A stretch of DNA of 64,000 nucleotides from Bugulina stolonifera (taxonomy: Eukaryota > Bryozoa > Gymnolaemata > Cheilostomatida > Bugulidae). The notes beneath the pieces are model-generated. The model had not been told where the DNA came from. It did no database searches and saw only the letters and a program-made list of their open reading frames with translations. Below, in pieces: positions 1 through 64,000 of the stretch. How positions within the stretch are numbered: position 1 is the stretch's first letter; each line of letters opens with the position of its first letter. The position numbers and the translations under genes are program-made. The stretch lies in the NCBI GenBank assembly GCA_935421135.1, contig OW285197.1:2479568-2543567 (forward strand). Reading direction: 5' to 3'.

Positions 1-1
1 C

Positions 2-2654
2 GTTAAGCGTGTTAACAGTATGTCCTGCGTGGAGAGTAGGCGTTTTAGATTCCTTGACATATGCAACTTTATCGCACCAGGCTTCAACTACTCCAAATAC
101 TTGAAGGCATTTGGCGTGTCAGAGAGTAAGGGATTCTTTCCTTACGACTGGGTAGATTCCCTGAGAAGGTTGGATCATCACGGACTCCCTCCCCGAGAGA
201 GTTTTTTCAACTCGCTGACTCAGCAAGAATTGAGCCAGCAAGATTATCACCACTGTCAGCTCGTGTGGGAAAGAGAGAACATGGAAACGTTCAGGGATTT
301 CCTCATCTGGTACAACAACCTCGATGTGGCCCCATTCATCGAGGCCATTGCACGTCAGAGCTCTATCTATCGACAAAAGGGTATTGATATGTTGAAATCT
401 GCAATCTCGCTTCCAGGCTTGGCTATCAGATGGTTGTTTATGGAGGTGGAGGCCCGACCTTACGGCTACTCTCCTCCGCAAGCCGCTCTCCCGCTGCATA
501 GGTTAATGTCTCTCCGAGGCGAACTTTGCAACTCACAACCCATATGTCTGTTCGATGAGGAGAGCAAAAGTCTGTACCACACTCTCCGTGATAACCTCGT
601 GGGAGGGCCAAGCATCATCTTTCACAGACATCATGAAGTTGGAGTGACCTCTATTCGAGAGAAGATTTATGGCGCATCCGCAAAACCCTGTAGGTCCATT
701 CTGGGAGTCGATGCCAACGCTCTCTACCTATACTGCATGATGGGGAATATGCCTACGGGTTATCCCAGGCGGAGGCTAGAGAGTCGAGGCTTTGCTCTGG
801 AACCCGTTAAAAAGTTCAGCAAAGTGGCGCATGGATGGTTAGAGTTCCAATCGTGGAAGAGAGGAGAGGTCATCCTTCACCAACAGAATGGAGGAGAAAT
901 GAGGATAGGGTGTCACAACCTACCGGTGGATGGTTATAGCGAACAGAGTCGGACTGTGTACCAATTCCACGGTTGCTACTGGCACGGACACGAGTGCGAG
1001 CTAGGAGGGAATGGAAAAGGTGTCAGAAACATGACGAATGAAGAGCTCCGGGTGGATACTGCGAGGAAAGAAGATTACATCAAGGCTCTAGGCTATAAGC
1101 TCATCACCACTCGGGAGTGTGAGTGGGGAGCGCGAGTTCGTTCGGATGAAGAGGTTAGGACATTTCTCTCCGTCTTCTTTTCTTCTCTCTATCCAGAGAG
1201 GGGTTGTGTCAACCTCGATAAAATAATCAACAGTATTCGTAGTGGAGAGTACTACGGTTTAGTGGAGTGTGACATTTCCGTACCCGAAGAGCTAAAGGCG
1301 AAGTTCTCTGAGATGGCACCTATTTTCAAGAATATAAATGTGGGAAGAGAACACCTTAGCGAACACATGCGCGCTTTTGCCAATCAGAACGGTTTCTTGA
1401 AGAGACCTCAGCGAATGCTCGTGGGGAGTCTTTTTGGCGAGCGAATCACACTACTCACCGATCTGGCTAGATGGTATCTAGATCAAGGTTTGATAATTAC
1501 CAGGGTCTATCAGTTTGTTCACTTTATCCCACGAGCCGTCTTCAAAGACTTTGGTTCTTCGGTCTCAGACGCAAGGAGAGGGGGAGATCTGGACCCTGAT
1601 CTGGCCCTCTTGGCCAGCACCAGCAAGCTCGTTGGGAATTCAGCCTACGGAAAGACCATAACAAATAAAGAGAAACATAAGACTGTCAAGTATGTAGAGA
1701 CAGTAGAGGGGGCGGCCGTCAAAGTGAGGAGTAGGCACTTTTCTAGTCTCAACGAAGTCGATGAAAACTACTTTGAGATAGAGCTTCACAAGAAAAAGGT
1801 AAGTGTTGACAATCTTTCTTACTTTGTCTCTTGATTTGACAAAACTTTTTCCGAGTGGAAGGGTGAACTTTCTCTCTCTCTCTCTTTCTTTCTTTTAGAT
1901 TCGAATGGATGTTCCATCCGTCGTAGGATTCGTCATACTCCAGAGAGCCAAGTTGAGGATGCTAGAGTTCTACTACGACTTTATGGATAGGTGAGTAGAA
2001 CTAGACTATACAAAGATTTTATCAAATCCTTTTCTATTTATTCTTCGGTGTCAGCAACCTCTAACTCGCCCGATTTATTTTCACAGATTCGTCAGCAGAG
2101 AGGACTTTGAGTACGTAGAAATGGATACGGATAGCGCTTACATGGCCCTGAGTGCTCGCAATATAGATGAGGTCATCCGAAAAGATAAAAAAGAAGAGTT
2201 CTACAGAGAGTATGGTAAATGGTTTCCCAGACCCTTCTGCGATAGTCACAAGGGAGACTTTATCACAACCAAGGTGCTCGGGCAAGAGTGGGAGATGAGG
2301 GAATGTTGTGAGAAGGTGCAGCGATACGAAACACGAACCCCTGGTCTGTTTAAGGAGGAGTTTCGGGGGGAGGGGGTCATCGCGCTCAACTCAAAAACTT
2401 ACTTTTGTTGGTCCGCTGACGGTGATAGCAAGTATAGTAGCAAAGGACTAAATAAAAGAGGAAACACCCTAACCAAAGAGAAGTTCCTCTCCGTGCTCAA
2501 AACAGGGGAGTCGGTGAGAGGAGACAATCGGGGTTTTATCAGAAGAGGAAATCAAACGTATAGCTATACCCAGCTAAAGACCGGACTCACCTACTTCTAC
2601 GGTAAGCGGAAGGTTGCGGAAGATGGGGTGAGTACGAGTCCTATAGAATGTTAG
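2..2654 (+). CDS. Protein-primed family B DNA polymerase, viral/Polinton type, 5'-partial, three exons
   Basis: Exons lie at 2-1798, 1899-1990 and 2087-2654. The introns (100 and 96 bp) have GT-AG ends and pyrimidine-rich acceptors, and phase is kept across both. The frame is open to the left edge upstream of the first ATG (20), and the exonuclease part expected of the family is missing, so the gene starts outside the window. Palm motifs seen, counting residues from that ATG: motif A region DANALY (about 231), motif B GNSAYGKT (about 538), and motif C DTDS in exon 3 near 2122. Between A and B is a FHGCYWHGH segment followed by a TRECEW stretch, resembling the Vsr-like endonuclease insert of related animal-genome polymerases. 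The protein ends with VSTSPIEC and a stop, typical of the family C-terminus. AATAAA follows at 2688-2693. No in-frame lesion is visible. It could be a Maverick/Polinton or adintovirus-like gene, or a domesticated copy; no capsid or integrase is seen here. Confidence 0.85.
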
Positions 2655-2733
2655 TACTGATTTCTCGGAGATGAGACTACTTCATTCAATAAATCGGAGA
2701 GTAAACGAACAGTGCATCATAACCCTTGTATAT

Positions 2734-2751
2734 ATATATATATATATATAT
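2734..2751. repeat. (TA)n microsatellite downstream of the polymerase
   Basis: A short pure TA run. The rest of 2655-2990 holds small hairpins and a second AATAAA near 2845, but no recognisable gene. Confidence 0.6.
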
Positions 2752-3108
2752 CCGTATAATTTTTTTTTCACATTCACTCTCTATTGTAAGGGGTCTCCGT
2801 CCTCAAAACGGAGGGTTTATCGGTTGTAGCCTTAAAACCGAGCAATAAAACACTAGCTAATACATTAAAAACCATTTACCTCTCCAAACCAAAGGGGTAG
2901 ACGGTACTAGCGCAGCTTCCGCTCATACTCACCCCTTATCAGTTCACATTTCTTCTATTGTCTTCATTCGTAGGTGGGGGGTGACATCGCACGCGCACGA
3001 TGCGCTCTCTCCCTATCGGAGTTTGCTACCCGGGGGAAAGTGGACGCGGTGGTCAAAGAAATTGGTGGCGAGTCAACGACATCATCGTAGAGGCGGGTCT
3101 ATTTGTAG

Positions 3109-3112
3109 GATG

Positions 3113-3144
<32 letters not shown>

Positions 3145-3179
3145 GATGATGATGATGATGGTGATGGTGATGGTGATGG

Positions 3180-3250
<71 letters not shown>

Positions 3251-3251
3251 G
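3109..3251. repeat. (ATG)n microsatellite
   Basis: A nearly pure ATG array with GTG variants. It gives artificial poly-Met, poly-His and poly-Ile reading frames and is not treated as coding. Confidence 0.95.
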
Positions 3252-3351
3252 CGATGAGAAGACAAGCATCCATCTATCCCGTTTATCTATTTCTATTTCT
3301 ACCCCTCCGAGCGATGATGTCGTCGGCTAACCTCCTCGCGAAGTCCACGGT

Positions 3352-3976
3352 TTGAAGCGCGGAAGAGCCACCGCCTTCACTTTCCCTCGCCACTCGTCAC
3401 GGGGACGGGTGATTTCCCTAGGGGAGGGTCCGGGGAAAATGAGGGTTAAGACGCGAGTCTTTCATCGAAGGTCCGGGGGCGCTCGAACGGAGGAGCGCGC
3501 GAGTGCGGTGTCACCCCGACCAGTTCAGTCTCAACAGTCCCCGGCGAAGAAATCATCCGGAAGCACCATCACCACTCGGTAAGTTTCTTAAGTAGTATAG
3601 TCAGCGTCGTAAACTCTGCACGGGCACTCCGCACGGATGTAGCCTATCATTACTCTAACCCGTATTTTCCTTCGCTTCACCCTACTCTAGCCGACGGTCC
3701 GCCCGCGAGGGTAGCGACGGGTCGTTGGGGCGGGAGAGCGGGGGAGGGGCGGGGGACGGGCGGGGGGACGGCGGCGTGGGGCCACGGCTGGACTCGCGAA
3801 CGAGAACCGCAGCGAGGCGGAGGGCGAGGCGGAGGGGTTTGGGGTGGGGAGGGGTGGGGAGGGGCGGGGACGGGTGGAGGGAGGACGGGTGGGGTTCGCG
3901 GGGCGGGGGGCGCGCGCGCGTACGCGCGCGCCCCCTCGCCCGAGCCGTGGGACCGGGCGAGGGGTTTGCTCTTTAG
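3352..3976 (+). CDS. Possible two-exon Arg/Gly-rich basic protein
   Basis: An open frame from 3352 reaches a canonical donor (CG|GTAAGT) at 3581. A pyrimidine-rich acceptor ends at 3690 (CCCTACTCTAG). Joining 3352-3581 to 3691-3976 keeps the frame and stops with TAG at 3974-3976. The product would be about 170 aa, first Ser/Arg/Lys-rich, then Arg/Gly-rich and strongly basic. No domain is recognised. It lies just downstream of the viral-type polymerase, so a basic nucleic-acid-binding protein of the same element is conceivable. The region is extremely GC-rich (with GCGCGCGC runs), and open frames arise there by chance, so this is a weak call resting on the splice sites and phase. Confidence 0.25.
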
Positions 3977-4160
3977 ACTGGGTTCTACGGAACAGCCGAT
4001 GAGGTTTTTGAAACCCCACCCGCGATCGGGGGGTAGGTTCTAGGGCTTTGCACATAGAGTGAGGTTTAGGGGAGAGGAGGGGGCGAGAGGACGGGTGGGG
4101 TGGTCGTCCGCCCGGGGAGTTTTTGGATCTAGGGCTAATAAGACGCGGAAATGACCGGGT
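3690..4160. other. Extremely G-rich stretch ending at a composition break
   Basis: The plus strand is dominated by GGGG, GGGGCGGG and CGCGCG runs, unlike anything else in the window. Just after 4190 the sequence turns AT-rich and stays so. This may be the end of an inserted element or a mis-assembly join. Confidence 0.8.
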
Positions 4161-4164
4161 GTCT

Positions 4165-4178
4165 GTGCAGATCTGCAC
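4165..4178. repeat. 14-bp perfect palindrome shared with 19605-19618
   Basis: GTGCAGATCTGCAC is followed by an ATACTACT-containing segment. A near-identical palindrome plus AATACTACT lies at 19605-19630. The shared part is about 30 bp, so the two sites look like related element ends rather than chance. Confidence 0.6.
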
Positions 4179-4529
4179 TGACTATACTACTCGTACGTGT
4201 AACTTTCGTAACATTAGTAAATTCGTATTGCATTTCATAAACTAAATGATATTTTACTAGTGCTGTATAAATCTAACTCAAAAAGTATGGGTGGAAAAAT
4301 TAATAATTTATATACCAAGTCATTGAACCTTTCTACGCAGGCTTATTAATATAGTTGTACAAGATGACAGAAGAATTGGAACTTTTGAAACGAGTACGAA
4401 TCACAATTTGTTTCTTTATTGGTAGGCATGCGAAACCATCTTATTCCGAGTATTTATGTTTAGGGTATTTAATACCATCTCAATTATAATATTATTATAG
4501 TTCAAAATAAAAGCAGACTAGGCATATTC

Positions 4530-4885
4530 TCATATTAGGCATATTTAGAATGATTTTGCACACGCAGCCTTTATAAACAGAAATCTGCAGGAATAACAAT
4601 TTATTTTATTTAATAATACACAGCAGCCTATAACTCTTAAGCTGTGCGTTTGAATATTAAAGGCAGCGCTATATTATGGACTATTAAAGTTTCCAAACAT
4701 GCATGTTTTATACTAGATGAACTGTAACATGCAGCAATAAAACTAAACTTTACATGTTAATAATATTTTCATGTCTAAATACAACGGGACCTCTTTTCAG
4801 AATAGGCATTAGCCATAACTGAACGCTCAAGCTGTGTTCAACATTAAAATGGCACGTGTACAGTTTCCTACTTTGCCTATCATGT
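4530..4885. mobile_element. Degenerate copies of the AGGCRTATTCGGA MITE family
   Basis: Segments here resemble the left half (AATCTGCAGGAATAACAATTT type) and right half (ACTGAACGCTCAAGCTGT type) of the better preserved copies at 22.3, 28.4 and 41.4 kb. The copy is diverged and disrupted, and its termini are not clear. Confidence 0.55.
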
Positions 4886-5020
4886 GTATTACTTTAGTAT
4901 CACAGCCATACTAGTACATACATGCATATATTATAGAGACAAAGCTTCAGTCAACTTGTTTTTATGAACATGTTTTATATTACACAATGCACTTATGAAC
5001 TTGTCTTATATGTAATGTAG

Positions 5021-5219
5021 ACACCTTCCACAGTGGAGATCAGCAGAACATGTTGATACTGGTCTGATATCGAAAGGAGTGACCATGGACACTGCAATGC
5101 AGACCACGCATCAGTCCGCAACTCAGAAATCATTAAGTTACCCAAAACTCATGGTGGACAGTCTGACACAAAGTAGCAGTGGAACTCCGCATCTTTCCAG
5201 TCTACCACAAAAACACAAG
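5021..5219 (+). pseudogene. Gene Z: orphan cytoplasmic-tail exon of the receptor family
   Basis: The exon starts after an AG acceptor at 5019-5020. Its start (RHLPQWRSAEHVDTGLIS) aligns with the tail exon of gene A (RDIPKVRSAGHVYAGLMT), and so does its end. It could end at a GTAAAA donor at 5220 or read into the overlapping TAA at 5220-5222. No transmembrane exon is recognisable upstream, where a MITE and the composition break lie, and no final exon homologous to that of gene A is seen downstream before gene A begins. It is probably the 3' remnant of a further array member. Confidence 0.6.
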
Positions 5220-5222
5220 TAA

Positions 5223-6254
5223 AACTGAGTATGTTGTGTAAAAATTCCCATTTGCTAGAAATTGCTATTCATTATGCTAGTAGCAATGCTGTAATAAAAT
5301 GCTTATATCACTGTCATACTTCTATCCAATCTTATGTACATGAACATTTACATGACTATTGCAGGTCATTAAAAGATTGCTGTTCAAAAATGTGTCAACA
5401 GGTAAAACTGTCAAATGGAGTTATCAGTTGCTTGTATTAGCCAGTGAAAAACATAGAAGTTGTCAAAGGTCTAGTTATATTGACCACGTTATGCCTCTTT
5501 GAATAACTATGAGAATTTTACTACATGACTTGTATTATATACAGTAGCTTCATTGTGGCTTTGTTGGCAAAATAATTTCTATGACCTTTTGTCTTTGAGT
5601 AGCTGCAGTAACTTGGACTGTCTATCATTAAGACGTGCAGGCACCAGAAACAAGACAATTCTCTAACCTACAAATAAATAATATGGTTCAGGACAATTTC
5701 CACCATTGGTGGTTATATGGAGGAAAAAACTTGCAAGCTTAGGCTATCCATTTGTTATGTAAATTGTTTTGAGTGAGTTAAATTATTAGTTAGATAAGGT
5801 ACATGTAGATTAAGGCAAAAGCATGAATTTAGAAGAAGGAATATACATGTATTTAATGTGCTAGATAAATACATGTACACTACTGTAGCTCTAGTGAGCT
5901 GATACAAACTGAAAGTGTATTATCAGTGTGGTTGTAATTTAATAAATACTGCATGTATAAGATCAATAACATAGTAATGCATTTACCCCACAACTAAAAC
6001 TAAAATACAATAGACTCACTAAATACTCGAAGTTACAGTGCAAATGTTTTGGCTGGAGGAAAGAATTTATGCTATGTTTGCTATCCGATCAACAATGGTA
6101 CTACAATGTTTAATACTATTGTCTAAGGACTGCAGTTGGAGTGTAGTTTAGTTGTTTACTAGCCATATGCGCTTTTATTTAGACGTTGAGAGGCTTTAGA
6201 TGACATACTCAATTAGGTTACATAACAACTATCATCAATTAATAGGATGAGAAA
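5223..6254. other. Intergenic stretch between Z and A
   Basis: AT-rich sequence with scattered ACATGTA motifs. No exon with homology to the array genes, no RNA gene and no clear transposon end is seen. Confidence 0.6.
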
Positions 6255-9200
6255 ATGACTATACGGGATAGCGGCTCAGGTTTGTCCAATCTGGCCAAAA
6301 GTGTAGCAATAATTCTATATTTTCTCCTTCAAAAGTGAGTATGAACATGTAACGTACATGTCACTAGAACTGTGATAGCTTTGATGTCATGTTACATATA
6401 CATGTATGTTAGGATTAAGATTGTAAACAAATGTTTTCATCAAAAATCCAATCACTGCTGCAGAGTAGTACAAATCACTCAGTTTGACATTCTAAATAAT
6501 TGTAGCAACTACCCAGTTTGTTATGCAACGGAGCAGCAGTGACAAGTCATGAAATAACAAAATATGCTTCCACAAAGTTATAAAATCAAAATGCATACAG
6601 ACTTTGATTGAGACAGGGCCATGTTAGAGTAACAATACATTGAAATACTGGCATGGAAATACTGACATAGAAATACTGCCAATGTCATATTTAAAAGTTA
6701 AACCAGTTATAGTGTAAACCATCTTTCATAAACTATTTTGTGTTTCCTTTATCAACAAAGAAGTGCTGTAAATAGAAAAAAACATTATGCTTATGGCCGT
6801 AGGTTGGAAAAACAGCATACTCATGTTCTTTTAAAGTACTGAATTTTTCTGCAAAGCAAAAATTTCCAAATAAAGTCAGCAGCTATGCCAACCTATCATA
6901 CATTTGGTTTCATGGCAGATGTTCTTGGTAATTGTAGAAACTATCAAGTTTTGGCCCTCAAAGATCATACAGTTAGAGACATACAGACTATTTTACTTGC
7001 TAATGACACACTCAGAATTTCGTGGGATGTAGTTGAACCCAGACAGCCAAGAAAAAGATGGAATTTCACTCATGTCACACTACAACGCCCAGAAGCAATC
7101 AGAAGTGTACGATACCCTCTAAGAAGAGATATAGTGAGTTATCCTAAATACTGTAATTCTGTCCCATGTACTAACATACTCCATAGGGATATCAGTGTTT
7201 TGTTACATACATATATGTAGTAATGTACACTATAGACAATTATACATAAACATAGAAGTAGGACTGGCATAGCCATGGGAACTTAACAGGTCTTAATGCT
7301 GACTGGAGGTCATAATAGCCAATATTATTCAAATGAGCGTATCTTGGCTACCACTAAGATTACAAAGACAAACAACACATAAATCTTCATTAAATAAGAT
7401 AAGCAGTTTTCTTTGCAAATATTGAATTGTGAAACAGTAGTGGCTTAAATTTGCTAATTACAGTGTGAAGAAATCAGTTTGCTTCCTCTGCTTGAAGGTA
7501 AATGTTGGAAGCTTGAATCGCACATTCATTGTAGTTCATGTAAACTTAAATTTATTGAAGCAAGTTCTCTGATAGCAAGAACGAAGGCTTGCATTCCAAT
7601 TAACTGAGGCTGAGTTGATCTAGTTTTACTGTATACAACGTACAAGGTGCAAAGCTTTGCATATTAACCGCTGCTAAATAGATACATGCACGTATGGTGA
7701 TCTTGTTGCATTGAACTTATCCACCACTAGCAGAAACCAACAGTGGTTCTCATTTCTACTAGCTAGAGGAGCTGCACTCACGCCACTCTGGTTTTCCTAA
7801 CAGTAATCGTTTTTTTTATGCAGTAGAACTACATGTATTCTGGCTAAATACTAGTAAAACTTGTAGTCCAATGACTAGGCTATTATTCAACACAAAACCT
7901 GATTCACCAAAAGAAAACTGGCATCACATCAGCTAATATTTTATGCATGTTTTATTGGTTTCATTTTGGTCATTAAATTGCAATTACTGAAATGAATAAA
8001 TTATTGACGGTTAATAACTTGAAATATTTACAAAGTATCCAATCAACTAATTCCGTCAGTATTCATGACCTCTTGATTAATAATGAACTACATGTATCTG
8101 GATTTATTTCCACTAGCATTGAGCTAGAGCTGCTCTTTCTAATCTGAAATTTATTTCCATCAATATGATGGCAAATATACAATTGTTGAAAATATACATT
8201 TTATTATCAGTACAGTGTGGATTACGGTCTTGATGACAATGGCATGCCCAGAGGAGCAAAGTATGACGTGTTAATTCAACTAGTTGATGAAGATTTCACT
8301 GCAGTTTCTGATGAGGAGAGTGGTGCAGTCATCATACGTAAGAATATATAATTGCTTTAATATTCTTACATTTTGGTGGTTTAACTGCAAAGAGTGATGG
8401 CTATTGAAAGTTATATTTAGCAATGTGTCATCGAGATCTATTCATACAACTTTACTGTTTTATCTGTATTGGTCTATTATAATCATGTAAATTTTGCAAC
8501 TCAAAAACTACATTTACACATTTTATGCTAATTTTACCAGACATATAGAGTATAACTGTATAATAGTATACTCAGGGTCAAGGAGGTTGATATTTAATAT
8601 AGAGTAGGTAACCCTGTAAAATATTTTTCACTAGCTCCAAGAAAGCCTGTATCATTCTCTGCTACGTTAAGTTACCACAACCTCTCTAGGGATGGATACC
8701 CAAGATTTATAGAGTTCAATTATCATCTTCAAAGGAACTCACTCTACAGTGGTGTCAAGATAGAGTGTGGGAATAGAAATGCAAACGGAACATTAAGCAT
8801 CAGATTTAGAAAGGAAATTGACTTTACATATTCTAGTGAGTACATGCTAATAGAACAATACGGGATATTGATGCATAACACAAAATCCCAACATTCATGC
8901 CTTAAAGGTGTTTACTGGCAGTTAATTTTTCCTTAAACTAACTGACAATGTGCTTTTTATGAATTAGCACAAGATTTAGATTTAGGTCTCAACCTATGTG
9001 ATTACATCAAGTCACACTGAGCAGTTTTGAGCTTTCACATGTGTGTGTACCATTTTGAGTATTACTTGATAGATGTAAGGGCTCTGAACTTCCATCTGGG
9101 TATACTTGGTTTGACTCACAACTGAAGTGTTTTTTCATCCTAAATTAAAAACATGCAAATGTCTTTAGATTAATGCTTTTCTTCTTTGGGATCAGAAGTC

Positions 9201-12200
9201 GAAAAAATTGCTATTTTTTCGTTAACATGACTAACTTCCACCCGGTGCAGTCAACGGTAACTCCACCAAAGTTTATTAAACTGATTTAGATTGCGAAATT
9301 AAGCATAAGTTTCCGTACATCCAATCTCTATGGTGCCAAACACAAGAATTCTTCAAGTAGCTGCCTAAAAGCAGAAAAAACCAATCATGTCTCCTAGAGC
9401 TGGATATTATTATAGCCTGATATAGAACGGACAAAAGACTAGATCTGGGTCAATGGTTGGACTCGGACCCATGTTGTTGCCGCTAAATTGCGTCAATGCT
9501 GCAATACTAAAATGAGTGGTGCTAGACCACTCGGCCATCAACACCTGCATTATTATCTTTTAGTCTAATGTGTCATTATTGTGCCTGCAGACAACTCATA
9601 AACTTCAGAATTTTCAACTGAAAAGTTTATGGAATTCTAGCTATGTGTGAAAAATTGAAAGTATAATTAATAAATGTTACCTAATGTTGTTGTACTATGG
9701 TTATTATAGCTTATGTTAAAGTACTTATGGGGGACTGGTGTACTTGTTAGGGTAACTTGATGCATCTTAAGAACAATGCAGCATGGTCAAGTCATACACT
9801 ACGTGTAGAGCTGCTAAGTAGCAACTGAACGAACTCATTTACAGACACCGTGCACAAGTAGTTCTCAGATTTGGAGGGCTTCTAGCAGTGCAGGGGAAGT
9901 AGTAGAGCCAGGCCAAGATTCTTTAGTACAGATTGTGTCTAATCCGAAAATCTGAAAACTCTACCACTTCCGCTGCACTGTCAGGAGTCCGTGGACTACG
10001 AGCGCATGGTGTTCGAAAATGAGTTTCTAGGTAATAGTCATGTACCTGTACCTGTAAATATATAACGCCGGGTCTACATACCAATTCGATCTGTATATGA
10101 CAATATACGGATACATATATATATTGTAATGTTTGGGCTGTGTTACATACAAGTGCCGACATGGTACGGGTATAGGAAGTGCTTGGAGGTTGGTAGAGGA
10201 CAGCCAGGGTAACTTCCACACATTACATAAAAGAGTGAACAGTTAGTTAATGCTCTAGTATTGTTGATAATGATGTAGGCCGAGGCTGAGACTCGTGAAA
10301 GAGTCCAAGGTAGACGTAGGTCTGTAAGTTTATACTCCAAACGAGTGTAGAAAGAAGTAGTAGTAATCTAAGGAGTGTAGAAAGAGTTGCTTAAATGAGT
10401 ATGAAGATGAGCTCGAGCCGCTTAGGTCTAAGAAGACCTGTGGGTGGAGCTACGGGCCTGCAAGAGGAAGCCTCTAGGTTGAGTTAAGAGTTGTTGTTTT
10501 ATTCAAGCGCAATCAACAACTAATTTGATACAGAAAATGTGCTGGCTTTTATACTAAATACACTTCCTGAAAAACGTACGACAAGGTATTGGGCTGGTAC
10601 GATAAGATATCGGGCCGAAACTTACGCAACAACATGGAGTAGTTCCGCCCGACGTTGGCCACCAAAAGGGTCGTCCTTGCACAAAAAGTGCTTACAATAA
10701 TCTGATATGGATAATATATGGCCATGTTCTGAGACATCGGCCCAAAAATTATACAGGTAAAAGACTTAGAGAAACAATCAGGATAAATGGATGATTGCAC
10801 ACACATAGCATAGTTAAACTATACTTAGAACATGCAACAATCTGATTGGTCAATAATAGCAATACAAAGCGCACTATGCATAAGCAATTGATTTTAATAA
10901 TAGTAGAATAATGTCGACGCATGTATATATGGTAAGGTAATGTCAATGCATGTAATAGAGTAAATATGAGCACAATTTCAACGCATGTATGCACAAGATT
11001 ATAGTTCATGTCGTGGCAGGCTATGCTAATTCACCACAATATTATAATAATCATGTTGTGACATTAGTACTTTCCTACTTATCCTCTATTCAGGTAAAGA
11101 TGAGAATGTAGCCCTGGGCCGACCAACAGCCATGTTTACAACAAGAACAACTACTGGTGGGTTTTTGTTAAACTCCAGCTATGCAGTCGATGGCAAGATT
11201 TGGCTGAATGTCAACCATGCTCAGACAGATAATTTAATAATCCCAAAATGGTGGGTGGTCCAACTTGATCGGATTTTGGAAATCCAGAAAGTGATTTACT
11301 ACAACTATCAATCAAGGTGTGGCAAAACCTACTGCAGTGAGTACAGCAAAGATGCAAAATAATGTTATGAACTGCATACTGGTAACGTTTTCTTGGTGCA
11401 TATAACAGTTGGGTTGTCGTTGATGCATTTTCTGTTAAATGATCAATTGATTAAATGACTAAATCAGTTAAATTTAAAGACGCTGATAGCAGACAGCAGA
11501 TTAATGTTTCCCAAGATGTAGTACTTACTATATTAAACTATTCAGATATGCATTCATGTTAAAATTCAAGCTCATAAAAGACATAAAATAGTACAGCCAT
11601 GTGGTGGCAATTTGACCAAAACTACTTACAAGCAATTTTCTTGTTAAAATACGGTAGTACGGTACTACGGTACTACGGTACTACCGGTACTACGGTACTA
11701 CGGTACTACGGTACTATGGTACTACGGTACTACAGTACTGCGGTACTATGGTACAGCGGTACTACGGTTAGTACTACTCAGGATTGCAGGCGTGACTTGT
11801 GTATTTGTGGACCCAAGTTTTTCTGTTTATCAATAGCAATCAAAAACCCCTTCCTGCTAGATTTATATTCATGATTTGAAAGTTTTAAGCTAGCGCCCAG
11901 TAACAATCACATTTTTTTCTGAGATAATCCTGCTTCATCAAAAATTTGATCAGGAAGAAAGTTGTATTAGTATATTAGTAACATAGTTATTCTTTGATGA
12001 TATAACTGAACTAGAAGTAGTATATAATAGGTATCCCGGTTGTGTCTTTTGACTTCAGTCGCCTACAGGCTGGGCTCAAGAAAGTACATTACTTGTATCT
12101 GCTTTTTAACTGTGCAACCTCTTACTGTTTACTGCTAACAGTGAGGCTACAGACCCTCATCCCCTATCTCAGACCACAGACCTTGGCATAGTATTTAACT

Positions 12201-15200
12201 AGTACCAGAGTCCAACACTACCGGGTCTTACGCCAACTCTGAGTGCCAGCACCTGGTTCTATGCATGCAGGCCTGCTATAACCCCTCTTGCTTAGTCAGT
12301 CAGGTCTGAGTCCCTCTTTCTACTCTGACCTGAGCGTTTCAAAGTTGCACCTCAGCTACCCAACAGCTCACCACTGTAGTGTTAAAAGGGTAACATGCTA
12401 TAATTATGTGCATGTATGTTGGGCATCATAGGCAACATACGCACACCACATGCGCAATCATTTGGGCTCAAAAGCTGCTTCCATTTGAAAGGCAACCTCA
12501 CCTGAAGCCAAAGGTAGTGATGCATATCTTGGCAGAGTTGGGTCCAAGTCGATTTGCAAGTCAACAAGTCAAGTCATTTCTAGAATTTTGGAGGCAAGTC
12601 AAGTCAGTGCTGCCTTAAGTCAAGTCAGCCGTCATGCAAGTCACAAGTTAAGTGAAGTCAAAGTCAAGTCAAGTCGAACTGCAAGTCAAGTGGAAGGCAA
12701 CTTCAAAAAAGTTTACATTTTCAAAACATCACTTTTTTCTTTTAGCCTATGCCAAGGTGTGGCAGGGCATGAACATGTATGTTATGCAGTCATGGTAAAG
12801 AGCTAGTCTATATAAGTAGTATTATTGGCACTACGGTCGAGGCTGGTCATATAGTATTATATAATGTATATTGTAATGATAATACAGTGTTACATAGCAT
12901 ATAAACAGCGCATGGTACAGCACAGAGTGTGATCTGGCCAGTCCTGCAATTTAACTCTAGTAATCATTGCACAGTACATTGTATTCACTACTTACACCAC
13001 ACCTATGCTACACTTACACTACTTGCACTATGTGCATTTCTGTCTATGCATTGTGTAGTCTCACGTACATACAGCCTAGATATTGCCTGAGTTCCGTATC
13101 CTTATAGCTAACCTTGATATACTCTGAGTGCCGCTAGTAGCACTGATCTAGTAAAAATTATAAATAAGTAGGCAATTGAGACCTTGTTTCCATGTTGGCC
13201 AAACACTGTACAAAAGTTTTATTTGCCATATTGACTTGGCAAAACCTAAGTCAAAATCACAAGTCATTCATGTGTCTAAGTCAAGTCACATTGATGCGCA
13301 AGTCAATGTCAAGTCCAGTCAGCAAGTAGACAAGTTCAAGTCAAGTCGACTTGTGACTTGACTTGACTTGGCAAGTCGAGTCACATCTATGACTTGGACC
13401 CAGCTCTGCATCTTGGTGCTGGTGCTGGTGGCTTAAAGGAATTTTATGTGAAGCTGCAGACCATTTGAGACACTCAAACTTTTTCAATGAAAATCAGATT
13501 TAATATGTTAAAATCCACACAGACGATTTGTTTTCAAGAGTATTTTTATTCAGCTTAGTGCCTATAAGAGAAGTACAGTAATTTGTTATTATTGACCAGA
13601 TGTTACCTTGCCCATGCTAAGCACAGCATTCCAAGGGCGCAGTTGGTACATTCAACCTAGACAATAGTAGCGGGACAACAATAAGCGTACAATTGTTTCT
13701 TGTAGGTACTTTCTTACAGTCTTTCAAGATATTCTCTAGTAATAGCTCCGATAGCGAACCCTGCAAAAGTTCAACCAAGGTCAAAAAAAGATCTACTCGA
13801 TACCCAATGCCATATGAAATGGTCCTCGTTGAAACATTCAAACCTACATTTCTAGCGAGGTACATTGCTATTTGCGGTTTTCCTAGAGCCCGTGAATCAC
13901 TGACGCTAATAGAAGTTGAAGTTTTTGAAGCAGGTATGTACTAGATCACTCATAGCTTCAGAACAGTCGAGTTAGTAAATATAACTATTGTAGCTTGAGA
14001 CAAGCATTGGTCTTGGCTATTGGCTTTGCAAAGATGGCTCATTATTGTCACAGATCTATTAATTCACCTGTCCAAACTGCAAATTTAACTAACAGCTTTA
14101 TCGTTTTGCAGCTATTTTCATGGAATCCTGAGCAGAATAATATTATCGTCTGTGTTATAAGGTTTATATCACTGTACAGTTTAGTTTTGGCGTCATCTTC
14201 AAGACTAATTCCTTTTTTCTTGCCTTGAACACTAATATTATCAACTCTTCCAATGTCTTCCTCCTCTCTTTGACGTGCTGTAGTGGCCAGGCATAGACGA
14301 TAGACATGAAAGTAGTCTTCTCGCGCCACACTGCTATAACACTACAGTGATTTGAACTGTCACTATGTTTATCTGTACAGCGTATCTATGGTGTACAATG
14401 ACTGAATTGCATCTTGTATTTATATACTGTATCTTATTTATGGTACATGTAACTTGTATTTTACTATGATTGCATAACTGCCTTTTTATACTTTATACTT
14501 ATACTATACTGCCCATATCTGGGAAAACAATGTATTGGTTAATTTCTAAATTTTACAGGAGAGCAAAAACCGTGTTTGCTTTAAGCCAACAGGTATAAAT
14601 GCTTAAAAATACATGGTTCAAAATATCAGTGCGATCAGGAGAATGAGATCTGTCTAATGCTGCAAGAATTTTTTCGATTTATTTATTTTTAAAAGCATTA
14701 AACTTGATATATTGTTTTGTCAGTTATTTTTTATATGCTTCAGCAGAGGTAAATTGACTGGGAAAACAATGCATTGTCGTTGAATGTCCATTCAAAGATG
14801 AGCAGTTCTATTGAATAACTCAAAGTCTGTGGTTATGACTTGGCCTCTGTTATGGAATCAGGTTTTTATTGTTAAACTGCAATGTAATGCATTGTTTTGC
14901 CAGTTATTCTGTTGGAATTTAGTCAATACAGTGTTTTCTCAGTTAAACTATTGCAACATTTACCCAATACAGTGCTTCACATGTCTTAAAAACACTGTTT
15001 ACAATGTAAGTTTCAATTTAATCTTTTTTAGACATGAAACTACATATTATGAACATCTCAAAAATGCAAAAAAGTAAAAATCAAAAATTTTGGTGATACA
15101 TTGTTTTCTCAAATATGGGCAGCCCATTAGGTACAATTTTTTTTATATGATTTGAAGCAACTTTGGTAAAAGGCCGACCCTACTTCAAATGACAATTTTG

Positions 15201-17190
15201 TAATTTGAAGTTTTTCCCATAATATAGCTTTAAGCTTATCATTGATAATCCTAATCCTAATCCTAATCCTAATCCTAATCCTAGATTTGCAAAACAGATG
15301 CTAGCTATAATTAAAATACCAATTTCTGATTGATCAATACTCTCCGACTTGTCGAAGTAACCCAGCACTGTTGGGTTGCTCCGACCCCGTCTCCGACATT
15401 TGGGATCTCTAACACCGACACCGACTTTTGTGTTTACACTCCACCAACTTTGTCGGAGTTGAACAGAAAAGACGGAGTTGGTGTCGGAGTTGGTGTAATG
15501 TAAACACTGCTTCAGTTATCATTATAGCAAGCGGAGAATACTGTATTAACCGTTTCTAAGTCTGTTGCCTATCATAGCCAATGTCTCAGATTATACAATT
15601 TTTTACATGTAATATCTTTCACATGATTATAAGCCTTTTTCTCATGGCCGACCCTTTTTAGGTCGCCCTCGGGCACTATTCTACCACATTTTACCGGAAC
15701 TTTTACCAGAAGCTGATTTAGTATAAAAAGCAAGCACATTTTCTTATGCTAATCAGATGTTGATTTTGCTCCAATAAACAAACATCATTCTACAACTCAA
15801 TATTCAGAGTCCTACTCTTGCAGGCAGGCAGCTTCAGCTTTAGTCCCTTTGAACCGAGCTCGTCCTCATACTCGTTTAAGACAGTTTCAGCACTCTCTAT
15901 GAGTATTAATATGGACCTACCCCGATCTTTGAGTCTTCAATGAGCCTAAGCATCGGTCCTACATCTTTCCAACATTAACAAGAGCTACATAACTATTCCC
16001 TCTTTATGTAACTGTGGAAGTACAATTTGGTAGACTATTCCCAAGCACTTCCCACACTCGTGTCTACATTGGCACCAGTGTGACCAACTCATACAGCATT
16101 ACAATACTACAATGTTAAAAGTTAACCGTAATGGTACGTCAAAGGTGGCGACACAGCATATATGTTTGAGCAACTATGTACATGCATGTATGAAGCCACC
16201 ATTGGTGATTGTGTGGTCTACGAACTAATCTTTTGTTGCAGACACAGAGGCGTACCATTACGGTTAACTTTTAACATAAGCATCACGAGTGCTACTTTGT
16301 TATTAGTCTGTCCTTGCCCCGTCACATTGGTCATTCTGTCGATGTGGTCCATTATCACTTGATCATATAGATTGATTTACATGTAACTAATGGTTGTAGA
16401 GCAGCCAATAGAAAAGACTGAAATCAGAGAAATACAACTAGAAAACTTACTGCCTGGGACACCTATCGACTGTGATGTGCATGCTATTGCTACAATATCC
16501 GGTGACAGCATACTGTCCAAGCGTGAATCACTTGCTCAGAAAATTCTAACTGGTAAGTTGCGATCTAAACTTGTAAAGTAGCATGTTTGCAAATCCGAAA
16601 TTCATAGCTTAATTTAACCGCAAGGATATTGTCATGTCTATCAACCGTAACGGGTTTGAATGAGAGCTCTTACCCATCCTTGTTTTTATTCCCCTACTGA
16701 AGCCATAGGTTTTAGAGACATGCAGCTTATTAGAACAATCAAAAGTGTATCAATATTTAAACCATGAGCATTAACTGGACAGGAAACGTTATTATAACTC
16801 TACTGTAGCTTGTATCACCCTAAATGATATTGTCGACTAAATGTAAATATAATACATGTTCGTGTAATTGTACACGCACATGTAAATCTCTAATACTTGG
16901 TAAAGATAGTACTCACGTATTGCAAAAAGTATTTTTGTGTTTATGCTACTTTGTGACCTGGTTTTATGCCGCAAAGGAGCAGATAGACAGACATGAAACC
17001 TTTGCTTGTGAGTAGCTTGCGCTTACGTATTTGCTCCATTATTCTAGTGCCGTTGATTTTCTTGTATAATAATGAATATGATGAGTAGTTATCACCAATG
17101 ATACTCCAGATAATTGCACAGCATCTACTTTTTGTAACTTATGCGAACAATTTTGTTGTGTACCTGCACTTTGCATCGAGTAGTAGTAGT

Positions 17191-17222
<32 letters not shown>

Positions 17223-19522
17223 CAGCAGTAGCAGTAGCGGTAGCGGTAGCGGTAGCGGTAGCGCCAGCGGTAGCGGCAGCGGTAGCGGCAGCGGTTGTGG
17301 TAGCGGCAGCGGCAGCGGCAGCGGCAGCGGCAGCGGCAGCGGTAGCGGCAGCGGCAACGGCAGCGGTAGCGGCAGCGGCAGCAGCAGCAGTAACAGTAGC
17401 AGCAGTAGTAGCAGTAGTAGCAGTAGTAGCAGTAGTAGCAGTAGTAGCAGTAGTAGCAGTAGTAGCAGCGGTAACAGTAGTAGCAGTAGTAGCAGTAGTA
17501 GCAGTAGTAGCAGTAGTAGCAGTAGTAGCAGTAGTAGCAGTAGTAGCAGTAGTAGCAGTAGTAGCAGTAGTAGCAGTAGTAGCAGTAGTAGCAGTAGTAG
17601 CAGTAGTAGCAGTAGTAGCAGCAGTAGCAGTAGCAGCAGTAGTAGCAGTAGCAGCAGTAGTAGCAGTAGTAGCAGTAGTAGCAGTAGTAGCAGTAGTAGC
17701 AGTAGTAGCAGTAGTAACAGTAGCAGCAGTAGCAGCAGTAGCAGCAGTAGCAGCAGTAGTAGCAGTAGTAGCAGTAGCAGCAGTAGTAGCGGTAGTAGCG
17801 GTAGTAGCGGTAGTAGCGGTAGTAGCGGTAGTAGCGGTAGTAGCGGTAGTAGCGGTAGTAGCGGTAGTAGCGGTAGTAGCGGTAGTAGCGGTAGTAGCGG
17901 TAGTAGCGGTAGTAGCGGTAGTAGCGGTAGTAGCGGTAGTAGCGGTAGTAGCGGTAGTAGCGGTAGTAGCGGTAGTAGCGGTAGTAGCGGTAGTAGCGGT
18001 AGTAGCGGTAGTAGCGGTAGTAGCGGTAGTAGCGGTAGTAGCGGTAGTAGCGGTAGTAGCGGTAGTAGCGGTAGTAGCGGTAGTAGCGGTAGTAGCGGTA
18101 GTAGCGGTAGTAGCGGTAGTAGCGGTAGTAGCGGTAGTAGCGGTAGTAGCGGTAGTAGCGGTAGTAGCGGTAGTAGCGGTAGTAGCGGTAGTAGCGGTAG
18201 TAGCGGTAGTAGCGGTAGTAGCGGTAGTAGCGGTAGTAGCGGTAGTAGCGGTAGTAGCGGTAGTAGCGGTAGTAGCGGTGGTAGCGGTGGTAGCGGTAGT
18301 AGCGGTAGTAGCGGTAGTAGCGGTAGTAGCGGTAGTAGCGGTAGTAGCGGTAGTAGCGGTAGTAGCGGTAGTAGCGGTAGTAGTGGTAGTAGTGGTAGTA
18401 GTGGTAGTAGTGGTAGTAGTGGTGGTAGTGGTGGTAGTGGTGGTAGTGGTAGTAGTGGTAGTAGTGGTAGTAGTGGTAGTAGTGGTAGTAGTGGTAGTAG
18501 TGGTAGTAGTGGTAGTAGTGGTAGTAGTGGTAGTAGTGGTAGTAGTGGTAGTAGTGGTAGTAGTGGTAGTAGTGGTAGTAGTGGTAGTAGTGGTAGTAGT
18601 GGTAGTAGTGGTAGTAGTGGTAGTAGTGGTAGTACTGGTAGTAGTGGTAGTAGTGGTAGTAGTGGTAGTAGTGGTAGTTGTGGTAGTTGTGGTAGTAGTG
18701 GTAGTAGTGGTAGTAGTGGTAGTTGTGGTAGTAGTGGTAGTAGTGGTAGTAGTGGTAGTAGTGGTAGTTGTGGTAGTAGTGGTAGTAGTGGTAGTAGTGG
18801 TAGTAGTGGTAGTAGTGGTAGTAGTGGTAGTAGTGGTAGTAGTGGTAGTAGTGGTAGTAGTGGTAGTAGTGGTAGTAGTGGTAGTAGTGGTAGTAGTGGT
18901 AGTAGTGGTAGTAGTGGTAGTAGTGGTAGTAGTGGTAGTAGTGGTGGTAGTGGTGGTAGTGGTGGTAGTGGTGGTAGTGGTGGTAGTGGTGGTAGTGGTG
19001 GTAGTGGTGGTAGTGGTGGTAGTGGTGGTAGTGGTGGTAGTGGTGGTAGTGGTGGTAGTGGTGGTAGTGGTGGTAGTGGTGGTAGTGGTGGTAGTGGTGG
19101 TAGTGGTGGTAGTGGTGGTAGTGGTGGTAGTGGTGGTAGTGGTGGTAGTGGTGGTAGTGGTGGTAGTGGTGGTAGTGGTGGTAGTGGTGGTAGTGGTGGT
19201 AGTGGTGGTAGTGGTGGTAGTGGTGGTAGTGGTGGTAGTGGTGGTAGTGGTGGTAGTGGTGGTAGTGGTGGTAGTGGTGGTAGTGGTGGTAGTGGTGGTA
19301 GTGGTGGTAGTGGTGGTAGTGGTGGTAGTGGTGGTAGTGGTGGTAGTGGTGGTAGTGGTGGTAGTGGTGGTAGTGGTGGTAGTGGTGGTAGTGGTGGTAG
19401 TGGTGGTAGTGGTGGTAGTGGTGGTAGTGGTGGTAGTGGTGGTAGTGGTGGTAGTGGTGGTAGTGGTGGTAGTGGTGGTAGTGGTGGTAGTAGTGGTAGT
19501 AGTGGTAGTAGTGGTAGTAGTG

Positions 19523-19589
<67 letters not shown>

Positions 19590-22500
19590 TGGTATTAATA
19601 GTCAGTGCAGATTTGCACCGACTAATACTACTAGTAGTATATTCTTCTTCCTACCCACACCACAGGTAGGCTTATGGTGAGCACGGGGGGAGGGGGGAGG
19701 GGAGGGGAGTGGGGAGTGAGTAAGCTACTCAAACTAATTTTCAAAAGCGAGGGGTGCCCATCCTCTCCCACAGTTTTGATTTCTTAATACTAGAGTGTCC
19801 CCCGAAGTTTAGGTTCAGGAAATTTACACCACTCCAAAAATTACTTCCGAATGCATTCCACAGCAAAACCTTTAGCAAAACTTATTTTGCTCTTGCCTCC
19901 CGCCAACCGCTGGTAGCTGTATGTTTTTGTCAACGCAAAACTTGGTAAAGATAGAATATACATGTAATGTACATGTACAACATGTACATGTAGATGGATG
20001 CAAAGCAAAAGGTAGGGCACGTGGTAAGGCATTAGAATTAGAAGGAATGCTATGTTACTAACAGTGTTCCTTGAACGAATATGGTGCAATCGAGCAGCTT
20101 AACTGGAAAAATTTTCCTTTGATCAAAACCTCCATATCATTGGTGGGACTCAAGCCTGTATCCTTGCAGATATTTTGCGTAATTCCTGCAAGAGAGCATG
20201 CACCCAACAATGAACATGAACTGCATAAGATGTGCGCATATAAATGTAGACAACCGGCCTTTGACGCTAAGTACATCATGGCAGCGATATAATATTATAT
20301 TCTATACATTATGACTTTGTATGATCTACATAATTTTAGCTCCGCCCCCTCCTCGGAACATGGTTTACAGATATAGAGAGGATGGATCACACCTGATATC
20401 ATTTGTGTTGGACACTTCTCTCATGGACATGTATACTAGTAAAGAGATTGTCTTCATCCTAGATGGACATTTGTTTACCCTAAGCAATGTAAGATCTAAC
20501 TATAATTTATATGTGTTACAATAAAAGATGCGTGTTGCATTCAATAGTCACTGGCCACCCAAAGTCTTAGCTACTGCATGTCGCTTCATGGAATATTCGC
20601 ATTGGCGTCAAAAATTAAACTGCAAGTGATTTATACCCATCGAACATTCCTTGCAGCTTCTTATTCCAGCAGAGTGTTCATTTAAATTACACATAATAAT
20701 CTTAGCTACATGTAGTAGCCACCATACAATCTGTTGCAAAAATTTAGATGCTCAAAAATTTATATGCGACAAAATATAATTGCTGCAGACTCTGGAGCAT
20801 GTTCATCGTGGACAACTACTCGCTGGCCAAAGATATGTTCTTGAAACATGGACTACAACCATTCTTCCGGTTGGGAAGGTAAAATCACTCCAAAATGCTA
20901 CCTTTGAGTTTGTTGCAGGTGAGACAATACTCTATTGTAATTTATATTCAGAACTCAAAAGTTGAATAATATCATTTTATTTACTCTTTCTCCTATTCTA
21001 CTGCACCCCATTTGGGTTACGAACACATACAGGTGTACAACCATGTACATTTAGATAGCCATATAATGATGGTGTAGTCCATTTGAATTCCTATGGTGCT
21101 AATTAATACATACATGTACATGTACTGTACTATGCTGAGTGCCTTCTCTCACTATTCTATTTGGTCGTTCTGTAAGGTTCTTGTGATCTGAGTTCTGAAC
21201 ACTGGCCAACTTGCCCAAATTGCTTCAGCCAAATTCTACTACAGTATCCTAAATGTGCTGGCCCTACCTGGACCGAGCTAGGAGTGGCCTATCAAGCAAA
21301 CTATCAGGTCAAAGGCTGTTTTAGTCTAGGCTAGTCAACCATCTTGGAAAACAAATCTGATTTTGCAAATTGACTGACAACAAAAATTGTATTGCTGTTT
21401 AAAGGAGGTGTAGGGATCATATACAGCAGACATGTTACGACAAAGTCTCGGACAGACGAAACCACTAAAGGTACACATTACTAACCTAATTAAATGTATA
21501 GTAGGTGTTTGGCCATTTGAATATAATATTATGATGTACAGCGTATTTTTAGGCAATAAATCTGTTTTTAACCTATGAGAATTATACTTCTCCCTGACTG
21601 GGGTTTGAACCCAGGCCTCTACAACGCTTAACCACTGAGCCCAGTATATAGAAAATGCTATCAAATGCAGACAGTTACTTTTACAATTCTAGACCTTTTA
21701 AATCAGAAATTAATGGGTAGGGTTAGGAAGGAAAAAATCAATGGGTGTGCATACAACATACAATGGGTTTTTTAAATTTAAATGGTTAAATTTCTAAAGC
21801 CTAGGACTGGGTAAACATGTCTCAGACACAGAATCTGATGAATAGAAAGAAAGAGCAGGTTTTGAGCTTTGCAACTATGTATAGCTTTTCTAGCCATATG
21901 TAGGTAACGTGAGGGTCTATTGAAAAAACATCCATTTTACTTGAATATTAGATTGCTAGCGCAACAAGACTAGGGGTGCTAAGACTTACAGTCATGACGG
22001 TGGAAGCAAACATGGCTCCTCTACTTTATACTATAGGTTTGCACCTTGAATTGTGAATATTGTGATAAAAAGATAATTATTTTCTTGTACTTTATATTTT
22101 TCAGGAGGGCTGCAGGGTACTGCCATCACTGCTCTGTATGTGATAGTAGCCTCTGGCCTGCTCTTCTTCAGCTTGGCTATAGTTATTCTAATACACAAAA
22201 AGTCCAAAAAGAAGAAAGCAGACAGGTCAGATTTTGTTACAAGCTTGGTGATAAACTAATAGTTTCAGAGCATATAATAGGCATATTCGGATATCGCACC
22301 GTGCAAGCATATAAATAGCTATATGCGACAATAAAAATTTATTTTATTCAATAATATAGCGCTAGCTATAACGCTAGGTTTGGGGTGCCTAGTAATAATA
22401 TTTATTGTAAACAAGGGGAAACCTCTTCAAATCAAGCATTAGTCACGCCTGAACGCTCAAGTTGTATTCGGATAATAAAAACGGTCTCATATGAACTGGT

Positions 22501-23635
22501 ATTTACTTTCCGAAGGCGCCAACAATTATTGCTTTTTATGCACATGTATTAAACTGTGTACACGCATGTACATGTACGTACATGTATGCATGTATGCGAT
22601 GGCCATGACGATCAGAGTATGACATGCCATAATATACATGTACAGGTACGTGTATACAACGTACAGTGTATGTACACATACGTGTACATGCATTGAGACA
22701 AGCAATAGTCTAATTAGCACATACCAACAGCATGAATACTTAGCTAGAAGCAGACATAATATATAAACAAAGTCCGCTGCAGTGTTGTAAAATTAAACAT
22801 ATTATATTTTACGTTGTGGTCATGCTAGCGCATACATTCACTATGTCAAAATAGCTAAATGATTCCGCTTAATAGATACACGCATAATAATATATACATG
22901 TATTAAAACAGAGATATTCCAAAAGTGCGGTCAGCAGGGCATGTCTACGCTGGTCTGATGACAGAGATTACCACCCAAGACATTGTATCAAAATCCATGG
23001 AACCTTCTACAGTTGAAACATCATTTATTTACCCAAGACTTATCTCTGACAATGTTACACAGCAAACACAAAGTCAAAGTAACAGTGAGCACATTCGTCT
23101 TGGAAGTCTTCCTCCAACGCCCAGGTAGAAAATCTCAATTTTGTTCTAATGTTATGACTTTGTTATAAACATTTTAATTAGAAATTATTGTTTTGCTTTA
23201 TCTTACACATAGTTTCAAGATGATTTTGAGAAGTTGCACATACATGCATGCATGGATGACATTTTTATTGGATGAGTCCTGTGTTGGGTAAATAATACAT
23301 AATATTTAAGTTTAATGCAATCAGTGTTCACAGTGTCTGTGGAGCCCCTCTCGGGGAATGGGGCCGAGACGGCCTAACCATTACATAAATAAATCAGTCT
23401 TCCATCAGTTGTTCAATGTATTTGTAACAAGTGTAGATTAATTCTTTGTAGAATTCAACAAGCACGAGGTCAAGTAGCACTTAGAAATATGGTTGTACCA
23501 CAGACTCTTAATTCTGTGGCACCTTCTGCTCAAGAACGCACAGAATATAGTATGATACCTGAACCGTATCAGAAAGTCGGCTTATATGACACTATCACAA
23601 AAAGGAAAACAAAAGTAAAGAATAGTTCTAAATGA
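6255..23635 (+). CDS. Gene A: type I membrane receptor with F5/8C and FN3-like domains and a phosphotyrosine-type tail
   Basis: Exons: 6255-6334, 6938-7133, 8211-8337, 8635-8835, 11094-11336, 13706-13933, 16400-16552, 20340-20488, 20789-20918, 22105-22225, 22912-23124, 23452-23635. All introns are GT-AG, and the sum (2025 nt) is in phase from ATG to TGA, giving 674 aa. Residues 1-26 are a signal peptide (core SVAIILYFLL). Residues 27-135 form an FN3-like domain. Residues 135-202 are a related beta-type segment. Residues 202-359 form an F5/8C domain (ENVALGRPT start, PKWWVVQL, LTLIEVEVF end). Residues 359-503 hold an FN3-like half and a further FN3-like domain (PPPPRNMVY, YVLETWT). Residues 508-532 are the transmembrane helix, followed by KKSKKKK. 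The tail has TEYSMI (Tyr646, ITSM-like), Tyr653 and YDTI (Tyr659). Poly(A) signal at 23785-23790. Ligand unknown; the family suggests surface adhesion or glycan recognition. Confidence 0.82.
9440..9556 (-). repeat. tRNA-derived (Leu/Ser-like) sequence in A intron 4
   Basis: On the minus strand, TGGCCGAGTGG is a perfect type II A-box and GGTCCGAGTCC is a good B-box, with long spacing. The acceptor arms do not pair, so this is a tRNA-derived SINE or pseudogene rather than a working tRNA. Confidence 0.5.
10125..11038 (-). mobile_element. Solo LTR, family L2, minus orientation
   Basis: It aligns in reverse complement with the LTR at about 50.5-51.5 kb, including the R/U5-like AATAAA region and the segments around 10.45 and 10.6 kb. 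On its own strand it begins TGTGGTGAATTAG and ends CATTACA. It is flanked by ATAT on both sides (10121-10124, 11039-11042). No internal region is present, so it is a solo LTR. It ends only 55 bp before the exon 5 acceptor of gene A. Confidence 0.75.
11650..11772. repeat. Minisatellite of ACTACGGT-type units
   Basis: About 120 bp of tandem GGTACTAC units with point variants, in intron 5 of gene A. Confidence 0.9.
12533..13408. mobile_element. Non-autonomous hAT-like element built of AAGTC repeats
   Basis: The ends are inverted repeats (CAGAGTTGGGTCCAAGTC and GACTTGGACCCAGCTCTG). An 8-bp duplication with one mismatch flanks them (TATCTTGG / CATCTTGG). Subterminal arms are arrays of AAGTC on the left and both AAGTC and GACTT on the right. 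No transposase frame. In intron 5 of gene A. Confidence 0.75.
14509..15122. mobile_element. 614-bp element with 26-bp inverted terminal repeats
   Basis: CTGCCCATATCTGGGAAAAC at the left end is inverted at 15097-15122 with two mismatches over 26 bp. Related AAAACAATG/CATTGTTTT motifs recur inside. No coding capacity. In intron 6 of gene A. Confidence 0.6.
15249..15284. repeat. (CCTAAT)n short array
   Basis: Six tandem CCTAAT units. It resembles but is not the animal telomere repeat, and is a simple repeat within intron 6. Confidence 0.9.
15560..16103 (+). mobile_element. Diverged solo LTR, family L2
   Basis: Clear similarity to the L2 LTR at 50.5-51.5 kb from GGCCGACCC (about 15646) to ACAGCATTACA (16103), including AATAAACAA and the CTTGCAGGC block. 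The 5' limit is approximate. It lies in intron 6 of gene A. Confidence 0.6.
16113..16276. mobile_element. 164-bp MITE with perfect 26-bp TIRs
   Basis: The left arm 16113-16138 begins TGTTAAAAGTTAACCG and is the exact reverse complement of 16251-16276. The interior is unique. It sits between the L2 LTR fragment and exon 7 of gene A. Confidence 0.8.
17176..19590. repeat. 2.4-kb triplet/nonamer satellite in A intron 7
   Basis: Ordered blocks: AGT/AGC triplets (17180-17235), GGTAGC and GGCAGC hexamers (to about 17380), AGTAGTAGC-type units (to about 17790), GGTAGTAGC nonamers (to about 18380), GGTAGTAGT nonamers with a few AGTTGT variants (to about 18940), GGTGGTAGT nonamers (to about 19490), then pure AGT. 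Every unit is a multiple of three, so long Ser/Gly and Val/Ala frames exist, but they are by-products; the array lies wholly inside an intron. Confidence 0.97.
19605..19634 (+). repeat. Palindrome followed by CTAG: possible Helitron-like 3' end
   Basis: GTGCAGATTTGCAC can form a hairpin with a small loop. It is followed after 12 nt by CTAG and then T, the layout of Helitron 3' ends. The related site at 4165 ends CTCG instead. No Rep/helicase gene is in the window, so this is tentative. Confidence 0.3.
21590..21655 (-). repeat. tRNA-derived sequence
   Basis: On the minus strand, CTCAGTGGTTAAGCG resembles an A-box region and GGGTTCAAACCCC is a perfect B-box/T-arm. The same T-arm and flank recur at 47.62 kb, which suggests a tRNA-derived SINE family. 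In A between exons 9 and 10. Confidence 0.5.
22279..22520. mobile_element. MITE copy, AGGCRTATTCGGA family
   Basis: About 240 bp aligned along its length with copies at 28395-28646 and 41395-41641 (shared AATAATATAGCGCTAGCTATAA block and TGAACGCTCAAGTTGTATTC block). The right terminus is TTCCGAAGGCGCC. In gene A, just after the transmembrane exon. Confidence 0.75.
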
Positions 23636-23794
23636 AGTGACTCAAGGTTTAGCCGGTGAAAGCCTACCAATATTGAGCAAAACATTAAATTAATTAATTA
23701 ATTAATTTAATTAATTCTAATGCATAAGTTTAAAATGATATGATAATTGAAAATTCGACAGTCAAATAGATTTATTATAGTTTGAATAAAGACA

Positions 23795-24090
23795 AGTGAG
23801 AATGGGAATAATTTAATGTTTTTATGGCTGCTATTACACTGTTCGATACAGGGAATAGCTCAAGCTCTGTTGAACCTACTTTACATGTGTTTCCTCATTA
23901 CATAGCAGTGATTGGTTGATTACGCTGGACCTGTGACCCAGTTGCTACTTATTGCTCTGGAGCTACCATGAGCTCTATCTCTGCTAGTTTAGGACTTCAA
24001 ACTTTCAGTCTTGAAAGACTTCAGCGGAAAGTATTCGATTGTAGCAACTCTAAGTAATTCTTCTTAGTAGCTGTGTCTTTATGGAGTTCC
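23795..24090. other. Start of the A-B intergenic region
   Basis: Downstream of the gene A poly(A) signal. AT-rich, with a TTAATTAA-type run at 23688-23716 before it. No gene seen. Confidence 0.5.
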
Positions 24091-24099
24091 AAGTAACAA

Positions 24100-24345
24100 C
24101 TGACTCCATTACAGAAAAATTTTGCTTTTTATGCTTAAAAATAATACATTTTCGATTAATCCCAATTAATTTAATTGGGTTTTTGCATACAATAGTGTTG
24201 AAATCTCATCAGTTTTTTACACCATATACTGAACTATATTTGAAAAGAAATTGGTCTTTATATAATGTAGGTTTTTTGGGGAGCAGAAACACTGTATCTT
24301 AATATTTGGACTGGTGATTTGTCTGCAAAAACAATGTAACTCAAG
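24100..24345 (-). repeat. Dispersed repeat R, inverted copy
   Basis: Its reverse complement aligns with 25600-25800 and 48660-48860 (shared GAGTTACATTGTTTTTGCAG start, CAGTGTTTCTGCTC block and ATAAAGACC block). Probably a short non-autonomous transposon; ends not exactly placed. Confidence 0.55.
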
Positions 24346-25599
24346 ATTTTATCCATAAATTTACTCAATTTTCTTATCCGGAGGTAATTATTTGGGTCTG
24401 TCTTCATCCTTTCACAAACCCTACATGGTTCCATTATGAATCTATTTGAATTCAAGTGAATTATGAGGTGTCTGGAGCCCTGTACCTGTGATGGTCTTGG
24501 CAACTTGTTGCCATCAGTTTCAATGAGTCTATCATAAAGGCTGTGTGAAGTCTAAATCACTCTGACTGTCAGTATGGTGCAACTAGGACAACATGTTGTT
24601 ACTCTGGATCATTATTGCACTCAGGCTGTGCTCAGATTTGACTCAGATTCCATTCAATATGGAAATACATGTATACTGCCACTGTAGTCACAATTTCCTA
24701 GGGGTTTGGGGTTTGGTATTTTATACATGTACATGTAAAACTGTGTCATCTCTTCATCTTAATGTACTTCATAGTGTATCTAAAGTACTAGTTTGAACAT
24801 TTTGGCATTTTGCTTCTTTTACGTGGAGTTTTTCAGCTATTGTGCATTCGATATAATTATAAATATTTCAATGGTGCGCTCGGTTAAAATTGTGATCTGT
24901 AAAAGTTTACAGAACGAACAATAAAATATTCTGTAATCTGCTGAAGAAGATATACTTCTGGCAAAATGTTGAAGGCATTGCTACATTAAATCTGTTCCCT
25001 AGACTGGACCATCATGTACATGTAAAAGTGCTTATACAACAACTTCCAGTTTCTAGATGCTAAAAATTATATACGGACAGACACTAAAATATATGACTAA
25101 ACTCTGTTCGAAGTTTTACTATTTTACTGCATTCATGCAATCACCGTACAGTTATTATGTTGAAAATTATGGGCACATTTTTACAGAAGGAGTATAAGTA
25201 CTTGGGAAGGAGAAATCTGATGCTGCACATTATAATGGAGTCTCATTTTATGAAAAAACTGAGCTCAAAGTAAGAGTTGAGCCTCTTCCGACACCCAAAC
25301 AACAAGAGCCATGCCATCAACAAAATATGATCTGTGTGTTGCAGACACTGCAAACCTCATTACAGAGAAAAAATAGTCGTAATCGTGCTAGCAGAGTGTA
25401 AATTTTTCGTATCAAGTTGGATTTACGTAAATCTATGTTTCAAACTCACATTGATGGTGTACCAGGATGGTACTGTTTGTCGCACATGTAAATATACATC
25501 TAGCCTGTATCTTTGTTGCTACAAACTCATACATTGTCTTCCCAGATATTATTATTTGCAGATATAACTTCAACATTCTCTGCGGAAACATTATAATTC

Positions 25600-25800
25600 A
25601 TTAGATGCATGTTTTTTGCAGACAATCAATAGTGCCAATGTTGAGGTACAGTGTTTCTGCTCTCCAAAAAAACCAATAAAGACCCATTTTTTCAAAAATT
25701 TTATAGTATGATGTAAGATGGTATTTCAACACCATTTATGCCAAAAACCCAATTTTGGAAAAAATTGAGTTACAGTGCTTTTGCAGACTTGGGCAGCATA
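25600..25800 (+). repeat. Dispersed repeat R, plus copy
   Basis: Aligned with repeats at 24.1-24.35 and 48.66-48.86 kb. It ends near GAGTTACAGTGCTTTTGCAG. Confidence 0.55.
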
Positions 25801-25906
25801 GTCATCTACACTGTGCATTTAATATAAGTTTATAATCAGAGGTATTCAATATTTGTACACATCACAATATTGTGTTAGTAACATACAAATGTGTCTTTAT
25901 TACCAT

Positions 25907-26500
25907 TGCAATGGTTTTTTGGGGGTGTGTGCTGTCGTCCCAAGACGACTCCCCTGTCCAAAATAAGGAGCCTATATGAGTGGTGCTAGGTCTTCTCATT
26001 ACATGAAAGATTAACAGGTACTAGTAGTCTGATAACTACCAAAGACAACCCATATGGTCCTGAGTCAATGCTTGTTTGCTATACTGAGAAAGAGAGTGAT
26101 CCGGCCTACAGCTCGGGTTGCAAGGTAGAAGACCTTAACAACTGGAATGACCTATCTACGAAGTGAAAGTATCTGTATAATAAGTATAGATGTGTCTTTA
26201 TTGAGATCCAATCATGAACTGAGACAACAAACATAAAAACAATGCTCTTTATATAGTGATAGAACTTCCTCCGGATGTTCCAGTAAAAAGGCCAATGTAG
26301 TGTCGTAAAAAGACGTCGTAGTTTCATCCGGAAATTGCATAACAATATGGCGGCCGGAAGCCTGAGGGCCGACCCAAAATAGGTCGGGTTTGACAAAAGA
26401 TGCTTACAATCATCTAGATCACATGCAAAATCATTATGAAGTATTTCTGAGAGGCCGGGCCTCTACACGGGTGTATAAAGGACATTATTTCTCAGTAATG
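25907..26500 (-). mobile_element. Solo LTR, family L1, minus orientation
   Basis: The reverse complement aligns with the LTR at 62917-63580, including the paired ACCCGACCTATTTTGGGTCG block, the TATA-like TATATAAAG region and the AATAAAGACACATCTATAC poly(A) region. The U5 end (TGCAATGG on the plus strand) is at 25907; the other end is uncertain. No internal region. Intergenic between A and B. Confidence 0.7.
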
Positions 26501-26692
26501 TACATGTATATAGTAGACAACTAATGTGTAATGCAAGATATACATATATAGTTAATGTCATACAGTCGGGAGGCTAGATCAGAGTTATGCATAACAATTA
26601 AAGTATAGTCATTGTATACAACAATACAGCTCAACGTATAAATATGTATGAGAGGTGAGTCAAAGTGGAGAGCAGATTCTCTAGTAGGAAAA

Positions 26693-26784
26693 ATGAAATC
26701 AATACCAGCATGCTGTCTCGTACATCAAATAATGATTATAATCATTATTTGATGTACGAGACAGCATGCTGGTATTGATTTCAT
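26693..26784. repeat. 92-bp perfect palindrome
   Basis: 46-bp arms meet with no spacer between 26738 and 26739 and are exact reverse complements; complementarity stops one base outside. No coding content. Confidence 0.98.
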
Positions 26785-27785
26785 GCATATCATATCGTTG
26801 GCCCAGGGGCAAAATTTGCCAAAAGTGGACAAATTCTGATTTTCAGTAATTTGCATTTAAAGCTCAAATAGCTGTAGCTTCATTGTTTTTAGATGCAATT
26901 GACCAGTACTTACAATATTTACACAAGTCATCATAACTATGTAATTATTTATATATGGTTATTGTTTGAAATCCCCATTGTCATAGATTAACATAGGATT
27001 AACAACTCTGTCATGGCACATTTGTTCACTGAATTGTTGTAAATTCAGGGAACAAAATAATGCCAACTGTGTTACCAGATGCCCTCCAGTCCTGAGCATC
27101 TTGGTTGCACGAAGCACATAATCAGAAAAAAACCAATGTACAATATGCAACTTGAGAGAAACAGCTACTTCAGCAAAAAGTTGGCGCTGGATACATGGTT
27201 TCTCTCTTACCCTGCCAATAACAAGATCTATAGAAAGTACAGTTTGATGTTTGTAGTTTTATACATTATTTTTCTGACTTCGATTTCCCCTTTGTCATTC
27301 GAACTTTGCTTTTAGGTTGCGACAAAATTTATATTTCTGGGAAAATTCATATATATACAGAAATTTATTTCTTCCTGACTTTACAGAATCAACGTAAATG
27401 TGTTACTGAAAGAAATCTACGTGGTACATGTATTTACTTATAGACAATTAGATTCAAGTATCTGCGTTACAATACTAAATTAGCTGTGTCATTCTGAATG
27501 TACGACGCAGTGCCGCACAAACAATAAAATATTGCAAATTTAGGTGAGTAAAATTTAACTGCAATGAACTTAAGATTGCAATAAAGTTATTTGGTAGCTA
27601 TCACCTTCATGTACGTTCATATATAATTATATAACGTTCAGCCATTGATGTTGACATTGTAGACTGGTCATGATTGATAAAATAATATTTGTATCTTATG
27701 TAAGTAGCCAGAAGTACCCGACAAGGTACAGTTATAGCCTAAGATACTTACAGTAAATGTGAGCCTACCCTCTTTGTGTTGCACG

Positions 27786-30700
27786 ATGAACAAACTGATG
27801 CTTGATTGGAGATTCTTGACCTTGTTATTATCAGTTGGATTCACAGAGTATGTATCATAATATCTTGCCAGTACTATATTTAGTAGTAATGAAAACTAGC
27901 ACGGTACTAGTTAGTAGCACCAGTAACACTACTAGTACTAGTACTATTGCTATTGATACTAGCTAATACTAGCATTACTTATACTAACTGCTACAAATAC
28001 TAAAAGTAATAGCACTAGTACCAGTGCTGGTACTAGTACTAGAGCTGTTTAACTAGTGTAACCCCGCAGCATGTATACATATTAAGTTAATGGGTGTAGC
28101 TGTGTACACTAAGCATATACATGTACAGTGACGCCTAGAAGATTTTTTACGTTTCTAAGGTCTGTAGGGCTATCTACTGTTACAAAGTGTATTAAACTAT
28201 ATATTGGCCGAATCCTCGTTAGTCAATGAATCCATTTTTTACAAAATAAGTATAGCATAGAAATCTCATACCACCCATAAACATGACACCAATGGTAAAC
28301 AGAACTAGGGGTGTGCTAACAGATTATTGTAGTGACAATATATTTAGCTTTCAAGGCCACCAAATCTTCAAAGAGTCTGTTCACAGCACATAATAGGCGT
28401 ATTCGGATATTACACCGTGCAAGCTTATAAATAGCAATCTGCGGCAATAACAATATATTTTATTTAATAATATAGCGCTAGCTATAACGCAAGGCAAGCC
28501 GTGCCTGGCAATAATAATATAAAGTATATTCACTTAGCGAGGGGATTTCCCTTCAGAGCAAGCACTAGTCACGCCTGAACACTCAAGTTGTATTCGGATA
28601 GTTAGACCAGTGCTATATGAACCAGCACCAGTTTCCGAATACGCCTAATGTGCAAGAAAATAAAAGTAAATGTGTATAGTGTCTTCTCACAGTGCTTCAA
28701 AGAGTAGTGACCTCTTAGAGTTCACTGAATAATTTTTTGCAAAATACATGTAACTTTCAGGTACATGAAACCTCATTGATTTTATAAAATATAGAATCAG
28801 CAGCTAATGAGGATTCTGAAACTGTATAATTTGAGCTACTTAAAAACAATAGGCTTCTTTTTAGGACCCAAAATATTCATGAAAAAATGGTGGTTGAAAA
28901 GCGTCCAAAGATTAATGAACATCACTGTATTACGCAGTAATATTTTCCACTCATCAAACGGCAGTCAAAGTGTTCTAGCTACATGTACATGCATCATTAG
29001 TATTACTCAAATTGTTTTGGCTAGAAAGCTCAGCTCAGTTGTAGTAACTCAAAATATTTGTTTATTGTATTACTCAAACCATCAACTGTTAGTTTGACCC
29101 AGTTATTAAAACCTTTGTTCAGTGACTGCAAAAATATGTTTTGCTAAATTGATGTAGTAAATGTTTTATACTTCTCACTAATATTGGACATCACCAGATA
29201 ACTGAATGACCAATCTATCTGTACATGTACATATACACTGTACATGTACCTGTACAGGTACATATACACTGTACATGCACATGTAGGTTCATTATGTAGT
29301 AGAAGTCATTTAGACTTAAAATTCATGTTGTGCAATGCGGTCATAGCTCTATCCGGCCTCAATTCAAAAGTTTGATCAACTTGCCTAGCTATTTTCATCA
29401 CTCGATTATTGGTGCAACATACATAAAAAATCCTACGCTGTTTTTCATTAAGTTAGAGTAGAAGAATATGGTTGGCCTAAGAAAGCTAACAAAATTTTCT
29501 AACTGGATCTGATATTTATTTGATATCTTGCCTTGTGTGCCAATTAACATTATTGAGTATTGGACCAGGGAATGTCCAGGAAGAGATATCAAGCGCTCTG
29601 TGTCCATCTAACCTTTCACTGTCATGTCGTACTACTCAGTGTACTATTTTTTACTGAAGGTACAACACAGGGAAAGATTTATGCTCCTATATGCTATATT
29701 ATACAACGTAACTGAGCTTAAATGGGTCAAAATGGCGAAATTTTAGCAGTCCCAAAACAACAGGGTGTTTAGATATAGCCATGAGGCAAGTTTCGGGTAC
29801 ACGCTACTACCTCCCAATATACTCGAGATTGGTCACTTAGGCTAAGTGAGTGCTCCTGTATATACCGAGATTGTGCCTCAGAAGGTTAAAGTGAAAGATA
29901 CAATGCAATAGCTCATGTATACATATTACATACCTGTTATGCAATAAAAAGATGGTTTACTTCTCAACCGTTAATCCACATAGAAATTATTTTATGTTTT
30001 TTTTCTAATGTTGTATGCTTTATTCAAATGTAGGAATGAGCAAAATGTAAAACAAAACAACCAGTGCGCATGTAGCTTAGATTTTAAGTTACCCACCAAT
30101 GAGAGAGTATAAATATATAATATATACAATGTACGACCGAAATTCCGAATACATCATTCCGACCCATGTGGTTCATTATGATTCATGCGGTTCATTATGA
30201 GTCATACATTTCTTTGCAGGATGTCTGCATGCACCATCATATTGTTTTATTCAGATACGACTCAGTGTATGCTGGATATACTATACCTGAAAGACGTGTA
30301 TACCAAACATCAGACACCAGCATCAACATAACATTCAAAGTTGACAAAACGTCGGATACAGCGGACACCTGGTATTACACAAAAATCAATATCCACAAGC
30401 CCCACCCAAGTAGATTCAGCTATACGCTGTACCATATCCTGCCAAAAACTGTAAGTTTGTTTATAATATTATTACGAAGTGATTGCCACATTTTCAACAA
30501 AATCAACAAAAAATGTGTAACAACACGTCTTAGAACAAAGATATTTGTTTCTGTTGGAAGTTTTCATGTATACTAATGTAATCATAATGTCCAGTGTAAT
30601 ATGTACATTGTATGACTAACACTTTTTCCATGTACCTCGAAACAGAAAAAGTGGCTGCATAGTTTAATGAGTGCATTCAAGGAAGCCCCATGCATCAATT

Positions 30701-33700
30701 AACTTTAAATAGATCAAAAAATTCTAACAAAGGCTAACACCAGTTATTCCAGCTATGTATTTACAATGTATCATCGTCTAAAGATAACAAAATAACTCTG
30801 GTACTATTAACCTGTAACAGGAAAAATGTCTTGCTGTATGTATATCATGTATATCATATTATATGAATAAATTGCCAAACCCTGTAACATGCAGTACATG
30901 CATATCCACATATTTATCATACATGAATGTATACATACGTGTATGTATAAATCCAATGTCACCAAAAAGTTCTGTATAGCCATCCATAAGACTCTGCACT
31001 GAACTATAAGACAATGATTTGATATTGTCATTATCAGAACAGAGCAGACAAAGGCAGACAATTTGCACAAACTGTCAACAAACTTCATTTTGTGAACTAC
31101 CGTAAAGACCCTTCTTCAAAAAAAATGCTTTTTAGTATTGTTAAAGGCAGGGCTGTAACAACTATTTTTTTCTGGAGGAGCAAATTTTTCCAGGCCGGGG
31201 GTCCAGGGGGCTGCCTAGGCCCCCTGGCGGGGTCCTGGGCAGCGGCCCGGCCGCCAGAGCTCTGGGAGCAATTTTGAGCAAAATTAGAGCAAATTGGAGA
31301 CACTTGGGTTGGGATTTGAGGGCTTTATTATAAACGTTAAATATCACCAGAATGCGTATGCATTACCTGCATTACTGATATATAATGGCGATATATAATG
31401 ACGATATATATAATAGTGATAAAACAATGGTGATATAACAATGACGATATAACAATGACGATATATAATGATGATATAAAATGTCGAAATACAATGAAAA
31501 AGTATTATTAAGTGTAAAATACAAGGCAAAAATATAATTGCAATTGAAAACACCGTTAAAATGACTGTTAGATGACTAGATTAAATGATTGACTGTATAT
31601 TCAAGTGTACTTGAAAATAATTGAATATAATATGAATAGTATTTGGATATAATATAATGTGTAGCTGAGAAATGCATGTAATAAGTGAAGAATGAGGTAC
31701 TGAACAATTTGAGTAAATCTTTTGCACCAAGTATGAGAGTATTAACTGTATGGATTTGATAAGCATGTGTAAGAGAATAGCACCGGTGAGGGAATATTTT
31801 GTGACTTACAAAGTAATGAAGCAGTTACTAGTTATGAATCCAAAAGAAACTCCAATAACAAGGCTAAGCAGGACACGCTGTCTATATACATGGAAACATT
31901 AAAATTTTTTTAACTTTTGACGCCTGTTAGTCTGACTTGTGGTCTATAAATTGGTTGGCAATCTCTTTGTAATCTACTGTACCACTATCATATATAGTTA
32001 GAAGCATAAGATGGTTAAGCCTTTTCTGAGTGGTAGTAGATCTCAGATATGTTTTAACGAGACGCAGTTGTGAAAACATGCGTTCTGACACAGCGTTGGT
32101 GGCTGGTAACAGAAGAATTAGTTTTGCTAGTTTAACAACTTCGGAGTACAAGGGAGAATACTTTTGCAACAGATCAATAATGTTGGTGAGACTAAGAGTG
32201 ACATCGAATCGCTTTAACTGCTGACATAGCACCTCTAGCTGATCTTTGAGCAGGTGCAGCTCAACTTCATTGGCATATGCATTAAGGGAGGTAATGTCAT
32301 ATTGCTCACCCGTTGCCCCGCAAAGTAGCACTTCTTCCATATGGGAAAATAGTTTGTACCCTGTGCTAGCAAACCTATGTTCTATGTAGTTGATGGCATT
32401 ATCCAGGGCTTCACAGTAGATACGCTCATAGTTCTGCTCAATGGTCAACTGGGCTGGCTCACTTCCATCGTAATGTTCTAGGTGTGCAGGCCGTTTCCTC
32501 TTCCTAGGCTGAACTGGATCATCTATTGCTATAAAGTAGTAACAGCTAAATGCCAGAGATATATTTATATGTAGCTTACTGTATATTACACAAAATAATT
32601 AACATGTATTCACTGTAAAAAATATGTTGTGCATGGCAAAACTCTTTGTCACCTACCTTTGACTTTCGCTTTCTCAATTATAGACTCAACAAATTCCTTT
32701 GCTTCTACTCTCACTTTCCTAAGGGTGTCAACAGTCGACTTGGCCATGACAGCTCCCTCTGCAGCAGTAAAAGTACTTTTCTGCAAGCTTGTAGAGAGGT
32801 TATCAGTCAGCCTGAATATCCTGATTCCGACTTGCAAACCTGAAATCAAATCCATGACTTGCATAGTAAGGATTTGGCAATGCTGGATTAGATACAGAGT
32901 TTCCACAGACAACATATATTAGACATAGATACTTACCAAAAAAGAAGTCGAATGATCTCATGCTGGCACGTACTCCATAGTTACAGCCTGGCTCTTAACT
33001 CAGAGTCCCCACAATCATCTAAAGCTTTATTCCACAAGGTCATAAGTGAACAATATGATGATAGAATACTTGATAATGCAGCAGCTTTCACTGTCCACCT
33101 ATGAAAGCATACACAAATTATAACCATTTAATTTTTGATGGCTTGACAAGTGCAGTATTATTTTAATTTTCATGGTTTGCACATATATAATACACTACTC
33201 TAAATAATCTGTAAAACTGTTGGGACTTTGATGAAACAATTTGAAGTGCTAAGATAAAATGAGCTACAAAACTACAATAATGAAGGCTTGCATCAAAATT
33301 GATTTGTAAACAATACTGCAAACGTTCCTAAGATAAGAATATACTCGGAAAGACTGACTACACGAGGTCCCTGTACCAATTACTATAAATAAGAGATTTT
33401 TGCCTCCATTGATATAGGAGGCCAACTCACCTTGTAGGGCATAAAGCTCTGATTCCAGCTCCGACATGATGTGATGTGTTGCTACTTTTTATATTCTCCA
33501 AAGATGCTTGCCTTTTCGACGAATTCTTCACAAGTTTGATTATTTCATTCGAAATATCTAGAGCATCTTTTAAACATGGACTACCTTTCACAGCATCCTG
33601 CAATGCCAAGTTTAGGCTGTGACCATAGCAATGAATGTAGATTGCCTTAGGATTTTTGTCTGATATTTGCTTAGCAACTCCATTTAATGACCCTTTCATC

Positions 33701-36700
33701 GTGGCAGCTCCGTCATAGCACTGCCCCCGAATATCTGCCACCCTTAAATCCAGTCGGGTAATGATATCGATTATCATTGAATCAATGGAACCGCTAGTTG
33801 TCTGCACCAAATCATGCAGGCCAATAAAGTCTTCATGAGGCACCAAGTCATCACCTACATGCCTCAGACAGATGACGGGTTGCTCTCTATTAGAAATGTC
33901 TCTGGTTTCATCGACCAATAATGTATAGTATCTGTGCTCTTTGATCTTCTTCACTTTCGATCGTAGAATAGAATTGGCAATCAATTGAATGAGCTCATTT
34001 TGGATTTCACCATGCTTCCATACCTGGTATGTCACCAGAGCGAAGATTTAGGAGTCTCATAAAGTTCGACGTCTCCTCATTGAATGAGCTGTCACTAGTG
34101 TGTGAACCCCTGAATCCAAGGCCTTGCTTGCCGAGAAAATGTACTGTTTCAATTACTTTTAACAGCATTTTACTATTAGTTATTCGCTCTACTGTCACAG
34201 AAGCATTCAGCATTTCCACCACATCTCTCTGTGGAATGGCATTACTAGTCACAGCAACCCGATGACATTCACTCCTTTCATGTTTTGCGAATGCTCCATC
34301 TGACCCAGTCGCTTTCTTCCAGTTACAAAATCCAGAAGAAATAAAACTGGGATCTTTGCTCTTTACCAAATTGAGATGTCCTGTAAAAGCAATAAAGTGT
34401 ACACACATTGGCTTATAATCATTGGTATGAATTGGGCATGTGATATCCAGGTTAAAAACAAATTCAAAACTTAAATAAACATTAAATGGAAAGATTCTAA
34501 AGAAGAGAGGCCGTGGATTTGCGCCATTCTTTCAGATAGTTTGAGCAGGCGCGTTTGTGTTACAAATGAGTAGGAAATATTATGTATATAGATTCGAAAT
34601 TACCTTTGGAGTTGGCAGTCATGCATTCATAGCATAATAAAGCGTCATTGTAGGAACTGTAGTGTAGCCACTTCCATGTAGAAAACCAATTCAACTTGCA
34701 TCTTCTTCCATTAGTTTGAGGGAAGTCGAATGTAGATGATGGTACGTACTGCAAAATATCTAGTAAAAGAAGTTTACATTTAATGACATTATTCATACCG
34801 CAGGGTTTGGTGAGGTAAGGTAATGTTATGGCAGTTATGTAGCTAAAAGAATAGACTCGTAAACACATAATGTTTGCAATAAAGGCTGAACAAATGTGAT
34901 TTATCAATGAGCCTAACAAAAATTGTTTCACGGTTGTTGTGGGTTGACTATCTATAGCAGTAACAAACTAAAACAGTTTTGGTTAGAATGGGAGCTAGTA
35001 GCTAGGAACTACAAAAACAAAGTTCTATCTCCAGCTTTTCTTAATTGAACTTTTTAGTGAAACAAAGACAAGATTATTTTGAAATAATGAAAAAGATTAA
35101 CTAGCACTAAATTGGTAACATAAATATTAGTCCACTGGAATAAAAGTGCAAACAAAATAAAACTTATTTTCACATTTCTAAATAAATGATTTAATAAAAA
35201 TTCTAACTAAGATTACAAAAACAGAACTCACAACCAACTCGACACATCAAAATATTAGTAATTACATGTATAATAAGATTTGCCATAAAATAGTCAAATA
35301 ACAACATTGGTAGCAGAATATTTATAGTATCAAGAATTAAAAATTAGCTTTTTAAACTAGCTGAACAGCAAATATTAAATTTTTAATGTTTAAACATGAA
35401 CTCCCCTGCAACGAAGATTATTAAAAGCTAGAATTAGAGGTAATTCATTATAATAATATCAACATGTAAATAATTCAACACATAATAATATTGTAACAAT
35501 TATTATGACAAAAGACATCCGTAAAACTTTTTGCGAGAACCCTAATAATTACTATATTTGATTATAACTTGTTGAAATTATTAGATCAAATGATTAAATT
35601 AAAAGAATTCCAATTTAATATATTAATAAAATATTATCTTATGCACAACAACTAGAAACATAAATAATCCTTAGAGTGCAGACCAAGGACGTTTACAACT
35701 ATTATTTCTAATCAAAGATGCTACACCACACCCGTAACATGTCACAGCTGTTAGCTACAAAAGCAAAAGTTATTGAATGGAATAAAATTTAATTTATTTT
35801 TACCTGACGCTGAATTCGATGCTGCCATGGTGATGTTCTTTGGCCTTGACCTATATTCTTAGACCAAACTAGCATAGTCTGCTTTGCACGTTGCTTATAA
35901 AATAAGTTGAGATTCTTTCTGTATGCATGCATTTCATCTTGGACTATGTCAAACAAAGCCACCACCGGCGAAATCTACATCGAAAAATATTTCGGTTATA
36001 TCTAGAGTTATCTTCTCGCAAAGAGAAGATAACTCTACACGCTTGTAAAAACCTCTCCTGGACTAAAATCTTGGGGGGGGGGGGGGGGCAAATGCCCACC
36101 TTGCCCCCCTGGTTGTTACGGCCCTGGTTAAAGGCCAGGCACAATACTATGATAAGTATTAAAATTGTGTGATATTATTGTTTCAGAATAGCTTTGAAGT
36201 GAATTATTTAGAACCTGGGGGAAACTATTCAGTGGATATTTGGATCACGAACATAACTCATCATTCACTAATATCTTATTCAGACCGTTATCACGTGTAT
36301 ATAGCATTACGTGAGTGTATCCTGTATTCTACATGATTGGTGAGAACTTACTCATGTTAATATTAAGATGTATATAGTGTAATCGTGCATACAAGTATTA
36401 CTTTCTGGTCCTCACAAATCTAGTAGTGAACATGTAGTGAGCAATGGGTATGGGAACATGTTTCTGTGTTAAAGAGAGGGTTTGGTACCTGCTCATATGT
36501 TTTCACTCAGATTATATGTATAGTATATGTACGAATATTGAAAGTTGCAAAGAGAATAAACCTTTTCTTATAACTGCAGGCTGAAAACTTTGACGTTATT
36601 TCAAACTTCAACATATTGGTTGTGCGATTTCATATTTTCCCAGAGTAGCTTAGGACAAACAATGACTTGGTTCATAGCTTCTTCATTGTTCATTAATATA

Positions 36701-39700
36701 GCATTTAAATTTAAAAGTTTTTAATAGCTAATGGACCACTGGTGTTCTAAAATAGGAACAAATACGCAGTGCTCAGTGCCACCCTGAAAAATGCGGTGAG
36801 CAGCGTGAAAGGAACCAATGTGTGGTGCTAGTGAAAAGTGTATATGTATTACTAGTGCGGTGAGTGATGCATGGGTGACCATACAAATGCTACTGAACTG
36901 TAAGTGTTTTTTTCTACAGTTCCAAAGGCACTCATTGACTTCTCCATCTCGTTTGCCTACATTGGTACGAGGGAGGACGGACATCCACAAGGATATAACC
37001 TCAGCTTTGCAATTCAGCGAGGGTCACCCTACAACTCTACCAGAATCGAATGCAAAAGTACAGATGGAGTTGGTACCACATTTAGCAGAAATTATACATT
37101 CCAGTATCAAGGTAACTCTTTATAGAACCAGATACACTGTACTCGTAATGCAGTAAAAACATCCATCAATATCAATTCATGCTTGACATACATGTAACTC
37201 ATTAGCATAAATGATTGTGATTCTTCAGTTTATAACAAGTCATAAAGCAACTAATGCATTTATAATTATATGTATAACTAAGCTGATATTAGGATTCTGA
37301 GAAATGCTCACTCGTTTGGAATAGAAAACGTGCATGTAGATAAATACGTCATAATACATGTAATTGTAACAGAAGCTCTTTAACATGGCAATAAAGCTCT
37401 GTGGCTAATAATGAGCACTATTAGAGATTGTTTATTATAAAACCCTTTTGAAGTAGCAAATCCAGTATCTAATCTCTGCTTCACAGTACCCAACATTCAG
37501 TTCCCTACTTTTTAAGTCATTTTGCATTCCCTTATATCTCCAGTATCATTTAACACGAGCTGTGCTGTTTGATTGGGCTAATGAATTTCATCCCAAATAG
37601 AAAACCAGAGCAGAGAAATGCATTTGTATTGTACATGTGTTTTCTCTACTGTACAGTGTGTTCCTAAACGGACTACATGTAAATACATGTACATGTACAT
37701 GTTCAATTCTTCAGCTGTACGGTACCCTCCATCTGCTTAGAACTGTAGATTTAGGCTTAACATCAAAAGTAACGGTCTTCTCACAGCTCTACTAATTCTA
37801 GAGAAGATACAGACCTTGACCTCGACCTTGATCATTTTCGTGCAGAAGAATTATTTTAATTCCCAGAATACAACTTTTTAGCGGAAGATGAAAACATTGC
37901 TTTAGAAAAACCTACAGATTTAAGTTCTGGTTGGCGATCCAGTAAAGCTGTTGACGGAAGAGTTGGTAATACTTTCTTTGCAGCTCGGACAACTACAGAC
38001 GATAGAACTAAATGGTGGCGAGTTGACTTGAGACAAACATTTCATGTACAACGAATAGACATCTACGGAAACCGAATATATTGTGATCAGTTCCCTTGCA
38101 GTGAGTTCTGTCCCCATCCGCTTATGCAATCATGTATTATAGTAGAAATTTAGGGTAAAGTAAAGATATGATATCTGAAGCTCATGGTGAACAGATGTGT
38201 GCAAGAGTAAGATGTGCAAGAAATGGTCTTTGTATATTTTTGTATAAATAAGGTCGCCACCTAAACAAGACAACCATCTTCTCAAGTGATATACAGACCG
38301 ATGACAACCCATGCCATGACTCCCTAGATTACCAAAGGAGATACTACAAAGAAGCCAGTTATGGTGCAGTAGGCCGAGTAATCTTCCGACCAGCATTTTC
38401 CGCAAGAATCATAGCAATCTGTGCTAATCTCCCCAATGGAAGGTCTTTGCAACTAAACGAAGTGCAAATTTTCAAAGCAGGTAATGTACTTAATAGTTAC
38501 TTTGTTTAAAGAAGTCTTTATCTTCCTGACTTAGTAAGACAGTACTAAGTGAAGAAGTTACTGGTTAACTGTCTGATACTGTTGTCTATAGTGTTAAACT
38601 AGACGTTACATGTACGTGTAAGACGTGTTTACACACAATGTACATGCACATGTACATGTGCATGTACATGTGCATGCACATGTACATGTGCATGTACATG
38701 TACATGTACATGTAAGTGTTTACACACAATGCACATGTACATGTACATGTCAAGTTTTAGAATTGTCTTCACCAAGAAGTTTTTGATGTGAAAAATCAGT
38801 AACTGCTTTGGTTGTACATAATATGTACATATGTACATATGCATTTTAACTGGAGGCTGCATTGTACCAATTCTTTTGAACGATGAAAAGACACAGTATC
38901 AAATGAGTCTTCTGGGCTCTCATTTAACTGGCTGACTTGTCTGTGAAGTAACCTGACAAACTCTAGCACTTCCTTAGATAGATATTGTACATGCTCTTGA
39001 AATGTATGTATGGTCGAGGGATGACCTACTCGCACAAGTGACGACCCACACGATGAGTGGTGCTAAGTCTTCTGCATTACATGAAAGATTGACAGTTACT
39101 TGTGATTATAGTGTCAACTAAGACGACACATGTGGTCCAGAGTCAATGCTTATGTACTATACTTGAGAAAGAGCATGTTCAATCTTAGTAGATACATGTA
39201 CATGTAGTTCAGGTATCAAAGTCAAAGACCCTACTAGCTAGAACTAACCTTAGCTGCGAGAGAAGACCCTGTATAAGTAGTATAAACGTTTCTTTATTTA
39301 GATCCAGGCATCAACTGAGAGAATAACAGTATACAATGTAAAACATTTGTTTCATATAGTTCTTGACTTATGGAAATTACACAACAAGATGGCGGCGGGA
39401 AGCCCAAGGTTTGGTTTTATATAGGTCAACCACAACAAAATATGCTTAAAAACATGTGTAAAATGTGTCAAATTCTGAGGCGTCTGCCCCAGTTAGATGG
39501 GTATAAATAGGGTACTTCTTATGTGCAGTAATGCACATACCAGGTAAGTATAATATATGTTTATGCATAAGTTAGTAACCATAGTTACATGTACTTAATA
39601 TGTGTAACAAGATAATGCAGTACAATATGACTGTGTCTCAAGTGTTAGTCTGGCCACTATAATATATGATACAGAGCTTCTCACACAGCCATTATGCAGC

Positions 39701-42700
39701 GCTTCATGAGAAACTACTGTAACTTATTGATCAAAATATTAGTTAATACTTTCCTTCTCTGTAGAGGAACCAATTAGAAGGACAGACTTTATTGAGATAA
39801 CGGAGCTATCTGATGGTACTGCTTATGACTGTGTTGCATTTTCTATTGTAAACTCTCCCCATCAAGCTGTGAGGTCCAATCCCACTAGACTTTCTAAGCC
39901 ACTACTCACATGTATGTCCACCATACTGTAACTGGTGTGTTTCCATTCATACTGAAATATAAATTTATAATAGAAAATACGAAGTTCCTAACTGAATGAC
40001 ATGCAAATTATTGAATAGACATGTAAATGTACACTGTACTTGAAAATGGACATCGGAAATTGACAACATACTTAACCAACTGTGAGAATTTACCCTTGTA
40101 AGACAGTTTGGTTCTATTTTCACCAATAGGCATGTACATGCACGTGATGCTTTTACATGTCAGTCAGATGCTAAATGTACATGTTGCATTTACTAAAGCA
40201 TATTATATGTTAGGTCATGTTCATACTTGCATCATTATTTTATGTGCTTTTTCTACTTCAGCTCCTTTGCCTCCTAAAAATTTCATTTTCACTCTGAATG
40301 AAAGTGTGTATCCCCAGTTCACATTCATCCCAGATGAAAGAAACAGTAAACTGTATCAACATCTGCGAACTCATTTCCGTGTGTCGAACGTTACGTATAC
40401 ACTCATTGCTGTAAGTTGATGAACAAGCTGGCTTCTTTTCCTCAATACACTGCTATGTGACTGTAAGGGGACGTTGTGAGTGGCTGGTTTTATCAAGTTG
40501 CCGAGCTAATGCAGTGTCAAACTGTTGAAGCAAAAATGAAATATATTTATTAGATGTTGAACCGTGTCCCCAACTGCTTAAAATTACTTGTTACACAACA
40601 CCTCTCTAGTACTAGTATGTTGTGTTGTTAGAATGATATTGAAAGACATGATGTCTAATGTTAGTCTGCTTTTGTGTTGTGGCCCTTCCAAGTGGTTCAC
40701 AAAAAATCGATTACATATAATATATTATTGGCCATACAAACTACCGATCTATCACTATAATGTACGATTGATCAGTCATAGCACCATCATTACTGGCAGC
40801 TTAGATTTAAATGAAGCAATGTATTCTAGTGTTTTAATGCTCGTAGATTACAGATCACTGTTTTGTGATTGAAATGATTGCACAAAGAGCTTTAAATCCA
40901 TAATATAATATATCATATACATGTATCTTTTTCCAGATGGGCAAAGTCCTATTCCAAGAAAGGTTGATACCTGGAAAGCAATATACTTTAGAGAGCTGGA
41001 CTTCAGCACAGATGTCTGTTGGTAGAGTTAATTCCAGAGAAAATTTAACATCAACATTTCGCACAAGTAAGAGTATCAGCAATTTGGGAATAACTAAAAA
41101 CAATATAATATGAGTCGTTTAACAGGCAGTATAAGTAGTTGAATTATATACAAGGATAATGGTTGTTCCCTTAGTTGGATGTTACCTTTCTGTTGTTATA
41201 TCGTAGGGCCGGCAACTCCAAAAGGTTTTAATTACTCAAAGGTTTCCGAAGGACAGCATATTTTCTCCTGGATGCCCACCGATGAAGGGGTGAGTCTCCC
41301 AGCTTTCTTCCTCACATCTGCTACATTTACAGCCTGTGTTTGCCCAAAACTAAATATATTTTTGACATGCAGTTATATTTTGTTCAACTGCATTAGGCAT
41401 ATTCAGATATTGCACCGTGCAAGCTTGTAAATAGCAATCTGCAGCAATAACAATACAATGTATATTTTATTCAATAATATGGTGTTAGCTATAGCACTAG
41501 GTTAGGCGTGCCTGGTAATAATATTTATCGTAAACACAGGGAAATTCCCATCAAATGAAGTATTGTCAAACCTGAACGCTCAAGCTGTGCTCGGATATTT
41601 AAAGCAGTCCTATATGAACCAGTACATTTTCCAAATGCGTCTTCTGTATGCTTAGACAGATTGACAGTAAATTAATTTTCTAGGTACAGTGTATTTTGTA
41701 GCACCTGTTTCAAAATCTAAATTGTTTTGCAAACTAATCTGCGCTTTAAAACTAGTTGCGGTGTAATTGTTCACTGAGTCTTTCCATGTTGAAACTTGCA
41801 TTGTATTTAGAAGGATAGTTAACAGAGTAGTGTGTCAGTTACAATGCAATTATAATACTAGTCTTCTAGTTTTTTGCGGACCGATCAGCAAAACTATCTG
41901 TCCCATCATTGGTGACTGTGTACACGGCATGTTCACAGTCACCAATGATGGGACAGATAGTAGTTTTGCTGATTGCTGCAAAATCTTAAAGAAGAGGAGT
42001 GCTGCCACTGTTTGGGACTGCTTTCGTGATTAGTTGAAATAGCCAGTCACAACCCTGGCTTTACAAAAAGTGGAGAAATGACTACACGATTAAAGTGTCT
42101 CCATGGCCAACGCTATTATATAGAGCCATAGGCTTCACTTATATACAACTTTGTGGATATGCATACACAGTTAAAGTATAGCTGGTTTTGAGCATAATGT
42201 ATATAATAATGTTTATCTAACGAAAATCATTTACTTCATATTATTGTAGTTCTCTGACGGCTTTCTATTAGAGATCTGTACTCCTTCAAAATGCCTTGAA
42301 GTTGTTGAAGTAGAAAACACAGTTTCCAACAGCAACATTGTTGAACACACATGGGTAGGCACCCTTCCACCTGTGTTTCAAGTAATTCTAAAGACAACAC
42401 ATATGGGAGATGAGAGTTTACCCAATATAATATCAATAGGAAAAAATTCAGTTGAAGGCCAAGCTGTCCCAGACAGAAAGTCTACAAAATCAATATTTGT
42501 TGATCTAGGTAACCACATTCTAAATATTGTTGACATCCAAACTGTTTGCTGAATTTTGCTTAAATACCAGTTGTTTGAATATCGGTTCTTTGATAAATTT
42601 CTTTGCAATATTAAGTAGTGACTCACGCTGAGCAAAAAATATACAATAGATGCGTTACTCCAGCTTTGTGAGTCACAGTTAGTCCTAGAGTGTGCTCTAT

Positions 42701-43851
42701 TACACGTACATAATTTATGATTAGATAAGGTGAACCGACATTTGTTGTTAGTTAGTGCAACAGCCCTGCAGAGTCCTCTTGTCAAATAAATTCCATAATA
42801 TTGTACCCTTATCTCGCCAAGTCTATCGGTTGTATGTGTTGTGCAGTGAAGCGGGATATTCTTGCCTGTCTGAAGCTATGTAAATATTCCACCAATGTAA
42901 AAATACTTATTTACATGACCAACATGTATATTCGTGTACTAGCCTGTGATAATGTAATAGTGTTTCTGTGAATGGTATACTTGGGCCATTATTATTTGTT
43001 ATCCATATTTACATATACACGTACATGCAAGTGTTTAGTGTATGTACCAAGTGGACCGATTATAGAGCCTAGCATCAATTCATGAAATTGTGCTCCCGTG
43101 CACCTACATTGCACACCGTACACTGCAAAATGTAATGTACTTGTACAATGTAACTTCACGCAGATGTTTTGTACTTTTAGATCTTCCAATACAGATTGCT
43201 TTGACCACAATATATGCTCTGCTTGTACTATGTGTCGGAATAGTCATTGGTGTGAGGTAGGTGGTATACAAACATAAGATATTGTACATGAAGCTTAGAC
43301 CTTTTCCTGTGTTTACTTTCCACATTGTTTACAGAATGCTGCTTACAAGGGTATGATTCTATTATAACCCATTTAAACCAATCAGGCCCATGTGTACCAT
43401 TGCGGTTTTAAGACTACAAGGACAACAACAAACTGATATTTTCATACTGGCACTGCTCATACATACAATTTTGTAAATTGAAAGACAATATAATATCTAT
43501 ATGTATGTAGAAAGAAAGAATCTTTGCTGACAAACATGTACATGTTCATATACTGTGCGTGACTGGAAAGCATCTACAAAGCCAATATATTATTGTAGTT
43601 TGAGAAAGAGGAAAAGTGCCGTGCTATCTGCTCCAGCATTGCCTCCTCCTGCAGATAAAACTCATACAAAGTTTCCTACTGGCATAAACAGGACGGGCGA
43701 GTCTGAATCCGAATACTCTCAGATCTATGATGTACCGACTACTTTTAGACAAAGTACTATTAGATCACAGTCTACACTTCCTTCTCGGAGGTCAACGGTG
43801 ACAGGTAAAAGAAATAAAAAGAGACTCAAAAAAAGAGTGTCTAAGAGATGA
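27786..43851 (+). CDS. Gene B: type I membrane receptor with F5/8C and FN3-like domains and YDVP tail
   Basis: Exons: 27786-27847, 30255-30450, 36187-36310, 36920-37111, 37867-38100, 38253-38480, 39765-39911, 40262-40410, 40937-41066, 41207-41289, 42250-42508, 43181-43256, 43599-43851. All GT-AG; 2133 nt in phase, giving 710 aa. Residues 1-20 are a signal peptide. Residues 21-128 are FN3-like, 128-192 a related segment, 192-346 F5/8C (ENIALEKPT, KWWRVDL, LQLNEVQIF). Residues 346-488 are FN3-like, as in gene A. Residues 488-602 are an extra FN3-like domain absent from A (HIFSWMPTDEG). The transmembrane helix is about 605-626. The tail is basic (RKRK) with overlapping EYSQI (Tyr666) and YDVP (Tyr670, Crk/Abl-type SH2 site). 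AATAAA at 44100 and 44164. Intron 2 carries a whole hAT transposon, yet the reading frame is intact. Confidence 0.85.
27890..28052. repeat. Imperfect ACTAGT-rich repeat
   Basis: Degenerate short repeats of CTAGTA/TACTAG type in intron 1 of gene B. Confidence 0.7.
28395..28646. mobile_element. MITE copy, best preserved of the AGGCRTATTCGGA family
   Basis: Perfect 13-bp inverted ends: AGGCGTATTCGGA on the left and TCCGAATACGCCT on the right. Length 252 bp, no open frame. In intron 1 of gene B. Confidence 0.85.
29221..29286. repeat. TGTACATG-type palindromic repeat cluster
   Basis: Two tandem near-copies of a TACATATACACTGTACATG unit around a CTGTACAG centre. Short forms of this motif are scattered through the whole window. 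Confidence 0.8.
31140..31147. repeat. hAT target-site duplication, left copy
   Basis: GTTAAAGG, repeated exactly at 36127-36134. Confidence 0.95.
31148..36126 (-). mobile_element. hAT transposon in intron 2 of gene B
   Basis: Terminal inverted repeats CAGGGCTGTAACAAC (left) and GTTGTTACGGCCCTG (right), one mismatch, and an exact 8-bp duplication GTTAAAGG: all standard for hAT. Length 4,979 bp. It encodes a minus-strand ZMYM1-like transposase that is now broken. Near the left end lies a G/C-rich subterminal block; at 31375-31480 is a GATATAACAATGAC minisatellite; near the right end is a run of about 17 G. Confidence 0.93.
31927..35828 (-). pseudogene. hAT-family transposase (TTF zinc finger, DUF4371, hAT dimerisation), broken
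   Basis: Exons read on the minus strand: 35828-35804, 34759-34604, 34380-33431, 33098-32937, 32839-32657, 32528-31927, with GT-AG boundaries. The second and third exons carry a TTF-type zinc-finger region (WLHYSSYNDALLCYEC; FCNWKKA; HERSECH). The third holds the DUF4371 core (LLVDETRDISN, GQCYDGAATM, HCYGHSLNLAL). The last holds the hAT dimerisation motif (LPATNAVSERMFSQLRLVK). This is the architecture of zinc finger MYM-type protein 1-like hAT transposases. Lesions: a frame change near 34025, where the two reading frames overlap, and a frame change with an in-frame stop in the fourth exon near 33000. It is therefore unlikely to be active as it stands. Confidence 0.85.
36127..36134. repeat. 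hAT target-site duplication, right copy
   Basis: GTTAAAGG, matching 31140-31147. Confidence 0.95.
38629..38750. repeat. ACATGTACATGTGC minisatellite
   Basis: Tandem CATGTACATGTGCATG units bounded by two GTTTACACACAATG copies, in intron 6 of gene B. Confidence 0.9.
39010..39560 (-). mobile_element. Solo LTR, family L1, minus orientation
   Basis: Similar in order and orientation to the 25.9-26.5 kb LTR (GAGTGGTGCTAAGTCTTC, TCCAGAGTCAATGCTTATGT, AACAAGATGGCGGCGGGAAG blocks). More diverged, ends approximate. In intron 6 of gene B. Confidence 0.65.
41395..41641. mobile_element. MITE copy, AGGCRTATTCGGA family
   Basis: Aligned over its length with the 22.3 and 28.4 kb copies; left end AGGCATATTCAGA. 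In intron 10 of gene B. Confidence 0.75.
41884..41973. repeat. Long hairpin in intron 10 of gene B
   Basis: The left arm 41884-41920 (ATCAGCAAAACTATCTGTCC start) is complementary to 41934-41973, with a 13-nt loop and a single 3-nt bulge. It could be a short foldback element or a precursor-type RNA hairpin. Confidence 0.85.
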
Positions 43852-44169
43852 TGCGCTTTCATTACGATTGGAGCATTCAGATTAACAAAGTGGATACAGC
43901 AAATGCAAAGTACATTCTGTGACGTTAATCAGCACTACAATTTTTTTTTCAATATTGCTCTACTGCTTGGTACTACATGAATTATATTTGCATGTAGTAC
44001 ATTATACATTGTACATTATATCTGGAACACTAAAGTACATGTACATGTCTACAATGTAAATACATTGCATGATCATATTTTGTTAATATGGTAATGTGGA
44101 ATAAATTTATAGGTAATAGAAGTTTTATTATTGCAAATGATCAAATGTGTAGAGCTCTACATGAATAAA

Positions 44170-46098
44170 GTTGAAGTATTACTATTTATGAAACAAAACT
44201 GACAGCAGCCGCTTATTTATATACTTTACACTGGGTATATAAAACATGTAAAAGTGGGCTTAAGAAGGGCATAAAACGAATTTAATTTAACGAACCCCAC
44301 CAAAATCTGATTTTAATTTAACAACCACAAATGTACAGGGTTGTTGTAAAACGTGGTAAAGTACACATGTAAGGCAGAATTCCAATTTTAAACCGATCTT
44401 CTGGCTCATAAGTAGTATATTTACCACTTTTTGTTGCCTTATAGTTGAAAATAGAATTGCACTTGCAGTAATCCTATCTTACAGTTACAGATGAGATGGG
44501 TATTGTATAGCTGATCTTATGATAGACAACAGATCAAAATTAGTCCTGTAGTGGGATTCGAACTCACTGCCATTGGATTGACAGTTGAGTACTCCACCTA
44601 CAGTATTATGCTATCCGAAAACTAACTATCATACTTGCAATCAATCGCACTAATACTTTACTACATGTAGTAGTGTTGCTGCAGCTAATGAAAACAACAG
44701 TGAATATAAATAGCTAACTATAGTTTAGTGATACAAATTATTTTTTAACGAGTTCGATCCACTCATTAAAACGTTAAGTTATGATCACGCGACTGAAACC
44801 CAGTGTGCAGTACCACTTACATATTTATAGCAGCATAACCTGACAGTATTAGTAAATAACTAATACTGAATGTGAAAGCTAAATTATTATGTTGCTGCTT
44901 TATGGTCCATGAATATACATGTATAAGCTATACTAACTCTATACACGATGTATCCTATAGCATAAACATTTGCAGAACTTTAATCACTTTGTCCTGTTTT
45001 ATGGCTTATTAATTATAACTTATTATCATTTTTTCCCATGCTCGCACCAGGAGATAGACTTGCATATTAATAATTTTTGCCCTCAGTTGACCGATGTGAC
45101 CCGCTTTACTTAATATGTCAAGCCTAGACATCATACCACATTTAGCTAATTACTCATGTTAATCTTTTTTCATTCACCAAGCACCACCTTGTGATATGAT
45201 CTCTTTTGCAGTGTGAACTTCATAATTTATGTCACCTTTAACGGAACACACCTAAATTTGTAATTATGCTTTTTTGCCGGTTTTTGGGCACCAAATGGTC
45301 CAATCACAACATCAAGCTATATAGTATACATGTATAAAACTGAGCGAAAAACTTTGTTTCTTACCATTCGTTCACTGAGGAACAAATACAACCACCATTT
45401 GTATACGTATCTCTTGGACCAAGGTCTACTTTGTCAAAAGGCAAGTTATATTATATTAATTTAGCATAGCAATTTAGTACTTATACTTTTTCTTAGTTAG
45501 GTAATTGTTAGTAGGGACTCCTCTCTTATTTTTGTGCAAATGTTTAGAAATAAAATTTTGTTGCAAACTTACTAGCTCATGGTTTAAAATATAGTTATTA
45601 CAAATGTGTTAGAAACTTAAACAGCTCTTCTTTAAATAGAAATTTTCATCGGGATACTAGACCCCACTAAAACTTCCAAAACAATTGTAAACAGCCTAGT
45701 TATGTCTTGACATGAGTATTGTGTCAGAGATCATGGTATCCTGCAATTGTTGGTAGCGGAGACTGACTTCATTTATTAAGTATTACAACACTGTTAGTAG
45801 CTGCAAGTAAGCCATGTAACAAATTTATTCATTGCTCTTGAAAATACTGTACACACTTTCTCATAGAACGAATACTAGCTGCCGCTCACTAACTATCAAG
45901 TCAAGGTATAGTCTGATCAAGATACATGTAGAATTTAACAGTACATCTAGACGCACCGATGATAAGAATAGAAGTGAAGCTTATCATTCCTTGCGCTCCA
46001 GGTCTCCTACAACAATCCTATTGGTTGAACTCTTGCTGCCATATTCTCCAGCCGATACCATTTTAGTTTTACCCAAGTTATGAAAAAATTTATTGTAG
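44170..46098. other. B-C intergenic region
   Basis: Beyond the gene B poly(A) signals. AT-rich; one tRNA-like sequence at 44.53-44.62 kb. No signal peptide or first FN3-like exon for gene C is recognised, so gene C appears to have lost its 5' part. GATAAGAATAGAAGTGAAGC at about 45960 recurs in variant form at 47925. Confidence 0.5.
44538..44622 (-). repeat. tRNA-like sequence (Asp-GTC-like)
   Basis: On the minus strand there is a convincing T-arm (GTGAGTTCGAATCCCAC) and a CTGTCAA anticodon-type loop. The arms do not fold into a standard full cloverleaf, so a tRNA-derived repeat or pseudogene is more likely. Confidence 0.35.
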
Positions 46099-47624
46099 GT
46101 ACTTATCTCAAGTTTTTCAAGATATGCTCCAGTAAAACATTCAACTTATTGCCTTGTGATACCACAAAGAGATCTTCTTTGAGTCCAGATCCACTTGAAA
46201 TGGCCATCGTTCAACGGTTCACACCCACATTTCTAGCAAATTAAGTTACTATTTGTGGTTCTGCTGGATATTATCAACCACTGGCAATATTAGAAGTTGA
46301 AGTTTTTACACCAAGTAGGTACTGATGAACTCGAGATTTTGGTGAACAATGCTTTATTTGAAAATATTTTACCATCTTTTGCAAGTGCAATGACCCATTT
46401 CCAATAATGTTAAAGGTGCATGCAGTCAACTTTTTCAAAATTACTGCAGTGCATGCACACCTGTGCATTGCAGTATTCTTCTTATGCAAGCGGCTGAACA
46501 CTGTGTCAGTATAAATCAATATCTTGTATTATAATGCACATTTTATATCAATTATGGTTCACAAAAAACTAACATTTCACACTCTCATACAATATATGCT
46601 AAGGGATCTATAGTTTTCTGGTAGTATTTTTTCGCTGGCATAATTGGTAACTCTATTATACTGTTACATACACAGAGCAGTTGACAGAAAACAAACCAGC
46701 TGTGAGTACACTTGGCTCTTGGTGGGAGATTTTTAACAAAGCCATCCATGTCCATCAATTCCACCAGCTTCGACCGGAAGTTATTTGGTTACAAAGTTTT
46801 GAATGAGTTACGGTTAGAACTTCGATAAATACGCACGCTTTTATATTTCAGACTGCTCTAGGAGCCTCTTAGCATAGGCCTCACTCTAGAGCTGGAGTCA
46901 GAACCACTAGGGTAGTTAGTTACATGTTTCCGGTACCTAATCACAGATACATAAGGACAGAACATGCACAGACCTGTTAGTTGTTGTAAACAAAGCACTG
47001 CTCATCTTAAACTCAGACCCCACTCAGTGTATGTAATATGAGGAGTGCTGATATAAAAGTGTTTTTACGATGACTAGACAGTTTATGTGGTTTTACCTTA
47101 TCACAACAAGTAAGATGATGATCAGCTAATTCTGATTGTAGAACAGCCACTTATACAGACTACTGTCAGGCCAATACAGACGGAAGACTTGCTACCGGGC
47201 AGTTTTATAGACTGCGATGTTTCAGCTATTTAGACAATAAACAGTCAATCAATTCAGTCATCAAAACATTCACTCACTCAGAAAATTCTGTCACGTAAGC
47301 TTCTCTCTTTATTACTGTAAACATTAATATACTTGTACAACCTGACTGTTCTTTTATACCTCCGCGGCTATAGTCGAATAATGACAATTCCTTTCCTTCT
47401 AAAATTGCTCCCATCATTAAAGGTCTTTTACTCTAAAAAAAACAATTCTCCTCATGCAGCTTATTTCTTCCTCTAAAGTCACCTCTCTACTCCTTTAAAA
47501 TCACTTCCTCTTGTTCTTTGAAATTACATGTACTTATTTTCTTGTATAATGTATTTTTAGCAAGGAATTTATTTTTGATCAGTCAGAGACTTGTTTCAAA
47601 CCCAGGAAAATACCAGTCCCTGAC

Positions 47625-47705
47625 TGGGGTTTGAACCCGGGCCTCTACGGCACCTAATCGCCTAGCACGGTGAACAGAAAATGCTACCACTACACCAGCT
47701 AAGCA
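47625..47705 (-). repeat. tRNA-derived SINE-like sequence
   Basis: On the minus strand: TTAGCTGGTGTAGTGGTAGC (A-box region) and GGGTTCAAACCCCAG (B-box), followed by the same GTCAGGGA flank as at 21.59 kb. Confidence 0.55.
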
Positions 47706-48659
47706 ACCTATAAAAGGAAGCTTCACTGGTGAACTGCAGTAGACATGCTCTGAATGAACTGCACACGAGGGCACCCCTTTTCTTTTCCCCTCTGAAACCA
47801 CTTTTTTCAATAAAAAGTTGTTCTACAAGGACTATAATAGCCCGGACATGTAACCCGGTCATTTCATCAGGTTTACTTTGTCAAGTTCAGGTGCAAGTTG
47901 CACAGAATAGAGTTTTCAATTAGTGATAAGAACAGAAGTGAAGCGTTTCTACTCTTGTCTTCCAACAATAATTATTACTAGAAATTATTATTGGCGATCT
48001 TGGCATACATCTGCTCACTAAGCACCAGCTTTCCACCTGTTAACTACCCGCTAGACGTTCGCTAACCATCTGCTAGATGCCCGCTAACCACTTGTCAACC
48101 ACCCGCTAATCAACTACCAAAGTGCTGTAAATAAACACCATAATTTCCAAAGTAATCTGTAAAACGAGCAGCTTACCCATGGGATCAGTGAAGTTTTTTC
48201 CACATGGTTGCGACTTCCTAGTCAAATAGGTCTTACAAAAGTTTCATCATTTCATCATCTCACTTTCTATCTACATCACAAGTTTTACATTTCCATATCG
48301 ACTGAACTCTGAGTCATACAATGTATCTGAGCAAAATCTGAGTACATTCTGAGTACAAACCGGATACAGAGTGACAACATTATAATTAGTGCTCTTTAGT
48401 TGTACCATACTGACAGCTAGAGCGAGTTAGACTCCACACAGCCTTCATGTTAGATTCATTTGAACTGATAATAAATATTTTCGAAGGCAGCCCCACTACA
48501 GGGGCTTCCGACACACTCATTCTACATAATATAATTCACTTGGGTTCATAACATAAATTCATGATGGAATCGTGTAGGAGATCTGAAAGGATGATGACTC
48601 AAACAACTAAATCGAGAAAAGAAAATGGGACACAGTTGCACTGTACATTTGTATATGTT

Positions 48660-48860
48660 GGGATCTGGAGTTACATTGTTTTTGCAGACAATCGCTATTG
48701 TCAATTTTGAGACACGGTGTTTGTGACCCATAAACCCATAAACCAATAAAGACCAAATTTTTACCCAAATTTATTTTAGCATCATATGACGGCATTCTAA
48801 CACCAGCTACGCAAAAAATATATTGTGGAAAAAATGGAGTTGCAGTTGTTTTGCAGAATT
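48660..48860 (+). repeat. Dispersed repeat R, plus copy
   Basis: GAGTTACATTGTTTTTGCAG start and AATAAAGACC block as in the 24.1 and 25.6 kb copies. Between the exon 7-like and exon 8-like remains of gene C. Confidence 0.55.
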
Positions 48861-49721
48861 CAGCAGCAGTATCTAAGTATCTGTAAAATCAATCTAATGT
48901 TACTTTATGCAATTTTAGCCCCTCCACAGAATATGGTGTATAATTATACAGAAGATGGCTCTCACTTGATATTATTTGACTTGGAAACCTCTGCCTTGGA
49001 CATATATGAGTACAGAGATTGTCTTCCTCCTAGATGGGAATTTGTATGCTCTAAATAATGTGAGATTAAATACCTGTTAATTCCATACACCCTTTGTGCT
49101 TAGTCTGCAACGCAATTCACACCGCAAGATTTGTTCGCTGTGCTCGTCAAATATATTATTTATTCTTTTCAAACCTTTTTGAAGCTTTTAAATTTATCTG
49201 GTCCAGGGAACTGATTGTGATGGAATGTATGAATCAATAGTGCTATACTTAGCTGCTATTTACAATGGTACATTATTTGTAGCTTGTTAATAATAAATAA
49301 TAATTTATTATGTTACTATTTTCCATACAAAACGATACAAATAGTCGCTGAGATTCTCATATCATGGGATGATTACTTTCTGGTCAAAGATATATTCTCG
49401 AAACATGGATTTCAACCACACTGCCTATTGGAAATGTCAAATCATTTTAAAATGCTACGTTTTCATTTGTGGCAGGTGAGAGAATAATAATATACAATGT
49501 ACACGTACATGTACATGTACATGTACATACAGTGCAAATATTACTCCAAAAATATCGCAAAATGCTAACTAAATAAGTATCTGCTGGTAACTTGTTAATT
49601 TCAAAAATTTGATTGTTTGCGGTAAACAAAGTTTACAAGTAAGGTGACTTGGCCGCAGGTTACGAAACCTAGTACGGTTGAGTGGTTATTATAATATCAT
49701 TTCAATTCATGAAAAGTAAGT

Positions 49722-49812
49722 AATGTAGTATAGCTAGTAGTAGTATAGCTAGTAGTAGCATAGCTAGTAGTAGTATAGCTAGTAGTAGTATAGCTAGTAG
49801 TAGTATAGCTAG
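49722..49812. repeat. 15-bp minisatellite
   Basis: About six tandem TAGTAGTATAGCTAG units, in gene C between the exon 9-like remnant and the transmembrane exon. Confidence 0.9.
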
Positions 49813-50522
49813 TTTTGGCTGTGATTCTTTCTCTGCATGCTGACACAATGCCACAGCAAGACTCACTACGTGTAACTGTGTTTGCTAGAGCTGAAAAATA
49901 CCAAACTGAGCATAATATATTATGGAAATACACGTTATATACATGTGCACATAATATTATATTATGTAGTATTCTTAGGTAGTATGATAATTACATGTGT
50001 AATATCATTGGCTACTTAATTCACCATTATATACAATCATGTAATACACATGTTTGTGTAGCTGTTAATAGACATTTCAAAGAAAACCATTGTACACAGA
50101 GTTTTCCTTCAGGGGAAACTCGAGTCACTCCTGGCGCTCAATTATTAATTTCAGCAGCCTCATATGAGCCAGTTTCCAGTTTTGCAATGGCCCACCCTTA
50201 AGAATGGTAAAACCGTATCCTCCATATTTAAATTTTGCAGAAGCGACACCACTGTATCTAACCACTGGCCAGTATGTGTTGGGAATTTCATCACTGTTCA
50301 TGTTTAGCTTGGCCATAACTTTCATTATCCGAGAAAAAGTCCGTCAGAAACAGTTGGAAGAATTTTTAAAACAAACACATAGGTTCGATTTGTTCTTTCT
50401 ATTTTATATTTCCATGTACATGTATATCTGATGCTATTCACTCAATTTAGTTTACAGCAACTGCATGTTGTGTAATACATACATGTAATGTATAAACACA
50501 ATCATGTACATGTGTATATTAT

Positions 50523-51468
50523 TGTGGTAAATCAGGCTCCGTGGTAATAGTCTCCCTTGGCTAACCACGCATTGACATAGCTCTCATATAATATACATAT
50601 CCTATACGTGCATGGACATTACCTTATTATCTACTATAATTGTAATCAATTACTGTATTCATAATGTGCTTTATATTGTTATTATTAGCCAATCAGCCTG
50701 TCACATTTCTTACATGGTTCAATTATACTATGTGTGCAACTACCTATTATCCTGATTGCTTTCTTTAGTTCTTTTACCTGTATACTTTTGGGGCCGATGT
50801 GGGCCATACTTATATAAAATCCATACTGGTATATTGTAAGCATTTTTTGTACAAGGCTGACCCTTTTGGTGGCCGACGTTGGGCCGAACTAGGCCATGTT
50901 GTTGCATAAGTTTCTGCACGATATCTTATCGTACCTTTTTCCGGAAGTAGTTTATGTGTAAAAGCCAGCACATTTGTTGTATCAAATCAGTTGTCGATTG
51001 CGCTCTAATAAAGCAACATCTCTTAACTCAACCTAGAGTCTTACTCTTGCAGGCCGGCAGCCCCACCCACAGGTCTTCTTAGACTTAAGCAGCCGAGCTC
51101 ATCATCATACATGTACTTGTTTAAGCACTCTTCATACACTCCTTATGAGTTCTACATCATTGGACTTTGGCCGATCCTAGATTCTTCATGAATCTAGCAT
51201 CGAGTCTACGTCCTTAGATCAATTCTAGTTCTTTCTACACTCCTTTGGAGTATAAACTTACAGACCTACGTTGACCCTGGACTCTTCCATGAGTCTCAGC
51301 CTCGGCCTACGTCATTATCAACAATCATAGAGCTTAACCAACTGTTCACTTCTTATGAAATGTGCTGTAGAAGTTAACTTGGCAGCCCACTAACAACTAC
51401 CAAGCACTTCCCGTACCCGTGCTATAATACCGGCACTCGTAAGTAAACCTACACAGCAAAACATTGCA
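50523..51468 (+). mobile_element. Solo LTR, family L2, plus orientation
   Basis: Begins TGTGGTAAATCAGG and ends ACATTGCA. Aligned throughout with 10125-11038. Promoter-like TTATATAAAA near 50810 and AATAAAGC near 51007 are present. No clear target duplication. In the intron after the gene C transmembrane exon. Confidence 0.7.
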
Positions 51469-51552
51469 GTATTATTATATTGAGGTCGTTGTTATAGACT
51501 AGTGGTGTATTCTTTGGCTGAGACTGTGTCAGTGACCAAGAGAATGTAATAT

Positions 51553-52084
51553 ATTCACTACTTTTCCATGCTTCGTATTTTCCTTCGAAGGGAGTTGTTT
51601 TACCCTTCGAAGCTTCATTCCAGTCCAATTCCATGCTTTGTATTTTGTTCAACTGTTTTGTGGCAAACGCATTTAAGTTTTCCCGCCTATACCATCATAG
51701 TACAATAACCTCGTGAGTTAAAAATAGCTATGCGTTGTCTAATGTGAAATCAACAGCAACAAGGAGCGCACAGCCAAACTGACGTCATAACCATAATGTA
51801 GTTATCAACAAGCAGTTATTCAAGCGTGAACACTATTGCGCCAGCCACAGATAGTGTACTACTAACTAGTGCTTGTACATTGGCTTCGAAGGATGGCGCT
51901 TCCATCCTACGAAGCAATAAAAATCCCTACGTATTTTCGGAAATACGAAGTCTCACGGTCGAAGGAGCTTGCTCCTACGAAGGTCAGGAAATACCTATTT
52001 TGTGCCAATTCCGTCCTTCGTATTTTAAATACGAAGCTAAATACGAAGCTACATGTAAATACGGAGCATGGAAAAGTAGTGAAT
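51553..52084. mobile_element. 532-bp foldback/MITE element
   Basis: TTCACTACTTTTCCATGCTT on the left is inverted at the right end (AAGTAGTGAAT), with the arm covering 28 bp and one mismatch. Interior has TTCGAAGG/CCTTCGAA and AAATACGAAG motifs in both orientations. Confidence 0.7.
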
Positions 52085-52840
52085 GTATGTATCATGGACA
52101 CATCAGCTAGAAGTACAGTGCTAGGCTTCGTACATTCTCTGCATATAATCTACATGTATGTGTATATTATACAAGACCTCTGTGTACCTTACATATTTCA
52201 CAAAACTTTGTTATTTTGCAACCAGGTTGCTACATGTGCATGCTAGAGAATGAACATGAAGGAGAAAAACAAAATTAAATACAATGTATTCATGAAATTT
52301 ATGTATTTTCAAATTAGTGATCCTGCAGGCGGCTATTTTTATGATGAAGCTCTGCTACAAGTCAGTGGAGTAGAGTACATGGACTACTCTACAACAAATT
52401 ACTCTATTGGCAATGCGCAATACACCCCAACGATAAGAGATGGAGTTCTGCCAAGAGAGAGAGTACGCCTCTATTTACTCATTTTCAAATTCACAGGTAG
52501 CTAAATCAAAGGACAACATTTATATTCATTCAGTAATTAGGGTTTGTTCATGATTCTTTCATGCCAGCTGCAATGCGAAATCCCCGTCGTAGCTCCATGA
52601 AATACATCAAATGATTATTATAACAATTTAAATGACACATTATATTTTGTAGAGATGAAAAAGCAAGTAAAGAAGTCACATCAATCAATAATAGGATTAC
52701 ATCACAGGTCCCGGGCTCTGTGGTACTCTCAGCTCAAGGGAACACTAAGGATAGTACCATACCAGAACCTTCTCTGTTGGGCTTACATGATTCTGTCAAA
52801 CCACACAAGAAGACAAAGACTAAAGTAAGGAAGAATCCTA

Positions 52841-52915
52841 ATTGACGTGACGTGACGTGACGTGGAGTGACGTGGAGTGACGTGGAGTGACGTGGAGTGA
52901 CGTGGAGTGACGTGT
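52841..52915. repeat. GTGACGTGGA minisatellite overlapping the gene C stop
   Basis: Tandem GACGT and GTGACGTGGA units begin within the last codon and TGA of gene C. Confidence 0.9.
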
Positions 52916-52919
52916 CATA

Positions 52920-54110
52920 AGCTGTAGCTGGCAAAATTAACTCTTATCAGCGTGCTTCCTCACATCTGAAATTTTACGTAATAATGTGGTGCTAAATGAT
53001 CTGTGGGTATGCAGATACTTTCTGCAGCCATATTCCAATGTTATCACCCATCTTAATGATGAGCTTAAATATTTCATTCAGTTTAGCACAATTATCTATA
53101 AAACACATTATCTCTGTCTCACTTTACAATAGTGCCAGTCCCCAGTTATTATTTCAATCTATATTAGTAGAGTAAAAGCAAGCGTTTTTAAACCCAGCAA
53201 TTAGGGTGGCATGACTGCTTTCAGCAGATTAATCCATCCTTTTGGTTTCATTCGCTGACTTTTTATAAGCATCTGTTTTCTTGCACAGAGCACCTACAAG
53301 TATATGCATATTATATCATTGCGATATTAGTGTGAGTGATTCACTGACTGAGTTTACACTCTTCAGCACTAAGTTGGGCACAACGAATGTTACTTTGCAG
53401 CTTCTATTTGTATACATTTAGGTGTTATGTGTACGATTGGTTTAACCTGGCAATGTGTGCAAGTAATGGTGTTCTGTGGGTGTGTATGACGTTGTGCTAA
53501 TAGACCCAAATGTACATGAAAATCATACATGTAGATGCGCATGTACAGGCACAGTGATTTTTGATCTTCCAGCCTTACACAATTAATTTAAGGTATAGGT
53601 ACTATGTTGAATGAGGTTACTCAAGTTCCCAAAAATAGAAACACGCTTCCCTAATGCCTTGATAGCTAAACTAGAGAGACGTCCTTCCTAAACTCCTTCA
53701 TTCACAACTACTTTCTAATGCAACATGTGCTTACCGGTTTGTAACTGTCTTGCCTGACCCACCTAATGTAACTTTGCAAGCAACATAACTCATTATACAC
53801 TGTTAGTAGTTCTATCTATTATATAAACTTTCTTCTCCATCCTGAAGTTGTCTCAACATATGAGGTGGATACTCAGCGAATGCATTTCAATGGCAACTAG
53901 GTTGGTCTCTGTAGCCACACAATGACTAACGAAAGGAATGTATACAATGTTTGTTGTCTGTTTAACAATGGAACAGCTGCAGTTTAAGCTATTGTTAAAG
54001 TTCTGTAGCATAGAGACAACTTCACTACTAACCTTGTTCATGTTTATTGAGACACTGAGAGACTTAAGCTGATAAACTTGAGCGACATCTAGATAATCAG
54101 CTCACAAGAT
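52920..54110. other. C-D intergenic region
   Basis: AT-rich sequence with no homologous exon, RNA gene or repeat end that can be supported. Confidence 0.5.
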
Positions 54111-54116
54111 GGTAGA

Positions 54117-55057
54117 ATGACAGTCAGGAATAGTAGTAGAGGCTTGTCCCATCTGGCAAGGAGTGTAACATTAGTTCTGTGTTTTCTCCTTAAAAAGTGA
54201 GTATGAAAATATACTTGCCATTGCTACTGTGAAAAATTTGATGCAAAAAATATATTAGCAAAAAAGTTTTGAACAAACTTTCTATTCTGAAATATGAATT
54301 CAACAAGAACTGTTTCAGTGTTAGTGTACAGCATTCAACATACAGTAAATGATGTTTTAGTGTCTATGTACTTGGCAGACGCAATGACCAGTCATGAAAA
54401 GAGAAATATTTCAGCAAAAATTATAATAAGCCTAAATACACACTAACTGTGAATAAGTTAGGTTTGTGTTAGTTGTCTTATTCTTGAACAATTTGTTAAT
54501 CTAGAAAATTTCTAAGTCGTTCACTGAAGATATACTTTGAAGGATAAACACTGCTATTATGTTATATTGCAATATTAATAATGATGATGAGGTATCGGGC
54601 AAAGAGTGACATTCAAGTGACCTATCTGTCGTAAATCATCTTTGTCCTATTTTTCTAACAAAGAAGTAGGTTTAACAAGCTTTTTCTTATGGCCATATTC
54701 ATGTAGATATGAGAACCTTGTACATTTTTCCTCCTAAGCATTCAACTTTGCTCGCAAACCAATATATCTTTATTTGATAAAACAAGCAGTCATTGTGCCA
54801 ACGGATCTTCCATAACTCATTTGGTCTCATCACAACTATATTATTGTTACTTTGGTTTTAGAAACTATCAAGTTTTGGCACTCAGAGATTATACAGTTAG
54901 AAATGTTCAGACTAGTTTACTTCATAATGACACAGTCAGGATTTCATGGAATGTAGCAGAGCCCAGACAGCCAAGAAGTAGGTGGGAGGTAACACATGTC
55001 ACGTTACAAAGCATAAATTTGACTAGCAGCGTACGATACATTATCAAAAGAGACCTG
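54117..55057 (+). CDS. Gene D: first two exons of another array receptor (3' part outside the window)
   Basis: Exon 1 is 54117-54196 (80 nt) and exon 2 is 54862-55057 (196 nt), the same lengths and phases as in gene A. Exon 1 encodes a signal peptide close to that of A (MTVRNSSRGLSHLARS, then TLVLCFLL). Exon 2 begins NYQVLALRDYTVRNVQTSLL, nearly matching A, and forms the first half of the FN3-like domain (RISWNVAEPRQPRSRWEVTHV). The donor CTG|GTAAG at 55058 is good. Intron 2 then runs at least 8.9 kb to the window edge and is filled with transposons. No lesion is seen in the visible part. Confidence 0.8.
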
Positions 55058-55818
55058 GTAAGTTTTATTGAATTTATTATAATATTCATACTATTTAGTT
55101 ACAGCTGCATACAGTGGAACTTACTTGATCCAAACTCCCAGAGACCATCATTTTTTGTTTGAGTGAGGCGTGGGTTTGAATTGCGTGATCACTTCAATTA
55201 GCTAATGAATTGGCTGCCTACTTCACAGATAATACCATAAATTTCGTTGTACATGTATGTGCATGTAATTATGTAGAATTTCTTTTTCCTCAACTGTGAA
55301 TATAAATGAGAGAAGACAAGTTTTTACGTGACTGCTTCCTGGTTATTAGAAATTGGATTCAAAACTGAGGGCAATTAGTTATGTACAGGACAGCAGTATA
55401 AAACCCCATTTAGCTATGTTACAGTTAACACCCAACAGTGTAAATAATCATTTAGTTCCCTCTGCTTGAGGAGAAGTTGTTGTTGGTGCATGTTCAGTAC
55501 CGATCGAAGCATCTGATCAAGTGAGTGCTCAGACGTGACTAAAGACTAATATAATAAATACTGTGTAGCACAAGCGAAGCGAGGTTTGAATTGGGCATAG
55601 TAAATTCAAATTAATTGAAGCCATTTACATGTATCTAATGCTCAGCAGGGACCAAGATCATTAGTTTGAACTAAAAAAAGTTTTTGAATAAGCCGAGCCT
55701 GAATTAGGCGAGACCTAACGTATCTGCAAGCACTGACGGCAAAAAATATATCAATTGCCATGCATATCACATTGTGTTGCTTTAAATTCTGATTGCCTCT
55801 TTTAAAATTTTCTTAGCA

Positions 55819-55823
55819 CTATT
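55819..55823. repeat. Target-site duplication of the Ty3/gypsy element, left
   Basis: CTATT, repeated at 60104-60108. Confidence 0.85.
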
Positions 55824-55870
55824 TGTAGTGTTTGTAATAGCTTTGTAGCTAGTAGCTTTATAGCACTAAA
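55824..55870 (+). repeat. 5' LTR, internally deleted
   Basis: Identical to the first 40 nt and the last 7 nt of the 3' LTR. It lacks 87 nt between two CACTAAA copies. Confidence 0.9.
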
Positions 55871-55905
55871 TTGGCGACGAGGATTGTTTCAACAGATATA
55901 TTATA

Positions 55906-57174
55906 ATGGCAACTGGTGGAATGCTGATTCCTAGACTGGAGGAAGATGGAGATGTGGAGGCATTTTTGGAACGCCTTGAATGTTATTTCACAGTTGCAGG
56001 GACAGCAGATAATAGTAAGGTATCTGTCTTATTAATGGGACTCACATCCGAGCAATATGAAACACTAAGAAGCTTAGTATCACCTGCATTACCCAGTTCC
56101 ATGGACTTAGCCGACCTAAAGACTCAACTTACGACTCACTTTGGAGCACCAAGGAATAGGAAGCTGGAAAGAATTCAATTTCGATCAGTGAGTAGATTTA
56201 GAGAGGAATCGTTAGCTGAATTCCAAGTGAGGGTGAGGAGAGCTGCCATGAAATGTGAGTTTGGTGATAAACTGGAAGAAAATTTACTAGAACAGTTTAT
56301 TGCAGGGATCAATAATCCAGGTCTATCTAGGAAACTCATTGAAAGTCAAACAGTTACCACTTTGACCGCAGCAGTTAATTTAGTTAATACTGCTCGGCTG
56401 TTTGAAGAAAGCACACCAGTGATAAAAGATGAGATAGCTAAGGTAGACAACAGGAAAGAAAGGTCATCATGGAAGGGTGTTATCTGCTACAGATGTACCA
56501 GGACAGGACACATAGCTTCTGATGACAATTGTCCAGCAAAAGGAAGAAAATGCAAAGTTTGTGGAAATAATGGACATTTCGCGGGATCCAAGTACTGTAG
56601 GAGTCATGGAAAGGATACACTTACAGCTGCTACTAATACAGTTATGGAAAAGACAGACAGTCATGAGCAAAGAACAGCACTGGATTGCTTTGGGTATGAT
56701 AACACTATAAACAACATTAGAGGTGGTACACCTAAATGTGTAGTTAATGTCGCAGGTGTATCAACCGAGTTTATTGTTGACTCCGGTGCTGTGAACAACG
56801 TTATTGGCAGACATACCTATCGTAGAATCAAAAATAGAGTGAATTTAGAGCCTGCTTCAAAACAATTGTATGCTTTTGGTCAGTCTAGCCCATTACCTTT
56901 ACTAGGTCAGATTACAGCTAACATTTTTATTAATGGTAATAATGTGAAGGCTATAATTTTTGTATTTGATGGAAATTCTTGCAACCTTCTGTGTGCTGAA
57001 ACAGCTAATGAACTAGGTATAATTAAGTTGAATACAGTAGGTAGTGTTGACAACATTATTGATATAGGAAGTTTTGTTAGGGCCAAATACCCAGAGCGTT
57101 TTATAGGGGTAGGGAAGCTAAAAGGAGTTCAGATCAGGTTGCATGTTGATAGTGCTTGTGAGCCCAGCCTGTAA
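55906..57174 (+). CDS. gag: Gag with two zinc knuckles and retropepsin domain
   Basis: 422 aa. The N-terminal 150 residues look like a capsid-type Gag (AFLERLECYF, LAEFQVRVRRAAMKC). Two CX2CX4HX6C knuckles lie at about 194-230 (CYRCTRTGH; CKVCGNNGH). A retropepsin active-site motif VDSGAVNNVIG is near residue 289. The frame ends at TAA (57172-57174) just before the RT frame. The local sequence there suggests a small deletion that shifted frame; in the intact family this region is continuous with RT. Confidence 0.85.
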   Translation: MATGGMLIPRLEEDGDVEAFLERLECYFTVAGTADNSKVSVLLMGLTSEQYETLRSLVSPALPSSMDLADLKTQLTTHFGAPRNRKLERIQFRSVSRFREESLAEFQVRVRRAAMKCEFGDKLEENLLEQFIAGINNPGLSRKLIESQTVTTLTAAVNLVNTARLFEESTPVIKDEIAKVDNRKERSSWKGVICYRCTRTGHIASDDNCPAKGRKCKVCGNNGHFAGSKYCRSHGKDTLTAATNTVMEKTDSHEQRTALDCFGYDNTINNIRGGTPKCVVNVAGVSTEFIVDSGAVNNVIGRHTYRRIKNRVNLEPASKQLYAFGQSSPLPLLGQITANIFINGNNVKAIIFVFDGNSCNLLCAETANELGIIKLNTVGSVDNIIDIGSFVRAKYPERFIGVGKLKGVQIRLHVDSACEPSL

Positions 57175-57179
57175 GGCGT

Positions 57180-57776
57180 TTGCCTTTTGCATATAGAGCT
57201 AAGGTTGAGAAGGTGTTGCATAGGTTGATTGAGGAAGACATTGTAGAACCAGTTGAGGGTATAGGATCGACATGGGTTAGTCCTTTAGTGGTTGTGCCTA
57301 AAGATGGTGATGATGTTAGACTATGTGTTGACATGAGAAGGGCTAACAAAGCGATTGTCAGGGAAAGATATCCTGTTCCTACAATTCAAGAAATGTTAGT
57401 TGAATTGAATGGTGCCAAAGTATTTTCCAAACTTGATTTGAAGCAAGGGTTTTTCCAATGTGAATTAGAGTCTGGTTCAAGAGACATAACAACTTTTGTC
57501 AGTCATATAGGCCTGTTTAGAATGAAGCGTCTAGGAATGGGAGTGTCATCTGCTCCTGAGATATTTCAATACACTATCCAAAAGGTCTTGAATGGTTTGA
57601 GTGGAGTTTTAAATTTAGCCGACGACATATTAGTATTTGGTACAGATGCAAGTGAACACAATGAAAGATTGATAAGTGTGATGGAAAGGCTAGAGAAAAG
57701 TGGCTTAACTTTGAATGGTGGCAAATGTCTTTTTGGGGTATCATCAATCAAGTTCCTAGGTCATTATTTCGAATGA
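57180..57776 (+). pseudogene. pol: Reverse transcriptase domain, frame-broken pol
   Basis: Contains RT motifs in order: VVVPKDGDDVRLCVDMR, FSKLDLKQGFFQCEL, FRMKRLGMGVSSAPEIFQ and the catalytic LADDILVFG (LADD variant of YADD). It is offset in frame from gag. At about 57769 an extra base creates the TGA at 57774-57776; the RT thumb continues in another frame into the next segment. Confidence 0.85.
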
Positions 57777-59841
57777 AGGCATATCTGCTGACCCTGCTAA
57801 GGTTAAGTCTATCCTATCTGCTAGAGCACCTGAAAATATCTCAGAGTTAAAAGGATTTTTGGGATTAGTTCAGTTTGTGGGGAGGTATGTTCCAGATTTA
57901 GCAAGGGTTGCTGCTCCTCTCTGGGATTTAACCAAGAAATCCCAAACTTTTTCATGGAGTAACGTACACCAGGATGCATTTGTGGGCATAAAGAAGCTTA
58001 TGAGTTCTAATCAAACGTTAGCTTACTATGACAAAGAATGTTGTACGACTGTTGTTGCAGATGCTAGTCCCACAGGTCTTGGTGCAGTCTTATATCAGAG
58101 ACAAAATGGAGTTTCAAAGATAATAGCATTTGGGCATCGTCGACTGTCAGATGTGGAGACTCGGTATTCTCAGATAGAACGTGAGGCTCTTGGACTAATG
58201 TGGGCATGTGAGCATTTTCGGATGTATTTACTTGGCAAGCATTTCCGGTTAGTGACTGATCATAAACCTCTAGTGTCTATTTTTGGCAGTGCTAGTTCAA
58301 AACCAACTCCAAGACTGGAAAGATGGAGTATAAGGCTCCAGGCATTCGATTTTGATATCCATTATAAGCCAGGTTGTTATAACATTGCAGATCCAATGTC
58401 TAGGCTTAGTGGTTCTAAAGACAGCTATACAGATCCGGTGACAGATGATTCATATATTTGCTTAGTTGCAGAGCAGGCAGTGCCATGTGCCATGACATGG
58501 TCAGATATTCAGCAAGAAGCATTGGTATGTAATGAAGCTAGTCTGATCCGGAAGGCTTTACAGTCGGGAGATTGGGAATCATGTCCAGCAATTACAAAAT
58601 CTATCCAGAATGAGTTGAGTTGCTATGAAGGAGTAATTTTGAGAGGTAATAAAATTCTTGTGCCTGTCAAGTTGCGAAAGAAAGTGTTACAGCTGGCACA
58701 TGAAGGTCACCAAGGCATAGTTAAAACAAAGAAAAGACTACGCTTGAAGGTTTGGTGGCCAGGAATGGACCACGATGCTGAGGCACTATGTCGGCAATGT
58801 TTCTCATGTCAATTAGTGGCTAACAGCAACCCACCGAGTCCTATTTCTCCTACCAAGATGCCAGACAGTCCATGGAAATTTTGCTGTATAGATCTCCTTG
58901 GACCTCTTCCTGATGGTAAATCAGTTGTTGTGTTAGTAGATTATTTTAGTAGGATCTTTGAATTTGGATTTCTACGCAGTACCAAGGCTGATAAAGTTAT
59001 ACTGTTTTTAGAGCATGTTTTTTCATACTATGGGTATCCAGAAATGATAAGATCTGATAATGGTCCACAGTTTGCAGGGGGCGAGTTTCAAGAATACTTG
59101 AAGCAGTGTGCCATTAAATGGATTTCTACCACTCCACTGTGGCCCCAAGCAAATGGAGAAGTTGAACGTATAAATAGAACTATTCTAAAAGTGCTCAAGA
59201 TTGCTAAAGCCGAAGGGAAGGATTTGCAGAAGGCATTACAAGAGTTTTCTATGGCATACAAGTCAACACCACATACTGGTACAGGAGTACCTCCTTTTAC
59301 TCTGATGTTTGGTCGAGAGATGCGCACAAAGCTGCCTATGCTCGGTGACACTGCTGTGGGCACAAAAGAAGAAGCTCAGGATTCTGATGCTATTTACAAG
59401 AAGAGTATGAAGGAGTATGCAGACAAGAGTTCTAAGGAAAGTGAGATAGAGGTAGGCGATATAGTCTTAATGAAACAAAAGAATAGAGGAAAACTGGACA
59501 CCAATTTCAGCCCTACAGAACACACAGTGGTTGGACTCGATGGTTCTGATGTAGTGTGTGCCAGCCCTTCAGGTTCCTTAACAAGAAGGAATGTTTCTTT
59601 TGCTAAGAAGGTTCAGTTGTCGGATTCTTCCCCTGTCTCACCCCTTGATCCAGTTTTATCTCCGGTTCCATCCCCAGTCTCCAGCGAAAATGTGGGAGCG
59701 AGTAATCCTCCAGATCCCCCTCTTAATGTCAGTTCATCTACAAATGATAATAGTGCCCATAATAGCCCCCCTCCCCGTAGGACAAGTTCTAGGGTTAGGA
59801 AAGTGCCTCAACGTTTTCAGGATTTTTATATGCAATCATAG
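57777..59841 (+). CDS. pol: RNase H and integrase part of pol
   Basis: Open frame to the TAG/TGA region at 59839-59841; the first ATG is at 57859, but homologous pol sequence starts at about 57770. RNase H: VVADASPTGLGAVLY, ETRYSQIEREALG, TDHKPL. Integrase: zinc-binding H-H-C-C (HEGHQGIVKTKKR; CRQCFSCQ) and DDE core (CIDLLGPL, RSDNGPQF, NGEVERINRT). The C-terminal tail is Ser/Pro-rich. No internal stop. Confidence 0.88.
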
Positions 59842-59969
59842 AGTGAATATTTGGTTCTAAATAACATTGTTCAATTTTGCTTTATAATAATAATATATGT
59901 TTTGTAATTTTTCTCTTAAGTTGTACTTTTGATATTATATCTTTTTTTGTATCTAAACCCATGGAGGGA

Positions 59970-60103
59970 TGTAGTGTTTGTAATAGCTTTGTAGCTAGTA
60001 GCTTTATAGCACTAAAGCTAGAGTAAGGAAATATATATAAGGATGCATGTATGTCTTAGGAGTCAGTTATAATGAGAATAAATCACGTTAGCACAACACT
60101 AAA
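59970..60103 (+). repeat. 3' LTR
   Basis: 134 bp, starting TGTAGTGTTTG and ending CACTAAA, preceded by a purine tract. It contains AATAAATC near 60078. Confidence 0.9.
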
Positions 60104-60347
60104 CTATTATTGATCTAACTAATAAAATTCATTATGTGGTGTTAAATTAACTGTTTAACACAAATTTTCTTCCACTAAAATAAAGCTCCCATCACTTTGA
60201 CACGTAGGACAAGTTGCGTAGGAAAAGTTGCGGCCAGCTTAATGCTGGTCATCATGCTGTAGTGATGGCCAGTGATATGAACTTTTGAGAATTTAAATTC
60301 AAGTACATGTACATTGTACATACTTTATTGATATACCAATCACCATA

Positions 60348-62891
60348 TGTGACCCCTGCTATCAGAATCGGACATCGGCGGGTGAATTGAAAGTCCAAAA
60401 AGCTAAACTGAAACTTACCATGCTGATTTTCAGCTTTCTATGTTATTATACTAATTGAAGCATGCTCTTTCACTTTCTGCTAATCAATTAGCAATCAGTA
60501 CAGCACAAATAGGTGTAAACTCCGTTCAAAGTTGTTGCTACTGAAGTCACGTGATCTATCATGGAGGCACATGTTGGGACCAGGATTTTACTCTCTGATT
60601 ATTTAAATCAATATTGTTTACTTTATGGATCTTGTTGATGACCTTTCTGATCAAGAAAATAGTGGAAAGGAAAGAGACTAACTTTATACATTACTTTAGG
60701 TGTGGCTAACCAGTGGCTAACCACACCTGAGGCCCAGAATTGCTCGGAGATACTGGGAGATATTGATAATATTAGCGTAAAAATTGTGAAAATTCTTCAA
60801 AATTATAATTATCAATAATCCTGTTGCTAAAGACTTGAGAGTGATTTCAGGATGCACAAACCTATTACCAAGTCAAGCATTACCACTTTTACTGCTGAAA
60901 TTATTCAGTCTGTGAGAGATGGGCTCGCAGCTCTTGACCATCCATTACTAGATCTCCTAAAATTTATTAAGCAAAATCTCTTCCACAATAGTCAATTCTG
61001 TCTGCTTCTACTAATTCCCACAAGGCCAAGAAGAGAAAGTACTTTGTAAAGATTTCCATTGTGAAGGTGAGCAACTATTTCATCAATCAGATAGTTAGTA
61101 TGACATTAAGGTACCTGAATAATAGACTGAGGCTAATCCACTAGTAAAGATAAGTTTGGCTCATACTTCAAAATTAGTTCTGCTGTAATCGCCATGTGTA
61201 CTACACATACATGTAACTTACCACAGATCCTACCCTCTTCATCCTATTTGAGTAACCAATGTACATCACATGTGCATTACATTAAAATCAATAACATAGG
61301 TTGAAAACTCACATTAGTGAGTATATACACGTACATATATTTATCTTAAGTTATTAAGTAAAACAATTCATGTCCAATGTATTCATGACTATTTGTAGGA
61401 ACATCATTCTGTTGCCAGGCTTTTATGTGTATGAACAGCAGTGGGGCCTCTCCTCTATTTCTAGCCTTGCCAAATATTTATAAGGAGCATGGTACAACTC
61501 CCTTCAACTTCAGCGACTTCAAGTTGCAACATCAAAGCAGTAAACTTTGGCCAAGCTTATTGTGGACTTCCTGAATGCTGTCAGCTCTATCTATACACTA
61601 GCCTCCTAGGATGGGTTCCAGGTAAGTTGACTTTCTACAGGCATCAAATCTTCTCTTACTGATATAATTTTCATTATCATTGATTCCAGAATGTGCCTCT
61701 GTTGCTAAAAAGCAAAGATGAAGGCAGATTACATAAGTTCGTCCGCATTAAAGATCATACCCGAATATTGTACATGTAATACGTAGGTACGCTGCATTAT
61801 CACATTGCTCTAAGTAGTAAACATACACATAGTTTGAATCTACTAGTATTTACACTCACATGTATTGTATCTGTCTCCCATAACCTCTGCCTTCTTCCTT
61901 GAAGTACTAAAGTGCAGTGATCATTTCCAAAAAACTAGCAGTAAAAAGCTTTGTGGCAAAGCTATGCATACGTCAGCTTCAGCTTTCAATATCTTGTTGT
62001 ATGACTGCCCATGTTCTGTTATAGCTAGCAAGTCACAGTGAGGTAATGGTTAAGCATGTGGGTTTGTAATCTGGAGGTCCAGAGTTCAAATCTTGTCTAC
62101 TACATCTGCTACACTTAAGTTTTTGTTTGTCTTCTTTTTTTACTGTCAAAATTATTAATACATAGCATACTCTCAACAGGATTCAAGAAAATAGATGTTA
62201 AGGTGCTACCATCTGATCTGAAGTGGAAGGACTATGGAAGGACTACAACTCAATGAACTTCATAATTTGGTCTATTTCACCAGATTGACGGAATCCGGAT
62301 AGTTCGAACCTACCTACTGTACCTCAAAGACCCCTCCCAGGGCTACCCACATCTGAGAGACAACTTTTGTTAACTTGTTACAATATGTGCAGTATTTTCT
62401 ATTTTACTTGCATTGCAATCTGTGTTAAAATTTATCTTAATGCAGCCTGTCCATCGCAATTGGTGCACAACTTCATTTTCACTGTTTTGTTGAAAGTCCG
62501 AAATCATTACACCTTGTTTAAGTGAGGATGAGACACAAGATACTGTGTTTACATTGTTTTAAGTTATTCCATCAGATTCCTCACACATTTTTACCTCTAG
62601 TCAGTGAAAACTAGCAATGTAAGTTAATTAGATATGCCCGTTGCTAAGTTCTGAATAGTGTAAACAATAAATTATTGGGTCGAAAACTTTAAACCAGATT
62701 TTCTTAGTTCGCCGTTCTATGAAAATCGACAGATATGGGCCCAGTATTATCCTGATAAAAATTGAACCGTTTGTGCTAGAATAAGAAGGAAAACAGATTT
62801 GAAATCCTCATAGATTTCTGCATCTGAAAACATAAATATCTCAAAATCTTTGGGTACCTCCCGATGTCTGATTCTGATAGCAGGGGTCACA
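60348..62891. mobile_element. 2.5-kb DNA transposon-like element with TA target duplication
   Basis: TGTGACCCCTGCTATCAGAA at the left end is inverted at the right end (to 62891), about 34 bp with one mismatch, and TA flanks both sides. The interior has only short frames (for example 60852-61049) without recognisable transposase motifs, so it is probably non-autonomous or too decayed. It also contains a tRNA-like sequence at 62036-62105. Confidence 0.7.
62036..62105 (+). repeat. tRNA-derived sequence
   Basis: A-box-like TAATGGTTAAGCATGTGGG and B-box-like AGAGTTCAAATC at tRNA spacing. Weak stems; a SINE or tRNA relic. Confidence 0.45.
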
Positions 62892-62916
62892 TATAGTACA
62901 TCAGTCAACATAATAT

Positions 62917-64000
62917 TGTAATGGTACGCACAGTCGTCTCCTACACCTGACACTCATTATTGTGTGCATATACATGTATATATCTGCTTGTACTTTACTA
63001 TATGTTATTGTATATACTTGTATGATTATTTCTGAGTCTTTTAATGCCTTTTATACCCATGTACAGAGGCCCGACCTCTCAGAATCCATTGATATTCATT
63101 TTGTACATGAATTAAACCATTATAAGCAACTTTTGTAGAACCCGACCTATTTTGGGTCGGCCGTCGGGCTTCCGACGGCCATCTTGTTGCGCAACTTCCG
63201 GACGACTTCACGTCGTCTTTTCCCGACACCACGTCGGCCGGAAGTACTTATACTATATAAAGGGCATTGTTTTACTGCTCATTGTCTCAGTCTTCACTTG
63301 GCTGTCAATAAAGACACATCTATACTTGATACAGAGACTTTCACTTCCTTTTGCCAGGTCATTCGCTTAGCGAACCGCCTACTAGGTCGGATCACTCTCT
63401 TTCAACGTATAGTCTGAAGGTCAGACTTGGGACCAGATGGGTCGTCTCTGATAGTTATTGAGCTACTGAGACCGCTCGATCTTTCATGTAATGCCAAGTC
63501 CTAGCACCACTCATAGGCACTTCATTTCTGGGTCGATAGTCGTCCAAGGACGACCGCACCAAATCACAGAAACCATTACATTGGTGGCAGCAGTGGGATT
63601 CTAAGGTCGTACTCTTACGATACGAAGCGAAGGAAGGTGTCCTCGGCCTCGGGAAACCCGACCAACTTCATTCTTCAATACTTCAACGGCGATTAAGGAC
63701 TCGGACCCGGGAACCTTGGTTACGAGAAGGTGACAAACGCTAAAGAGCACGCATAATTCTCGTGGTTCCGCTGGATGTAGCCCGACCTACGCCGGATCTT
63801 CAATCAAAGACCGACCTCGGATCCAGAATAGATTGACGGTACTCAGTACAACGACTAGGCCGACCCGGCCTAACAAAACAAAGTAGTTTAACTTACTACC
63901 CGACACCCTACCGACATGGACCGAATAAGGAACCTGCTTCAGCAGGTAATGTACCACACGGAGCAGGACCCCGACACACTCAGCTACGACAGACAAGAAG
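62917..64000 (+). mobile_element. LTR retrotransposon, family L1, running off the window
   Basis: The LTR 62917-63580 (664 bp) has inverted ends TGTAATGGT/ACCATTACA. It carries a TATATAAAGG promoter-like box near 63255, AATAAAGACAC near 63307, and a primer-binding region TGGTGGCAGCAGTGGGAT immediately after it (63582). 63600-64000 would be leader and the start of gag; no gag motif is yet visible. Two solo LTRs of the same family are in the window. Confidence 0.8.

Follow-up and report, generated by a model that had tools for sequence, protein, structure and literature searches.

Known recognition receptors and the Bugulina genes

The Alr genes of Hydractinia are clustered, as are the genes described here, and encode ectodomains of the immunoglobulin superfamily; in contrast, no Ig or Sushi family was found by Pfam in the two complete Bugulina genes, A and B, at E values up to 1. 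Vertebrate paired NK-type receptors form linked groups of related genes in which some tails activate and others inhibit, as proposed for the Bugulina family, although their activating members often use adaptors whereas the Bugulina ITAM-like motif lies within the receptor itself. Discoidin-domain and Eph receptors combine a jelly-roll domain outside the cell (in Eph also FN3) with tyrosine signalling inside, as does the Bugulina family. Unlike them, A and B contain no kinase family detectable by Pfam, and a receptor kinase reading was dropped. F-type lectins (eel fucolectin, FBP32, Sm-hPAF) match the Bugulina F5/8C unit in sequence but differ from this family, which is predicted to consist of membrane receptors and lacks the fucose motif in all nine sequences scanned.

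Hydractinia and Botryllus have been argued to converge on ITAM/ITIM signalling with unrelated ectodomains (PMC12065747). The same source places ITAM/ITIM motifs on candidate Hydractinia genes, receptors of a colonial animal, and ITIM and hemITAM motifs on the fuhc receptors (fester family, FcoR) of colonial Botryllus, whose activating/inhibitory logic resembles that proposed here but whose ectodomains are of Ig/Sushi type (PMC12065747). Bugulina stolonifera is a colonial marine bryozoan, and bryozoan colonies have been recorded to fuse and bryozoan larvae to recognize kin (PMC11686985). On bryozoan allorecognition genes, the portions of the literature covered by our search go no further than 'weak similarities' to Alr1 in the draft of Bugula neritina.

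Gene organization

The window, the whole stretch of 64,000 nucleotides analysed here, lies on B. stolonifera chromosome 11 (C11 coordinates refer to the whole chromosome, other positions to the window), and its array is a slice of a larger chromosome-11 family. In the one reference haplotype analysed, 122 exon loci make up a family of 30 units, of which 23 are on chromosome 11, on both strands between 2.23 and 4.08 Mb, some only as fragments, and outliers lie elsewhere. For A and B, complete models of 12 and 13 exons, respectively, were spliced from genomic sequence alone, with GT-AG at every junction (Table 1). Eight successive exons of the two genes agree in phase and nearly so in length.

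A preliminary description had recognized five tandem units. A and B sustain it, whereas C is a pseudogene and Z and D are represented in the window only by a tail and by a partial gene, respectively. The Z tail is 38% identical to E11 of A (E 8e-9, tblastn), with other exons of Z placed upstream of the window (C11:2466567-2472791). Fragments of C lie at 46098 (E6), 47141 (E7), 48921 (E8), 49364 (E9), 50241 (E10) and 52651 (E12). D extends beyond the window to C11:2566289, with E3, E4, E5, E6, E8, E9, the transmembrane exon and E12 found downstream; its reading frame is open over the portion read, and a Gypsy element sits in its second intron.

Table 1. Predicted exons of units A, B and D and pseudogene fragments of unit C, in window positions
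Feature	Position	Strand	Basis
A E1, signal-peptide-like	6255..6334	+	spliced model, GT donor, phase 0; signal judged by eye
A E2, FN3-like domain 1, first half	6938..7133	+	spliced model; profile against FN3 above all 60 shuffles
A E3, FN3-like domain 1, second half	8211..8337	+	spliced model; 0/60 shuffles as good
A E4, proposed FN3-like domain 2, first half	8635..8835	+	spliced model
A E5, F5/8C (F-type-lectin-like) domain, first half	11094..11336	+	spliced model, Pfam and PDB profile searches
A E6, F5/8C second half	13706..13933	+	spliced model, PDB profile search
A E7, FN3-like domain 2, second half	16400..16552	+	aligns to FN3 second half; 0/60 shuffles as good
A E8, FN3-like domain 3, first half	20340..20488	+	alone against FN3, 6/60 shuffles as good
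A E9, FN3-like domain 3, second half	20789..20918	+	0/60 shuffles as good, narrowly
A E10, transmembrane segment, then basic stop-transfer residues	22105..22225	+	hydropathy 2.72
A E11, cytoplasmic tail with YAGL, YPRL	22912..23124	+	spliced model, motif scan
A E12, tail carrying EYSMIPEPYQKVGLYDTI (YxxI-x9-YxxI), stop codon	23452..23635	+	spliced model, motif scan
B E1, signal-peptide-like	27786..27847	+	spliced model; signal judged by eye
B E2, FN3-like 1, first half	30255..30450	+	spliced model
B E3, FN3-like 1, second half	36187..36310	+	spliced model
B E4, proposed FN3-like 2, first half	36920..37111	+	spliced model
B E5, F5/8C first half	37882..38100	+	spliced model, Pfam and F-type lectin matches
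B E6, F5/8C second half	38253..38480	+	spliced model
B E7, FN3-like 2, second half	39765..39911	+	spliced model
B E8, FN3-like 3, first half	40262..40410	+	spliced model
B E9, FN3-like 3, second half	40937..41066	+	spliced model
B E10, extra membrane-proximal domain, first part	41207..41289	+	putative fourth FN3-like unit, by eye
B E11, extra domain, second part	42250..42508	+	spliced model; conserved in P38, P37
B E12, transmembrane segment	43181..43256	+	hydropathy 2.55
B E13, tail carrying SEYSQIYDVP (ITIM consensus plus YDVP), stop codon	43599..43851	+	spliced model, motif scan
C, pseudogene fragments of A-type gene	46098..52845	+	in-frame stops, frame break
D E1, signal-peptide-like	54117..54196	+	58% identical to A E1
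D E2	54862..55057	+	66% to A E2

Ectodomain

A profile of nine family F5/8C sequences matched F-type lectins in PDB with E 2.5e-10 over positions 2-154 of 155; the single sequences of A and B fall below both Pfam cut-offs. By this match the predicted F5/8C unit is F-type-lectin-like. The fucose-binding motif, for which we used the consensus Hx(24-26)RxDx4(R/K), occurs in none of the nine (the shorter RxDx4(R/K) alone is present in two), and identity as a fucose-binding lectin was dropped on that ground. Searching a public protein set with B returned one match, apparently a bacterial many-domain F5/8C protein, covering 13% of B.

None of seven pieces gave a Pfam-level FN3 match at E up to 10. 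Compared with a reference set of five FN3 sequences, the three domain profiles (domain 2 being E4+E7) all scored above every one of their 100 column shuffles, with probabilities of 40, 9 and 12% over 76, 24 and 20 aligned columns for domains 1, 2 and 3, respectively; the F5/8C profile did not beat the shuffles. Of the five PDB matches to the domain 1 profile four were FN3-type chains, at E values of only 0.24-1.9, while domains 2 and 3 retrieved no FN3 chain from PDB and the three domains did not match one another above shuffles. E4 of A alone was not significant against FN3 (50/60 shuffles equally good), and its alignment to E8 is in register, yet 4/60 shuffles did as well. E10 of the extra membrane-proximal domain in B had no Pfam match. 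PDB profile searches connect the F5/8C unit with F-type lectins and reach FN3 chains through domain 1 only. The module layout of the preliminary description stands for the F5/8C domain, the single transmembrane segment and the tyrosine tail, and the profiles weakly suggest that its remaining domains are FN3 and that the layout is nested.

They hint that the second of the FN3-like domains, which number three or four, may harbour the F5/8C domain. An uninterrupted FN3 form was sought in two units without E5-E6 matches (3280k, 3291k); both proved to carry E5 and E6, and members without F5/8C were dropped as proof of insertion. If the F5/8C domain was set in FN3 via a phase-1 intron, this arrangement would be a neat example of exon shuffling. 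Because the F5/8C exons fall short of the Pfam thresholds and FN3 goes uncalled, standard annotation may well miss this family. The genes occur in multiple copies, and neither Pfam nor PDB sequence searches returned a relative that would speak for clear orthology to a known single-copy adhesion gene.

Transmembrane segments and tails

Transmembrane exons were identified in A, B, P37, P38 and D, with candidates for the P29 (P29/P32) and P329 classes. The predicted tails differ by clade, the A-type being ITAM-like and the B-type carrying the ITIM consensus, which bears out the differing tails noted earlier and sharpens them into two kinds that fall with two clades. Yxx[IL]-x9-YxxI is present in all three open A-type E12 exons read (A, D and P236, the latter two genes being read in part); in pseudogene C it is lost, as are the tail tyrosines. 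By the consensus patterns, the spacing of 9 falls outside strict ITAM, Yxx[LI]x(6-8)Yxx[LI], and a looser spacing of 6-12 takes in 3/3 open A-type tails read. All three B-type tails (B, P38, P37) contain SxYSxI, two of them YDVP/YDEP, and all match the ITIM consensus [SIVL]xYxx[ILV] with shuffle P 0.06-0.11 each; taken alone, such a match is not unusual by chance. The two-tail scheme draws on C-terminal exons of the A and B clades; P29/P32 and P328/P329 are clades outside it.

At C7:8851900-8864675, SH2 exons adjoin tyrosine-phosphatase exons, an arrangement known from SHP-type genes, and SH2 exon pairs lie at C3:13825498-13840596.

Proposed function and alternatives

The evidence supports a family of single-pass receptors with tyrosine-motif tails that duplicates and decays. 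As features predicted from genomic sequence, the arrangement of its exons, an F5/8C domain and a transmembrane helix are established, and so are constraint on the exons, duplication with decay, and tails of two kinds that follow clade. We consider it probable that these chromosome-11 genes are single-pass recognition receptors forming a paired activating/inhibitory set renewed by birth and death. Each intact gene would encode a signal peptide, one F5/8C domain and three or four FN3-like domains, a transmembrane helix and a tyrosine tail, the F-type-lectin-like domain most likely being set into the second FN3-like domain. The ectodomain would bind a surface ligand, glycan or protein, and Src-type kinases would phosphorylate the tail. 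Going by the usual specificities, A-type tails may recruit a tandem-SH2 kinase and activate, and B-type tails an SHP-type phosphatase and Crk-type adaptors and restrain. Given A-type activation and B-type restraint, the cluster would act as a paired receptor set, its activating and inhibitory members turned over by birth and death.

It is quite possible that the family serves pattern recognition, antimicrobial or symbiont-sensing, with the domain binding microbial glycans and copy number tracking microbes rather than allies. The F-type-lectin-like fold fits this, as do the dispersed, uneven copies in several clades. Over nine comparisons dN/dS was 0.19-0.48; the exons are therefore constrained, and purifying selection dominates. 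The closest pairs, P23/P40 and P29/P32, show no excess of amino-acid over synonymous change, which is likewise in keeping with pattern recognition, but without the fucose motif in any of the nine sequences sugar binding stays putative.

Close copies might alternatively be residual haplotypic duplication in the assembly, making the family smaller than counted, which we regard as rather unlikely. P23 and P40 are 96-98% identical in inverted positions, P29 and P32 95% over 13.2 kb, and the B. stolonifera genome note reports four haplotypic duplications removed and an assembly not fully phased; such duplication could, however, affect the near-identical pairs only. B and P38 are just 74-85% alike across colinear pieces. 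When 40 of 514 candidate matches to the 5' 2.75 kb of A were scored, none exceeded 86% save the segment itself and short dispersed repeats (up to 90%). The pairs B/P38 and P23/P40 had pointed to a giant inverted duplication, or a whole-arm haplotig, with its centre near 3.20 Mb; this reading was dropped because A has no close mirror copy and the unit map is asymmetric. Duplication is seen to proceed by single units or a four-unit block and, together with pseudogene C, upholds the copy turnover described earlier. With 8 kb at 2.325 Mb as DNA query, matches were swamped by a dispersed repeat.

Allorecognition, in which the ligands would be polymorphic surface proteins of other colonies and A/B signals would decide fusion or rejection, appears unlikely, even though the host is colonial, bryozoans are on record as fusing colonies and as recognizing kin in the larval stage (PMC11686985), and the Hydractinia and Botryllus candidates bear ITAM/ITIM-type motifs on unrelated ectodomains (PMC12065747). 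Nonsynonymous change is raised in domain 1 of B/P38 (p 1.5e-6 relative to the remainder; p 0.003 for the Nd/Sd ratio), with dN/dS 1.87 in E2 alone. N versus S, however, reaches significance neither within domain 1 (p 0.86) nor for E2 by itself (p 0.27), so relaxed constraint would suffice, and the A-type pairs do not regularly have domain 1 as their fastest part; positive selection is unsupported by dN/dS and by these tests.

A role in adhesion or uptake, with the tyrosines as AP-2 sorting signals, is more doubtful still: YxxPhi is also an AP-2 signal, all five tyrosines of the A tail fit it (shuffle P 0.0002), and FN3 and F5/8C domains are common among adhesion proteins, but five signals, three genes that keep the x9 pairing and two B-type tails with YDVP/YDEP would exceed the need of one sorting signal.

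The paired recognition receptors that we favour could, in a stronger form that we think improbable, constitute a bryozoan histocompatibility-type complex combining ITAM-like and ITIM signalling with its own nested F-type-lectin-like/FN3 ectodomain. If so, bryozoans would be a third colonial lineage with paired signalling, after cnidarians and tunicates, which use Ig-type receptors; a clustered bryozoan family that joins both tails to a different ectodomain would add an independent instance, and the mapped genes offer known loci for fusion tests.

Gene units and their exons

Contig C11, which carries the five receptor gene units of the window (C11:2479568-2543567), is chromosome 11 of the colonial cheilostome bryozoan Bugulina stolonifera; the assembly (27 contigs, 234,951,659 bases) is named tzBugStol2.1 in PMC10213821. 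Units A and B were modelled with GT-AG borders placed by hand, and in both spliced sequences the reading frame is open up to the stop codon. Across E2-E9, the exons of the FN3-like and F5/8C domains, phases of A and B are equal in all eight exons and lengths in four of the eight, the other four lengths differing by whole codons. B encodes one additional domain ahead of the membrane (E10-E11). The signal peptides of the units are putative and were judged by eye.

The preliminary description ascribed a common exon order and common phases to the units; for A and B this holds across E2-E9. Unit C lacks E1-E5, its E6, E7 and E9 are interrupted by in-frame stops and its E8 by a frame break; this pseudogene bears out the copy decay claimed earlier. 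Beyond the window, unit D has E3, E4, E5, E6, E8, E9, the TM exon and E12, with no stop in the exon pieces read; E7 and E11 were not seen in the stretches read, and E7 may lie in an unread stretch. Unit Z has E5, E7, E8 and E9 upstream of the window and its tail exon inside it. E6, E10 and E12 of Z were not found, so this unit may be decayed.

Features of the window and related loci (window positions unless a contig is given)
Feature	Position	Strand	Description
Open frame	1995-2654	+	219 aa; no Pfam match; similar to a motif of protein-primed DNA polymerase B
Inverted repeat pair	10143-10912 / 50626-51446		~78-83% alike
Tandem repeat, A intron	~17100-19600		~2.5 kb, period 9; plus strand strongly G-rich; several frames open
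Short inverted repeat, A-B intergenic	26659-27069		near-perfect
Piece adjoining the A-B inverted repeat	26796-27069		90% to a piece of the P38 locus, 274 columns
hAT-type transposase remnants, long B intron	31927-34531	-	hAT dimerisation region, DUF4371
Second intron of unit D	55058 to beyond window end
Gypsy-type retrotransposon, D intron 2	55870-59841		gag-like zinc knuckle, RT, RNase H, integrase
Dispersed repeat	C11:2330618-2333000		39 more copies at 98-100% identity over ~2.4 kb (best 40 of 4122 candidates scored), hence read as young
Candidate phosphatase	C7:8851900-8864675	-	three SH2 exon matches (two SH2 domains), three phosphatase exon matches

Domain composition

Pfam searches with A and B returned only F5/8C families, under their cut-offs, and one chance-level match (E 0.08); seven pieces searched separately gave no match. 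Against PDB, an F5/8C profile of nine members matched F-type lectins (E 2.5e-10). Profiles were also compared with five FN3 reference sequences, with column shuffles as the null. Those of domain 1, E4+E7 (domain 2) and domain 3 each exceeded 100 of 100 shuffles, over 76, 24 and 20 aligned columns; the F5/8C profile did not. Of the exons taken singly, E2 aligned with the first FN3 half, and E3, E7 and E9 with the second (0 of 60 shuffles as good, narrowly for E9); E4 and E8 were not significant (50/60 and 6/60 as good). Exon-to-exon comparisons were unconvincing (E4/E8 4/60, E4/E2 3/60 and E7/E9 6/60 shuffles as good), and three domain-to-domain comparisons were not significant (11, 5 and 13 of 60). 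In PDB, four of the five matches of the domain 1 profile were FN3-type chains (E 0.24-1.9), and the profiles of domains 2 and 3 found no FN3 chains. An FN3 nature of domains 1-3 is weakly suggested by these profile comparisons.

In our reading, E4 and E7 would form a single FN3-like domain with the two F5/8C exons set inside it. The F5/8C exon pair has phase 1 at either border. The order E4-E5-E6-E7 was seen in 11 of the 15 loci read, namely A, B and the members outside the window P38, P37, P29, P32, P236, C2, P23, P328 and P329; the E7 match of P29, P328 and P329 is weak, and that of P23 contains a stop. Among the rest, the E7 place of D and P40 falls outside the stretch read, E7 of P239 was not found in the stretch read, and Z lacks a detectable E6 as well as E4 in the stretch read. 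No copy with E4 joined directly to E7 was found among the 15 loci.

Family size and duplication

Searches of the same genome with A and B gave at least 69 and at least 64 matches, which merge by a rule of distance and order into at least 122 exon loci and at least 30 units, unit C not being counted. On chromosome 11, at least 23 units spread from 2.228 to 4.079 Mb, 14 of them on the plus and 9 on the minus strand, and at least four exons were seen in 15 of them. At least one unit each lies on C2, C4 and C5 and at least four on C9; units with a single exon are possibly fragments. A tree built on E4-E6 of 14 members gave the groups A/P23/P40/P236/D/P239, B/P38/P37, P29/P32, P328/P329 and C2, with long branches flagged for P37, C2 and P239 and three forks left open.

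Part of the duplication looks recent, because P29 and P32 are 95.1% identical over 13,235 columns, four units in the order -,+,+,+ are found at 2.91-2.98 Mb and again at 3.26-3.31 Mb, and P23 and P40, inverted and 1.75 Mb apart, are 96-98% alike. Residual haplotypic duplication could also be the source of the near-identical pairs P29/P32 and P23/P40. B and P38 share colinear pieces 74-85% alike. For the 5' 2.75 kb of A, nothing above 86% was found among the best 40 of 514 candidates scored except itself and short dispersed repeats (up to 90%).

Selection

NG86 estimates of dN/dS on partial exon sets were 0.19 for P23/P40, 0.23 for P29/P32, 0.24 for A/P236, 0.25 for P236/P23, 0.27 for P236/D, 0.29 for A/P23, 0.40 for A/D, 0.45 for the A/P236 tail and 0.48 for B/P38; dS is high in the A-type pairs, where it reaches 2.4 in single exons. 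The dN/dS of individual exons spreads more widely (B/P38 E2 1.87, B/P38 E10 0.84, A/P236 E3 0.74). In B/P38, domain 1 (E2-E3), a post hoc choice with uncorrected tests and rounded counts, exceeds the rest both in nonsynonymous change (p 1.5e-6) and in the Nd/Sd ratio (p 0.003), while its synonymous change is ordinary (p 0.74). N did not significantly exceed S within this domain (p 0.86), nor did it in E2 taken by itself (p 0.27).

Cytoplasmic tails and signalling

The preliminary description reported different tails; those read in the A and B clades are of an A-type with a tyrosine pair spaced x9 (A, D, P236) and a B-type with SxYSxI (B, P38, P37). All five tyrosines of the A tail are in YxxPhi (shuffle P 0.0002), a motif that doubles as an AP-2 sorting signal. 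The pair reads YSMI-x9-YDTI in A, YSTL-x9-YDSI in D (E12 only read) and YYSL-x9-YDVI in P236 (E11-E12), with shuffle P of 0.011, 0.003 and 0.020 for the form with 6-12 spacing, values that are not independent in these homologous genes. Pseudogene C retains no tyrosine at the pair position. The ITIM consensus is fitted by SEYSQI in B and P38 and SAYSEI in P37 (shuffle P 0.06-0.11 each); the B tail also has YDVP and the P37 tail YDEP, neither of which occurs in P38.

As a possible partner, the matches on C7 fit a candidate SHP-type tandem-SH2 phosphatase. Nothing on the receptor family was found in the literature searched, which covers few subscription papers and bioRxiv preprints. At the level of sequence, the family is real, constrained and duplicating, with two tail types. 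Paired-receptor signalling is the best inference for its mode of action, and a role in allorecognition is a live hypothesis.
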